Shown piece by piece: positions 1 to 64,000 of a stretch of 64,000 nt of DNA; the first letter of the stretch is position 1; every line of letters begins with the position of its first letter. Location of the stretch: the NCBI RefSeq assembly GCF_052324685.1, contig NC_135212.1, positions 49,751,898-49,815,897 on the forward strand, given 5' to 3'. The translations under genes were made by a program, and so were the position numbers. Under the pieces are notes generated by a model. It saw only the letters and a list, made by a program, of their open reading frames with translations, was not told where the DNA came from and did not search any database. The stretch comes from Brachyhypopomus gauderio (taxonomy: Eukaryota; Chordata; Actinopteri; Gymnotiformes; Hypopomidae).

Positions 1-17
1 CTCTCGGCCACCTCATT
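1..17 (-). tRNA. tRNA-Ser(GCT) copy, 5' end only (cut by window edge)
   Basis: Only nucleotides 1-17 of the tRNA (acceptor 5' strand and start of the D arm) lie inside the window. The acceptor starts AAUGAGG instead of GACGAGG, so this is probably a class 12 copy with an A1:C72 mismatch. Confidence 0.8.
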
Positions 18-149
18 GTTTGTGGTGGTGTGTCGATTGCGATTTCAAAGATGCAAACACTTTCACAGCACAAAAGGAGGCTTATCTGACTTGTGGGTCC
101 TGCACTTATATCAGGAGACACGATTGTCAGAAATTAAAGAAAGCAACAC

Positions 150-231
150 CGACGAAGGTGGGATTCGAACCCACGCGTGCTATGCACAAGGGATTAGCAG
201 TCCATCGCCTTAACCTCTCGGCCACCTCGTC
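150..231 (-). pseudogene. tRNA-Ser(GCT) copy, class 8 (anticodon-stem mismatch)
   Basis: Full length with good A and B boxes. The 3' strand of the anticodon stem reads TCCCT instead of TCCAT, giving a U28:C42 mismatch. The loop CUGCUAA and anticodon GCU are kept, so it may still be transcribed. Confidence 0.75.
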
Positions 232-363
232 AATTACAGTTGTGTGTCGATTGCGATTTCAAAGATGCAAACACTTTCACAGCACAAAAGGAGGCTTATC
301 TGACTTGTGGGTCCTGCACTTACTTCAGGAGACACGATTGTCAGAAATTAAAGAAAACAACAC

Positions 364-445
364 CGACAAATGTGGTATTCAAACCCACGCAAGCAAAGCA
401 CAATGGATTAGCAGTCCATTGCCTTAACCTCTTGGCTACCTCGTC
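364..445 (-). pseudogene. tRNA-Ser(GCT) copy, class 5 (T-arm decay)
   Basis: The T arm has C56U and A61, so the invariant G53:C61 pair is lost, and 7:66 is mismatched. The D arm carries A9 and A13 but still fits the A-box consensus. This copy has extra changes in the variable arm and A26, making it the most decayed class 5 member together with 15556-15637. Confidence 0.8.
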
Positions 446-577
446 GCTTGCGGTTTTGTGTCGATTGTGATTTCAAAGATGCAAACACTTTCACAGCACA
501 AAAGCAGCCGTATCTGACTTGTGGGTCCTGCACTTACACCAGGAGACACGATTGTCAGAAATTAAAAAAAGCAACAC

Positions 578-659
578 CGACGAAGGTGGGATTCGAACAC
601 ACGCGTGCTATGCACAATGGATAAGCAGTCCATCGCCTTAACCTCTCGGCCACCTCGTC
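578..659 (-). pseudogene. tRNA-Ser(GCT) copy, class 9 (U37, T-stem mismatch)
   Basis: The anticodon loop reads CUGCUUA: anticodon GCU is kept but position 37 is U instead of A. G52 is replaced by U opposite C62, breaking one T-stem pair. A T7 run follows the gene, so transcription could terminate properly. Confidence 0.75.
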
Positions 660-713
660 AATTACGGTTGTGTGTCGATTGCGATTTCAAAGATGCAAAC
701 ACTTTCACAACAC

Positions 714-717
714 AAAA
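714..717 (-). terminator. Backup TTTT about 75 nt downstream of the tRNA
   Basis: A TTTT run lies in nearly every spacer, about 75 nt after the upstream tRNA and about 55 nt before the next. For units without T6/T7 it is the first uninterrupted T4. It is lost near 38160 and lengthened to T6 at 56562-56567 and 60628-60633. Confidence 0.6.
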
Positions 718-777
718 GCAGGCTTGTCTGACTTGTGGGTCCTGCACTTACATCAGGAGACACGATTGTCAGAAATT

Positions 778-784
778 AAAAAAA
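778..784 (-). terminator. Canonical Pol III terminator, T7
   Basis: Seven consecutive T on the transcribed-like strand, starting 8 nt after G73 of the 792-873 gene. About 27 units have this T7 form and about 32 have a shifted T6 form. Confidence 0.85.
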
Positions 785-802
785 GCAACACCGACGAAGG
801 TG

Positions 803-813
803 GGATTCGAACC
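803..813 (-). promoter_or_regulatory. Pol III B box (reference copy)
   Basis: Nucleotides 61-71 of the gene read GGTTCGAATCC, a perfect eukaryotic B box. It lies 42 nt from the A box. Class 3 (C56A) and class 5 (C56U) copies destroy it. Confidence 0.9.
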
Positions 814-855
814 CACGCGTGCAAAGCACAATGGATTAGCAGTCCATCGCCTTAA

Positions 856-866
856 CCTCTCGGCCA
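856..866 (-). promoter_or_regulatory. Pol III A box (reference copy)
   Basis: Nucleotides 8-18 of the tRNA read TGGCCGAGAGG, a full match to the TRGYNNARNNG consensus for TFIIIC binding. It is intact in classes 1, 2, 3, 8, 10 and 11, and degenerate in class 4, where R15 and the GG of the D loop are changed. Confidence 0.9.
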
Positions 867-991
867 CCTCGTCAATTATGGTTGTGTGTCGATAGCAATT
901 TCAAAGAAGCAAGCACTTTCACAGCACAAAAGAAGGCCTTTCTGACTTGTGGGTCCTGTAGTTACAGCAGGAGACACGATTGTCAGAAATT

Positions 992-998
992 AAAGAAA
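992..998 (-). terminator. Interrupted terminator TTTCTTT (typical of class 1)
   Basis: At the place where other units have T7, a single C splits the run into two T3 tracts. Interrupted T tracts are known as inefficient Pol III stops. This is the majority state of the array (about four fifths of units by eye). Confidence 0.55.
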
Positions 999-1005
999 GC
1001 AACAC

Positions 1006-1087
1006 CGACGAAGGTGGGATTCGAACCCACGCGTGCTATGCACAATGGATTAGCAGTCCATCGCCTTAACCTCTCGGCCACCTCGTC
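1006..1087 (-). tRNA. tRNA-Ser(GCT), class 1, intact (AUA variable loop)
   Basis: Same fold as the 792-873 gene, but with variable arm GUGC-AUA-GCAC. All stems and both boxes are intact. The downstream stop is TTTCTTT (992-998), not a T run, so termination is expected to be weak. The 5' flank carries an exact ATGCAAAT octamer at 1121-1128. This is the most frequent class. Confidence 0.9.
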
Positions 1088-1120
1088 AATTACAGTTGTG
1101 TGTCGATTGCGATTTCAAAG

Positions 1121-1128
1121 ATGCAAAT
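1121..1128 (+). promoter_or_regulatory. Octamer-like ATGCAAAT in the 5' flank
   Basis: The exact POU-domain octamer lies 34-41 bp upstream of the 5' end of the 1006-1087 tRNA. Most units have ATGCAAAC or AAGCAAAC here. Function is unproven; it may be a chance one-base variant. Confidence 0.3.
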
Positions 1129-1219
1129 ACTTTCACAGCACAAAAGGAGGCTTATCTGACTTGTGGGTCCTGCACTTATATCAGGAGACACGATTGTCAG
1201 AAATTAAAGAAAGCAACAC

Positions 1220-1301
1220 CGACGAAGGTGGGATTCGAACCCACAAGTGCTATGCATAATGGATTAGCAGTCCATCGCCTTACCCTCTCGGCCACCTTGT
1301 C
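1220..1301 (-). pseudogene. tRNA-Ser(GCT) copy, class 6 (acceptor and D-loop changes)
   Basis: The acceptor 5' strand is GACAAGG, giving an A4:C69 mismatch. A D-loop U is replaced by G, and the variable-arm base is changed. The B box is intact. Confidence 0.75.
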
Positions 1302-1433
1302 GTTTGTGGTTGTGTGTCGATTGCGATTTCAAAGATGCAAACACTTTCACAGCACAAAAGAAGGCTTATCTGACTTGTGGGTCCTGCACTTACACCAGGA
1401 GACACGATTGTCAGAAATTAAAGAAAGCAACAC

Positions 1434-1515
1434 CGACGAAGGTGGGATTCGAACCCACGCGTGCTATGCACAATGGATTAGCAGTCCATCGCCTTAACCT
1501 CTCGGCCACCTCGTC
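1434..1515 (-). tRNA. tRNA-Ser(GCT), class 1, intact
   Basis: No deviation from the class 1 consensus. Its 5' flank begins GTGTGTGG on the plus strand instead of GTTTGTGG, a spacer variant that recurs in front of class 4 neighbours. Confidence 0.88.
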
Positions 1516-1647
1516 GTGTGTGGTTGTGTGTCGATAGCAATTTCAAAGAAGCAAACACTTTCACAGCACAAAAGAAGGCTTTTCTGACTTGTGGGTCCTG
1601 TAGTTACAGCAGGAGACACGATTGTCAGAAATTAAAGAAAGCAACAC

Positions 1648-1729
1648 CGACGAAGGTGGGATTCGAACACACACGTGCTATGCATAATGGATTAGCAGTC
1701 CATCGCCTTAATCTATCGGCCACCTTGTC
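1648..1729 (-). pseudogene. tRNA-Ser(GCT) copy, class 4 (A box degenerate)
   Basis: The D arm reads GGCCGATAGATTAAGG: R15 and the conserved GG of the D loop are lost, so the A box and D-loop/T-loop contact are broken. U52 breaks a T-stem pair and A4:C69 is mismatched. Unlikely to make a functional tRNA. Confidence 0.85.
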
Positions 1730-1861
1730 GTTTGTGCTTGTGTGTCGATTGCGATTTCAAAGATGCAAACACTTTCACAGCACAAAAGCAGCCGTATATG
1801 ACTTGTGGGTCCTGCACTTACAACAGGAGACACGATTGTCAGAAATTAAAGAAAGCAACAC

Positions 1862-1943
1862 CGACAAAGGTGGGATTCTAACCCACGCGTGCTATGCACA
1901 ATGGATTAGCAGTCCATCCCCTTAACCTCTCGGCCACCTCGTC
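1862..1943 (-). pseudogene. tRNA-Ser(GCT) copy, class 3 (C56A, G10:G25)
   Basis: The T loop reads UUAGAAU, so invariant C56 (which pairs with G19) and the B box core are lost. A G10:G25 mismatch is also present, and U69 makes a wobble with G4. Confidence 0.82.
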
Positions 1944-2075
1944 GTTTGTGGTTGTGTGTCGATTGCGATTTCAAAGATGCAAACACTTTCACAGCACAAA
2001 AGGAGGCTTATCTGACTTGTGGGTCCTGCACTTATATCAGGAGACACGATTGTCAGAAATTAAAGAAAGCAACAC

Positions 2076-2157
2076 CGACGAAGGTGGGATTCGAACCCAC
2101 GCGTGCTATGCACAATGGATTAGCAGTCCATCGCCTTAACCTCTCGGCCACCTCGTC
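2076..2157 (-). tRNA. tRNA-Ser(GCT), class 1, intact
   Basis: Consensus class 1 gene followed by TTTCTTT. The 5' flank carries the AATTACAG spacer start. Confidence 0.88.
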
Positions 2158-2289
2158 AATTACAGTTGTGTGTCGATTGCGATTTCAAAGATGCAAACAC
2201 TTTCACAGCACAAAAGCAGCCGTATATGACTTGTGGGTACTGCACTTACAACAGGAGACACGATTGTCAGAAATTAAGGAAAGCAACAC

Positions 2290-2371
2290 CGACGAAGGTG
2301 GGATTCGAACCCACGCGTGCTATGCACAATGGATTAGCAGTTCATCGCCTTAACCTCTCGGCCACCTCGTC
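2290..2371 (-). pseudogene. tRNA-Ser(GCT) copy, class 14 (A30:C40)
   Basis: The anticodon stem 5' strand reads AUGAA, giving an A30:C40 mismatch next to the loop. Everything else is class 1. The downstream tract is TTTCCTT, weaker still. Recurs at 17482-17563. Confidence 0.7.
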
Positions 2372-2503
2372 AATTACAGTTGTGTGTCGATTGCGATTTC
2401 AAAGATGCAAACACTTTCACAGCACAAAAGGAGGCTTATCTGACTTGTGGGTCCTGCACTTACTTCAGGAGACACGATTGTCAGAAATTAAAGAAAACAA
2501 CAC

Positions 2504-2585
2504 CGACGAATGTGGTATTCAAACCCACGCGTGCAAAGCACAATGGATTAGCAGTCCATCGCCTTAACCTCTTGGCTACCTCGTC
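2504..2585 (-). pseudogene. tRNA-Ser(GCT) copy, class 5 (T-arm decay)
   Basis: Typical class 5: G53:A61 mismatch, C56U, A66 opposite G7. The variable loop is UUU, as in class 2, so the class probably descends from a class 2-like copy. Confidence 0.82.
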
Positions 2586-2717
2586 GCTTGTGGTTTTGTG
2601 TCGATTGCGATTTCAAAGATGCAAACACTTTCACAGCACAAAAGCAGCCGTATCTGACTTGTGGGTACTGCACTTACACCAGGAGACACGATTGTCAGAA
2701 ATTAAAGAAAGCAACAC

Positions 2718-2799
2718 CGACGAAGGTGGGATTCGAACCCACGCGTGCTATGCATAATGGATTAGCAGTCCATCTCCTTAACCTCTCGGCCACCTCGTC
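2718..2799 (-). pseudogene. tRNA-Ser(GCT) copy, class 7 (G10:A25)
   Basis: C25 is replaced by A, breaking the top D-stem pair; the variable arm ends AUGC rather than GUGC. Both boxes are intact, so transcription is possible. Confidence 0.65.
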
Positions 2800-2931
2800 A
2801 ATTACGGTTGTGTGTCGATTGCGATTTCAAAGATGCAAATACTTTCACAGCACAAAAGGAGGCTTATCTGACTTGTGGGTCCTGCACTTATATCAGGAGA
2901 CACGATTGTCAGAAATTAAAGAAAGCAACAC

Positions 2932-3013
2932 CGACGAAGGTGGGATTCGAACCCACAAGTGCTATGCATAATGGATTAGCAGTCCATCGCCTTACCCTCT
3001 CGGCCACCTTGTC
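2932..3013 (-). pseudogene. tRNA-Ser(GCT) copy, class 6
   Basis: Same lesions as 1220-1301, exactly eight units away; part of the 8-unit duplication 1070-2240 / 2782-3952. Confidence 0.75.
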
Positions 3014-3145
3014 GTTTGTGGTTGTGTGTCGATTGCGATTTCAAAGATGCAAACACTTTCACAGCACAAAAGAAGGCTTATCTGACTTGTGGGTCCTGCA
3101 CTTACACCAGGAGACACGATTGTCAGAAATTAAAGAAAGCAACAC

Positions 3146-3227
3146 CGACGAAGGTGGGATTCGAACCCACGCGTGCTATGCACAATGGATTAGCAGTCCA
3201 TCGCCTTAACCTCTCGGCCACCTCGTC
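3146..3227 (-). tRNA. tRNA-Ser(GCT), class 1, intact
   Basis: Eight-unit duplicate of 1434-1515, including the GTGTGTGG flank variant. Confidence 0.88.
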
Positions 3228-3359
3228 GTGTGTGGTTGTGTGTCGATAGCAATTTCAAAGAAGCAAACACTTTCACAGCACAAAAGAAGGCTTTTCTGAC
3301 TTGTGGGTCCTGTAGTTACAGCAGGAGACACGATTGTCAGAAATTAAAGAAAGCAACAC

Positions 3360-3441
3360 CGACGAAGGTGGGATTCGAACACACACGTGCTATGCATAAT
3401 GGATTAGCAGTCCATCGCCTTAATCTATCGGCCACCTTGTC
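3360..3441 (-). pseudogene. tRNA-Ser(GCT) copy, class 4
   Basis: Eight-unit duplicate of 1648-1729 with the same A-box and T-stem lesions. Confidence 0.83.
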
Positions 3442-3573
3442 GTTTGTGCTTGTGTGTCGATTGCGATTTCAAAGATGCAAACACTTTCACAGCACAAAAG
3501 CAGCCGTATATGACTTGTGGGTCCTGCACTTACAACAGGAGACACGATTGTCAGAAATTAAAGAAAGCAACAC

Positions 3574-3655
3574 CGACAAAGGTGGGATTCTAACCCACGC
3601 GTGCTATGCACAATGGATTAGCAGTCCATCCCCTTAACCTCTCGGCCACCTCGTC
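3574..3655 (-). pseudogene. tRNA-Ser(GCT) copy, class 3
   Basis: Eight-unit duplicate of 1862-1943: C56A, G10:G25 and G4:U69. Confidence 0.82.
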
Positions 3656-3787
3656 GTTTGTGGTTGTGTGTCGATTGCGATTTCAAAGATGCAAACACTT
3701 TCACAGCACAAAAGGAGGCTTATCTGACTTGTGGGTCCTGCACTTATATCAGGAGACACGATTGTCAGAAATTAAAGAAAGCAACAC

Positions 3788-3869
3788 CGACGAAGGTGGG
3801 ATTCGAACCCACGCGTGCTATGCACAATGGATTAGCAGTCCATCGCCTTAACCTCTCGGCCACCTCGTC
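3788..3869 (-). tRNA. tRNA-Ser(GCT), class 1, intact
   Basis: Eight-unit duplicate of 2076-2157; consensus sequence. Confidence 0.88.
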
Positions 3870-4001
3870 AATTACAGTTGTGTGTCGATTGCGATTTCAA
3901 AGATGCAAACACTTTCACAGCACAAAAGCAGCCGTATATGACTTGTGGGTACTGCACTTACACCAGGAGACACGATTGTCAGAAATTAAAGAAAGCAACA
4001 C

Positions 4002-4083
4002 CGACGAAGGTGGGATTCGAACCCACGCGTGCTATGCATAATGGATTAGCAGTCCATCTCCTTAACCTCTCGGCCACCTCGTC
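4002..4083 (-). pseudogene. tRNA-Ser(GCT) copy, class 7 (G10:A25)
   Basis: Same D-stem lesion as 2718-2799. The 5' flank starts AATCACGG, a spacer variant found next to the class 10-11 pair. Confidence 0.65.
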
Positions 4084-4215
4084 AATCACGGTTGTGTGTC
4101 GATTGCAATTTCAAAGATGCAAAGACTTTCACAGCACAAAAGGAGGCTTGTCTGACTTGTGGGTCCTGCACTTACATCAGGAGACACGATTGTCAGAAAT
4201 TTAAAAAAGCAACAC

Positions 4216-4297
4216 CGACGAAGGTGGGATTCGAACCCACGCGATCTATGCAAAATGGATAAGCAGTCCATCACCTTAACCTCTAGGCCACCTCGTC
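4216..4297 (-). tRNA. Variant tRNA-Ser(GCT), class 10 (U13, U37) with T6 terminator
   Basis: This is a distinct subtype: U13 (GGCCUAGAGG), a G10:U25 wobble, a shortened variable stem and U37 in the loop CUGCUUA. Both boxes are intact and a T6 stop follows, so it looks transcribable. U37 would remove the A that carries t6A in tRNAs reading ANN codons. This copy also has GATC in place of GTGC near the variable arm, unlike later class 10 copies. Confidence 0.65.
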
Positions 4298-4429
4298 GTT
4301 TGTGGTTGTGTGTCGATAGCAATTTCAAAGAAGCAAACACTTTCACAGCACAAAAGAAGGCTTTTTTGACTTGTGGGTCCTGCACTTACATCAGGAGACA
4401 CGATTGTCAGAAATTTAAAAAAGCAACAC

Positions 4430-4511
4430 CGACGAAGGTGGGATTCGAACCCACGCGTGCTATGCAAAATTGATTAGCAGTCCATCACCTTAACCTCTAG
4501 GCCACCTCGTC
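4430..4511 (-). pseudogene. tRNA-Ser(GCT) copy, class 11 (U13 subtype, G29:A41)
   Basis: Shares U13, G10:U25 and the T6 stop with its class 10 neighbour but has A37 and an A41 that breaks the middle of the anticodon stem. Classes 10 and 11 usually sit side by side and are amplified together. Confidence 0.72.
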
Positions 4512-4643
4512 GTTTGTGGTTGTTTGTCGATTGCGATTTCAAAGATGCAAACACTTTCACAGCACAAAAGAAGGCTTATCTGACTTGTGGGTCCTGCACT
4601 TACACCAGGAGACACGATTGTCAGAAATTAAAGAAAGCAACAC

Positions 4644-4725
4644 CGACGAAGGTGGGATTCTAACCCACGCGTGCTATGCACAATGGATTAGCAGTCCATC
4701 GCCTTAACCTCTCGGCCACCTCGTC
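4644..4725 (-). pseudogene. tRNA-Ser(GCT) copy, class 3 (C56A only)
   Basis: Only the B box/T loop is damaged; all stems are as in class 1. It starts the 6-unit block. Confidence 0.8.
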
Positions 4726-4857
4726 AATTACGGTTGTGTGTCGATTGCGATTTCAAAGATGCAAATACTTTCACAGCACAAAAGGAGGCGTATCTGACTT
4801 GTGGGTCCTGCACTTATATCAGGAGACACGATGGTCAGAAATTAAAGAAAGCAACAC

Positions 4858-4939
4858 CGACGAAGGTGGGATTCGAACCCACGCGTGCTATGCACTATGG
4901 ATTAGCAGTCCATCGCCTTAACCTCTCGGCCACCTCGTC
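4858..4939 (-). tRNA. tRNA-Ser(GCT), class 1, variable-arm variant
   Basis: Intact except that the base before the variable stem is A instead of U (plus-strand GCACTATGG). This marker labels copies 4858, 6142, 9351, 10635 and 20050 and shows they share a recent origin. Confidence 0.87.
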
Positions 4940-5071
4940 GTTTGTGGTTGTGTGTCGATAGCAATTTCAAAGAAGCAAACACTTTCACAGCACAAAAGAA
5001 GGCTTTTCTGACTTGTGGGTCCTGTAGTTACAGCAGGAGACACGATTGTCAGAAATTAAAGAAAGCAACAC

Positions 5072-5153
5072 CGACGGAGGTGGGATTCGAACACACACGT
5101 GCTATGCATAATGGATTAGCAGTCCATCGCCTTAATCTATCGGCCACCTTGTC
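5072..5153 (-). pseudogene. tRNA-Ser(GCT) copy, class 4 with A5:C68
   Basis: Class 4 lesions plus C68 opposite A5 in the acceptor, a sub-lineage marker shared by many later class 4 copies. Confidence 0.83.
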
Positions 5154-5285
5154 GTTTGTGCTTGTGTGTCGATTGCGATTTCAAAGATGCAAACACTTTC
5201 ACAGCACAAAAGCAGCCGTATATGACTTGTGGGTCCTGCACTTACAACAGGAGACACGATTGTCAGAAATTAAAGAAAGCAACAC

Positions 5286-5367
5286 CGACGAAGGTGGGAT
5301 TCGAACCCACGCATGCTATGCACAATGGATTAGCAGTCCATCGCCTTAACCTCTCGGCCACCTCATT
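5286..5367 (-). pseudogene. tRNA-Ser(GCT) copy, class 12 (A1:C72)
   Basis: The 5' strand starts AAUGAGG, so the terminal pair is A1:C72 and 3:70 is a U:G wobble. This end is critical for RNase P and SerRS, so function is doubtful. The neighbouring spacer has GTGGTGG instead of GTGGTTG. Confidence 0.7.
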
Positions 5368-7853
5368 GTTTGTGGTGGTGTGTCGATTGCGATTTCAAAG
5401 ATGCAAACACTTTCACAGCACAAAAGGAGGCTTATCTGACTTGTGGGTCCTGCTCTTATATCAGGAGACACGATTGTCAGAAATTAAAGAAAGCAACACC
5501 GACGAAGGTGGGATTCGAACCCACGCGTGCTATGCACAAGGGATTAGCAGTCCATCGCCTTAACCTCTCGGCCACCTCGTCAATTACAGTTGTGTGTCGA
5601 TTGCGATTTCAAAGATGCAAACACTTTCACAGCACAAAAGGAGGCTTATCTGACTTGTGGGTCCTGCACTTACTTCAGGAGACACGATTGTCAGAAATTA
5701 AAGAAAACAACACCGACAAATGTGGTATTCAAACCCACGCGTGCAAAGCACAATGGATTAGCAGTCCATCGCCTTAACCTCTTGGCTACCTCGTCGCTTG
5801 CGGTTTTGTGTCGATTGTGATTTCAAAGATGCAAACACTTTCACAGCACAAAAGCAGCCGTATCTGACTTGTGGGTCCTGCACTTACACCAGGAGACACG
5901 ATTGTCAGAAATTAAAGAAAGCAACACCGACGAAGGTGGGATTCTAACCCACGCGTGCTATGCACAATGGATTAGCAGTCCATCGCCTTAACCTCTCGGC
6001 CACCTCGTCAATTACGGTTGTGTGTCGATTGCGATTTCAAAGATGCAAATACTTTCACAGCACAAAAGGAGGCGTATCTGACTTGTGGGTCCTGCACTTA
6101 TATCAGGAGACACGATGGTCAGAAATTAAAGAAAGCAACACCGACGAAGGTGGGATTCGAACCCACGCGTGCTATGCACTATGGATTAGCAGTCCATCGC
6201 CTTAACCTCTCGGCCACCTCGTCGTTTGTGGTTGTGTGTCGATAGCAATTTCAAAGAAGCAAACACTTTCACAGCACAAAAGAAGGCTTTTCTGACTTGT
6301 GGGTCCTGTAGTTACAGCAGGAGACACGATTGTCAGAAATTAAAGAAAGCAACACCGACGGAGGTGGGATTCGAACACACACGTGCTATGCATAATGGAT
6401 TAGCAGTCCATCGCCTTAATCTATCGGCCACCTTGTCGTTTGTGCTTGTGTGTCGATTGCGATTTCAAAGATGCAAACACTTTCACAGCACAAAAGCAGC
6501 CGTATATGACTTGTGGGTCCTGCACTTACAACAGGAGACACGATTGTCAGAAATTAAAGAAAGCAACACCGACGAAGGTGGGATTCGAACCCACGCATGC
6601 TATGCACAATGGATTAGCAGTCCATCGCCTTAACCTCTCGGCCACCTCATTGTTTGTGGTGGTGTGTCGATTGCGATTTCAAAGATGCAAACACTTTCAC
6701 AGCACAAAAGGAGGCTTATCTGACTTGTGGGTCCTGCTCTTATATCAGGAGACACGATTGTCAGAAATTAAAGAAAGCAACACCGACGAAGGTGGGATTC
6801 GAACCCACACGTGCTATGCACAAGGGATTAGCAGTCCATCGCCTTAACCTCTCGGCCACCTCGTCAATTACAGTTGTGTGTCGATTGCGATTTCAAAGAT
6901 GCAAACACTTTCACAGCACAAAAGGAGGCTTATCTGACTTGTGGGTCCTGCACTTACTTCAGGAGACACGATTGTCAGAAATTAAAGAAAACAACACCGA
7001 CAAATGTGGTATTCAAACCCACGCGTGCAAAGCACAATGGATTAGCAGTCCATCGCCTTAACCTCTTGGCTACCTCGTCGCTTGCGGTTTTGTGTCGATT
7101 GTGATTTCAAAGATGCAAACACTTTCACAGCACAAAAGCAGCCGTATCTGACTTGTGGGTCCTGCACTTACACCAGGAGACACGATTGTCAGAAATTAAA
7201 AAAAGCAACACCGACTAAGGTGGGATTCGAACACACGCGTGCTATGCACAATGGATAAGCAGTCCATCGCCTTAACCTCTCGGCCACCTCGTCAATTACG
7301 GTTGTGTGTCGATTGCGATTTCAAAGAAGCAAGCACTTTCACAGCACAAAAGAAGGCCTTTCTGACTTGTGGGTCCTGTAGTTACAGCAGGAGACACGAT
7401 TGTCAGAAATTAAAGAAAGCAACACCGACGAAGGTGGGATTCGAACCCACGCGTGCAAAGCACAATGGATTAGCAGTCCATCGCCTTAACCTCTCGGCCA
7501 CCTCGTCAATTATGGTTGTGTGTCGATAGCAATTTCAAAGAAGCAAGCACTTTCACAGCACAAAAGAAGGCCTTTCTGACTTGTGGGTCCTGTAGTTACA
7601 GCAGGAGACACGATTGCCAGAAATTAAAGAAAGCAACACCGACGAAGGTGGGATTCGAACCCACGCGTGCTATGCACAATGGATTAGCAGTCCATCGCCT
7701 TAACCTCTCGGCCACCTCGTCAATTACGGTTGTGTGTCGATTGCGATTTCAAAGATGCAAATACTTTCACAGCACAAAAGGAGGCTTATCTGACTTGTGG
7801 GTCCTGCACTTATATCAGGAGACACGATTGTCAGAAATTAAAGAAAGCAACAC

Positions 7854-7935
7854 CGACGAAGGTGGGATTCGAACCCACGCGTGCTATGCACAATGGATTA
7901 GCAGTCCATTGCCTTAACCTCTCGGCCACCTCGTC
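7854..7935 (-). tRNA. tRNA-Ser(GCT), class 1 with A26
   Basis: Intact apart from G26 to A between the D and anticodon stems. Also at 12347, 21762 and 51506. Confidence 0.82.
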
Positions 7936-8067
7936 GTTTGTGGTTGTGTGTCGATAGCAATTTCAAAGAAGCAAACACTTTCACAGCACAAAAGCAGGCG
8001 TATATGACTTGTTGGTCCTGCACTTACAACAGGAGACACGATTGTCAGAAATTAAAGAAAGCAACAC

Positions 8068-8149
8068 AGACGAAGGTGGGATTCGAACCCACGCGTGCTA
8101 TGCACAATGGATTAGCAGTCCATCCCCTTAATCTCTTGGCCACCTCGTC
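8068..8149 (-). pseudogene. tRNA-Ser(GCT) copy, class 14 (discriminator U73)
   Basis: The discriminator is U instead of G; G73 is a known recognition element for eukaryotic SerRS. G10:G25 and D-loop changes are also present. Recurs at 12561 and 51720. Confidence 0.7.
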
Positions 8150-8495
8150 GTTTGTGGTTGTGTGTCGATTGCGATTTCAAAGATGCAAACACTTTCACAG
8201 CACAAAAGGAGGCTTATCTGACTTGTGGGTCCTGCACTTATATCAGGAGACACGATTGTCAGAAATTAAAGAAAGCAACACCGACGAAGGTGGGATTCGA
8301 ACCCACGCGTGCTATGCACAATGGATTAGCAGTCCATCGCCTTAACCTCTCGGCCACCTCGTCAATTACAGTTGTGTGTCGATTGCGATTTCAAAGATGC
8401 AAACACTTTCACAGCACAAAAGGAGGCTTATCTGACTTGTGGGTCCTGCACTTATATCAGGAGACACGATTGTCAGAAATTAAAGAAAACAACAC

Positions 8496-8577
8496 CGACG
8501 AAGGTGGGATTCGAACCCATGCGTGCTATGCACAATGGATTAGCAGTCCATCGCCTTAACCTCTCGGCCACCTCGTC
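8496..8577 (-). pseudogene. tRNA-Ser(GCT) copy, class 14 (A49:C65)
   Basis: G49 to A opens the first T-stem pair; otherwise class 1. It precedes the 213-bp unit. Recurs at 12989 and 22190. Confidence 0.65.
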
Positions 8578-8829
8578 AATTACAGTTGTGTGTCGATTGC
8601 GATTTCAAAGATGCAAACACTATCACAGCACAAAAGGAGGCTTATCTGATTGTGGGTCCTGCACTTATATCAGGAGACACGATTGTCAGAAATTAAAGAA
8701 AGCAACACCGACGAAGGTGGGATTCGAACCCACGCGTGCTATGCACAATGGATTAGCAGTCCATCGCCTTAACCTCTCGGCCACCTCGTCAATTACAGTT
8801 GTGAGTCGATTGCGATTTCAAAGATGCAA

Positions 8830-11800
8830 ACACTTTCACAGCACAAAAGAAGGCTTTTTTGACTTGTGGGTCCTGCACTTACATCAGGAGACACGATTGT
8901 CAGAAATTTAAAAAAGCAACACCGACGAAGGTGGGATTCGAACCCACGCGTGCTATGCAAAATTGATTAGCAGTCCATCACCTTAACCTCTAGGCCACCT
9001 CGTCGTTTGTGGTTGTTTGTCGATTGCGATTTCAAAGATGCAAACACTTTCACAGCACAAAAGAAGGCTTATCTGACTTGTGGGTCCTGCACTTACACCA
9101 GGAGACACGATTGTCAGAAATTAAAGAAAGCAACACCGACGAAGGTGGGATTCTAACCCACGCGTGCTATGCACAATGGATTAGCAGTCCATCGCCTTAA
9201 CCTCTCGGCCACCTCGTCAATTACGGTTGTGTGTCGATTGCGATTTCAAAGATGCAAATACTTTCACAGCACAAAAGGAGGCGTATCTGACTTGTGGGTC
9301 CTGCACTTATATCAGGAGACACGATGGTCAGAAATTAAAGAAAGCAACACCGACGAAGGTGGGATTCGAACCCACGCGTGCTATGCACTATGGATTAGCA
9401 GTCCATCGCCTTAACCTCTCGGCCACCTCGTCGTTTGTGGTTGTGTGTCGATAGCAATTTCAAAGAAGCAAACACTTTCACAGCACAAAAGAAGGCTTTT
9501 CTGACTTGTGGGTCCTGTAGTTACAGCAGGAGACACGATTGTCAGAAATTAAAGAAAGCAACACCGACGGAGGTGGGATTCGAACACACACGTGCTATGC
9601 ATAATGGATTAGCAGTCCATCGCCTTAATCTATCGGCCACCTTGTCGTTTGTGCTTGTGTGTCGATTGCGATTTCAAAGATGCAAACACTTTCACAGCAC
9701 AAAAGCAGCCGTATATGACTTGTGGGTCCTGCACTTACAACAGGAGACACGATTGTCAGAAATTAAAGAAAGCAACACCGACGAAGGTGGGATTCGAACC
9801 CACGCATGCTATGCACAATGGATTAGCAGTCCATCGCCTTAACCTCTCGGCCACCTCATTGTTTGTGGTGGTGTGTCGATTGCGATTTCAAAGATGCAAA
9901 CACTTTCACAGCACAAAAGGAGGCTTATCTGACTTGTGGGTCCTGCTCTTATATCAGGAGACACGATTGTCAGAAATTAAAGAAAGCAACACCGACGAAG
10001 GTGGGATTCGAACCCACGCGTGCTATGCACAAGGGATTAGCAGTCCATCGCCTTAACCTCTCGGCCACCTCGTCAATTACAGTTGTGTGTCGATTGCGAT
10101 TTCAAAGATGCAAACACTTTCACAGCACAAAAGGAGGCTTATCTGACTTGTGGGTCCTGCACTTACTTCAGGAGACACGATTGTCAGAAATTAAAGAAAA
10201 CAACACCGACAAATGTGGTATTCAAACCCACGCGTGCAAAGCACAATGGATTAGCAGTCCATCGCCTTAACCTCTTGGCTACCTCGTCGCTTGCGGTTTT
10301 GTGTCGATTGTGATTTCAAAGATGCAAACACTTTCACAGCACAAAAGCAGCCGTATCTGACTTGTGGGTCCTGCACTTACACCAGGAGACACGATTGTCA
10401 GAAATTAAAGAAAGCAACACCGACGAAGGTGGGATTCTAACCCACGCGTGCTATGCACAATGGATTAGCAGTCCATCGCCTTAACCTCTCGGCCACCTCG
10501 TCAATTACGGTTGTGTGTCGATTGCGATTTCAAAGATGCAAATACTTTCACAGCACAAAAGGAGGCGTATCTGACTTGTGGGTCCTGCACTTATATCAGG
10601 AGACACGATGGTCAGAAATTAAAGAAAGCAACACCGACGAAGGTGGGATTCGAACCCACGCGTGCTATGCACTATGGATTAGCAGTCCATCGCCTTAACC
10701 TCTCGGCCACCTCGTCGTTTGTGGTTGTGTGTCGATAGCAATTTCAAAGAAGCAAACACTTTCACAGCACAAAAGAAGGCTTTTCTGACTTGTGGGTCCT
10801 GTAGTTACAGCAGGAGACACGATTGTCAGAAATTAAAGAAAGCAACACCGACGGAGGTGGGATTCGAACACACACGTGCTATGCATAATGGATTAGCAGT
10901 CCATCGCCTTAATCTATCGGCCACCTTGTCGTTTGTGCTTGTGTGTCGATTGCGATTTCAAAGATGCAAACACTTTCACAGCACAAAAGCAGCCGTATAT
11001 GACTTGTGGGTCCTGCACTTACAACAGGAGACACGATTGTCAGAAATTAAAGAAAGCAACACCGACGAAGGTGGGATTCGAACCCACGCATGCTATGCAC
11101 AATGGATTAGCAGTCCATCGCCTTAACCTCTCGGCCACCTCATTGTTTGTGGTGGTGTGTCGATTGCGATTTCAAAGATGCAAACACTTTCACAGCACAA
11201 AAGGAGGCTTATCTGACTTGTGGGTCCTGCTCTTATATCAGGAGACACGATTGTCAGAAATTAAAGAAAGCAACACCGACGAAGGTGGGATTCGAACCCA
11301 CACGTGCTATGCACAAGGGATTAGCAGTCCATCGCCTTAACCTCTCGGCCACCTCGTCAATTACAGTTGTGTGTCGATTGCGATTTCAAAGATGCAAACA
11401 CTTTCACAGCACAAAAGGAGGCTTATCTGACTTGTGGGTCCTGCACTTACTTCAGGAGACACGATTGTCAGAAATTAAAGAAAACAACACCGACAAATGT
11501 GGTATTCAAACCCACGCGTGCAAAGCACAATGGATTAGCAGTCCATCGCCTTAACCTCTTGGCTACCTCGTCGCTTGCGGTTTTGTGTCGATTGTGATTT
11601 CAAAGATGCAAACACTTTCACAGCACAAAAGCAGCCGTATCTGACTTGTGGGTCCTGCACTTACACCAGGAGACACGATTGTCAGAAATTAAAAAAAGCA
11701 ACACCGACGAAGGTGGGATTCGAACACACGCGTGCTATGCACAATGGATAAGCAGTCCATCGCCTTAACCTCTCGGCCACCTCGTCAATTACGGTTGTGT

Positions 11801-13336
11801 GTCGATTGCGATTTCAAAGAAGCAAGCACTTTCACAGCACAAAAGAAGGCCTTTCTGACTTGTGGGTCCTGTAGTTACAGCAGGAGACACGATTGTCAGA
11901 AATTAAAGAAAGCAACACCGACGAAGGTGGGATTCGAACCCACGCGTGCAAAGCACAATGGATTAGCAGTCCATCGCCTTAACCTCTCGGCCACCTCGTC
12001 AATTATGGTTGTGTGTCGATAGCAATTTCAAAGAAGCAAGCACTTTCACAGCACAAAAGAAGGCCTTTCTGACTTGTGGGTCCTGTAGTTACAGCAGGAG
12101 ACACGATTGCCAGAAATTAAAGAAAGCAACACCGACGAAGGTGGGATTCGAACCCACGCGTGCTATGCACAATGGATTAGCAGTCCATCGCCTTAACCTC
12201 TCGGCCACCTCGTCAATTACGGTTGTGTGTCGATTGCGATTTCAAAGATGCAAATACTTTCACAGCACAAAAGGAGGCTTATCTGACTTGTGGGTCCTGC
12301 ACTTATATCAGGAGACACGATTGTCAGAAATTAAAGAAAGCAACACCGACGAAGGTGGGATTCGAACCCACGCGTGCTATGCACAATGGATTAGCAGTCC
12401 ATTGCCTTAACCTCTCGGCCACCTCGTCGTTTGTGGTTGTGTGTCGATAGCAATTTCAAAGAAGCAAACACTTTCACAGCACAAAAGCAGGCGTATATGA
12501 CTTGTTGGTCCTGCACTTACAACAGGAGACACGATTGTCAGAAATTAAAGAAAGCAACACAGACGAAGGTGGGATTCGAACCCACGCGTGCTATGCACAA
12601 TGGATTAGCAGTCCATCCCCTTAATCTCTTGGCCACCTCGTCGTTTGTGGTTGTGTGTCGATTGCGATTTCAAAGATGCAAACACTTTCACAGCACAAAA
12701 GGAGGCTTATCTGACTTGTGGGTCCTGCACTTATATCAGGAGACACGATTGTCAGAAATTAAAGAAAGCAACACCGACGAAGGTGGGATTCGAACCCACG
12801 CGTGCTATGCACAATGGATTAGCAGTCCATCGCCTTAACCTCTCGGCCACCTCGTCAATTACAGTTGTGTGTCGATTGCGATTTCAAAGATGCAAACACT
12901 TTCACAGCACAAAAGGAGGCTTATCTGACTTGTGGATCCTGCACTTATATCAGGAGACACGATTGTCAGAAATTAAAGAAAACAACACCGACGAAGGTGG
13001 GATTCGAACCCATGCGTGCTATGCACAATGGATTAGCAGTCCATCGCCTTAACCTCTCGGCCACCTCGTCAATTACAGTTGTGTGTCGATTGCGATTTCA
13101 AAGATGCAAACACTATCACAGCACAAAAGGAGGCTTATCTGATTGTGGGTCCTGCACTTATATCAGGAGACACGATTGTCAGAAATTAAAGAAAGCAACA
13201 CCGACGAAGGTGGGATTCGAACCCACGCGTGCTATGCACAATGGATTAGCAGTCCATCGCCTTAACCTCTCGGCCACCTCGTCAATTACAGTTGTGAGTC
13301 GATTGCGATTTCAAAGATGCAAACACTTTCACAGCA
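8830..13336. repeat. 21-unit block, copy 2 of a tandem pair
   Basis: Class string for genes 9137-13202: 3 1 4 12 8 5 3 1 4 12 8 5 9 2 1 1 14 1 14 1. Identity with copy 1 ends near 13336, where the spacer switches from the AAAAGAAGG to the AAAAGGAGG form. A unique A at about 12935 marks this copy. Confidence 0.88.
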
Positions 13337-13415
13337 CAAAAGGAGGCTTATCTGACTTGTGGGTCCTGCACTTACTTCAGGAGACACGATTGTCAGAAAT
13401 TAAAAAAAGCAACAC

Positions 13416-13497
13416 CGACGAAGGTGGGATTCGAACCCAGGCGTGCAAAGCACAATGGATTAGCAGTCCATCGCCTTAACCTCTCGGCCACCTCGTC
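13416..13497 (-). pseudogene. tRNA-Ser(GCT) copy, class 14 (C49:C65) with T7
   Basis: UUU variable loop and T7 stop as in class 2, but G49 to C breaks the first T-stem pair. Recurs at 22830. Confidence 0.68.
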
Positions 13498-13629
13498 AAT
13501 TATGGTTGTGTGTCGATTGTGATTTCAAAGATGCAAACACTTTCACAGCACAAAAGCAGGCTTGTCTGACTTGTGGGTCCTGCACTTACATCAGGAGACA
13601 CGATTGTCAGAAATTAAAAAAAGCAACAC

Positions 13630-13711
13630 CGACGAAGGTGGGATTCGAACCCACGCGTGCAAAGCACAATGGATTAGCAGTCCATCGCCTTAACCTCCCG
13701 GCCACCTCGTC
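13630..13711 (-). pseudogene. tRNA-Ser(GCT) copy, class 14 (A14G) with T7
   Basis: Class 2 body and T7 stop, but invariant A14 (tertiary pair with U8 and part of the A box) is G. Recurs at 23044. Confidence 0.68.
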
Positions 13712-13843
13712 GTTTGTGGTTGTGTGTCGATAGCAATTTCAAAGAAGCAAGCACTTTCACAGCACAAAAGAAGGCCTTTCTGACTTGTGAGTCCTGCACT
13801 TACACCAGGAGACACGATTGTCAGAAATTAAAAAAAGCAACAC

Positions 13844-13925
13844 CGACGAAGGTGGGATTCAAACACACGCGTGCTATGCACAATGGATTAGCAGTCCATC
13901 GCCTTAACCTCTCGGCCACCTCGTC
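13844..13925 (-). pseudogene. tRNA-Ser(GCT) copy, class 14 (C56U, U52) with T7
   Basis: Both the T stem (U52:C62) and the B box (C56U) are damaged although the T7 stop is present. Recurs at 23258. Confidence 0.72.
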
Positions 13926-14057
13926 AATTATGGTTGTGTGTCGATTGCGATTTCAAAGATGCAAACACTTTCACAACACAAAAGCAGGCTTGTCTGACTT
14001 GTGGGTCCTGCACTTACATCAGGAGACACGATTGTCAGAAATTAAAAAAAGCAACAC

Positions 14058-14139
14058 CGACGAAGGTGGGATTCGAACCCACGCGTGCAAAGCACAATGG
14101 ATTAGCAGTCCATCGCCTTAACCTCTCGGCCACCTCGTC
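14058..14139 (-). tRNA. tRNA-Ser(GCT), class 2, intact with T7
   Basis: Sequence as the 792-873 gene; T7 stop directly downstream. Confidence 0.93.
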
Positions 14140-14271
14140 AATTATGGTTGTGTGTCGATTGTGATTTCAAAGATGCAAACACTTTCACAGCACAAAAGCA
14201 GGCTTGTCTGACTTGTGGGTCCTGCACTTACATCAGGAGACACGATTGTCAGAAATTTAAAAAATCAACAC

Positions 14272-14353
14272 CGACGAAGGTGGGATTCGAACCCACGCGT
14301 GCAAAGCACAATGGATTAGCAGTCCATCGCCTTAACCTCTCGGCCACCTCGTC
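14272..14353 (-). tRNA. tRNA-Ser(GCT), class 2, intact with T6
   Basis: Consensus class 2 gene. The stop is T6 within a GATTTTTTAAATTT context, a variant shared only with 23686-23767. Confidence 0.92.
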
Positions 14354-15192
14354 GTTTGTGGTTGTGTGTCGATAGCAATTTCAAAGAAGCAAACACTTTC
14401 ACAGCACAAAAGAAGGCTTTTCTGACTTGTGGGTCCTGTAGTTACAGCAGGAGACACGATTGTCAGAAATTAAAGAAAGCAACACCGACGGAGGTGGGAT
14501 TCGAACACACACGTGCTATGCATAATGGATTAGCAGTCCATCGCCTTAATCTATCGGCCACCTTGTCGTTTGTGCTTGTGTGTCGATTGCGATTTCAAAG
14601 ATGCAAACACTTTCACAGCACAAAAGCAGCCGTATATGACTTGTGGGTCCTGCACTTACAACAGGAGACACGATTGTCAGAAATTAAAGAAAGCAACACC
14701 GACGAAGGTGGGATTCGAACCCACGCATGCTATGCACAATGGATTAGCAGTCCATCGCCTTAACCTCTCGGCCACCTCATTGTTTGTGGTGGTGTGTCGA
14801 TTGCGATTTCAAAGATGCAAACACTTTCACAGCACAAAAGAAGGCTTTTCTGACTTGTGGGTCCTGTAGTTACAGCAGGAGACACGATTGTCAGAAATTA
14901 AAGAAAGCAACACCGACGGAGGTGGGATTCGAACACACACGTGCTATGCATAATGGATTAGCAGTCCATCGCCTTAATCTATCGGCCACCTTGTCGTTTG
15001 TGCTTGTGTGTCGATTGCGATTTCAAAGATGCAAACACTTTCACAGCACAAAAGCAGCCGTATATGACTTGTGGGTCCTGCACTTACAACAGGAGACACG
15101 ATTGTCAGAAATTAAAGAAAGCAACACCGACGAAGGTGGGATTCGAACCCACGCATGCTATGCACAATGGATTAGCAGTCCATCGCCTTAAC

Positions 15193-18100
15193 CTCTCGGC
15201 CACCTCATTGTTTGTGGTGGTGTGTCGATTGCGATTTCAAAGATGCAAACACTTTCACAGCACAAAAGGAGGCTTATCTGACTTGTGGGTCCTGCACTTA
15301 TATCAGGAGACACGATTGTCAGAAATTAAAGAAAGCAACACCGACGAAGGTGGGATTCGAACCCACGCGTGCTATGCACAAGGGATTAGCAGTCCATCGC
15401 CTTAACCTCTCGGCCACCTCGTCAATTACAGTTGTGTGTCGATTGCGATTTCAAAGATGCAAACACTTTCACAGCACAAAAGGAGGCTTATCTGACTTGT
15501 GGGTCCTGCACTTACTTCAGGAGACACGATTGTCAGAAATTAAAGAAAACAACACCGACAAATGTGGTATTCAAACCCACGCAAGCAAAGCACAATGGAT
15601 TAGCAGTCCATTGCCTTAACCTCTTGGCTACCTCGTCGCTTGCGGTTTTGTGTCGATTGTGATTTCAAAGATGCAAACACTTTCACAGCACAAAAGCAGC
15701 CGTATCTGACTTGTGGGTCCTGCACTTACACCAGGAGACACGATTGTCAGAAATTAAAAAAAGCAACACCGACGAAGGTGGGATTCGAACACACGCGTGC
15801 TATGCACAATGGATAAGCAGTCCATCGCCTTAACCTCTCGGCCACCTCGTCAATTACGGTTGTGTGTCGATTGCGATTTCAAAGATGCAAACACTTTCAC
15901 AACACAAAAGCAGGCTTGTCTGACTTGTGGGTCCTGCACTTACATCAGGAGACACGATTGTCAGAAATTAAAAAAAGCAACACCGACGAAGGTGGGATTC
16001 GAACCCACGCGTGCAAAGCACAATGGATTAGCAGTCCATCGCCTTAACCTCTCGGCCACCTCGTCAATTATGGTTGTGTGTCGATAGCAATTTCAAAGAA
16101 GCAAGCACTTTCACAGCACAAAAGAAGGCCTTTCTGACTTGTGGGTCCTGTAGTTACAGCAGGAGACACGATTGTCAGAAATTAAAGAAAGCAACACCGA
16201 CGAAGGTGGGATTCGAACCCACGCGTGCTATGCACAATGGATTAGCAGTCCATCGCCTTAACCTCTCGGCCACCTCGTCAATTACAGTTGTGTGTCGATT
16301 GCGATTTCAAAGATGCAAATACTTTCACAGCACAAAAGGAGGCTTATCTGACTTGTGGGTCCTGCACTTATATCAGGAGACACGATTGTCAGAAATTAAA
16401 GAAAGCAACACCGACGAAGGTGGGATTCGAACCCACAAGTGCTATGCATAATGGATTAGCAGTCCATCGCCTTACCCTCTCGGCCACCTTGTCGTTTGTG
16501 GTTGTGTGTCGATTGCGATTTCAAAGATGCAAACACTTTCACAGCACAAAAGAAGGCTTATCTGACTTGTGGGTCCTGCACTTACACCAGGAGACACGAT
16601 TGTCAGAAATTAAAGAAAGCAACACCGACGAAGGTGGGATTCGAACCCACGCGTGCTATGCACAATGGATTAGCAGTCCATCGCCTTAACCTCTCGGCCA
16701 CCTCGTCGTGTGTGGTTGTGTGTCGATAGCAATTTCAAAGAAGCAAACACTTTCACAGCACAAAAGAAGGCTTTTCTGACTTGTGGGTCCTGTAGTTACA
16801 GCAGGAGACACGATTGTCAGAAATTAAAGAAAGCAACACCGACGAAGGTGGGATTCGAACACACACGTGCTATGCATAATGGATTAGCAGTCCATCGCCT
16901 TAATCTATCGGCCACCTTGTCGTTTGTGCTTGTGTGTCGATTGCGATTTCAAAGATGCAAACACTTTCACAGCACAAAAGCAGCCGTATATGACTTGTGG
17001 GTCCTGCACTTACAACAGGAGACACGATTGTCAGAAATTAAAGAAAGCAACACCGACAAAGGTGGGATTCTAACCCACGCGTGCTATGCACAATGGATTA
17101 GCAGTCCATCCCCTTAACCTCTCGGCCACCTCGTCGTTTGTGGTTGTGTGTCGATTGCGATTTCAAAGATGCAAACACTTTCACAGCACAAAAGGAGGCT
17201 TATCTGACTTGTGGGTCCTGCACTTATATCAGGAGACACGATTGTCAGAAATTAAAGAAAGCAACACCGACGAAGGTGGGATTCGAACCCACGCGTGCTA
17301 TGCACAATGGATTAGCAGTCCATCGCCTTAACCTCTCGGCCACCTCGTCAATTACAGTTGTGTGTCGATTGCGATTTCAAAGATGCAAACACTTTCACAG
17401 CACAAAAGCAGCCGTATATGACTTGTGGGTACTGCACTTACAACAGGAGACACGATTGTCAGAAATTAAGGAAAGCAACACCGACGAAGGTGGGATTCGA
17501 ACCCACGCGTGCTATGCACAATGGATTAGCAGTTCATCGCCTTAACCTCTCGGCCACCTCGTCAATTACAGTTGTGTGTCGATTGCGATTTCAAAGATGC
17601 AAACACTTTCACAGCACAAAAGGAGGCTTATCTGACTTGTGGGTCCTGCACTTACTTCAGGAGACACGATTGTCAGAAATTAAAGAAAACAACACCGACG
17701 AATGTGGTATTCAAACCCACGCGTGCAAAGCACAATGGATTAGCAGTCCATCGCCTTAACCTCTTGGCTACCTCGTCGCTTGTGGTTTTGTGTCGATTGC
17801 GATTTCAAAGATGCAAACACTTTCACAGCACAAAAGCAGCCGTATCTGACTTGTGGGTACTGCACTTACACCAGGAGACACGATTGTCAGAAATTAAAGA
17901 AAGCAACACCGACGAAGGTGGGATTCGAACCCACGCGTGCTATGCATAATGGATTAGCAGTCCATCTCCTTAACCTCTCGGCCACCTCGTCAATTACGGT
18001 TGTGTGTCGATTGCGATTTCAAAGATGCAAATACTTTCACAGCACAAAAGGAGGCTTATCTGACTTGTGGGTCCTGCACTTATATCAGGAGACACGATTG

Positions 18101-21100
18101 TCAGAAATTAAAGAAAGCAACACCGACGAAGGTGGGATTCGAACCCACAAGTGCTATGCATAATGGATTAGCAGTCCATCGCCTTACCCTCTCGGCCACC
18201 TTGTCGTTTGTGGTTGTGTGTCGATTGCGATTTCAAAGATGCAAACACTTTCACAGCACAAAAGAAGGCTTATCTGACTTGTGGGTCCTGCACTTACACC
18301 AGGAGACACGATTGTCAGAAATTAAAGAAAGCAACACCGACGAAGGTGGGATTCGAACCCACGCGTGCTATGCACAATGGATTAGCAGTCCATCGCCTTA
18401 ACCTCTCGGCCACCTCGTCGTGTGTGGTTGTGTGTCGATAGCAATTTCAAAGAAGCAAACACTTTCACAGCACAAAAGAAGGCTTTTCTGACTTGTGGGT
18501 CCTGTAGTTACAGCAGGAGACACGATTGTCAGAAATTAAAGAAAGCAACACCGACGAAGGTGGGATTCGAACACACACGTGCTATGCATAATGGATTAGC
18601 AGTCCATCGCCTTAATCTATCGGCCACCTTGTCGTTTGTGCTTGTGTGTCGATTGCGATTTCAAAGATGCAAACACTTTCACAGCACAAAAGCAGCCGTA
18701 TATGACTTGTGGGTCCTGCACTTACAACAGGAGACACGATTGTCAGAAATTAAAGAAAGCAACACCGACAAAGGTGGGATTCTAACCCACGCGTGCTATG
18801 CACAATGGATTAGCAGTCCATCCCCTTAACCTCTCGGCCACCTCGTCGTTTGTGGTTGTGTGTCGATTGCGATTTCAAAGATGCAAACACTTTCACAGCA
18901 CAAAAGGAGGCTTATCTGACTTGTGGGTCCTGCACTTATATCAGGAGACACGATTGTCAGAAATTAAAGAAAGCAACACCGACGAAGGTGGGATTCGAAC
19001 CCACGCGTGCTATGCACAATGGATTAGCAGTCCATCGCCTTAACCTCTCGGCCACCTCGTCAATTACAGTTGTGTGTCGATTGCGATTTCAAAGATGCAA
19101 ACACTTTCACAGCACAAAAGCAGCCGTATATGACTTGTGGGTACTGCACTTACACCAGGAGACACGATTGTCAGAAATTAAAGAAAGCAACACCGACGAA
19201 GGTGGGATTCGAACCCACGCGTGCTATGCATAATGGATTAGCAGTCCATCTCCTTAACCTCTCGGCCACCTCGTCAATCACGGTTGTGTGTCGATTGCAA
19301 TTTCAAAGATGCAAAGACTTTCACAGCACAAAAGGAGGCTTGTCTGACTTGTGGGTCCTGCACTTACATCAGGAGACACGATTGTCAGAAATTTAAAAAA
19401 GCAACACCGACGAAGGTGGGATTCGAACCCACGCGATCTATGCAAAATGGATAAGCAGTCCATCACCTTAACCTCTAGGCCACCTCGTCGTTTGTGGTTG
19501 TGTGTCGATAGCAATTTCAAAGAAGCAAACACTTTCACAGCACAAAAGAAGGCTTTTTTGACTTGTGGGTCCTGCACTTACATCAGGAGACACGATTGTC
19601 AGAAATTTAAAAAAGCAACACCGACGAAGGTGGGATTCGAACCCACGCGTGCTATGCAAAATTGATTAGCAGTCCATCACCTTAACCTCTAGGCCACCTC
19701 GTCGTTTGTGGTTGTTTGTCGATTGCGATTTCAAAGATGCAAACACTTTCACAGCACAAAAGAAGGCTTATCTGACTTGTGGGTCCTGCACTTACACCAG
19801 GAGACACGATTGTCAGAAATTAAAGAAAGCAACACCGACGAAGGTGGGATTCTAACCCACGCGTGCTATGCACAATGGATTAGCAGTCCATCGCCTTAAC
19901 CTCTCGGCCACCTCGTCAATTACGGTTGTGTGTCGATTGCGATTTCAAAGATGCAAATACTTTCACAGCACAAAAGGAGGCGTATCTGACTTGTGGGTCC
20001 TGCACTTATATCAGGAGACACGATGGTCAGAAATTAAAGAAAGCAACACCGACGAAGGTGGGATTCGAACCCACGCGTGCTATGCACTATGGATTAGCAG
20101 TCCATCGCCTTAACCTCTCGGCCACCTCGTCGTTTGTGGTTGTGTGTCGATAGCAATTTCAAAGAAGCAAACACTTTCACAGCACAAAAGAAGGCTTTTC
20201 TGACTTGTGGGTCCTGTAGTTACAGCAGGAGACACGATTGTCAGAAATTAAAGAAAGCAACACCGACGGAGGTGGGATTCGAACACACACGTGCTATGCA
20301 TAATGGATTAGCAGTCCATCGCCTTAATCTATCGGCCACCTTGTCGTTTGTGCTTGTGTGTCGATTGCGATTTCAAAGATGCAAACACTTTCACAGCACA
20401 AAAGCAGCCGTATATGACTTGTGGGTCCTGCACTTACAACAGGAGACACGATTGTCAGAAATTAAAGAAAGCAACACCGACGAAGGTGGGATTCGAACCC
20501 ACGCATGCTATGCACAATGGATTAGCAGTCCATCGCCTTAACCTCTCGGCCACCTCATTGTTTGTGGTGGTGTGTCGATTGCGATTTCAAAGATGCAAAC
20601 ACTTTCACAGCACAAAAGGAGGCTTATCTGACTTGTGGGTCCTGCTCTTATATCAGGAGACACGATTGTCAGAAATTAAAGAAAGCAACACCGACGAAGG
20701 TGGGATTCGAACCCACGCGTGCTATGCACAAGGGATTAGCAGTCCATCGCCTTAACCTCTCGGCCACCTCGTCAATTACAGTTGTGTGTCGATTGCGATT
20801 TCAAAGATGCAAACACTTTCACAGCACAAAAGGAGGCTTATCTGACTTGTGGGTCCTGCACTTACTTCAGGAGACACGATTGTCAGAAATTAAAGAAAAC
20901 AACACCGACAAATGTGGTATTCAAACCCACGCGTGCAAAGCACAATGGATTAGCAGTCCATCGCCTTAACCTCTTGGCTACCTCGTCGCTTGCGGTTTTG
21001 TGTCGATTGTGATTTCAAAGATGCAAACACTTTCACAGCACAAAAGCAGCCGTATCTGACTTGTGGGTCCTGCACTTACACCAGGAGACACGATTGTCAG

Positions 21101-21108
21101 AAATTAAA
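15193..21108. repeat. Long duplicated block, copy 2 (matches 1-5916)
   Basis: Class string for genes 15342-19622: 8 5 9 2 1 6 1 4 3 1 14 5 7 6 1 4 3 1 7 10 11; then 19836-20906: 3 1 4 12 8 5. Identity with copy 1 ends near 21108, where this copy has the T7 spacer of a class 9 unit and copy 1 has the TTTCTTT spacer of a class 3 unit. Confidence 0.9.
15984..16065 (-). tRNA. tRNA-Ser(GCT), class 2, intact with T7
   Basis: Long-range duplicate of 792-873. Confidence 0.93.
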
Positions 21109-22277
21109 AAAAGCAACACCGACGAAGGTGGGATTCGAACACACGCGTGCTATGCACAATGGATAAGCAGTCCATCGCCTTAACCTCTCGGCCACCTCGT
21201 CAATTACGGTTGTGTGTCGATTGCGATTTCAAAGAAGCAAGCACTTTCACAGCACAAAAGAAGGCCTTTCTGACTTGTGGGTCCTGTAGTTACAGCAGGA
21301 GACACGATTGTCAGAAATTAAAGAAAGCAACACCGACGAAGGTGGGATTCGAACCCACGCGTGCAAAGCACAATGGATTAGCAGTCCATCGCCTTAACCT
21401 CTCGGCCACCTCGTCAATTATGGTTGTGTGTCGATAGCAATTTCAAAGAAGCAAGCACTTTCACAGCACAAAAGAAGGCCTTTCTGACTTGTGGGTCCTG
21501 TAGTTACAGCAGGAGACACGATTGCCAGAAATTAAAGAAAGCAACACCGACGAAGGTGGGATTCGAACCCACGCGTGCTATGCACAATGGATTAGCAGTC
21601 CATCGCCTTAACCTCTCGGCCACCTCGTCAATTACGGTTGTGTGTCGATTGCGATTTCAAAGATGCAAATACTTTCACAGCACAAAAGGAGGCTTATCTG
21701 ACTTGTGGGTCCTGCACTTATATCAGGAGACACGATTGTCAGAAATTAAAGAAAGCAACACCGACGAAGGTGGGATTCGAACCCACGCGTGCTATGCACA
21801 ATGGATTAGCAGTCCATTGCCTTAACCTCTCGGCCACCTCGTCGTTTGTGGTTGTGTGTCGATAGCAATTTCAAAGAAGCAAACACTTTCACAGCACAAA
21901 AGCAGGCGTATATGACTTGTTGGTCCTGCACTTATATCAGGAGACACGATTGTCAGAAATTAAAGAAAGCAACACCGACGAAGGTGGGATTCGAACCCAC
22001 GCGTGCTATGCACAATGGATTAGCAGTCCATCGCCTTAACCTCTCGGCCACCTCGTCAATTACAGTTGTGTGTCGATTGCGATTTCAAAGATGCAAACAC
22101 TTTCACAGCACAAAAGGAGGCTTATCTGACTTGTGGGTCCTGCACTTATATCAGGAGACACGATTGTCAGAAATTAAAGAAAACAACACCGACGAAGGTG
22201 GGATTCGAACCCATGCGTGCTATGCACAATGGATTAGCAGTCCATCGCCTTAACCTCTCGGCCACCTCGTCAATTAC

Positions 22278-22703
22278 AGTTGTGTGTCGATTGCGATTTC
22301 AAAGATGCAAACACTATCACAGCACAAAAGGAGGCTTATCTGATTGTGGGTCCTGCACTTATATCAGGAGACACGATTGTCAGAAATTAAAGAAAGCAAC
22401 ACCGACGAAGGTGGGATTCGAACCCACGCGTGCTATGCACAATGGATTAGCAGTCCATCGCCTTAACCTCTCGGCCACCTCGTCAATTACAGTTGTGTGT
22501 CGATTGCGATTTCAAAGATGCAAACACTATCACAGCACAAAAGGAGGCTTATCTGATTGTGGGTCCTGCACTTATATCAGGAGACACGATTGTCAGAAAT
22601 TAAAGAAAGCAACACCGACGAAGGTGGGATTCGAACCCACGCGTGCTATGCACAATGGATTAGCAGTCCATCGCCTTAACCTCTCGGCCACCTCGTCAAT
22701 TAC
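22278..22703. repeat. Single-unit duplication of the 213-bp variant
   Basis: 22278-22490 and 22491-22703 match over a whole unit, including the missing C in CTGA(C)TTG and the ACTATCAC marker. It is the smallest duplication step I can see. Confidence 0.88.
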
Positions 22704-23471
22704 AGTTGTGAGTCGATTGCGATTTCAAAGATGCAAACACTTTCACAGCACAAAAGGAGGCTTATCTGACTTGTGGGTCCTGCACTTACTTCAGGAGACA
22801 CGATTGTCAGAAATTAAAAAAAGCAACACCGACGAAGGTGGGATTCGAACCCAGGCGTGCAAAGCACAATGGATTAGCAGTCCATCGCCTTAACCTCTCG
22901 GCCACCTCGTCAATTATGGTTGTGTGTCGATTGTGATTTCAAAGATGCAAACACTTTCACAGCACAAAAGCAGGCTTGTCTGACTTGTGGGTCCTGCACT
23001 TACATCAGGAGACACGATTGTCAGAAATTAAAAAAAGCAACACCGACGAAGGTGGGATTCGAACCCACGCGTGCAAAGCACAATGGATTAGCAGTCCATC
23101 GCCTTAACCTCCCGGCCACCTCGTCGTTTGTGGTTGTGTGTCGATAGCAATTTCAAAGAAGCAAGCACTTTCACAGCACAAAAGAAGGCCTTTCTGACTT
23201 GTGAGTCCTGCACTTACACCAGGAGACACGATTGTCAGAAATTAAAAAAAGCAACACCGACGAAGGTGGGATTCAAACACACGCGTGCTATGCACAATGG
23301 ATTAGCAGTCCATCGCCTTAACCTCTCGGCCACCTCGTCAATTATGGTTGTGTGTCGATTGCGATTTCAAAGATGCAAACACTTTCACAACACAAAAGCA
23401 GGCTTGTCTGACTTGTGGGTCCTGCACTTACATCAGGAGACACGATTGTCAGAAATTAAAAAAAGCAACAC

Positions 23472-23553
23472 CGACGAAGGTGGGATTCGAACCCACGCGT
23501 GCAAAGCACAATGGATTAGCAGTCCATCGCCTTAACCTCTCGGCCACCTCGTC
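23472..23553 (-). tRNA. tRNA-Ser(GCT), class 2, intact with T7
   Basis: Duplicate of 14058-14139. Confidence 0.93.
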
Positions 23554-23685
23554 AATTATGGTTGTGTGTCGATTGTGATTTCAAAGATGCAAACACTTTC
23601 ACAGCACAAAAGCAGGCTTGTCTGACTTGTGGGTCCTGCACTTACATCAGGAGACACGATTGTCAGAAATTTAAAAAATCAACAC

Positions 23686-23767
23686 CGACGAAGGTGGGAT
23701 TCGAACCCACGCGTGCAAAGCACAATGGATTAGCAGTCCATCGCCTTAACCTCTCGGCCACCTCGTC
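23686..23767 (-). tRNA. tRNA-Ser(GCT), class 2, intact with T6
   Basis: Duplicate of 14272-14353, with the same T6 context. Confidence 0.92.
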
Positions 23768-23899
23768 GTTTGTGGTTGTGTGTCGATAGCAATTTCAAAG
23801 AAGCAAGCACTTTCACAACACAAAAGCAGGCTTGTCTGACTTGTGGGTCCTGCACTTACATCAGGAGACACGATTGTCAGAAATTAAAAAAAGCAACAC

Positions 23900-23981
23900 C
23901 GACGAAGGTGGGATTCGAACCCATGCGTGCAAAGCACAATGGATTAGCAGTCCATCGCCTTAACGTCTCGGCCACCTCGTC
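23900..23981 (-). pseudogene. tRNA-Ser(GCT) copy, class 14 (A49, D-loop change) with T7
   Basis: UUU variable loop and T7, but A49:C65 and a D-loop G to C change. Seen only once in the window. Confidence 0.68.
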
Positions 23982-24969
23982 GTTTGTGGTTGTGTGTCGA
24001 TAGCAATTTCAAAGAAGCAAGCACTTTCACAGCACAAAAGAAGGCCTTTCTGACTTGTGGGTCCTGTAGTTACAGCAGGAGACACGATTGTCAGAAATTA
24101 AAGAAAGCAACACCGACGAAGGTGGGATTCGAACCCACAAGTGCTATGCATAATGGATTAGCAGTCCATCGCCTTACCCTCTCGGCCACCTTGTCGTTTG
24201 TAGTTGTGTGTCGATTGCGATTTCAAAGATGCAAACACTTTCACAGCACAAAAGAAGGCTTATCTGACTTGTGGGTCCTGCACTTACACCAGGAGACACG
24301 ATTGTCAGAAATTAAAGAAAGCAACACCGACGAAGGTGGGATTCGAACCCACGCGTGCTATGCACAATGGATTAGCAGTCCATCGCCTTAACCTCTCGGC
24401 CACCTCGTCGTGTGTGGTTGTGTGTCGATAGCAATTTCAAAGAAGCAAACACTTTCACAGCACAAAAGAAGGCTTTTCTGACTTGTGGGTCCTGTAGTTA
24501 CAGCAGGAGACACGATTGTCAGAAATTAAAGAAAGCAACACCGACGAAGGTGGGATTCGAACACACACGTGCTATGCATAATGGATTAGCAGTCCATCGC
24601 CTTAATCTATCGGCCACCTTGTCGTTTGTGCTTGTGTGTCGATTGCGATTTCAAAGATGCAAACACTTTCACAGCACAAAAGCAGCCATATATGACTTGT
24701 GGGTCCTGCACTTACAACAGGAGACACGATTGTCAGAAATTAAAGAAAGCAACACCGACGAAGGTGGGATTCTAACCCACGCGTGCTATGCACAATGGAT
24801 TAGCAGTCCATCCCCTTAACCTCTCGGCCACCTCGTCGTTTGTGGTTGTGTGTCAATTGCGATTTCAAAGATGCAAACACTTTCACAGCACAAAAGGAGG
24901 CTTATCTGACTTGTGGGTCCTGCACTTATATCAGGAGACACGATTGTCAGAAATTAAAGAAAGCAACAC

Positions 24970-25051
24970 CGACGAAGGTGGGATTCGAACCCACGCGTGC
25001 TATGCGCAATGGATTAGCAGTCCATCCCCTTAACCTCTTGGCCACCTCGTC
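24970..25051 (-). pseudogene. tRNA-Ser(GCT) copy, class 13 (G10:G25, altered variable arm)
   Basis: The variable stem has GCGC opposite GCAC, and G10:G25 breaks the D stem; A13 is present. Recurs at 29250, 39736, 44230 and 47868. Confidence 0.68.
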
Positions 25052-25611
25052 GTTTGTGGTTGTGTGTCGATTGCGATTTCAAAGATGCAAACACTTTCAC
25101 AGCACAAAAGGAGGCTTATCTGACTTGTGGGTCCTGCACTTATATCAGGAGACACGATTGTCAGAAATTAAAGAAAGCAACACCGACGAAGGTGGGATTC
25201 GAACCCACGCGTGCTATGCACAATGGATTAGCAGTCCATCGCCTTAACCTCTCGGCCACCTCGTCAATTACAGTTGTGTGTCGATTGCGATTTCAAAGAT
25301 GCAAACACTTTCACAGCACAAAAGGAGGCTTATCTGACTTGTGGGTCCTGCACTTATATCAGGAGACACGATTGTCAGAAATTAAAGAAAGCAACACCGA
25401 CGAAGGTGGGATTCGAACCCACGCGTGCTATGCACAATGGATTAGCAGTCCATCGCCTTAACCTCTCGGCCACCTCGTCAATTACAGTTGTGTGTCGATT
25501 GCGATTTCAAAGATGCAAACACTTTCACAGCACAAAAGCAGCCGTATCTGACTTGTGGGTTCTGCACTTACACCAGGAGAAACGATTGTCAGAAATTAAA
25601 GAAAGCAACAC

Positions 25612-25693
25612 CGACGAAGGTGGGATTCGAACCCACGCGTGCTATGCATAATGGATTAGCAGTTCATCGTCTTAACCTCTCGGCCACCTCGTC
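25612..25693 (-). pseudogene. tRNA-Ser(GCT) copy, class 7 (D stem, with A30:C40)
   Basis: G24 to A breaks the pair with C11, and A30:C40 weakens the anticodon stem. Copies at 40378 and 48510 keep the D-stem lesion but have a normal anticodon stem. Confidence 0.68.
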
Positions 25694-26039
25694 AATTACA
25701 GTTGTGTGTCGATTGCGATTTCAAAGATGCAAACACTTTCACAGCACAAAAGGAGGCTTGTCTGACTTGTGGGTCCTGCACTTACATCAGAAGACACGAT
25801 TGTCAGAAATTTAAAAAAGCAACACCGACGAAGGTGGGATTCGAACCCACGCGTGCTATGCAAAATGGATAAGCAGTCCATCACCTTAACCTCTAGGCCA
25901 CCTCGTCGTTTGTGGTTGTGTGTCGATAGCAATTTCAAAGAAGCAAACACTTTCACAGCACAAAAGAAGGCTTTTTTGACTTGTGGGTCCTGTAGTTACA
26001 GCAGGAGACACGATTGTCAGAAATTAAAGAAAGCAACAA

Positions 26040-26121
26040 CGACGAAGGTGGGATTCGAACCCACACGGGCTATGCATAATGGATTAGCAGTCCATCGCCT
26101 TAATCTCTCGGCCACCTTGTC
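26040..26121 (-). pseudogene. tRNA-Ser(GCT) copy, class 14 (A4:C69, variable-arm G to C)
   Basis: The acceptor has A4:C69, the variable arm reads GCCC in place of GCAC, and the D loop is changed. Recurs at 30320, 40806 and 48938. Confidence 0.7.
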
Positions 26122-27965
26122 GTTTGTGGTTGTGTGTCGATTGCGATTTCAAAGATGCAAACACTTTCACAGCACAAAAGCAGCCCTATATGACTTGTGG
26201 GTACTGCACTTACAACAGGAGACACGATTGTCAGAAATTAAGGAAAGCAACACCGACGAAGGTGGGATTCGAACCCACGTGTGCTATGCACAATGGATTA
26301 GCAGTCCATCGCCTTAACCTCTCGGCCACCTCGTCAATTACAGTTGTGTGTCGATTGCGATTTCAAAGATGCAAACACTTTCACAGCACAAAAGGAGGCT
26401 TATCTGACTTGTGGGTCCTGCACTTACTTCAGGAGACACGATTGTCAGAAATTAAAGAAAACAACACCGACGAATGTGGTATTCAAACCCACGCGTGCAA
26501 AGCACAATGGATTAGCAGTCCATCGCCTTAACCTCTTGGCTACCTCGTCGCTTGTGGTTTTGTGTCGATTGCGATTTCAAAGATGCAAACACTTTCACAG
26601 CACAAAAGCAGCCGTATCTGACTTGTGGGTACTGCACTTACACCAGGAGACACGATTGTCAGAAATTAAAGAAAGCAACACCGACAAAGGTGGGATTCGA
26701 ACCCACGCGTGCTATGCATAATGGATTAGCAGTCCATCTCCTTAACCTCTCGGCCACCTCGTCAATCACGGTTGTGTGTCGATTGCGATTTCAAAGATGC
26801 AAACACTTTCACAGCACAAAAGGAGGCTTGTCTGACTTGTGGGTCCTGCACTTACATCAGGAGACACGATTGTCAGAAATTTAAAAAAGCAACACCGACG
26901 AAGGTGGGATTCGAACCCACGCGAGCTATGCAAAATGGATAAGCAGTCCATCACCTTAACCTCTAGGCCACCTCGTCGTTTGTGGTTGTGTGTCGATAGC
27001 AATTTCAAAGAAGCAAACACTTTCAAAGCACAAAAGAAGGCTTTTTTGACTTGTGGGTCCTGCACTTACATCAGGAGACACGATTGTCAGAAATTTAAAA
27101 AAGCAACACCGACGAAGGTGGGATTCGAACCCACGCGTGCTATGCAAAATTGATTAGCAGTCCATCACCTTAACCTCTAGGCCACCTCGTCGTTTGTGGT
27201 TGTTTGTCGATTGCGATTTCAAAGATGCAAACACTTTCACAGCACAAAAGAAGGCTTATCTGACTTGTGGGTCCTGCACTTACACCAGGAGACACGATTG
27301 TCAGAAATTAAAGAAAGCAACACCGACGAAGGTGGGATTCTAACCCACGCGTGCTATGCACAATGGATTAGCAGTCCATCGCCTTAACCTCTCGGCCACC
27401 TCGTCAATTACGGTTGTGTGTCGATTGCGATTTCAAAGATGCAAATACTTTCACAGCACAAAAGGAGGCGTATCTGACTTGTGGGTCCTGCACTTATATC
27501 AGGAGACACGATGGTCAGAAATTAAAGAAAGCAACACCGACGAAGGTGGGATTCGAACCCACGCGTGCTATGCACAATGGATTAGCAGTCCATCGCCTTA
27601 ACCTCTCGGCCACCTCGTCGTTTGTGGTTGTGTGTCGATAGCAATTTCAAAGAAGCAAACACTTTCACAGCACAAAAGAAGGCTTTTCTGACTTGTGGGT
27701 CCTGTAGTTACAGCAGGAGACACGATTGTCAGAAATTAAAGAAAGCAACACCGACGGAGGTGGGATTCGAACACACACGTGCTATGCATAATGGATTAGC
27801 AGTCCATCGCCTTAATCTATCGGCCACCTTGTCGTTTGTGCTTGTGTGTCGATTGCGATTTCAAAGATGCAAACACTTTCACAGCACAAAAGCAGCCGTA
27901 TATGACTTGTGGGTCCTGCACTTACAACAGGAGACACGATTGTCAGAAATTAAAGAAAGCAACAC

Positions 27966-28047
27966 CGACGAAGGTGGGATTCAAACCCACGCATGCTATG
28001 CACAATGGATTAGCAGTCCATGGCCTTAACCTCTCGGCCACCTCGTC
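27966..28047 (-). pseudogene. tRNA-Ser(GCT) copy, class 14 (C56U, C26)
   Basis: C56U damages the B box and position 26 is C. Recurs at 32246 and 33958 as part of the 8-unit block. Confidence 0.72.
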
Positions 28048-28691
28048 AATTACAGTTGTGTGTCGATTGCGATTTCAAAGATGCAAACACTTTCACAGCA
28101 CAAAAGGAGGCTTATCTGACTTGTGGGTCCTGCACTTACTTCAGGAGACACGATTGTCAGAAATTAAAGAAAACAACACCGACGAATGTGGTATTCAAAC
28201 CCACGCGTGCAAAGCACAATGGATTAGCAGTCCATCGCCTTAACCTCTTGGCTACCTCGTCGCTTGTGGTTTTGTGTCGATTGCGATTTCAAAGATGCAA
28301 ACACTTTCACAGCACAAAAGCAGCCGTATCTGACTTGTGGGTACTGCACTTACACCAGGAGACACGATTGTCAGAAATTAAAGAAAGCAACACCGACGAA
28401 GGTGGGATTCGAACCCACGCGTGCTATGCATAATGGATTAGCAGTCCATCTCCTTAACCTCTCAGCCACCTCGTCAATCACGGTTGTGTGTCGATTGCGA
28501 TTTCAAAGATGCAAACACTTTCACAGCACAAAAGGAGGCTTGTCTGACTTGTGGGTACTGCACTTACATCAGGAGACACGATTGTCAGAAATTTAAAAAA
28601 GCAACACCGACGAAGGTGGGATTCGAACCCACGCGAGCTATGCAAAATGGATAAGCAGTCCATCACCTTAACCTCTAGGCCACCTCGTCGT

Positions 28692-31600
28692 TTGTGGTTG
28701 TGTGTCGATAGCAATTTCAAAGAAGCAAACACTTTCACAGCACAAAAGAAGGCTTTTCTGACTTGTGGGTCCTGTAGTTACAGCAGGAGACACGATTGTC
28801 AGAAATTAAAGAAAGCAACACCGACGAAGGTGGGATTCGAACACACACGTGCTATGCATAATGGATTAGCAGTCCATCGCCTTAATCTATCGGCCACCTT
28901 GTCGTTTGTGCTTGTGTGTCGATTGCGATTTCAAAGATGCAAACACTTTCACAGCACAAAAGCAGCCGTATATGACTTGTGGGTCCTGCACTTACAACAG
29001 GAGACACGATTGTCAGAAATTAAAGAAAGCAACACCGACGAAGGTGGGATTCTAACCCACGCGTGCTATGCACAATGGATTAGCAGTCCATCCCCTTAAC
29101 CTCTCGGCCACCTCGTCGTTTGTGGTTGTGTGTCAATTGCGATTTCAAAGATGCAAACACTTTCACAGCACAAAAGGAGGCTTATCTGACTTGTGGGTCC
29201 TGCACTTATATCAGGAGACACGATTGTCAGAAATTAAAGAAAGCAACACCGACGAAGGTGGGATTCGAACCCACGCGTGCTATGCGCAATGGATTAGCAG
29301 TCCATCCCCTTAACCTCTTGGCCACCTCGTCGTTTGTGGTTGTGTGTCGATTGCGATTTCAAAGATGCAAACACTTTCACAGCACAAAAGGAGGCTTATC
29401 TGACTTGTGGGTCCTGCACTTATATCAGGAGACACGATTGTCAGAAATTAAAGAAAGCAACACCGACGAAGGTGGGATTCGAACCCACGCGTGCTATGCA
29501 CAATGGATTAGCAGTCCATCGCCTTAACCTCTCGGCCACCTCGTCAATTACAGTTGTGTGTCGATTGCGATTTCAAAGATGCAAACACTTTCACAGCACA
29601 AAAGGAGGCTTATCTGACTTGTGGGTCCTGCACTTATATCAGGAGACACGATTGTCAGAAATTAAAGAAAGCAACACCGACGAAGGTGGGATTCGAACCC
29701 ACGCGTGCTATGCACAATGGATTAGCAGTCCATCGCCTTAACCTCTCGGCCACCTCGTCAATTACAGTTGTGTGTCGATTGCGATTTCAAAGATGCAAAC
29801 ACTTTCACAGCACAAAAGCAGCCGTATCTGACTTGTGGGTTCTGCACTTACACCAGGAGAAACGATTGTCAGAAATTAAAGAAAGCAACACCGACGAAGG
29901 TGGGATTCGAACCCACGCGTGCTATGCATAATGGATTAGCAGTTCATCGTCTTAACCTCTCGGCCACCTCGTCAATTACAGTTGTGTGTCGATTGCGATT
30001 TCAAAGATGCAAACACTTTCACAGCACAAAAGGAGGCTTGTCTGACTTGTGGGTCCTGCACTTACATCAGAAGACACGATTGTCAGAAATTTAAAAAAGC
30101 AACACCGACGAAGGTGGGATTCGAACCCACGCGTGCTATGCAAAATGGATAAGCAGTCCATCACCTTAACCTCTAGGCCACCTCGTCGTTTGTGGTTGTG
30201 TGTCGATAGCAATTTCAAAGAAGCAAACACTTTCACAGCACAAAAGAAGGCTTTTTTGACTTGTGGGTCCTGTAGTTACAGCAGGAGACACGATTGTCAG
30301 AAATTAAAGAAAGCAACAACGACGAAGGTGGGATTCGAACCCACACGGGCTATGCATAATGGATTAGCAGTCCATCGCCTTAATCTCTCGGCCACCTTGT
30401 CGTTTGTGGTTGTGTGTCGATTGCGATTTCAAAGATGCAAACACTTTCACAGCACAAAAGCAGCCGTATATGACTTGTGGGTACTGCACTTACAACAGGA
30501 GACACGATTGTCAGAAATTAAGGAAAGCAACACCGACGAAGGTGGGATTCGAACCCACGCGTGCTATGCACAATGGATTAGCAGTCCATCGCCTTAACCT
30601 CTCGGCCACCTCGTCAATTACAGTTGTGTGTCGATTGCGATTTCAAAGATGCAAACACTTTCACAGCACAAAAGGAGGCTTATCTGACTTGTGGGTCCTG
30701 CACTTACTTCAGGAGACACGATTGTCAGAAATTAAAGAAAACAACACCGACGAATGTGGTATTCAAACCCACGCGTGCAAAGCACAATGGATTAGCAGTC
30801 CATCGCCTTAACCTCTTGGCTACCTCGTCGCTTGTGGTTTTGTGTCGATTGCGATTTCAAAGATGCAAACACTTTCACAGCACAAAAGCAGCCGTATCTG
30901 ACTTGTGGGTACTGCACTTACACCAGGAGACACGATTGTCAGAAATTAAAGAAAGCAACACCGACGAAGGTGGGATTCGAACCCACGCGTGCTATGCATA
31001 ATGGATTAGCAGTCCATCTCCTTAACCTCTCGGCCACCTCGTCAATCACGGTTGTGTGTCGATTGCGATTTCAAAGATGCAAACACTTTCACAGCACAAA
31101 AGGAGGCTTGTCTGACTTGTGGGTCCTGCACTTACATCAGGAGACACGATTGTCAGAAATTTAAAAAAGCAACACCGACGAAGGTGGGATTCGAACCCAC
31201 GCGAGCTATGCAAAATGGATAAGCAGTCCATCACCTTAACCTCTAGGCCACCTCGTCGTTTGTGGTTGTGTGTCGATAGCAATTTCAAAGAAGCAAACAC
31301 TTTCAAAGCACAAAAGAAGGCTTTTTTGACTTGTGGGTCCTGCACTTACATCAGGAGACACGATTGTCAGAAATTTAAAAAAGCAACACCGACGAAGGTG
31401 GGATTCGAACCCACGCGTGCTATGCAAAATTGATTAGCAGTCCATCACCTTAACCTCTAGGCCACCTCGTCGTTTGTGGTTGTTTGTCGATTGCGATTTC
31501 AAAGATGCAAACACTTTCACAGCACAAAAGAAGGCTTATCTGACTTGTGGGTCCTGCACTTACACCAGGAGACACGATTGTCAGAAATTAAAGAAAGCAA

Positions 31601-32971
31601 CACCGACGAAGGTGGGATTCTAACCCACGCGTGCTATGCACAATGGATTAGCAGTCCATCGCCTTAACCTCTCGGCCACCTCGTCAATTACGGTTGTGTG
31701 TCGATTGCGATTTCAAAGATGCAAATACTTTCACAGCACAAAAGAAGGCGTATCTGACTTGTGGGTCCTGCACTTATATCAGGAGACACGATGGTCAGAA
31801 ATTAAAGAAAGCAACACCGACGAAGGTGGGATTCGAACCCACGCGTGCTATGCACAATGGATTAGCAGTCCATCGCCTTAACCTCTCGGCCACCTCGTCG
31901 TTTGTGGTTGTGTGTCGATAGCAATTTCAAAGAAGCAAACACTTTCACAGCACAAAAGAAGGCTTTTCTGACTTGTGGGTCCTGTAGTTACAGCAGGAGA
32001 CACGATTGTCAGAAATTAAAGAAAGCAACACCGACGGAGGTGGGATTCGAACACACACGTGCTATGCATAATGGATTAGCAGTCCATCGCCTTAATCTAT
32101 CGGCCACCTTGTCGTTTGTGCTTGTGTGTCGATTGCGATTTCAAAGATGCAAACACTTTCACAGCACAAAAGCAGCCGTATATGACTTGTGGGTCCTGCA
32201 CTTACAACAGGAGACACGATTGTCAGAAATTAAAGAAAGCAACACCGACGAAGGTGGGATTCAAACCCACGCATGCTATGCACAATGGATTAGCAGTCCA
32301 TGGCCTTAACCTCTCGGCCACCTCGTCAATTACAGTTGTGTGTCGATTGCGATTTCAAAGATGCAAACACTTTCACAGCACAAAAGGAGGCTTATCTGAC
32401 TTGTGGGTCCTGCACTTACTTCAGGAGACACGATTGTCAGAAATTAAAGAAAACAACACCGACGAATGTGGTATTCAAACCCACGCGTGCAAAGCACAAT
32501 GGATTAGCAGTCCATCGCCTTAACCTCTTGGCTACCTCGTCGCTTGTGGTTTTGTGTCGATTGCGATTTCAAAGATGCAAACACTTTCACAGCACAAAAG
32601 CAGCCGTATCTGACTTGTGGGTACTGCACTTACACCAGGAGACACGATTGTCAGAAATTAAAGAAAGCAACACCGACGAAGGTGGGATTCGAACCCACGC
32701 GTGCTATGCATAATGGATTAGCAGTCCATCTCCTTAACCTCTCAGCCACCTCGTCAATCACGGTTGTGTGTCGATTGCGATTTCAAAGATGCAAACACTT
32801 TCACAGCACAAAAGGAGGCTTGTCTGACTTGTGGGTACTGCACTTACATCAGGAGACACGATTGTCAGAAATTTAAAAAAGCAACACCGACGAAGGTGGG
32901 ATTCGAACCCACGCGAGCTATGCAAAATGGATAAGCAGTCCATCACCTTAACCTCTAGGCCACCTCGTCGT
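28692..32971. repeat. 20-unit block, copy 2 of a tandem pair
   Basis: Class string for genes 28822-32888: 4 3 13 1 1 7 10 14 1 5 7 10 11 3 1 4 14 5 7 10, identical in order to copy 1. Confidence 0.9.
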
Positions 32972-35380
32972 TTGTGGTTGTGTGTCGATAGCAATTTCAA
33001 AGAAGCAAACACTTTCACAGCACAAAAGAAGGCTTTTTTGACTTGTGGGTCCTGCACTTACATCAGGAGACACGATTGTCAGAAATTTAAAAAAGCAACA
33101 CCGACGAAGGTGGGATTCGAACCCACGCGTGCTATGCAAAATTGATTAGCAGTCCATCACCTTAACCTCTAGGCCACCTCGTCGTTTGTGGTTGTTTGTC
33201 GATTGCGATTTCAAAGATGCAAACACTTTCACAGCACAAAAGAAGGCTTATCTGACTTGTGGGTCCTGCACTTACACCAGGAGACACGATTGTCAGAAAT
33301 TAAAGAAAGCAACACCGACGAAGGTGGGATTCTAACCCACGCGTGCTATGCACAATGGATTAGCAGTCCATCGCCTTAACCTCTCGGCCACCTCGTCAAT
33401 TACGGTTGTGTGTCGATTGCGATTTCAAAGATGCAAATACTTTCACAGCACAAAAGGAGGCGTATCTGACTTGTGGGTCCTGCACTTATATCAGGAGACA
33501 CGATGGTCAGAAATTAAAGAAAGCAACACCGACGAAGGTGGGATTCGAACCCACGCGTGCTATGCACAATGGATTAGCAGTCCATCGCCTTAACCTCTCG
33601 GCCACCTCGTCGTTTGTGGTTGTGTGTCGATAGCAATTTCAAAGAAGCAAACACTTTCACAGCACAAAAGAAGGCTTTTCTGACTTGTGGGTCCTGTAGT
33701 TACAGCAGGAGACACGATTGTCAGAAATTAAAGAAAGCAACACCGACGGAGGTGGGATTCGAACACACACGTGCTATGCATAATGGATTAGCAGTCCATC
33801 GCCTTAATCTATCGGCCACCTTGTCGTTTGTGCTTGTGTGTCGATTGCGATTTCAAAGATGCAAACACTTTCACAGCACAAAAGCAGCCGTATATGACTT
33901 GTGGGTCCTGCACTTACAACAGGAGACACGATTGTCAGAAATTAAAGAAAGCAACACCGACGAAGGTGGGATTCAAACCCACGCATGCTATGCACAATGG
34001 ATTAGCAGTCCATGGCCTTAACCTCTCGGCCACCTCGTCAATTACAGTTGTGTGTCGATTGCGATTTCAAAGATGCAAACACTTTCACAGCACAAAAGGA
34101 GGCTTATCTGACTTGTGGGTCCTGCACTTACTTCAGGAGACACGATTGTCAGAAATTAAAGAAAACAACACCGACGAATGTGGTATTCAAACCCACGCGT
34201 GCAAAGCACAATGGATTAGCAGTCCATCGCCTTAACCTCTTGGCTACCTCGTCGCTTGTGGTTTTGTGTCGATTGCGATTTCAAAGATGCAAACACTTTC
34301 ACAGCACAAAAGCAGCCGTATCTGACTTGTGGGTACTGCACTTACACCAGGAGACACGATTGTCAGAAATTAAAGAAAGCAACACCGACGAAGGTGGGAT
34401 TCGAACCCACGCGTGCTATGCATAATGGATTAGCAGTCCATCTCCTTAACCTCTCAGCCACCTCGTCAATCACGGTTGTGTGTCGATTGCGATTTCAAAG
34501 ATGCAAACACTTTCACAGCACAAAAGGAGGCTTGTCTGACTTGTGGGTACTGCACTTACATCAGGAGACACGATTGTCAGAAATTTAAAAAAGCAACACC
34601 GACGAAGGTGGGATTCGAACCCACGCGAGCTATGCAAAATGGATAAGCAGTCCATCACCTTAACCTCTAGGCCACCTCGTCGTTTGTGGTTGTGTGTCGA
34701 TAGCAATTTCAAAGAAGCAAACACTTTCACAGCACAAAAGAAGGCTTTTTTGACTTGTGGGTCCTGCACTTACATCAGGAGACACGATTGTCAGAAATTT
34801 AAAAAAGCAACACCGACGAAGGTGGGATTCGAACCCACGCGTGCTATGCAAAATTGATTAGCAGTCCATCACCTTAACCTCTAGGCCACCTCGTCGTTTG
34901 TGGTTGTTTGTCGATTGCGATTTCAAAGATGCAAACACTTTCACAGCACAAAAGAAGGCTTATCTGACTTGTGGGTCCTGCACTTACACCAGGAGACACG
35001 ATTGTCAGAAATTAAAGAAAGCAACACCGACGAAGGTGGGATTCTAACCCACGCGTGCTATGCACAATGGATTAGCAGTCCATCGCCTTAACCTCTCGGC
35101 CACCTCGTCAATTACGGTTGTGTGTCGATTGCGATTTCAAAGATGCAAATACTTTCACAGCACAAAAGGAGGCGTATCTGACTTGTGGGTCCTGCACTTA
35201 TATCAGGAGACACGATGGTCAGAAATTAAAGAAAGCAACACCGACGAAGGTGGGATTCGAACCCACGCGTGCTATGCACAATGGATTAGCAGTCCATCGC
35301 CTTAACCTCTCGGCCACCTCGTTGTTTGTGGTTGTGTGTCGATAGCAATTTCAAAGAAGCAAACACTTTCACAGCACAAA
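31476..35380. repeat. 8-unit higher-order repeat, two full copies and a partial third (1712 bp)
   Basis: Copies start at 31476, 33188 and 34900. Class string from gene 31604: 3 1 4 14 5 7 10 11, then 3 1 4 14 5 7 10 11, then 3 14 and divergence. A first partial copy lies at 27196-28600. Confidence 0.88.
35242..35323 (-). pseudogene. tRNA-Ser(GCT) copy, class 14 (A1:C72)
   Basis: Class 1 body, but the first base is A (AACGAGG). An intermediate between class 1 and class 12 ends. Confidence 0.65.
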
Positions 35381-35883
35381 ATAAGGCTTTTCTGACTTGT
35401 GGGTCCTGTAGTTACAGCAGGAGACACGATTGTCAGAAATTAAAGAAAGCAACACCGACGGAGGTGGGATTCGAACACACACGTGCTATGCATAATGGAT
35501 TAGCAGTCCATCGCCTTAATCTATCGGCCACCTTGTCGTTTGTGCTTGTGTGTCGATTGCGATTTCAAAGATGCAAACACTTTCACAGCACAAAAGCAGC
35601 CGTATATGACTTGTGGGTCCTGCACTTACAACAGGAGACACGATTGTCAGAAATTAAAGAAAGCAACACCGACGAAGGTGGGATTCGAACCCACGCATGC
35701 TATGCACAATGGATTAGCAGTCCATCGCCTTAACCTCTCGGCCACCTCATTGTTTGTGGTGGTGTGTCGATTGCGATTTCAAAGATGCAAACACTTTCAC
35801 AGCACAAAAGGAGGCTTATCTGACTTGTGGGTCCTGCTCTTATATCAGGAGACACGATTGTCAGAAATTAAAGAAAGCAACAC

Positions 35884-35965
35884 CGACGAAGGTGGAATTC
35901 GAACCCACGCGTGCTATGCACAATGGATTAGCAGTCCATCGCCTTAACCTCTCGGCCACCTCGTC
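35884..35965 (-). pseudogene. tRNA-Ser(GCT) copy, class 14 (G53:U61)
   Basis: The invariant G53:C61 pair becomes a G:U wobble and the B box end is changed. Seen only once. Confidence 0.55.
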
Positions 35966-36097
35966 GTTTGTGGTTGTGTGTCGATAGCAATTTCAAAGAA
36001 GCAAACACTTTCACAGCACAAAAGAAGGCTTTTCTGACTTGTGGGTCCTGTAGTTACAGCAGGAGACACGATTGTCAGAAATTAAAGAAAGCAACAC

Positions 36098-36179
36098 CGA
36101 CGGAGGTGGGATTCGAACACACACGTGCTATGCATAATGGATTAGCAGTCCATCGCCTTAACCTCTCGGCCACCTCGTC
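36098..36179 (-). pseudogene. Hybrid copy: class 4 3' half, class 1 5' half
   Basis: The T arm and acceptor 3' strand carry class 4 markers (C68, U52) while the D arm and acceptor 5' strand are consensus. The switch lies between the anticodon and the D arm, consistent with exchange inside the tRNA. A similar hybrid is at 63062. Confidence 0.75.
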
Positions 36180-36311
36180 GTTTGTGGTGGTGTGTCGATT
36201 GCGATTTCAAAGATGCAAACACTTTCACAGCACAAAAGGAGGCTTATCTGACTTGTGGGTCCTGCACTTATATAAGGAGACACGATTGTCAGAAATTAAA
36301 GAAAGCAACAA

Positions 36312-36393
36312 CGACGAAGGTGGGATTCGAACCCACGCGTGCAAAGCACAATGAATTAGCAGTCCATCGCCTTAACCTCTCGGCCACCTCGTC
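36312..36393 (-). tRNA. tRNA-Ser(GCT), class 2 with G30:U40 wobble
   Basis: Intact apart from a U40 wobble in the anticodon stem. The downstream stop is TTTCTTT, unusual for class 2. Confidence 0.75.
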
Positions 36394-36525
36394 GCTTGTG
36401 GTTTTGTGTCGATTGCGATTTCAAAGATGCAAACACTTTCACAGCACAAAAGCAGCCGAATCTGACTTGTGGGTCCTGCACTTACACCAGGAGACACGAT
36501 TGTCAGAAATTAAAAAAAGCAACAC

Positions 36526-36607
36526 CGACGAAGGTGGGATTCGAACCCACGCGTGCAAAGCACAATGGATTAGCAGTCCATCGCCTTAACCTCTCGGCCA
36601 CCTCGTC
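36526..36607 (-). tRNA. tRNA-Ser(GCT), class 2, intact with T7
   Basis: Consensus class 2; one of two adjacent terminator-competent copies. Confidence 0.93.
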
Positions 36608-36739
36608 AATTATGGTTGTGTGTCGATTGTGATTTCAAAGATGCAAACACTTTCACAGCACAAAAGCAGGCTTGTCTGACTTGTGGGTCCTGCACTTACA
36701 TCAGGAGACACGATTGTCAGAAATTAAAAAAAGCAACAC

Positions 36740-36821
36740 CGACGAAGGTGGGATTCGAACCCACGCGTGCAAAGCACAATGGATTAGCAGTCCATCGCCT
36801 TAACCTCTCGGCCACCTCGTC
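36740..36821 (-). tRNA. tRNA-Ser(GCT), class 2, intact with T7
   Basis: Consensus class 2, adjacent to the previous gene. Confidence 0.93.
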
Positions 36822-38439
36822 GTTTGTGGTTGTGTGTCGATAGCAATTTCAAAGAAGCAAGCACTTTCACAGCACAAAAGAAGGCCTTTCTGACTTGTGG
36901 GTCCTGTAGTTACAGCAGGAGACACGATTGTCAGAAATTAAAGAAAGCAACACCGACGAAGGTGGGATTCGAACCCACAAGTGCTATGCATAATGGATTA
37001 GCAGTCCATCGCCTTACCCTCTCGGCCACCTTGTCGTTTGTGGTTGTGTGTCGATTGCGATTTCAAAGATGCAAACACTTTCACAGCACAAAAGAAGGCT
37101 TATCTGACTTGTGGGTCCTGCACTTACACCAGGAGACACGATTGTCAGAAATTAAAGAAAGCAACACCGACGAAGGTGGGATTCGAACCCACGCGTGCTA
37201 TGCACAATGGATTAGCAGTCCATCGCCTTAACCTCTCGGCCACCTCGTCGTGTGTGGTTGTGTGTCGATAGCAATTTCAAAGAAGCAAACACTTTCACAG
37301 CACAAAAGAAGGCTTTTCTGACTTGTGGGTCCTGTAGTTACAGCAGGAGACACGATTGTCAGAAATTAAAGAAAGCAACACCGACGAAGGTGGGATTCGA
37401 ACACACACGTGCTATGCATAATGGATTAGCAGTCCATCGCCTTAATCTATCGGCCACCTTGTCGTTTGTGCTTGTGTGTCGATTGCGATTTCAAAGATGC
37501 AAACACTTTCACAGCACAAAAGCAGCCGTATATTACTTGTGGGTCCTGGACTTACAACAGGAGACACGATTGTCAGAAATTAAAGAAAGCAACACCGACG
37601 AAGGTGGGATTCTAACCCACGCGTGCTATGCACAATGGATTAGCAGTCCATCCCCTTAACCTCTCGGCCACCTCGTCGTTTGTGGTTGTGTGTCGATTGC
37701 GATTTCAAAGATGCAAACACTTTCACAGCACAAAAGGAGGCTTATCTGACTTGTGGGTCCTGCACTTATATCAGGAGACACGATTGTCAGAAATTAAAGA
37801 AAGCAACACCGACGAAGGTGGGATTCGAACCCACGCGTGCTATGCACAATGGATTAGCAGTCCATCGCCTTAACCTCTCGGCCACCTCGTCGTTTGTGGT
37901 TGTGTGTCGATAGCAATTTCAAAGAAGCAAACACTTTCACAGCACAAAAGAAGGCTTTTCTGACTTGTGGGTCCTGTAGTTACAGCAGGAGACACGATTG
38001 TCAGAAATTAAAGAAAGCAACACCGACGAAGGTGGGATTCGAACCCACGCGTGCTATGCACAATGGATTAGCAGTCCATCCCCTTAACCTCTCGGCCACC
38101 TCGTCGTTTGTGGTTGTGTGTCGATTGCGATTTCAAAGATGCAAACACTTTCACAGCACTAAAGGAGGCTTATCTGACTTGTGGGTCCTGCACTTATATC
38201 AGGAGACACGATTGTCAGAAATTAAAGAAAGCAACACCGACGAAGGTGGGATTCGAACCCACGCGTGCTATGCACAATGGATTAGCAGTCCATCGACTTA
38301 ACCTCTCGGCCACCTCGTCAATTACGGTTGTGTGTCGATTGCGATTTCAAAGATGCAAACACTTTCACAGCACAAAAGGAGGCTTGTCTGACTTGTGGGT
38401 CCTGCACTTACATCAGGAGACACGATTGTCAGAAATTTA

Positions 38440-41400
38440 AAAAAGCAACACCGACGAAGGTGGGATTCGAACCCACGCGTGCTATGCAAAATTGATTAGC
38501 AGTCCATCACCTTAACCTCTAGGCCACCTCGTCGTTTGTGGTTGTGTGTCGATTGCGATTTCAAAGATGCAAACACTTTCACAGCACAAAAGAAGGCTTA
38601 TCTGACTTGTGGGTCCTGCACTTACACCAGGAGACACGATTGTCAGAAATTAAAGAAAGCAACACCGACGAAGGTGGGATTCGAACCCACGCGTGCTATG
38701 CACAATGGATTAGCAGTCCATCGCCTTAACCTCTCGGCCACCTCGTCAATTACGGTTGTGTGTCGATTGCGATTTCAAAGATGCAAATACTTTCACAGCA
38801 CAAAAGGAGGCGTATCTGACTTGTGGGTCCTGCACTAATATCAGGAGACACGATGGTCAGAAATTAAAGAAAGCAACACCGACGAAGGTGGGATTCGAAC
38901 CCACGCGTGCTATGCACAATGGATTAGCAGTCCATCGCCTTAACCTCTCGGCCACCTCGTCGTTTGTGGTTGTGTGTCGATAGCAATTTCAAAGAAGCAA
39001 ACACTTTCACAGCACAAAAGAAGGCTTTTCTGACTTGTGGGTCCTGTAGTTACAGCAGGAGACACGATTGTCAGAAATTAAAGAAAGCAACACCGACGGA
39101 GGTGGGATTCGAACACACACGTGCTATGCATAATGGATTAGCAGTCCATCGCCTTAATCTATCCGCCACCTTGTCGTTTGTGCTTGTGTGTCGATTGCGA
39201 TTTCAAAGATGCAAACACTTTCACAGCACAAAAGCAGCCGTATATGACTTGTGGGTCCTGCACTTACAACAGGAGACACGATTGTCAGAAATTAAAGAAA
39301 GCAACACCGACGAAGGTGGGATTCTAACCCACGCGTGCTATGCACAATGGATTAGCAGTCCATCCCCTTAACCTCTCGGCCACCTCGTCGTTTGTGGTTG
39401 TGTGTCGATTGCGATTTCAAAGATGCAAACACTTTCACAGCACAAAAGGAGGCTTATCTGACTTGTGGGTCCTGCACTTATATCAGGAGACACGATTGTC
39501 AGAAATTAAAGAAAGCAACACCGACGAAGGTGGGATTCGAACCCACGCGTGCTATGCACAATGGATTAGCAGTCCATCGCCTTAACCTCTCGGCCACCTC
39601 GTCGTTTGTGGTTGTGTGTCGATAGCAATTTCAAAGAAGCAAACACTTTCACAGCACAAAAGCAGCCGTATATGACTTGTTGGTCCTGCACTTACAACAG
39701 GAGACACGATTGTCAGAAATTAAAGAAAGCAACACCGACGAAGGTGGGATTCGAACCCACGCGTGCTATGCGCAATGGATTAGCAGTCCATCCCCTTAAC
39801 CTCTTGGCCACCTCGTCGTTTGTGGTTGTGTGTCGATTGCGATTTCAAAGATGCAAACACTTTCACAGCACAAAAGGAGGCTTATCTGACTTGTGGGTCC
39901 TGCACTTATATCAGGAGACACGATTGTCAGAAATTAAAGAAAGCAACACCGACGAAGGTGGGATTCGAACCCACGCGTGCTATGCACAATGGATTAGCAG
40001 TCCATCGCCTTAACCTCTCGGCCACCTCGTCAATTACAGTTGTGTGTCGATTGCGATTTCAAAGATGCAAACACTTTCACAGCACAAAAGGAGGCTTATC
40101 TGACTTGTGGGTCCTGCACTTATATCAGGAGACACGATTGTCAGAAATTAAAGAAAGCAACACCGACGAAGGTGGGATTCGAACCCACGCGTGCTATGCA
40201 CAATGGATTAGCAGTCCATCGCCTTAACCTCTCGGCCACCTCGTCAATTACAGTTGTGTGTCGATTGCGATTTCAAAGATGCAAACACTTTCACAGCACA
40301 AAAGGAGGCTTATCTGACTTGTGGGTACTGCACTTACACCAGGAGAAACGATTGTCAGAAATTAAAGAAAGCAACACCGACGAAGGTGGGATTCGAACCC
40401 ACGCGTGCTATGCATAATGGATTAGCAGTCCATCGTCTTAACCTCTCGGCCACCTCGTCAATTACAGTTGTGTGTCGATTGCGATTTCAAAGATGCAAAC
40501 ACTTTCACAGCACAAAAGGAGGCTTGTCTGACTTGTGGGTCCTGCACTTACATCAGAAGACACGATTGTCAGAAATTTAAAAAAGCAACACCGACGAAGG
40601 TGGGATTCGAACCCACGCGTGCTATGCAAAATGGATAAGCAGTCCATCACCTTAACCTCTAGGCCACCTCGTCGTTTGTGGTTGTGTGTCGATAGCAATT
40701 TCAAAGAAGCAAACACTTTCACAGCACAAAAGAAGGCTTTTTTGACTTGTGGGTCCTGTAGTTACAGCAGGAGACACGATTGTCAGAAATTAAAGAAAGC
40801 AACAACGACGAAGGTGGGATTCGAACCCACACGGGCTATGCATAATGGATTAGCAGTCCATCGCCTTAATCTCTCGGCCACCTTGTCGTTTGTGGTTGTG
40901 TGTCGATTGCGATTTCAAAGATGCAAACACTTTCACAGCACAAAAGCAGCCGTATATGACTTGTGGGTACTGCACTTACAACAGGAGACACGATTGTCAG
41001 AAATTAAGGAAAGCAACACCGACGAAGGTGGGATTCGAACCCACGCGTGCTATGCACAATGGATTAGCAGTCCATCGCCTTAACCTCTCGGCCACCTCGT
41101 CAATTACAGTTGTGTGTCGATTGCGATTTCAAAGATGCAAACACTTTCACAGCACAAAAGGAGGCTTATCTGACTTGTGGGTCCTGCACTTACTTCAGGA
41201 GACACGATTGTCAGAAATTAAAGAAAACAACACCGACGAATGTGGTATACAAACCCACGCGTGCAAAGCACAATGGATTAGCAGTCCATCGCCTTAACCT
41301 CTTGGCTACCTCGTCGCTTGTGGTTTTGTGTCGATTGCGATTTCAAAGATGCAAACACTTTCACAGCACAAAAGCAGCCGTATCTGACTTGTGGGTACTG

Positions 41401-42180
41401 CACTTACACCAGGAGACACGATTGTCAGAAATTAAAGAAAGCAACACCGATGAAGGTGGGATTCGAACCCACGCGTGCTATGCATAATGGATTAGCAGTC
41501 CATCTCCTTAACCTCTCGGCCACCTCGTCAATCACGGTTGTGTGTCGATTGCGATTTCAAAGATGCAAACACTTTCACAGCACAAAAGGAGGCTTGTCTG
41601 ACTTGTGGGTCCTGCACTTACATCAGGAGACACGATTGTCAGAAATTTAAAAAAGCAACACCGACGAAGGTGGGATTCGAACCCACGCGAGCTATGCAAA
41701 ATGGATAAGCAGTCCATCACCTTAACCTCTAGGCCACCTCGTCGTTTGTGGTTGTGTGTCGATAGCAATTTCAAAGAAGCAAACACTTTCACAGCACAAA
41801 AGAAGGCTTTTTTGACTTGTGGGTCCTGCACTTACATCAGGAGACACGATTGTCAGAAATTTAAAAAAGCAACACCGACGAAGGTGGGATTCGAACCCAC
41901 GCGTGCTATGCAAAATTGATTAGCAGTCCATCACCTTAACCTCTAGGCCACCTCGTCGTTTGTGGTTGTTTGTCGATTGCGATTTCAAAGATGCAAACAC
42001 TTTCACAGCACAAAAGAAGGCTTATCTGACTTGTGGGTCCTGCACTTACACCAGGAGACACGATTGTCAGAAATTAAAGAAAGCAACACCGACGAAGGTG
42101 GGATTCTAACCCACGCGTGCTATGCACAATGGATTAGCAGTCCATCGCCTTAACCTCTCGGCCACCTCGTCAATTACGGT
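38440..42180. repeat. Block duplicated 38 units away (matches 46572-50312)
   Basis: Class string for genes 38666-42946: 1 1 4 3 1 13 1 1 7 10 14 1 5 7 10 11 3 1 4 3 11. The first part, to about 40040, also matches 43000-44534 (21-unit shift, 4494 bp). Confidence 0.88.
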
Positions 42181-45100
42181 TGTGTGTCGATTGCGATTTC
42201 AAAGATGCAAATACTTTCACAGCACAAAAGAAGGCTTATCTGACTTGTGGGTCCTGCACTTACACCAGGAGACACGATTGTCAGAAATTAAAGAAAGCAA
42301 CACCGACAAAGGTGGGATTCGAACCCACGCGTGCTATGCACAATGGATTAGCAGTCCATCGCCTTAACCTCTCGGCCACCTCGTCGTGTGTGGTTGTGTG
42401 TCGATAGCAATTTCAAAGAAGCAAACACTTTCACAGCACAAAAGAAGGCTTTTCTAACTTGTGGGTCCTGTAGTTACAGCAGGAGACACGATTGTCAGAA
42501 ATTAAAGAAAGCAACACCGACGAAGGTGGGATTCGAACACACACGTGCTATGCATAATGGATTAGCAGTCCATCGCCTTAATCTATCGGCCACCTTGTCG
42601 TTTGTGCTTGTGTGTCGATTGCGATTTCAAAGATGCAAACACTTTCACAGCACAAAAGCAGCCGTATATGACTTGTGGGTCCTGCACTTACAACAGGAGA
42701 CACGATTGTCAGAAATTAAAGAAAACAACACCGACGAAGGTGGGATTCTAACCCACGCGTGCTATGCACAATGGATTAGCAGTCCATCCCCTTAACCTCT
42801 CGGCCACCTCGTCGTTTGTGGTTGTGTGTCGATTGCGATTTCAAAGATGCAAACACTTTCACAGCACAAAAGGAGGCTTATCTGACTTGTGGGTCCTGCA
42901 CTTACATCAGGAGACACGATTGTCAGAAATTTAAAAAAGCAACACCGACGAAGGTGGGATTCGAACCCACGCGTGCTATGCAAAATTGATTAGCAGTCCA
43001 TCACCTTAACCTCTAGGCCACCTCGTCGTTTGTGGTTGTGTGTCGATTGCGATTTCAAAGATGCAAACACTTTCACAGCACAAAAGAAGGCTTATCTGAC
43101 TTGTGGGTCCTGCACTTACACGAGGAGACACGATTGTCAGAAATTAAAGAAAGCAACACCGACGAAGGTGGGATTCGAACCCACGCGTGCTATGCACAAT
43201 GGATTAGCAGTCCATCGCCTTAACCTCTCGGCCACCTCGTCAATTACGGTTGTGTGTCGATTGCGATTTCAAAGATGCAAATACTTTCACAGCACAAAAG
43301 GAGGCGTATCTGACTTGTGGGTCCTGCACTAATATCAGGAGACACGATGGTCAGAAATTAAAGAAAGCAACACCGACGAAGGTGGGATTCGAACCCACGC
43401 GTGCTATGCACAATGGATTAGCAGTCCATCGCCTTAACCTCTCGGCCACCTCGTCGTTTGTGGTTGTGTGTCGATAGCAATTTCAAAGAAGCAAACACTT
43501 TCACAGCACAAAAGAAGGCTTTTCTGACTTGTGGGTCCTGTAGTTACAGCAGGAGACACGATTGTCAGAAATTAAAGAAAGCAACACCGACGGAGGTGGG
43601 ATTCGAACACACACGTGCTATGCATAATGGATTAGCAGTCCATCGCCTTAATCTATCCGCCACCTTGTCGTTTGTGCTTGTGTGTCGATTGCGATTTCAA
43701 AGATGCAAACACTTTCACAGCACAAAAGCAGCCGTATATGACTTGTGGGTCCTGCACTTACAACAGGAGACACGATTGTCAGAAATTAAAGAAAGCAACA
43801 CCGACGAAGGTGGGATTCTAACTTACGCGTGCTATGCACAATGGATTAGCAGTCCATCCCCTTAACCTCTCGGCCACCTCGTCGTTTGTGGTTGTGTGTC
43901 GATTGCGATTTCAAAGATGCAAACACTTTCACAGCACAAAAGGAGGCTTATCTGACTTGTGGGTCCTGCACTTATATCAGGAGACACGATTGTCAGAAAT
44001 TAAAGAAAGCAACACCGACGAAGGTGGGATTCGAACCCACGCGTGCTATGCACAATGGATTAGCAGTCCATCGCCTTAACCTCTCGGCCACCTCGTCGTT
44101 TGTGGTTGTGTGTCGATAGCAATTTCAAAGAAGCAAACACTTTCACAGCACAAAAGCAGCCGTATATGACTTGTTGGTCCTGCACTTACAACAGGAGACA
44201 CGATTGTCAGAAATTAAAGAAAGCAACACCGACGAAGGTGGGATTCGAACCCACGCGTGCTATGCGCAATGGATTAGCAGTCCATCCCCTTAACCTCTTG
44301 GCCACCTCGTCGTTTGTGGTTGTGTGTCGATTGCGATTTCAAAGATGCAAACACTTTCACAGCACAAAAGGAGGCTTATCTGACTTGTGGGTCCTGCACT
44401 TATATCAGGAGACACGATTGTCAGAAATTAAAGAAAGCAACACCGACGAAGGTGGGATTCGAACCCACGCGTGCTATGCACAATGGATTAGCAGTCCATC
44501 GCCTTAACCTCTCGGCCACCTCGTCAATTACAGTTGTGTGTCGATTGCGATTTCAAAGATGCAAACACTTTCACAGCACAAAAGGAGGCTTATCTGACTT
44601 GTGGGTCCTGCACTTATATCAGGAGACACGATTGTCAGAAATTAAAGAAAACAACACCGACGAAGGTGGGATTCGAACCCACGCGTGCTATGCACAATGG
44701 ATTAGCAGTCCATCGCCTTAACCTCTCGGCCACCTCGTCAATTACAGTTGTGTGTCGATTGCGATTTCAAAGATGCAAACACTATCACAGCACAAAAGGA
44801 GGCTTATCTGACTTGTGGGTCCTGCACTTATATCAGGAGACACGATTGTCAGAAATTAAAGAAAGCAACACCGACGAAGGTGGGATTCGAACCCACGCGT
44901 GCTATGCACAATGGATTAGCAGTCCATCGCCTTAACCTCTCGGCCACCTCGTCGTTTGTGGTTGTGTGTCGATAGCAATTTCAAAGAAGCAAACACTTTC
45001 ACAGCACAAAAGCAGCCGTATATGACTTGTTGGTCCTGCACTTACAACAGGAGACACGATTGTCAGAAATTAAAGAAAGCAACACCGACGAAGGTGGGAT

Positions 45101-45299
45101 TCGAACCCACGCGTGCTATGCACAATGGATTAGCAGTCCATCGCCTTAACCTCTCGGCCACCTCGTCAATTATGGTTGTGTGTCGATTGCGATTTCAAAG
45201 ATGCAAACACTTTCACAACACAAAAGCAGGCTTGTCTGACTTGTGGGTCCTGCACCTACATCAGGAGACACGATTGTCAGAAATTAAAAAAAGCAACAC

Positions 45300-45381
45300 C
45301 GACGAAGGTGGGATTCGAACCCACACGTGCAAAGCACAATGGATTAGCAGTCCATCGCCTTAACCTCTCGGCCACCTCGTC
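45300..45381 (-). tRNA. tRNA-Ser(GCT), class 2, intact with T7
   Basis: Class 2 with one unpaired base change next to the T stem (plus-strand CACACG). Confidence 0.91.
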
Positions 45382-45513
45382 AATTATGGTTGTGTGTCGA
45401 TTGTGATTTCAAAGATGCAAACACTTTCACAGCACAAAAGCAGGCTTGTCTGACTTGTGGGTCCTGCACTTACATCAGGAGACACGATTGTCAGAAATTA
45501 AAAAAAGCAACAC

Positions 45514-45595
45514 CGACGAAGGTGGGATTCGAACCCACGCGTGCAAAGCACAATGGATTAGCAGTCCATCGCCTTAACCTCTCGGCCACCTCGTC
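45514..45595 (-). tRNA. tRNA-Ser(GCT), class 2, intact with T7
   Basis: Consensus class 2 gene. Confidence 0.93.
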
Positions 45596-46025
45596 GTTTG
45601 TGGTTGTGTGTCGATAGCAATTTCAAAGAAGCAAGCACTTTCACAGCACAAAAGAAGGCCTTTCTGACTTGTGGGTCCTGTAGTTACAGCAGGAGACACG
45701 ATTGTCAGAAATTAAAGAAAGCAACACCGACGAAGGTGGGATTCGAACCCACAAGTGCTATGCATAATGGATTAGCAGTCCATCGCCTTACCCTCTCGGC
45801 CACCTTGTCGTTTGTGGTTGTGTGTCGATTGCGATTTCAAAGATGCAAACACTTTCACAGCACAAAAGAAGGCTTATCTGACTTGTGGGTCCTGCACTTA
45901 CACCAGGAGACACGATTGTCAGAAATTAAAGAAAGCAACACCGACAAAGGTGGGATTCGAACCCACGCGTGCTATGCACAATGGATTAGCAGTCCATCGC
46001 CTTAACCTCTCGGCCACCTCGTCGT

Positions 46026-49000
46026 GTGTGGTTGTGTGTCGATAGCAATTTCAAAGAAGCAAACACTTTCACAGCACAAAAGAAGGCTTTTCTAACTTGT
46101 GGGTCCTGTAGTTACAGCAGGAGACACGATTGTCAGAAATTAAAGAAAGCAACACCGACGAAGGTGGGATTCGAACACACACGTGCTATGCATAATGGAT
46201 TAGCAGTCCATCGCCTTAATCTATCGGCCACCTTGTCGTTTGTGCTTGTGTGTCGATTGCGATTTCAAAGATGCAAACACTTTCACAGCACAAAAGCAGC
46301 CGTATATGACTTGTGGGTCCTGCACTTACAACAGGAGACACGATTGTCAGAAATTAAAGAAAACAACACCGACGAAGGTGGGATTCTAACCCACGCGTGC
46401 TATGCACAATGGATTAGCAGTCCATCCCCTTAACCTCTCGGCCACCTCGTCGTTTGTGGTTGTGTGTCGATTGCGATTTCAAAGATGCAAACACTTTCAC
46501 AGCACAAAAGGAGGCTTATCTGACTTGTGGGTCCTGCACTTACATCAGGAGACACGATTGTCAGAAATTTAAAAAAGCAACACCGACGAAGGTGGGATTC
46601 GAACCCACGCGTGCTATGCAAAATTGATTAGCAGTCCATCACCTTAACCTCTAGGCCACCTCGTCGTTTGTGGTTGTGTGTCGATTGCGATTTCAAAGAT
46701 GCAAACACTTTCACAGCACAAAAGAAGGCTTATCTGACTTGTGGGTCCTGCACTTACACGAGGAGACACGATTGTCAGAAATTAAAGAAAGCAACACCGA
46801 CGAAGGTGGGATTCGAACCCACGCGTGCTATGCACAATGGATTAGCAGTCCATCGCCTTAACCTCTCGGCCACCTCGTCAATTACGGTTGTGTGTCGATT
46901 GCGATTTCAAAGATGCAAATACTTTCACAGCACAAAAGGAGGCGTATCTGACTTGTGGGTCCTGCACTAATATCAGGAGACACGATGGTCAGAAATTAAA
47001 GAAAGCAACACCGACGAAGGTGGGATTCGAACCCACGCGTGCTATGCACAATGGATTAGCAGTCCATCGCCTTAACCTCTCGGCCACCTCGTCGTTTGTG
47101 GTTGTGTGTCGATAGCAATTTCAAAGAAGCAAACACTTTCACAGCACAAAAGAAGGCTTTTCTGACTTGTGGGTCCTGTAGTTACAGCAGGAGACACGAT
47201 TGTCAGAAATTAAAGAAAGCAACACCGACGGAGGTGGGATTCGAACACACACGTGCTATGCATAATGGATTAGCAGTCCATCGCCTTAATCTATCCGCCA
47301 CCTTGTCGTTTGTGCTTGTGTGTCGATTGCGATTTCAAAGATGCAAACACTTTCACAGCACAAAAGCAGCCGTATATGACTTGTGGGTCCTGCACTTACA
47401 ACAGGAGACACGATTGTCAGAAATTAAAGAAAGCAACACCGACGAAGGTGGGATTCTAACTTACGCGTGCTATGCACAATGGATTAGCAGTCCATCCCCT
47501 TAACCTCTCGGCCACCTCGTCGTTTGTGGTTGTGTGTCGATTGCGATTTCAAAGATGCAAACACTTTCACAGCACAAAAGGAGGCTTATCTGACTTGTGG
47601 GTCCTGCACTTATATCAGGAGACACGATTGTCAGAAATTAAAGAAAGCAACACCGACGAAGGTGGGATTCGAACCCACGCGTGCTATGCACAATGGATTA
47701 GCAGTCCATCGCCTTAACCTCTCGGCCACCTCGTCGTTTGTGGTTGTGTGTCGATAGCAATTTCAAAGAAGCAAACACTTTCACAGCACAAAAGCAGCCG
47801 TATATGACTTGTTGGTCCTGCACTTACAACAGGAGACACGATTGTCAGAAATTAAAGAAAGCAACACCGACGAAGGTGGGATTCGAACCCACGCGTGCTA
47901 TGCGCAATGGATTAGCAGTCCATCCCCTTAACCTCTTGGCCACCTCGTCGTTTGTGGTTGTGTGTCGATTGCGATTTCAAAGATGCAAACACTTTCACAG
48001 CACAAAAGGAGGCTTATCTGACTTGTGGGTCCTGCACTTATATCAGGAGACACGATTGTCAGAAATTAAAGAAAGCAACACCGACGAAGGTGGGATTCGA
48101 ACCCACGCGTGCTATGCACAATGGATTAGCAGTCCATCGCCTTAACCTCTCGGCCACCTCGTCAATTACAGTTGTGTGTCGATTGCGATTTCAAAGATGC
48201 AAACACTTTCACAGCACAAAAGGAGGCTTATCTGACTTGTGGGTCCTGCACTTATATCAGGAGACACGATTGTCAGAAATTAAAGAAAGCAACACCGACG
48301 AAGGTGGGATTCGAACCCACGCGTGCTATGCACAATGGATTAGCAGTCCATCGCCTTAACCTCTCGGCCACCTCGTCAATTACAGTTGTGTGTCGATTGC
48401 GATTTCAAAGATGCAAACACTTTCACAGCACAAAAGGAGGCTTATCTGACTTGTGGGTACTGCACTTACACCAGGAGAAACGATTGTCAGAAATTAAAGA
48501 AAGCAACACCGACGAAGGTGGGATTCGAACCCACGCGTGCTATGCATAATGGATTAGCAGTCCATCGTCTTAACCTCTCGGCCACCTCGTCAATTACAGT
48601 TGTGTGTCGATTGCGATTTCAAAGATGCAAACACTTTCACAGCACAAAAGGAGGCTTGTCTGACTTGTGGGTCCTGCACTTACATCAGAAGACACGATTG
48701 TCAGAAATTTAAAAAAGCAACACCGACGAAGGTGGGATTCGAACCCACGCGTGCTATGCAAAATGGATAAGCAGTCCATCACCTTAACCTCTAGGCCACC
48801 TCGTCGTTTGTGGTTGTGTGTCGATAGCAATTTCAAAGAAGCAAACACTTTCACAGCACAAAAGAAGGCTTTTTTGACTTGTGGGTCCTGTAGTTACAGC
48901 AGGAGACACGATTGTCAGAAATTAAAGAAAGCAACAACGACGAAGGTGGGATTCGAACCCACACGGGCTATGCATAATGGATTAGCAGTCCATCGCCTTA

Positions 49001-50312
49001 ATCTCTCGGCCACCTTGTCGTTTGTGGTTGGTTGTCGATTGCGATTTCAAAGATGCAAACACTTTCACAGCACAAAAGCAGCCGTATATGACTTGTGGGT
49101 ACTGCACTTACAACAGGAGACACGATTGTCAGAAATTAAGGAAAGCAACACCGACGAAGGTGGGATTCGAACCCACGCGTGCTATGCACAATGGATTAGC
49201 AGTCCATCGCCTTAACCTCTCGGCCACCTCGTCAATTACAGTTGTGTGTCGATTGCGATTTCAAAGATGCAAACACTTTCACAGCACAAAAGGAGGCTTA
49301 TCTGACTTGTGGGTCCTGCACTTACTTCAGGAGACACGATTGTCAGAAATTAAAGAAAACAACACCGACGAATGTGGTATACAAACCCACGCGTGCAAAG
49401 CACAATGGATTAGCAGTCCATCGCCTTAACCTCTTGGCTACCTCGTCGCTTGTGGTTTTGTGTCGATTGCGATTTCAAAGATGCAAACACTTTCACAGCA
49501 CAAAAGCAGCCGTATCTGACTTGTGGGTACTGCACTTACACCAGGAGACACGATTGTCAGAAATTAAAGAAAGCAACACCGACGAAGGTGGGATTCGAAC
49601 CCACGCGTGCTATGCATAATGGATTAGCAGTCCATCCCCTTAACCTCTCGGCCACCTCGTCAATCACGGTTGTGTGTCGATTGCGATTTCAAAGATGCAA
49701 ACACTTTCACAGCACAAAAGGAGGCTTGTCTGACTTGTGGGTCCTGCACTTACATCAGGAGACACGATTGTCAGAAATTTAAAAAAGCAACACCGACGAA
49801 GGTGGGATTCGAACCCACGCGAGCTATGCAAAACGGATAAGCAGTCCATCACCTTAACCTCTAGGCCACCTCGTCGTTTGTGGTTGTGTGTCGATAGCAA
49901 TTTCAAAGAAGCAAACACTTTCACAGCACAAAAGAAGGCTTTTTTGACTTGTGGGTCCTGCACTTACATCAGGAGACACGATTGTCAGAAATTTAAAAAA
50001 GCAACACCGACGAAGGTGGGATTCGAACCCACGCGTGCTATGCAAAATTGATTAGCAGTCCATCACCTTAACCTCTAGGCCACCTCGTCGTTTGTGGTTG
50101 TTTGTCGATTGCGATTTCAAAGATGCAAACACTTTCACAGCACAAAAGAAGGCTTATCTGACTTGTGGGTCCTGCACTTACACCAGGAGACACGATTGTC
50201 AGAAATTAAAGAAAGCAACACCGACGAAGGTGGGATTCTAACCCACGCGTGCTATGCACAATGGATTAGCAGTCCATCGCCTTAACCTCTCGGCCACCTC
50301 GTCAATTACGGT
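46026..50312. repeat. Mosaic block built from 42.4-44.5 kb and 40-42.2 kb types
   Basis: Class string for genes 46798-50222: 1 1 4 3 1 13 1 1 7 10 14 1 5 7 10 11 3. It follows the 17-unit partner to about 48168 and the 38-unit partner over 46572-50312. Confidence 0.87.
49794..49875 (-). pseudogene. Class 10 copy with extra anticodon-stem change
   Basis: U13/U37 subtype with a further change at the end of the anticodon stem (plus-strand AAACGG), breaking 27:43. T6 stop present. Confidence 0.6.
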
Positions 50313-50863
50313 TGTGTGTCGATTGCGATTTCAAAGATGCAAATACTTTCACAGCACAAAAGGAGGCGTATCTGACTTGTGGGTCCTGCACTTATATCAG
50401 GAGACACGATGGTCAGAAATTAAAGAAAGCAACACCGACGAAGGTGGGATTCGAACCCACGCGTGCTATGCACAATGGATTAGCAGTCCATCGCCTTAAC
50501 CTCTCGGCCACCTCGTCGTTTGTGGTTGTGTGTCGATAGCAATTTCAAAGAAGCAAACACTTTCACAGCACAAAAGAAGGCTTTTCTGACTTGTGGGTCC
50601 TGTAGTTACAGCAGGAGACACGATTGTCAGAAATTAAAGAAAGCAACACCGACGAAGGTGGGATTCGAACCCACGCGTGTAAAGCACAATGGATTAGCAG
50701 TCCATCACCTTAACCTCTCGGCCACCTCATCGTTTGTGGTTGTGTGTCGATAGCAATTTCAAAGAAGCAAGCACTTTCACAGCACAAAAGAAGGCCTTTC
50801 TGACTTGTGGGTGCTGTAGTTACATCAGGAGACACGATTGTCAGAAATTTAAAAAAGCAACAC

Positions 50864-50945
50864 CGACGAAGGTGGGATTCGAACCCACACATGCAAAGCA
50901 CAATGGATTAGCAGTCCATCGCCTTAACCTCTCGGCCACCTCGTC
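50864..50945 (-). tRNA. tRNA-Ser(GCT), class 2 with T6
   Basis: Intact stems and boxes; one G:U wobble in the variable stem. T6 stop of the type seen after classes 10 and 11. Confidence 0.87.
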
Positions 50946-51077
50946 AATTATGGTTGTGTGTCGATTGTGATTTCAAAGATGCAAACACTTTCACAGCACA
51001 AAAGCAGGCTTGTCTGACTTGTGGGTCCTGCACTTACATCAGGAGACACGATTGTCAGAAATTAAAAAAAGCAACAC

Positions 51078-51159
51078 CGACGAAGGTGGGATTCGAACCC
51101 ACGCGTGCAAAGCACAATGGATTAGCAGTCCATCACCTTAACCTCTCGGCCACCTCATC
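51078..51159 (-). tRNA. tRNA-Ser(GCT), class 2 with T7, two wobbles
   Basis: U3:G70 and G10:U25 wobbles; otherwise consensus with a T7 stop. Confidence 0.85.
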
Positions 51160-51291
51160 GTTTGTGGTTGTGTGTCGATAGCAATTTCAAAGAAGCAAGC
51201 ACTTTCACAGCACAAAAGAAGGCCTTTCTGACTTGTGGGTCCTGTAGTTACAGCAGGAGACACGATTGTCAGAAATTAAAGAAAGCAACAC

Positions 51292-51373
51292 CGACGAAGG
51301 TGGGATTCGAACCCACGCGTGCTATGCACAATGGATTAGCAGTCCATCGCCTTAACCTCACGCCCACCTCGTC
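51292..51373 (-). pseudogene. tRNA-Ser(GCT) copy, class 14 (A14U, G11)
   Basis: Invariant A14 is U and C11 is G, breaking the D stem and A box. Seen only once. Confidence 0.72.
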
Positions 51374-52361
51374 AATTACGGTTGTGTGTCGATTGCGATT
51401 TCAAAGATGCAAATACTTTCACAGCACAAAAGGAGGCTTATCTGACTTGTGGGTCCTGCACTTATATCAGGAGACACGATTGTCAGAAATTAAAGAAAGC
51501 AACACCGACGAAGGTGGGATTCGAACCCACGCGTGCTATGCACAATGGATTAGCAGTCCATTGCCTTAACCTCTCGGCCACCTCGTCGTTTGTGGTTGTG
51601 TGTCGATAGCAATTTCAAAGAAGCAAACACTTTCACAGCACAAAAGCAGCCGTATATGACTTGTTGGTCCCGCACTTACAACAGGAGACACGATTGTCAG
51701 AAATTAAAGAAAGCAACACAGACGAAGGTGGGATTCGAACCCACGCGTGCTATGCACAATGGATTAGCAGTCCATCCCCTTAACCTCTTGGCCACCTCGT
51801 CGTTTGTGGTTGTGTGTCGATTGCGATTTCAAAGATGCAAACACTTTCACAGCACAAAAGGAGGCTTATCTGACTTGTGGGTCCTGCACTTATATCAGGA
51901 GACACGATTGTCAGAAATTAAAGAAAGCAACACCGACGAAGGTGGGATTCGAACCCACGCGTGCTATGCACAATGGATTAGCAGTCCATCGCCTTAACCT
52001 CTCGGCCACCTCGTCGTTTGTGGTTGTGTGTCGATAGCAATTTCAAAGAAGCAAACACTTTCACAGCACAAAAGCAGCCGTATATGACTTGTTGGTCCTG
52101 CACTTACAACAGGAGACACGATTGTCAGAAATTAAAGAAAGCAACACCGACGAAGGTGGGATTCGAACCCACGCGTGCTATGCACAATGGATTAGCAGTC
52201 CATCGCCTTAACCTCTCGGCCACCTCGTCAATTATGGTTGTGTGTCGATTGCGATTTCAAAGATGCAAACACTTTCACAACACAAAAGCAGGCTTGTCTG
52301 ACTTGTGGGTCCTGCACTTACATCAGGAGACACGATTGTCAGAAATTAAAAAAAGCAACAC

Positions 52362-52443
52362 CGACGAAGGTGGGATTCGAACCCACACGTGCAAAGCACA
52401 ATGGATTAGCAGTCCATCGCCTTAACCTCTCGGCCACCTCGTC
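52362..52443 (-). tRNA. tRNA-Ser(GCT), class 2, intact with T7
   Basis: Duplicate of 45300-45381 with the same CACACG marker. Confidence 0.91.
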
Positions 52444-52575
52444 AATTATGGTTGTGTGTCGATTGTGATTTCAAAGATGCAAACACTTTCACAGCACAAA
52501 AGCAGGCTTGTCTGACTTGTGGGTCCTGCACTTACATCAGGAGACACGATTGTCAGAAATTAAAAAAAGCAACAC

Positions 52576-52657
52576 CGACGAAGGTGGGATTCGAACCCAC
52601 GCGTGCAAAGCACAATGGATTAGCAGTCCATCGCCTTAACCTCTCGGCCACCTCGTC
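52576..52657 (-). tRNA. tRNA-Ser(GCT), class 2, intact with T7
   Basis: Duplicate of 45514-45595. Confidence 0.93.
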
Positions 52658-54287
52658 GTTTGTGGTTGTGTTTCGATAGCAATTTCAAAGAAGCAAGCAC
52701 TTTCACAGCACAAAAGAAGGCCTTTCTGACTTGTGGGTCCTGTAGTTACAGCAGGAGACACGATTGTCAGAAATTAAAGAAAGCAACACCGACGAAGGTG
52801 GGATTCGAACCCACAAGTGCTATGCATAATGGATTAGCAGTCCATCGCCTTACCCTCTCGGCCACCTTGTCGTTTGTGGTTGTGTGTCGATTGCGATTTC
52901 AAAGATGCAAACACTTTCACAGCACAAAAGAAGGCTTATCTGACTTGTGGGTCCTGCACTTACACCAGGAGACACGATTGTCAGAAATTAAAGAAAGCAA
53001 CACCGACAAAGGTGGGATTCGAACCCACGCGTGCTATGCACAATGGATTAGCAGTCCATCGCCTTAACCTCTCGGCCACCTCGTCGTGTGTGGTTGTGTG
53101 TCGATAGCAATTTCAAAGAAGCAAACACTTTCACAGCACAAAAGAAGGCTTTTCTAACTTGTGGGTCCTGTAGTTACAGCAGGAGACACGATTGTCAGAA
53201 ATTAAAGAAAGCAACACCGACGAAGGTGGGATTCGAACACACACGTGCTATGCATAATGGATTAGCAGTCCATCGCCTTAATCTATCGGCCACCTTGTCG
53301 TTTGTGCTTGTGTGTCGATTGCGATTTCAAAGATGCAAACACTTTCACAGCACAAAAGCAGCCGTATATGACTTGTGGGTCCTGCACTTACAACAGGAGA
53401 CACGATTGTCAGAAATTAAAGAAAGCAACACCGACGAAGGTGGGATTCTAACCCACGCGTGCTATGCACAATGGATTAGCAGTCCATCGCCTTAACCTCT
53501 CGGCCACCTCATCGTTTGTGGTTGTGTGTCGATAGCAATTTCAAAGAAGCAAACACTTTCACAGCACAAAAGAAGGCTTTTCTGACTTGTGGGTCCTGTA
53601 GTTACAGCAGGAGACACGATTGTCAGAAATTAAAGAAAGCAACACCGACGGAGGTGGGATTCGAACACACACGTGCTATGCATAATGGATTAGCAGTCCA
53701 TCGCCTTAATCTATCCGCCACCTTGTCGTTTGTGCTTGTGTGTCGATTGCGATTTCAAAGATGCAAACACTTTCACAGCACAAAAGCAGCCGTATCTGAC
53801 TTGTGGGTACTGCACTTACACCAGGAGACATGATTGTCAGAAATTAAAGAAAGCAACACCGACGAAGGTGGGATTCGAACCCACGCGTGCTATGCACAAT
53901 GGATTAGCAGTCCATCGCCTTAACCTCTCGGCCACCTCGTCAATTACGGTTGTGTGTCGATTGCGATTTCAAAGATGCAAATACTTTCACAGCACAAAAG
54001 GAGGCGTATCTGACTTGTGGGTCCTGCTCTTATATCAGGAGACACGATTGTCAGAAATTAAAGAAAGCAACACCGACGAAGGTGGGATTCGAACCCACGC
54101 GTGCAAAGCACAATGGATTAGCAGTCCATCGCCTTAACCTCTCGGCCACCTCGTCAATTATGGTTGTGTGTCGATTGTGATTTCAAAGATGCAAACACTT
54201 TCACAGCACAAAAGCAGGCTTGTCTGACTTGTGGGTCCTGCACTTACATCAGGAGACACGATTGTCAGAAATTAAAAAAAGCAACAC

Positions 54288-54369
54288 CGACGAAGGTGGG
54301 ATTCGAACCCACGCGTGCAAAGCACAATGGATTAGCAGTCCATCGCCTTAACCTCTCGGCCACCTCGTC
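54288..54369 (-). tRNA. tRNA-Ser(GCT), class 2, intact with T7
   Basis: Consensus class 2 gene. Its neighbour at 54074 is also class 2 but has the TTTCTTT stop, so terminator and gene body have been reassorted. Confidence 0.93.
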
Positions 54370-55571
54370 GTTTGTGGTTGTGTGTCGATAGCAATTTCAA
54401 AGAAGCAAGCACTTTCACAGCACAAAAGAAGGCCTTTCTGACTTGTGGGTCCTGTAGTTACAGCAGGAGACACGATTGTCAGAAATTAAAGAAAGCAACA
54501 CCGACGAAGGTGGGATTCGAACCCACAAGTGCTATGCATAATGGATTAGCAGTCCATCGCCTTACCCTCTCGGCCACCTTGTCGTTTGTGGTTGTGTGTC
54601 GATTGCGATTTCAAAGATGCAAACACTTTCACAGCACAAAAGAAGGCTTATCTGACTTGTGGGTCCTGCACTTACACCAGGAGACACAATTGTCAGAAAT
54701 TAAAGAAAGCAACACCGACGAAGGTGGGATTCTAACCCACGCGTGCTATGCACAATGGATTAGCAGTCCATCGCCTTAACCTCTCGGCCACCTCGTCGTG
54801 TGTGGTTGTGTGTCGATAGCAATTTCAAAGAAGCAAACACTTTCACAGCACAAAAGAAGGCTTTTCTGACTTGTGGGTCCTGTAGTTACAGCAGGAGACA
54901 CGATTGTCAGAAATTAAAGAAAGCAACACCGACGAAGGTGGGATTCGAACACACACGTGCTATGCATAATGGATTAGCAGTCCATCGCCTTAATCTATCG
55001 GCCACCTTGTCGTTTGTGCTTGTGTGTCGATTGCGATTTCAAAGATGCAAACACTTTCACAGCACAAAAGCAGCCGTATATTACTTGTGGGTCCTGCACT
55101 TACAACAGGAGACACGATTGTCAGAAATTAAAGAAAGCAACACCGACGAAGGTGGGATTCTAACCCACGCGTGCTATGCACAATGGATTAGCAGTCCATC
55201 CCCTTAACCTCTCGGCCACCTCGTCGTTTGTGGTTGTGTGTCGATTGCGATTTCAAAGATGCAAACACTTTCACAGCACAAAAGGAGGCTTATCTGACTT
55301 GTGGGTCCTGCACTTATATCAGGAGACACGATTGTCAGAAATTAAAGAAAGCAACACCGACGAAGGTGGGATTCGAACCCACGCGTGCTATGCACAATGG
55401 ATTAGCAGTCCATCGCCTTAACCTCTCGGCCACCTCGTCGTTTGTGGTTGTGTGTCGATAGCAATTTCAAAGAAGCAAACACTTTCACAGCACAAAAGAA
55501 GGCTTTTCTGACTTGTGGGTCCTGTAGTTACAGCAGGAGACACGATTGTCAGAAATTAAAGAAAGCAACAC

Positions 55572-55653
55572 CGACGGAGGAGGGATTCGAACACACACGT
55601 GCTATGCATAATGGATTAGCAGTCCATCGCCTTAACCTCTCGGCCACCTCGTC
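55572..55653 (-). pseudogene. Hybrid copy with extra T-stem lesion
   Basis: Class 4 3' half (C68, U52) joined to a consensus D arm, with a further T-stem change (GGAGG). Recurs at 59638. Confidence 0.72.
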
Positions 55654-57925
55654 GTTTGTGGTGGTGTGTCGATTGCGATTTCAAAGATGCAAACACTTTC
55701 ACAGCACAAAAGGAGGCTTATCTGACTTGTGGGTCCTGCACTTATATAAGGAGACACGATTGTCAGAAATTAAAGAAAGCAACACCGACGAAGGTAGGAT
55801 TCGAACCCACGCGTGCTATGCACAATGGATTAGCAGTCCATCGCCTTAACCTCTCGGCCACCTCGTCGTTTGTGGTTGTGTGTCGATAGCAATTTCAAAG
55901 AAGCAAACACTTTCACAGCACAAAAGCGGCCGTATATGACTTGTGGGTCCTGCACTTACAACAGGAGACACGATTGTCAGAAATTAAAGAAAGCCACACC
56001 GACGAAGGTGGGATTCGAACCCACGCGTGCTATGCACAATGGATTAGCAGTCCATCCCCTTAACCTCTCGGCCACCTCGTCGTTTGTGGTTGTGTGTCGA
56101 TTGCGATTTCAAAGATGCAAACACTTTCACAGCACAAAAGGAGGCTTATCTGACTTGTGGGTCCTGCACTTACATCAGGAGACACGATTGTCAGAAATTA
56201 AAGAAAGCAACACCGACGAAGGTGGGATTCGAACCCACGCGTGCTATGCACAATGGATTAGCAGTCCATCGACTTAACCTCTCGGCCACCTCGTCAATTA
56301 CGGTTGTGTGTCGATTGCGATTTCAAAGATGCAAACACTTTCACAGCACAAAAGGAGGCTTGTCTGACTTGTGGGTCCTGCACTTACATCAGGAGACACG
56401 ATTGTCAGAAATTTAAAAAAGCAACACCGACGAAGGTGGGATTCGAACCCACGCGAGCTATGCAAAATGGATAAGCAGTCCATCACCTTAACCTCTAGGC
56501 CACCTCGTCGTTTGTGGTTGTGTGTCGATAGCAATTTCAAAGAAGCAAACACTTTCACAGCAAAAAAGAAGGCTTTTTTGACTTGTGGGTCCTGCACTTA
56601 CATCAGGAGACACGATTGTCAGAAATTTAAAAAAGCAACACCGACGAAGGTGGGATTCGAACCCACGCGTGCTATGCAAAATTGATTAGCAGTCCATCAC
56701 CTTAACCTCTAGGCCACCTCGTCGTTTGTGGTTGTGTGTCGATTGCGATTTCAAACATGCAAACACTTTCACAGCACAAAAGAAGGCTTATCTGACTTGT
56801 GGGTCCTGCACTTACACCAGGAGACACGATTGTCAGAAATTAAAGAAAGCAACACCGACGAAGGTGGGATTCGAACCCACGCGTGCTATGCACAATGGAT
56901 TAGCAGTCCATCGCCTTAACCTCTCGGCCACCTCGTCAATTACGGTTGTGTGTCGATTGCGATTTCAAAGATGCAAATACTTTCACAGCACAAAAGGAGG
57001 CGTATCTGACTTGTGGGTCCTGCACTTATATCAGGAGACACGATGGTCAGAAATTAAAGAAAGCAACACCGACGAAGGTGGGATTCGAACCCACGCGTGC
57101 TATGCACAATGGATTAGCAGTCCATCGCCTTAACCTCTCGGCCACCTCGTCGTTTGTGGTTGTGTGTCGATAGCAATTTCAAAGAAGCAAACACTTTCAC
57201 AGCACAAAAGAAGGCTTTTCTGACTTGTGGGTCCTGTAGTTACAGCAGGAGACACGATTGTCAGAAATTAAAGAAAGCAACACCGACGGAGGTGGGATTC
57301 GAACACACACGTGCTATGCATAATGGATTAGCAGTCCATCGCCTTAATCTATCCGCCACCTTGTCGTTTGTGCTTGTGTGTCGATTGCGATTTCAAAGAT
57401 GCAAACACTTTCACAGCACAAAAGCAGCCGTATCTGACTTGTGGGTACTGCACTTACACCAGGAGACATGATTGTCAGAAATTAAAGAAAGCAACACCGA
57501 CGAAGGTGGGATTCGAACCCACGCGTGCTATGCACAATGGATTAGCAGTCCATCGCCTTAACCTCTCGGCCACCTCGTCAATTACGGTTGTGTGTCGATT
57601 GCGATTTCAAAGATGCAAATACTTTCACAGCACAAAAGGAGGCGTATCTGACTTGTGGGTCCTACACTTATATCAGGAGACACGATGGTCAGAAATTAAA
57701 GAAAGCAACACCGACGAAGGTGGGATTCGAACCCACGCGTGCTATGCACAATGGATTAGCAGTCCATCGCCTTAACCTCTCGGCCACCTCGTCGTTTGTG
57801 GTTGTGTGTCGATAGCAATTTCAAAGAAGCAAACACTTTCACAGCACAAAAGAAGGCTTTTCTGACTTGTGGGTCCTGTAGTTACAGCAGGAGACACGAT
57901 TGTCAGAAATTAAAGAAAGCAACAC

Positions 57926-58007
57926 CGACGGAGGTGGGATTCGAACCCACGCATGCTATGCACAATGGATTAGCAGTCCATCGCCTTAACCTCTCGGCCA
58001 CCTCGTT
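57926..58007 (-). pseudogene. Hybrid copy: A5:C68 and A1:C72
   Basis: Acceptor 3' strand of the class 4 type (C68), class 12-like middle, and 5' strand AACGAGG. Two acceptor mismatches make it unlikely to function. Recurs at 61992. Confidence 0.7.
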
Positions 58008-58567
58008 GTTTGTGGTGGTGTGTCGATTGCGATTTCAAAGATGCAAACACTTTCACAGCACAAAAGGAGGCTTATCTGACTTGTGGGTCCTGCTCTTATA
58101 TCAGGAGACACGATTGTCAGAAATTAAAGAAAGCAACACCGACGAAGGTGGGATTCGAACCCACGCGTGCTATGCACAAGGGATTAGCAGTCCATCGCCT
58201 TAACCTCTCGGCCACCTCGTCAATTACAGTTGTGTGTCGATTGCGATTTCAAAGATGCAAACACTTTCACAGCACAAAAGGAGGCTTATCTGACTTGTGG
58301 GTCCTGCACTTACTTCAGGAGACACGGTTGTCAGAAATTAAAGAAAACAACACCGACGAATGTGGTATTCAAACCCACGCGTGCAAAGCACAATGGATTA
58401 GCAGTCCATCGCCTTAACCTCTTGGCTACCTCGTCGCTTGCGGTTTTGTGTCGATTGCGATTTCAAAGATGCAAACACTTTCACAGCACAAAAGCAGGCT
58501 TGTCTGACTTGTGGGTCCTGCACTTACATCAGGAGACACGATTGTCAGAAATTAAAAAAAGCAACAC

Positions 58568-58649
58568 CGACGAAGGTGGGATTCGAACCCACGCGTGCAA
58601 AGCACAATGGATTAGCAGTCCATCGCCTTAACCTCTCGGCCACCTCGTC
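58568..58649 (-). tRNA. tRNA-Ser(GCT), class 2, intact with T7
   Basis: Consensus class 2 gene at the end of the 19-unit block. Confidence 0.93.
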
Positions 58650-58765
58650 GTTTGTGGTTGTGTGTCGATAGCAATTTCAAAGAAGCAAGCACTTTCACAG
58701 CACAAAAGAAGGCCTTTCTGACTTGTGGGTCCTGTAGTTACAGCAGGAGACACGATTGTCAGAAA

Positions 58766-61700
58766 TTAAAGAAAGCAACACCGACGAAGGTGGGATTCTA
58801 ACCCACGCGTGCTATGCACAATGGATTAGCAGTCCATCGCCTTAACCTCTCGGCCACCTCGTCGTGTGTGGTTGTGTGTCGATAGCAATTTCAAAGAAGC
58901 AAACACTTTCACAGCACAAAAGAAGGCTTTTCTGACTTGTGGGTCCTGTAGTTACAGCAGGAGACACGATTGTCAGAAATTAAAGAAAGCAACACCGACG
59001 AAGGTGGGATTCGAACACACACGTGCTATGCATAATGGATTAGCAGTCCATCGCCTTAATCTATCGGCCACCTTGTCGTTTGTGCTTGTGTGTCGATTGC
59101 GATTTCAAAGATGCAAACACTTTCACAGCACAAAAGCAGCCGTATATTACTTGTGGGTCCTGCACTTACAACAGGAGACACGATTGTCAGAAATTAAAGA
59201 AAGCAACACCGACGAAGGTGGGATTCTAACCCACGCGTGCTATGCACAATGGATTAGCAGTCCATCCCCTTAACCTCTCGGCCACCTCGTCGTTTGTGGT
59301 TGTGTGTCGATTGCGATTTCAAAGATGCAAACACTTTCACAGCACAAAAGGAGGCTTATCTGACTTGTGGGTCCTGCACTTATATCAGGAGACACGATTG
59401 TCAGAAATTAAAGAAAGCAACACCGACGAAGGTGGGATTCGAACCCACGCGTGCTATGCACAATGGATTAGCAGTCCATCGCCTTAACCTCTCGGCCACC
59501 TCGTCGTTTGTGGTTGTGTGTCGATAGCAATTTCAAAGAAGCAAACACTTTCACAGCACAAAAGAAGGCTTTTCTGACTTGTGGGTCCTGTAGTTACAGC
59601 AGGAGACACGATTGTCAGAAATTAAAGAAAGCAACACCGACGGAGGAGGGATTCGAACACACACGTGCTATGCATAATGGATTAGCAGTCCATCGCCTTA
59701 ACCTCTCGGCCACCTCGTCGTTTGTGGTGGTGTGTCGATTGCGATTTCAAAGATGCAAACACTTTCACAGCACAAAAGGAGGCTTATCTGACTTGTGGGT
59801 CCTGCACTTATATAAGGAGACACGATTGTCAGAAATTAAAGAAAGCAACACCGACGAAGGTAGGATTCGAACCCACGCGTGCTATGCACAATGGATTAGC
59901 AGTCCATCGCCTTAACCTCTCGGCCACCTCGTCGTTTGTGGTTGTGTGTCGATAGCAATTTCAAAGAAGCAAACACTTTCACAGCACAAAAGCGGCCGTA
60001 TATGACTTGTGGGTCCTGCACTTACAACAGGAGACACGATTGTCAGAAATTAAAGAAAGCCACACCGACGAAGGTGGGATTCGAACCCACGCGTGCTATG
60101 CACAATGGATTAGCAGTCCATCCCCTTAACCTCTCGGCCACCTCGTCGTTTGTGGTTGTGTGTCGATTGCGATTTCAAAGATGCAAACACTTTCACAGCA
60201 CAAAAGGAGGCTTATCTGACTTGTGGGTCCTGCACTTACATCAGGAGACACGATTGTCAGAAATTAAAGAAAGCAACACCGACGAAGGTGGGATTCGAAC
60301 CCACGCGTGCTATGCACAATGGATTAGCAGTCCATCGACTTAACCTCTCGGCCACCTCGTCAATTACGGTTGTGTGTCGATTGCGATTTCAAAGATGCAA
60401 ACACTTTCACAGCACAAAAGGAGGCTTGTCTGACTTGTGGGTCCTGCACTTACATCAGGAGACACGATTGTCAGAAATTTAAAAAAGCAACACCGACGAA
60501 GGTGGGATTCGAACCCACGCGAGCTATGCAAAATGGATAAGCAGTCCATCACCTTAACCTCTAGGCCACCTCGTCGTTTGTGGTTGTGTGTCGATAGCAA
60601 TTTCAAAGAAGCAAACACTTTCACAGCAAAAAAGAAGGCTTTTTTGACTTGTGGGTCCTGCACTTACATCAGGAGACACGATTGTCAGAAATTTAAAAAA
60701 GCAACACCGACGAAGGTGGGATTCGAACCCACGCGTGCTATGCAAAATTGATTAGCAGTCCATCACCTTAACCTCTAGGCCACCTCGTCGTTTGTGGTTG
60801 TGTGTCGATTGCGATTTCAAACATGCAAACACTTTCACAGCACAAAAGAAGGCTTATCTGACTTGTGGGTCCTGCACTTACACCAGGAGACACGATTGTC
60901 AGAAATTAAAGAAAGCAACACCGACGAAGGTGGGATTCGAACCCACGCGTGCTATGCACAATGGATTAGCAGTCCATCGCCTTAACCTCTCGGCCACCTC
61001 GTCAATTACGGTTGTGTGTCGATTGCGATTTCAAAGATGCAAATACTTTCACAGCACAAAAGGAGGCGTATCTGACTTGTGGGTCCTGCACTTATATCAG
61101 GAGACACGATGGTCAGAAATTAAAGAAAGCAACACCGACGAAGGTGGGATTCGAACCCACGCGTGCTATGCACAATGGATTAGCAGTCCATCGCCTTAAC
61201 CTCTCGGCCACCTCGTCGTTTGTGGTTGTGTGTCGATAGCAATTTCAAAGAAGCAAACACTTTCACAGCACAAAAGAAGGCTTTTCTGACTTGTGGGTCC
61301 TGTAGTTACAGCAGGAGACACGATTGTCAGAAATTAAAGAAAGCAACACCGACGGAGGTGGGATTCGAACACACACGTGCTATGCATAATGGATTAGCAG
61401 TCCATCGCCTTAATCTATCCGCCACCTTGTCGTTTGTGCTTGTGTGTCGATTGCGATTTCAAAGATGCAAACACTTTCACAGCACAAAAGCAGCCGTATC
61501 TGACTTGTGGGTACTGCACTTACACCAGGAGACATGATTGTCAGAAATTAAAGAAAGCAACACCGACGAAGGTGGGATTCGAACCCACGCGTGCTATGCA
61601 CAATGGATTAGCAGTCCATCGCCTTAACCTCTCGGCCACCTCGTCAATTACGGTTGTGTGTCGATTGCGATTTCAAAGATGCAAATACTTTCACAGCACA

Positions 61701-62862
61701 AAAGGAGGCGTATCTGACTTGTGGGTCCTACACTTATATCAGGAGACACGATGGTCAGAAATTAAAGAAAGCAACACCGACGAAGGTGGGATTCGAACCC
61801 ACGCGTGCTATGCACAATGGATTAGCAGTCCATCGCCTTAACCTCTCGGCCACCTCGTCGTTTGTGGTTGTGTGTCGATAGCAATTTCAAAGAAGCAAAC
61901 ACTTTCACAGCACAAAAGAAGGCTTTTCTGACTTGTGGGTCCTGTAGTTACAGCAGGAGACACGATTGTCAGAAATTAAAGAAAGCAACACCGACGGAGG
62001 TGGGATTCGAACCCACGCATGCTATGCACAATGGATTAGCAGTCCATCGCCTTAACCTCTCGGCCACCTCGTTGTTTGTGGTGGTGTGTCGATTGCGATT
62101 TCAAAGATGCAAACACTTTCACAGCACAAAAGGAGGCTTATCTGACTTGTGGGTCCTGCTCTTATATCAGGAGACACGATTGTCAGAAATTAAAGAAAGC
62201 AACACCGACGAAGGTGGGATTCGAACCCACGCGTGCTATGCACAAGGGATTAGCAGTCCATCGCCTTAACCTCTCGGCCACCTCGTCAATTACAGTTGTG
62301 TGTCGATTGCGATTTCAAAGATGCAAACACTTTCACAGCACAAAAGGAGGCTTATCTGACTTGTGGGTCCTGCACTTACTTCAGGAGACACGGTTGTCAG
62401 AAATTAAAGAAAACAACACCGACGAATGTGGTATTCAAACCCACGCGTGCAAAGCACAATGGATTAGCAGTCCATCGCCTTAACCTCTTGGCTACCTCGT
62501 CGCTTGCGGTTTTGTGTCGATTGCGATTTCAAAGATGCAAACACTTTCACAGCACAAAAGCAGGCTTGTCTGACTTGTGGGTCCTGCACTTACATCAGGA
62601 GACACGATTGTCAGAAATTAAAAAAAGCAACACCGACGAAGGTGGGATTCGAACCCACGCGTGCAAAGCACAATGGATTAGCAGTCCATCGCCTTAACCT
62701 CTCGGCCACCTCGTCGTTTGTGGTTGTGTGTCGATAGCAATTTCAAAGAAGCAAGCACTTTCACAGCACAAAAGAAGGCCTTTCTGACTTGTGGGTCCTG
62801 TAGTTACAGCAGGAGACACGATTGTCAGAAATTAAAGAAAGCAACACCGACGAAGGTGGGAT
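58766..62862. repeat. 19-unit block, copy 2 of a tandem pair
   Basis: Class string for genes 58782-62634: 3 4 3 1 14 1 7 7 10 11 1 1 4 1 1 14 8 5 2, the same order as copy 1. Identity ends near 62862. Confidence 0.9.
62634..62715 (-). tRNA. tRNA-Ser(GCT), class 2, intact with T7
   Basis: 19-unit duplicate of 58568-58649. Confidence 0.93.
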
Positions 62863-63703
62863 TCGAACCCACGCGTGCTATGCACAATGGATTAGCAGTC
62901 CATCGCCTTAACCTCTCGGCCACCTCGTCGTGTGTGGTTGTGTGTCGATAGCAATTTCAAAGAAGCAAACACTTTCACAGCACAAAAGAAGGCTTTTCTG
63001 ACTTGTGGGTCCTGTAGTTACAGCAGGAGACACGATTGTCAGAAATTAAAGAAAGCAACACCGACGGAGGTGGGATTCGAACACACACGTGCTATGCATA
63101 ATGGATTAGCAGTCCATCGCCTTAACCTCTCGGCCACCTCGTTGTTTGTGGTGGTGTGTCGATTGCGATTTCAAAGATGCAAACACTTTCACAGCACAAA
63201 AGGAGGCTTATCTGACTTGTGGGTCCTGCTCTTATATCAGGAGACACGATTGTCAGAAATTAAAGAAAGCAACACCGACGAAGGTGGGATTCGAACCCAC
63301 GCGTGCTATGCACAAGGGATTAGCAGTCCATCGCCTTAACCTCTCGGCCACCTCGTCAATTACAGTTGTGTGTCGATTGCGATTTCAAAGATGCAAACAC
63401 TTTCACAGCACAAAAGGAGGCTTATCTGACTTGTGGGTCCTGCACTTACTTCAGGAGACACGGTTGTCAGAAATTAAAGAAAACAACACCGACGAATGTG
63501 GTATTCAAACCCACGCGTGCAAAGCACAATGGATTAGCAGTCCATCGCCTTAACCTCTTGGCTACCTCGTCGCTTGCGGTTTTGTGTCGATTGCGATTTC
63601 AAAGATGCAAACACTTTCACAGCACAAAAGCAGGCTTGTCTGACTTGTGGTTCCTGCACGTACATCAGGAGACACGATTGTCAGAAATTAAAAAAAGCAA
63701 CAC

Positions 63704-63785
63704 CGACGAAGGTGGGATTCGAACCCACGCGTGCAAAGCACAATGGATTAGCAGTCCATCGCCTTAACCTCTCGGCCACCTCGTC
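63704..63785 (-). tRNA. tRNA-Ser(GCT), class 2, intact with T7
   Basis: 5-unit duplicate of 62634-62715; the downstream spacer has two private changes (GGTTCCTGCACG). Confidence 0.92.
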
Positions 63786-63917
63786 GTTTGTGGTTGTGTG
63801 TCGATAGCAATTTCAAAGAAGCAAGCACTTTCACAGCACAAAAGAAGGCCTTTCTGACTTGTGGGTCCTGTAGTTACAGCAGGAGACACGATTGTCAGAA
63901 ATTAAAGAAAGCAACAC

Positions 63918-63999
63918 CGACGAAGGTGGGATTCGAACCCACGCGTGCTATGCACAATGGATTAGCAGTCCATCGCCTTAACCTCTCGGCCACCTCGTC
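63918..63999 (-). tRNA. tRNA-Ser(GCT), class 1, intact, last copy in window
   Basis: Consensus class 1 gene; its 5' end is one base from the window edge, so its upstream flank is not visible. Confidence 0.88.
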
Positions 64000-64000
64000 G

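Follow-up and report, generated by a model that had tools for sequence, protein, structure and literature searches.

A stretch of 64,000 nucleotides in the genome of Brachyhypopomus gauderio (the window; C2:49,751,898-49,815,897, where C2 is contig NC_135212.1 in a genome of 796.5 Mb in 840 contigs) raises the question of whether a tRNA gene repeated head to tail on this scale serves as a gene supply, as satellite DNA, or as both. An earlier note, made from the letters of the window, had described at least 299 tandem tRNA-Ser(GCT) genes in one orientation, repeated every 214 bp over more than 64 kb with one gene and one spacer per unit, and had read the locus as tRNA gene bank and satellite at once. 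The description of the window was borne out by ARAGORN and TRF, by which the whole of it (1-64000) is one unbroken tandem array of tRNA-Ser(GCT). All 299 ARAGORN calls, spanning 149-64000, were tRNA-Ser(GCT) on the minus strand, and each of the 299 genes has a cloverleaf with a long variable arm and a GCT anticodon (ARAGORN, Rfam). TRF returned a single array over 1-64000 with a period of 214, 299.1 copies and 92% matches. The 214-bp unit consists of an 82-nt gene and a 132-bp spacer, with one tRNA per unit, and the spacing between the starts of the 82-nt genes was 214 in 294 of 298 cases and 213 in 4 of 298. The variable arm in the array isodecoders is GTGCATAGCAC or GTGCTTTGCAC, and the array extends beyond both the left and the right window edge. 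The parts of the window needed below are as follows.

1..64000, minus strand: interior of the tRNA-Ser(GCT) tandem array, 214-bp unit, about 300 units (ARAGORN, TRF)
1..17, minus strand: 5' 17 bases of a 300th tRNA-Ser gene, severed by the left window edge
792..873, minus strand: sample high-scoring copy, 82-nt tRNA-Ser(GCT), 63.9 bits (ARAGORN and Rfam)
660..791, minus strand: sample 132-bp spacer, between the genes at 578-659 and 792-873
43588..43669, minus strand: sample decayed copy, 30.1 bits against the Rfam threshold of 29

The Rfam gathering score for tRNA (29 bits) was reached by 149/149 copies in 1-32000 and by 150/150 in 32001-64000, so that the near-total scoring as pseudogenes against which the earlier note had set its claim was seen with neither Rfam nor ARAGORN (299/299 above threshold). 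Counted from both tables, 237 of the 299 scores were at least 50 bits and 116 of 299 at least 60 bits, and the lowest six were 30.1. When positions 1-2200 were searched for Rfam families other than tRNA, all scored below their own thresholds.

The units are similar to one another without being uniform. Pairwise identity among the 298 complete window units had a mean of 0.929 and a minimum of 0.841, and the number of distinct units was 120 when they were cut at the 82-nt gene and 124 when cut at ARAGORN's own starts. Their order is far from random: 208/298 units lie within repeated runs of at least 3 units, and 28 runs of at least 3 identical units recur, compared with a mean of 0.045 in 200 shuffles of unit order, in which the longest run was never above 3. 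The longest repeated run in the window comprises 26 units, identical over all 5,564 bases, and the main blocks are these.

233..5796, no strand: 26-unit block, 5,564 bp, every letter equal to 15425-20988
15425..20988, no strand: second copy of the 26-unit block, 71 units from the first
54799..58650, no strand: 18-unit block, recurring at 58865-62716 with a lag of 19 units

A long head-to-tail array, homogenisation and block turnover, the marks of a satellite, are thus all found here. Combined with the GCT anticodon kept by all 295 window units analysed, this turnover fits the dual description as gene bank and satellite.

On C2 the array starts at ~49,480,558 and ends between 49,905,000 and 49,908,000, a length of ~425 kb, in keeping with the claim of more than 64 kb, and it holds ~1,930 units once interruptions are deducted; ~120 kb of it entered the unit analysis and the remainder was inferred from pattern matches. 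The first interruption is a ~5.0-kb insert (C2 ~49,484,226 to 49,489,234) that adjoins TTAA and contains a DDE_Tnp_1_7 transposase region (PF13843, E 2e-59), which we take to be piggyBac or piggyBac-like. In the pattern matches, a second gap (49,508,901-49,514,556) has a match spacing of 5,655 bases, the same as that of the first insert, which suggests that the insert was copied along with its units. At the right, the array reaches 49,899,192, restarts near 49,901,199 and is still present at 49,904,001-49,905,000; it was not found in probes from 49,908,001 onward. The sequence of this right-hand interruption (~49,899,193-49,901,198) has ~80% identical sequence in common with the first insert, in reverse orientation, and also carries a 112-base tandem repeat with copies ~99-100% identical (C2 ~49,899,485-49,900,396).

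A second tRNA-Ser(GCT) array, of similar length and in the same orientation as that on C2, was found on contig C40 (2.26 Mb). It starts between 51,000 and 53,717 and ends between 471,000 and 500,001, and a probe at C40 450,001 was empty of array units. The right flanks of the two arrays are identical over 237/237 bases and over 1,500/1,500 bases, with a 33-base length difference between both points. The left flanks do not align, a left-flank probe of C40 matching the left flank of C2 in inverted pieces only (98% over 609 bases, 93% over 401 bases). The identical right flanks (C2 from 49,922,764, C40 from 500,001) adjoin arrays with differing unit populations: 113/254 of the other C2 units were equal to some window unit compared with 0/73 of the C40 units, the base frequency difference between C2 and C40 units being at most 0.3 at every site. 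The 73 C40 units came from small probes, with L054 omitted and ~two units counted double as a result of a ~450-base overlap between L053 and L055. As judged from these sequences, the C40 array may be either the other haplotype of the C2 locus or a paralogue or neighbouring array. When the 3,443 and 3,533 minus-strand matches to two patterns were divided by the matching share of sampled units, the extrapolated genome total was ~3,700-3,900 units; two further patterns gave totals of 3,280-3,550 and 3,760-4,790 units.

Arrays on two contigs beside an identical flank (237/237 and 1,500/1,500 bases) could also be produced if the assembler had inflated a short cluster. We regard such an artefact as very improbable, since the window alone contains 120 distinct unit types among 298 in irregular block order, flanks are present on both sides, a transposon insert is accompanied by another gap whose flanking matches are likewise spaced 5,655 bases apart, and the unit populations on C2 and C40 differ (113/254 vs 0/73 equal to a window unit).

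To describe the condition of the copies, a unit was called intact when it preserved each of 24 stem pairs and each of 15 positions taken as invariant. The sample comprised 622 units, with 295 from the window, 254 from elsewhere on C2 and 73 from C40; ungapped phasing had retained 295 of the 298 complete window units, and the array pieces L001-L008 and L028-L033 stand outside the unit statistics. By this definition 240/622 units were structurally intact (100/295 in the window, 108/254 in the rest of C2, 32/73 on C40). At least one broken stem pair or altered invariant position was found in 195/295 window units, and 382/622 overall were not fully intact. The earlier count of 299 genes consequently holds for recognisable tRNA copies and overstates the number of working genes. 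The anticodon was GCT in 295/295 window units, 253/254 units in the rest of C2 and 68/73 on C40. The other 5/73 C40 units are without a GCT anticodon, and within C2:49,816,000-49,825,999 one array copy has a changed anticodon and reads as tRNA-Cys(GCA).

The commonest tRNA sequence, present in 155/622 units, is intact. Among distinct units the intact share was 0.344, above the mean of 0.267 and the maximum of 0.322 obtained in 200 runs in which an equal number of changes was placed at random, an excess that is weak because the copies are related. For the RNA polymerase III terminator (T4 or longer), T4 was found in the first 18 nt of the trailer in 151/622 units and was absent there in 471/622, and in 467/622 units the first T4 lies ~74 nt beyond the gene. 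Near T4 was rarer in intact than in broken copies (31/240 vs 120/382, p = 1e-7; not significant among distinct units, p = 0.29). A nearby T4 was accordingly rejected as an indicator that a copy works, since it is depleted rather than enriched in intact units. A literature search found no papers on unconventional Pol III terminators.

Variation was compared between the tRNA and the spacer across the 273 distinct units sampled on C2 and C40, in tests that count related copies as independent. The tRNA showed 1.18 non-CpG variants per site and the spacer 1.17 (p = 1.0); with CpG included, all distinct variants per site were 1.38 and 1.21. A reduced substitution load in the tRNA part was accordingly rejected, distinct variants per site being not lower than in the spacer, and pairwise diversity was slightly lower in the tRNA (0.061) than in the spacer (0.077). 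Among 69 stem variants, 51 were stem-breaking, compared with 83% expected at random, and the stem-breaking variants occurred at frequencies no lower than those of variants in the spacer. Given this, and the equal non-CpG variation in tRNA and spacer, no sign of selection acting on individual copies is seen. A C-to-T or G-to-A change was present at 22/22 CpG bases and at 48/81 other C/G (p = 7e-5, in the same 273 units), a pattern that we read as probable germline CpG methylation with drift of single copies.

These features would also be expected if the array were a mostly silent, methylated satellite derived from tRNA genes, spreading by unequal exchange and contributing no meaningful amount of tRNA, with the real tRNA-Ser(GCT) genes being few and either missed or unassembled. 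We consider this unlikely, although it draws on much of the same evidence: the equal non-CpG variation (1.18 and 1.17), the CpG deamination (22/22 vs 48/81) as a sign of germline methylation, the 382/622 units that are not fully intact, the 471/622 without near T4, and an Arabidopsis Ser/Tyr cluster that is described as silent in most tissues (PMC12308677). The same paper, however, indicates that methylated tRNA repeats can be active, the Arabidopsis cluster being switched on despite methylation (PMC12308677). In addition, the commonest sequence is intact, the intact share exceeds, if weakly, that of random placement, and no intact alternative gene was detected with the patterns tried, among the matches listed.

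The search for such an alternative covered the assembled sequence. An exact match to the vertebrate-type tRNA-Ser(GCT) core occurs outside the arrays in two places only, on C3 and C14, and both copies are damaged. The copy on C3 carries numerous changes, its T loop lacks the customary GA, and one additional base precedes the 3' strand of the acceptor; the C14 match ends past the variable arm, and the 5' acceptor strand is missing. Neither was called by ARAGORN, and their Rfam scores (35.0 and 31.1 bits) lie above the threshold of 29. A tRNA-Lys(TTT) call (L052 1251-1322, 48.6 bits) lies on C14 ~160 bases before the truncated tRNA-Ser fragment. Relaxed patterns gave 2 forward matches and 2,483, 3,443 and 3,533 reverse matches; the forward count is a clean test of extra genes because every array copy seen is in reverse, and the 2 forward matches are presumably the C3 and C14 copies, which would add no further gene. 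Among the matches listed in one relaxed-pattern search, the contigs were C2, C3, C14 and C40. A vertebrate-type 3' end, with up to one mismatch, gave 4 matches, all inside the array at C40 422,729-428,533, and a 5' part with GAGTGG gave one, the C14 fragment. With the patterns tried, which presuppose a non-divergent anticodon arm, no intact tRNA-Ser(GCT) was found outside the arrays in the assembled sequence, the minus-strand search being among the matches listed.

As a control, the core of tRNA-Ser(NGA) gave 4 matches, all AGA and all on C16; since there are just 4, the amplification is not common to tRNA-Ser(NGA). The four lie as two pairs (9,962,110 and 9,982,460; 10,467,281 and 10,481,888), in sharp contrast with tRNA-Ser(GCT). 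The spacer pattern gave 2,963 matches, all on the minus strand, the first 100 of 2,963 being all on C2. A dispersed tRNA-derived SINE was rejected, since the 59 matches to a spacer-gene variant were confined to the minus strands of C2 (35) and C40 (24).

The dispersed copies bear on a further possibility, that the array is maternal only, active in oogenesis and silent in the body, with a separate dispersed set of somatic genes, as proposed for zebrafish. There, the isodecoders of the egg and early embryo come from repetitive regions and the late isodecoders are scattered (PMC11417395). The host here is likewise a vertebrate, and its genome carries tRNA genes repeated in tandem, as maternal arrays do. 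However, the dispersed somatic set that an exclusively maternal array requires was not found, the matches listed including just two damaged relatives, which argues against a purely maternal role unless the set was missed. We think this possibility improbable.

With moderate confidence, we favor the interpretation that tRNA-Ser(GCT) has been amplified into a satellite-like array in which most, and possibly all, of the genes for the tRNA reading the serine codons AGC and AGU reside. A vertebrate tRNA-Ser(GCT) gene would have been amplified head to tail, and unequal exchange and multi-unit block duplication would both enlarge and homogenise the array, with exchange spreading good and bad copies alike. 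Redundancy would relax selection on each copy, so that single copies decay while a large minority remain intact. Internal promoters would allow RNA polymerase III to transcribe the intact copies, and the array would act as a reservoir for most or all tRNA-Ser(GCT). High demand in oogenesis and the early embryo is a likely reason for the expansion, by analogy, because the isodecoders of zebrafish eggs map to repetitive regions and Xenopus oocyte tRNA genes are reported to be tandem. Phosvitin is biased to AGY codons for serine, and a more speculative idea is that the array may have grown to support a reproductive protein of this kind, rich in serine encoded by AGY.

Because no undamaged copy was detected outside the arrays, an essential gene may reside in satellite-like DNA. 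More tentatively, a satellite array might be the one source of an essential vertebrate isoacceptor, no intact copy being dispersed elsewhere as a reserve. Every cell would then depend on a locus subject to the growth, contraction and decay typical of satellite DNA, possibly with differing unit populations on two haplotypes. Highly repeated tRNA genes are often filtered out as non-genes, and here the repeats are the sole intact candidates detected for essential decoding, so that the question of supply is directly testable by tRNA sequencing. Codon-specific tRNA supply would be tied to satellite turnover, and array length, methylation and AGC/AGU decoding are therefore open to joint study in one animal.

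The Xenopus tRNA repeat is a mixed multi-tRNA unit. It resembles the present array as a vertebrate tandem tRNA repeat, probably meeting high early demand, and differs in that expression is known there, whereas the present array has a single isoacceptor and is known from sequence alone. Large tRNA clusters are known in teleosts, and the long arm of chromosome 4 in zebrafish, also a fish, is similar in that its repetitive regions hold a very large number of tRNA genes, with nearly all pairs parallel (PMC11417395, PMC11075544, PMC2888827). Most zebrafish pairs, however, combine different tRNAs, and isodecoders are also found dispersed, whereas here each 214-bp unit has one gene of a single isoacceptor and no intact dispersed copy was detected; one of these reports argues against discarding highly repeated tRNA genes as non-genes (PMC11417395). 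Maize tRNASAT_ZM (91.95 kb, chr4L) is similar in being described as a tRNA-containing satellite in one array; it differs in being from a plant and ~4.6 times shorter (PMC10335936). The non-coding RNA arrays of Hydractinia are similar in having evenly spaced tandem tRNA copies with similar spacers in an animal (PMC11067881).

In Entamoeba tandem arrays are the main supply of tRNA genes, as is proposed here, but the arrays are built from 25 different units, each containing as many as 5 tRNA genes separated by short tandem repeats (PMC2652664); a multi-tRNA unit of this type was rejected for the present array, which has one tRNA per unit and in which TRF finds the 214-base period alone. The Arabidopsis cluster is similar in its tandem, Ser-containing tRNA genes, methylated there, and differs in being from a plant, with Ser and Tyr genes together and silence in most tissues (PMC12308677). 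The human 1q23.3 tRNA variable number tandem repeat shares a vertebrate host and copy-number turnover, but has a 7.3-kb unit and 9-43 units per allele (PMC4041453). The earlier contrast, by which known arrays mix several tRNAs in a unit, is thus right in part, and has to be qualified by the reported 91.95-kb maize satellite and the tandem tRNA repeats of Hydractinia, Xenopus, zebrafish and Arabidopsis. Among the matches listed in the open-licence literature, none described an array this large built from a single isoacceptor in a vertebrate; the present array differs from those known in its scale, in having one tRNA per unit and in that no intact dispersed backup was detected.

The surroundings of the C2 array were also inspected. 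The contig ends at 49,948,280, and a location of the array at the chromosome end was rejected, since the last 4 kb of C2 are without a telomere array (TTAGGG 0 times, CCCTAA 2 times); this reading is also opposed by C40, which runs far beyond the shared flank. Relatives of three vertebrate genes lie to the left of the array: at 0.8 Mb an exon like that of NMDA receptor 2C, at 0.2 Mb an exon resembling heparan sulfate 3-O-sulfotransferase 3A1, and at ~30 kb a gene for a Kunitz/I-set/NTR protein, presumably WFIKKN. Repeats in the sequence pieces L017 and L025 further suggest that the vertebrate host is probably a teleost. Some 9-12 kb left of the array (C2 ~49,468,000-49,471,660), a long run of diverged tandem repeat copies was seen by eye.
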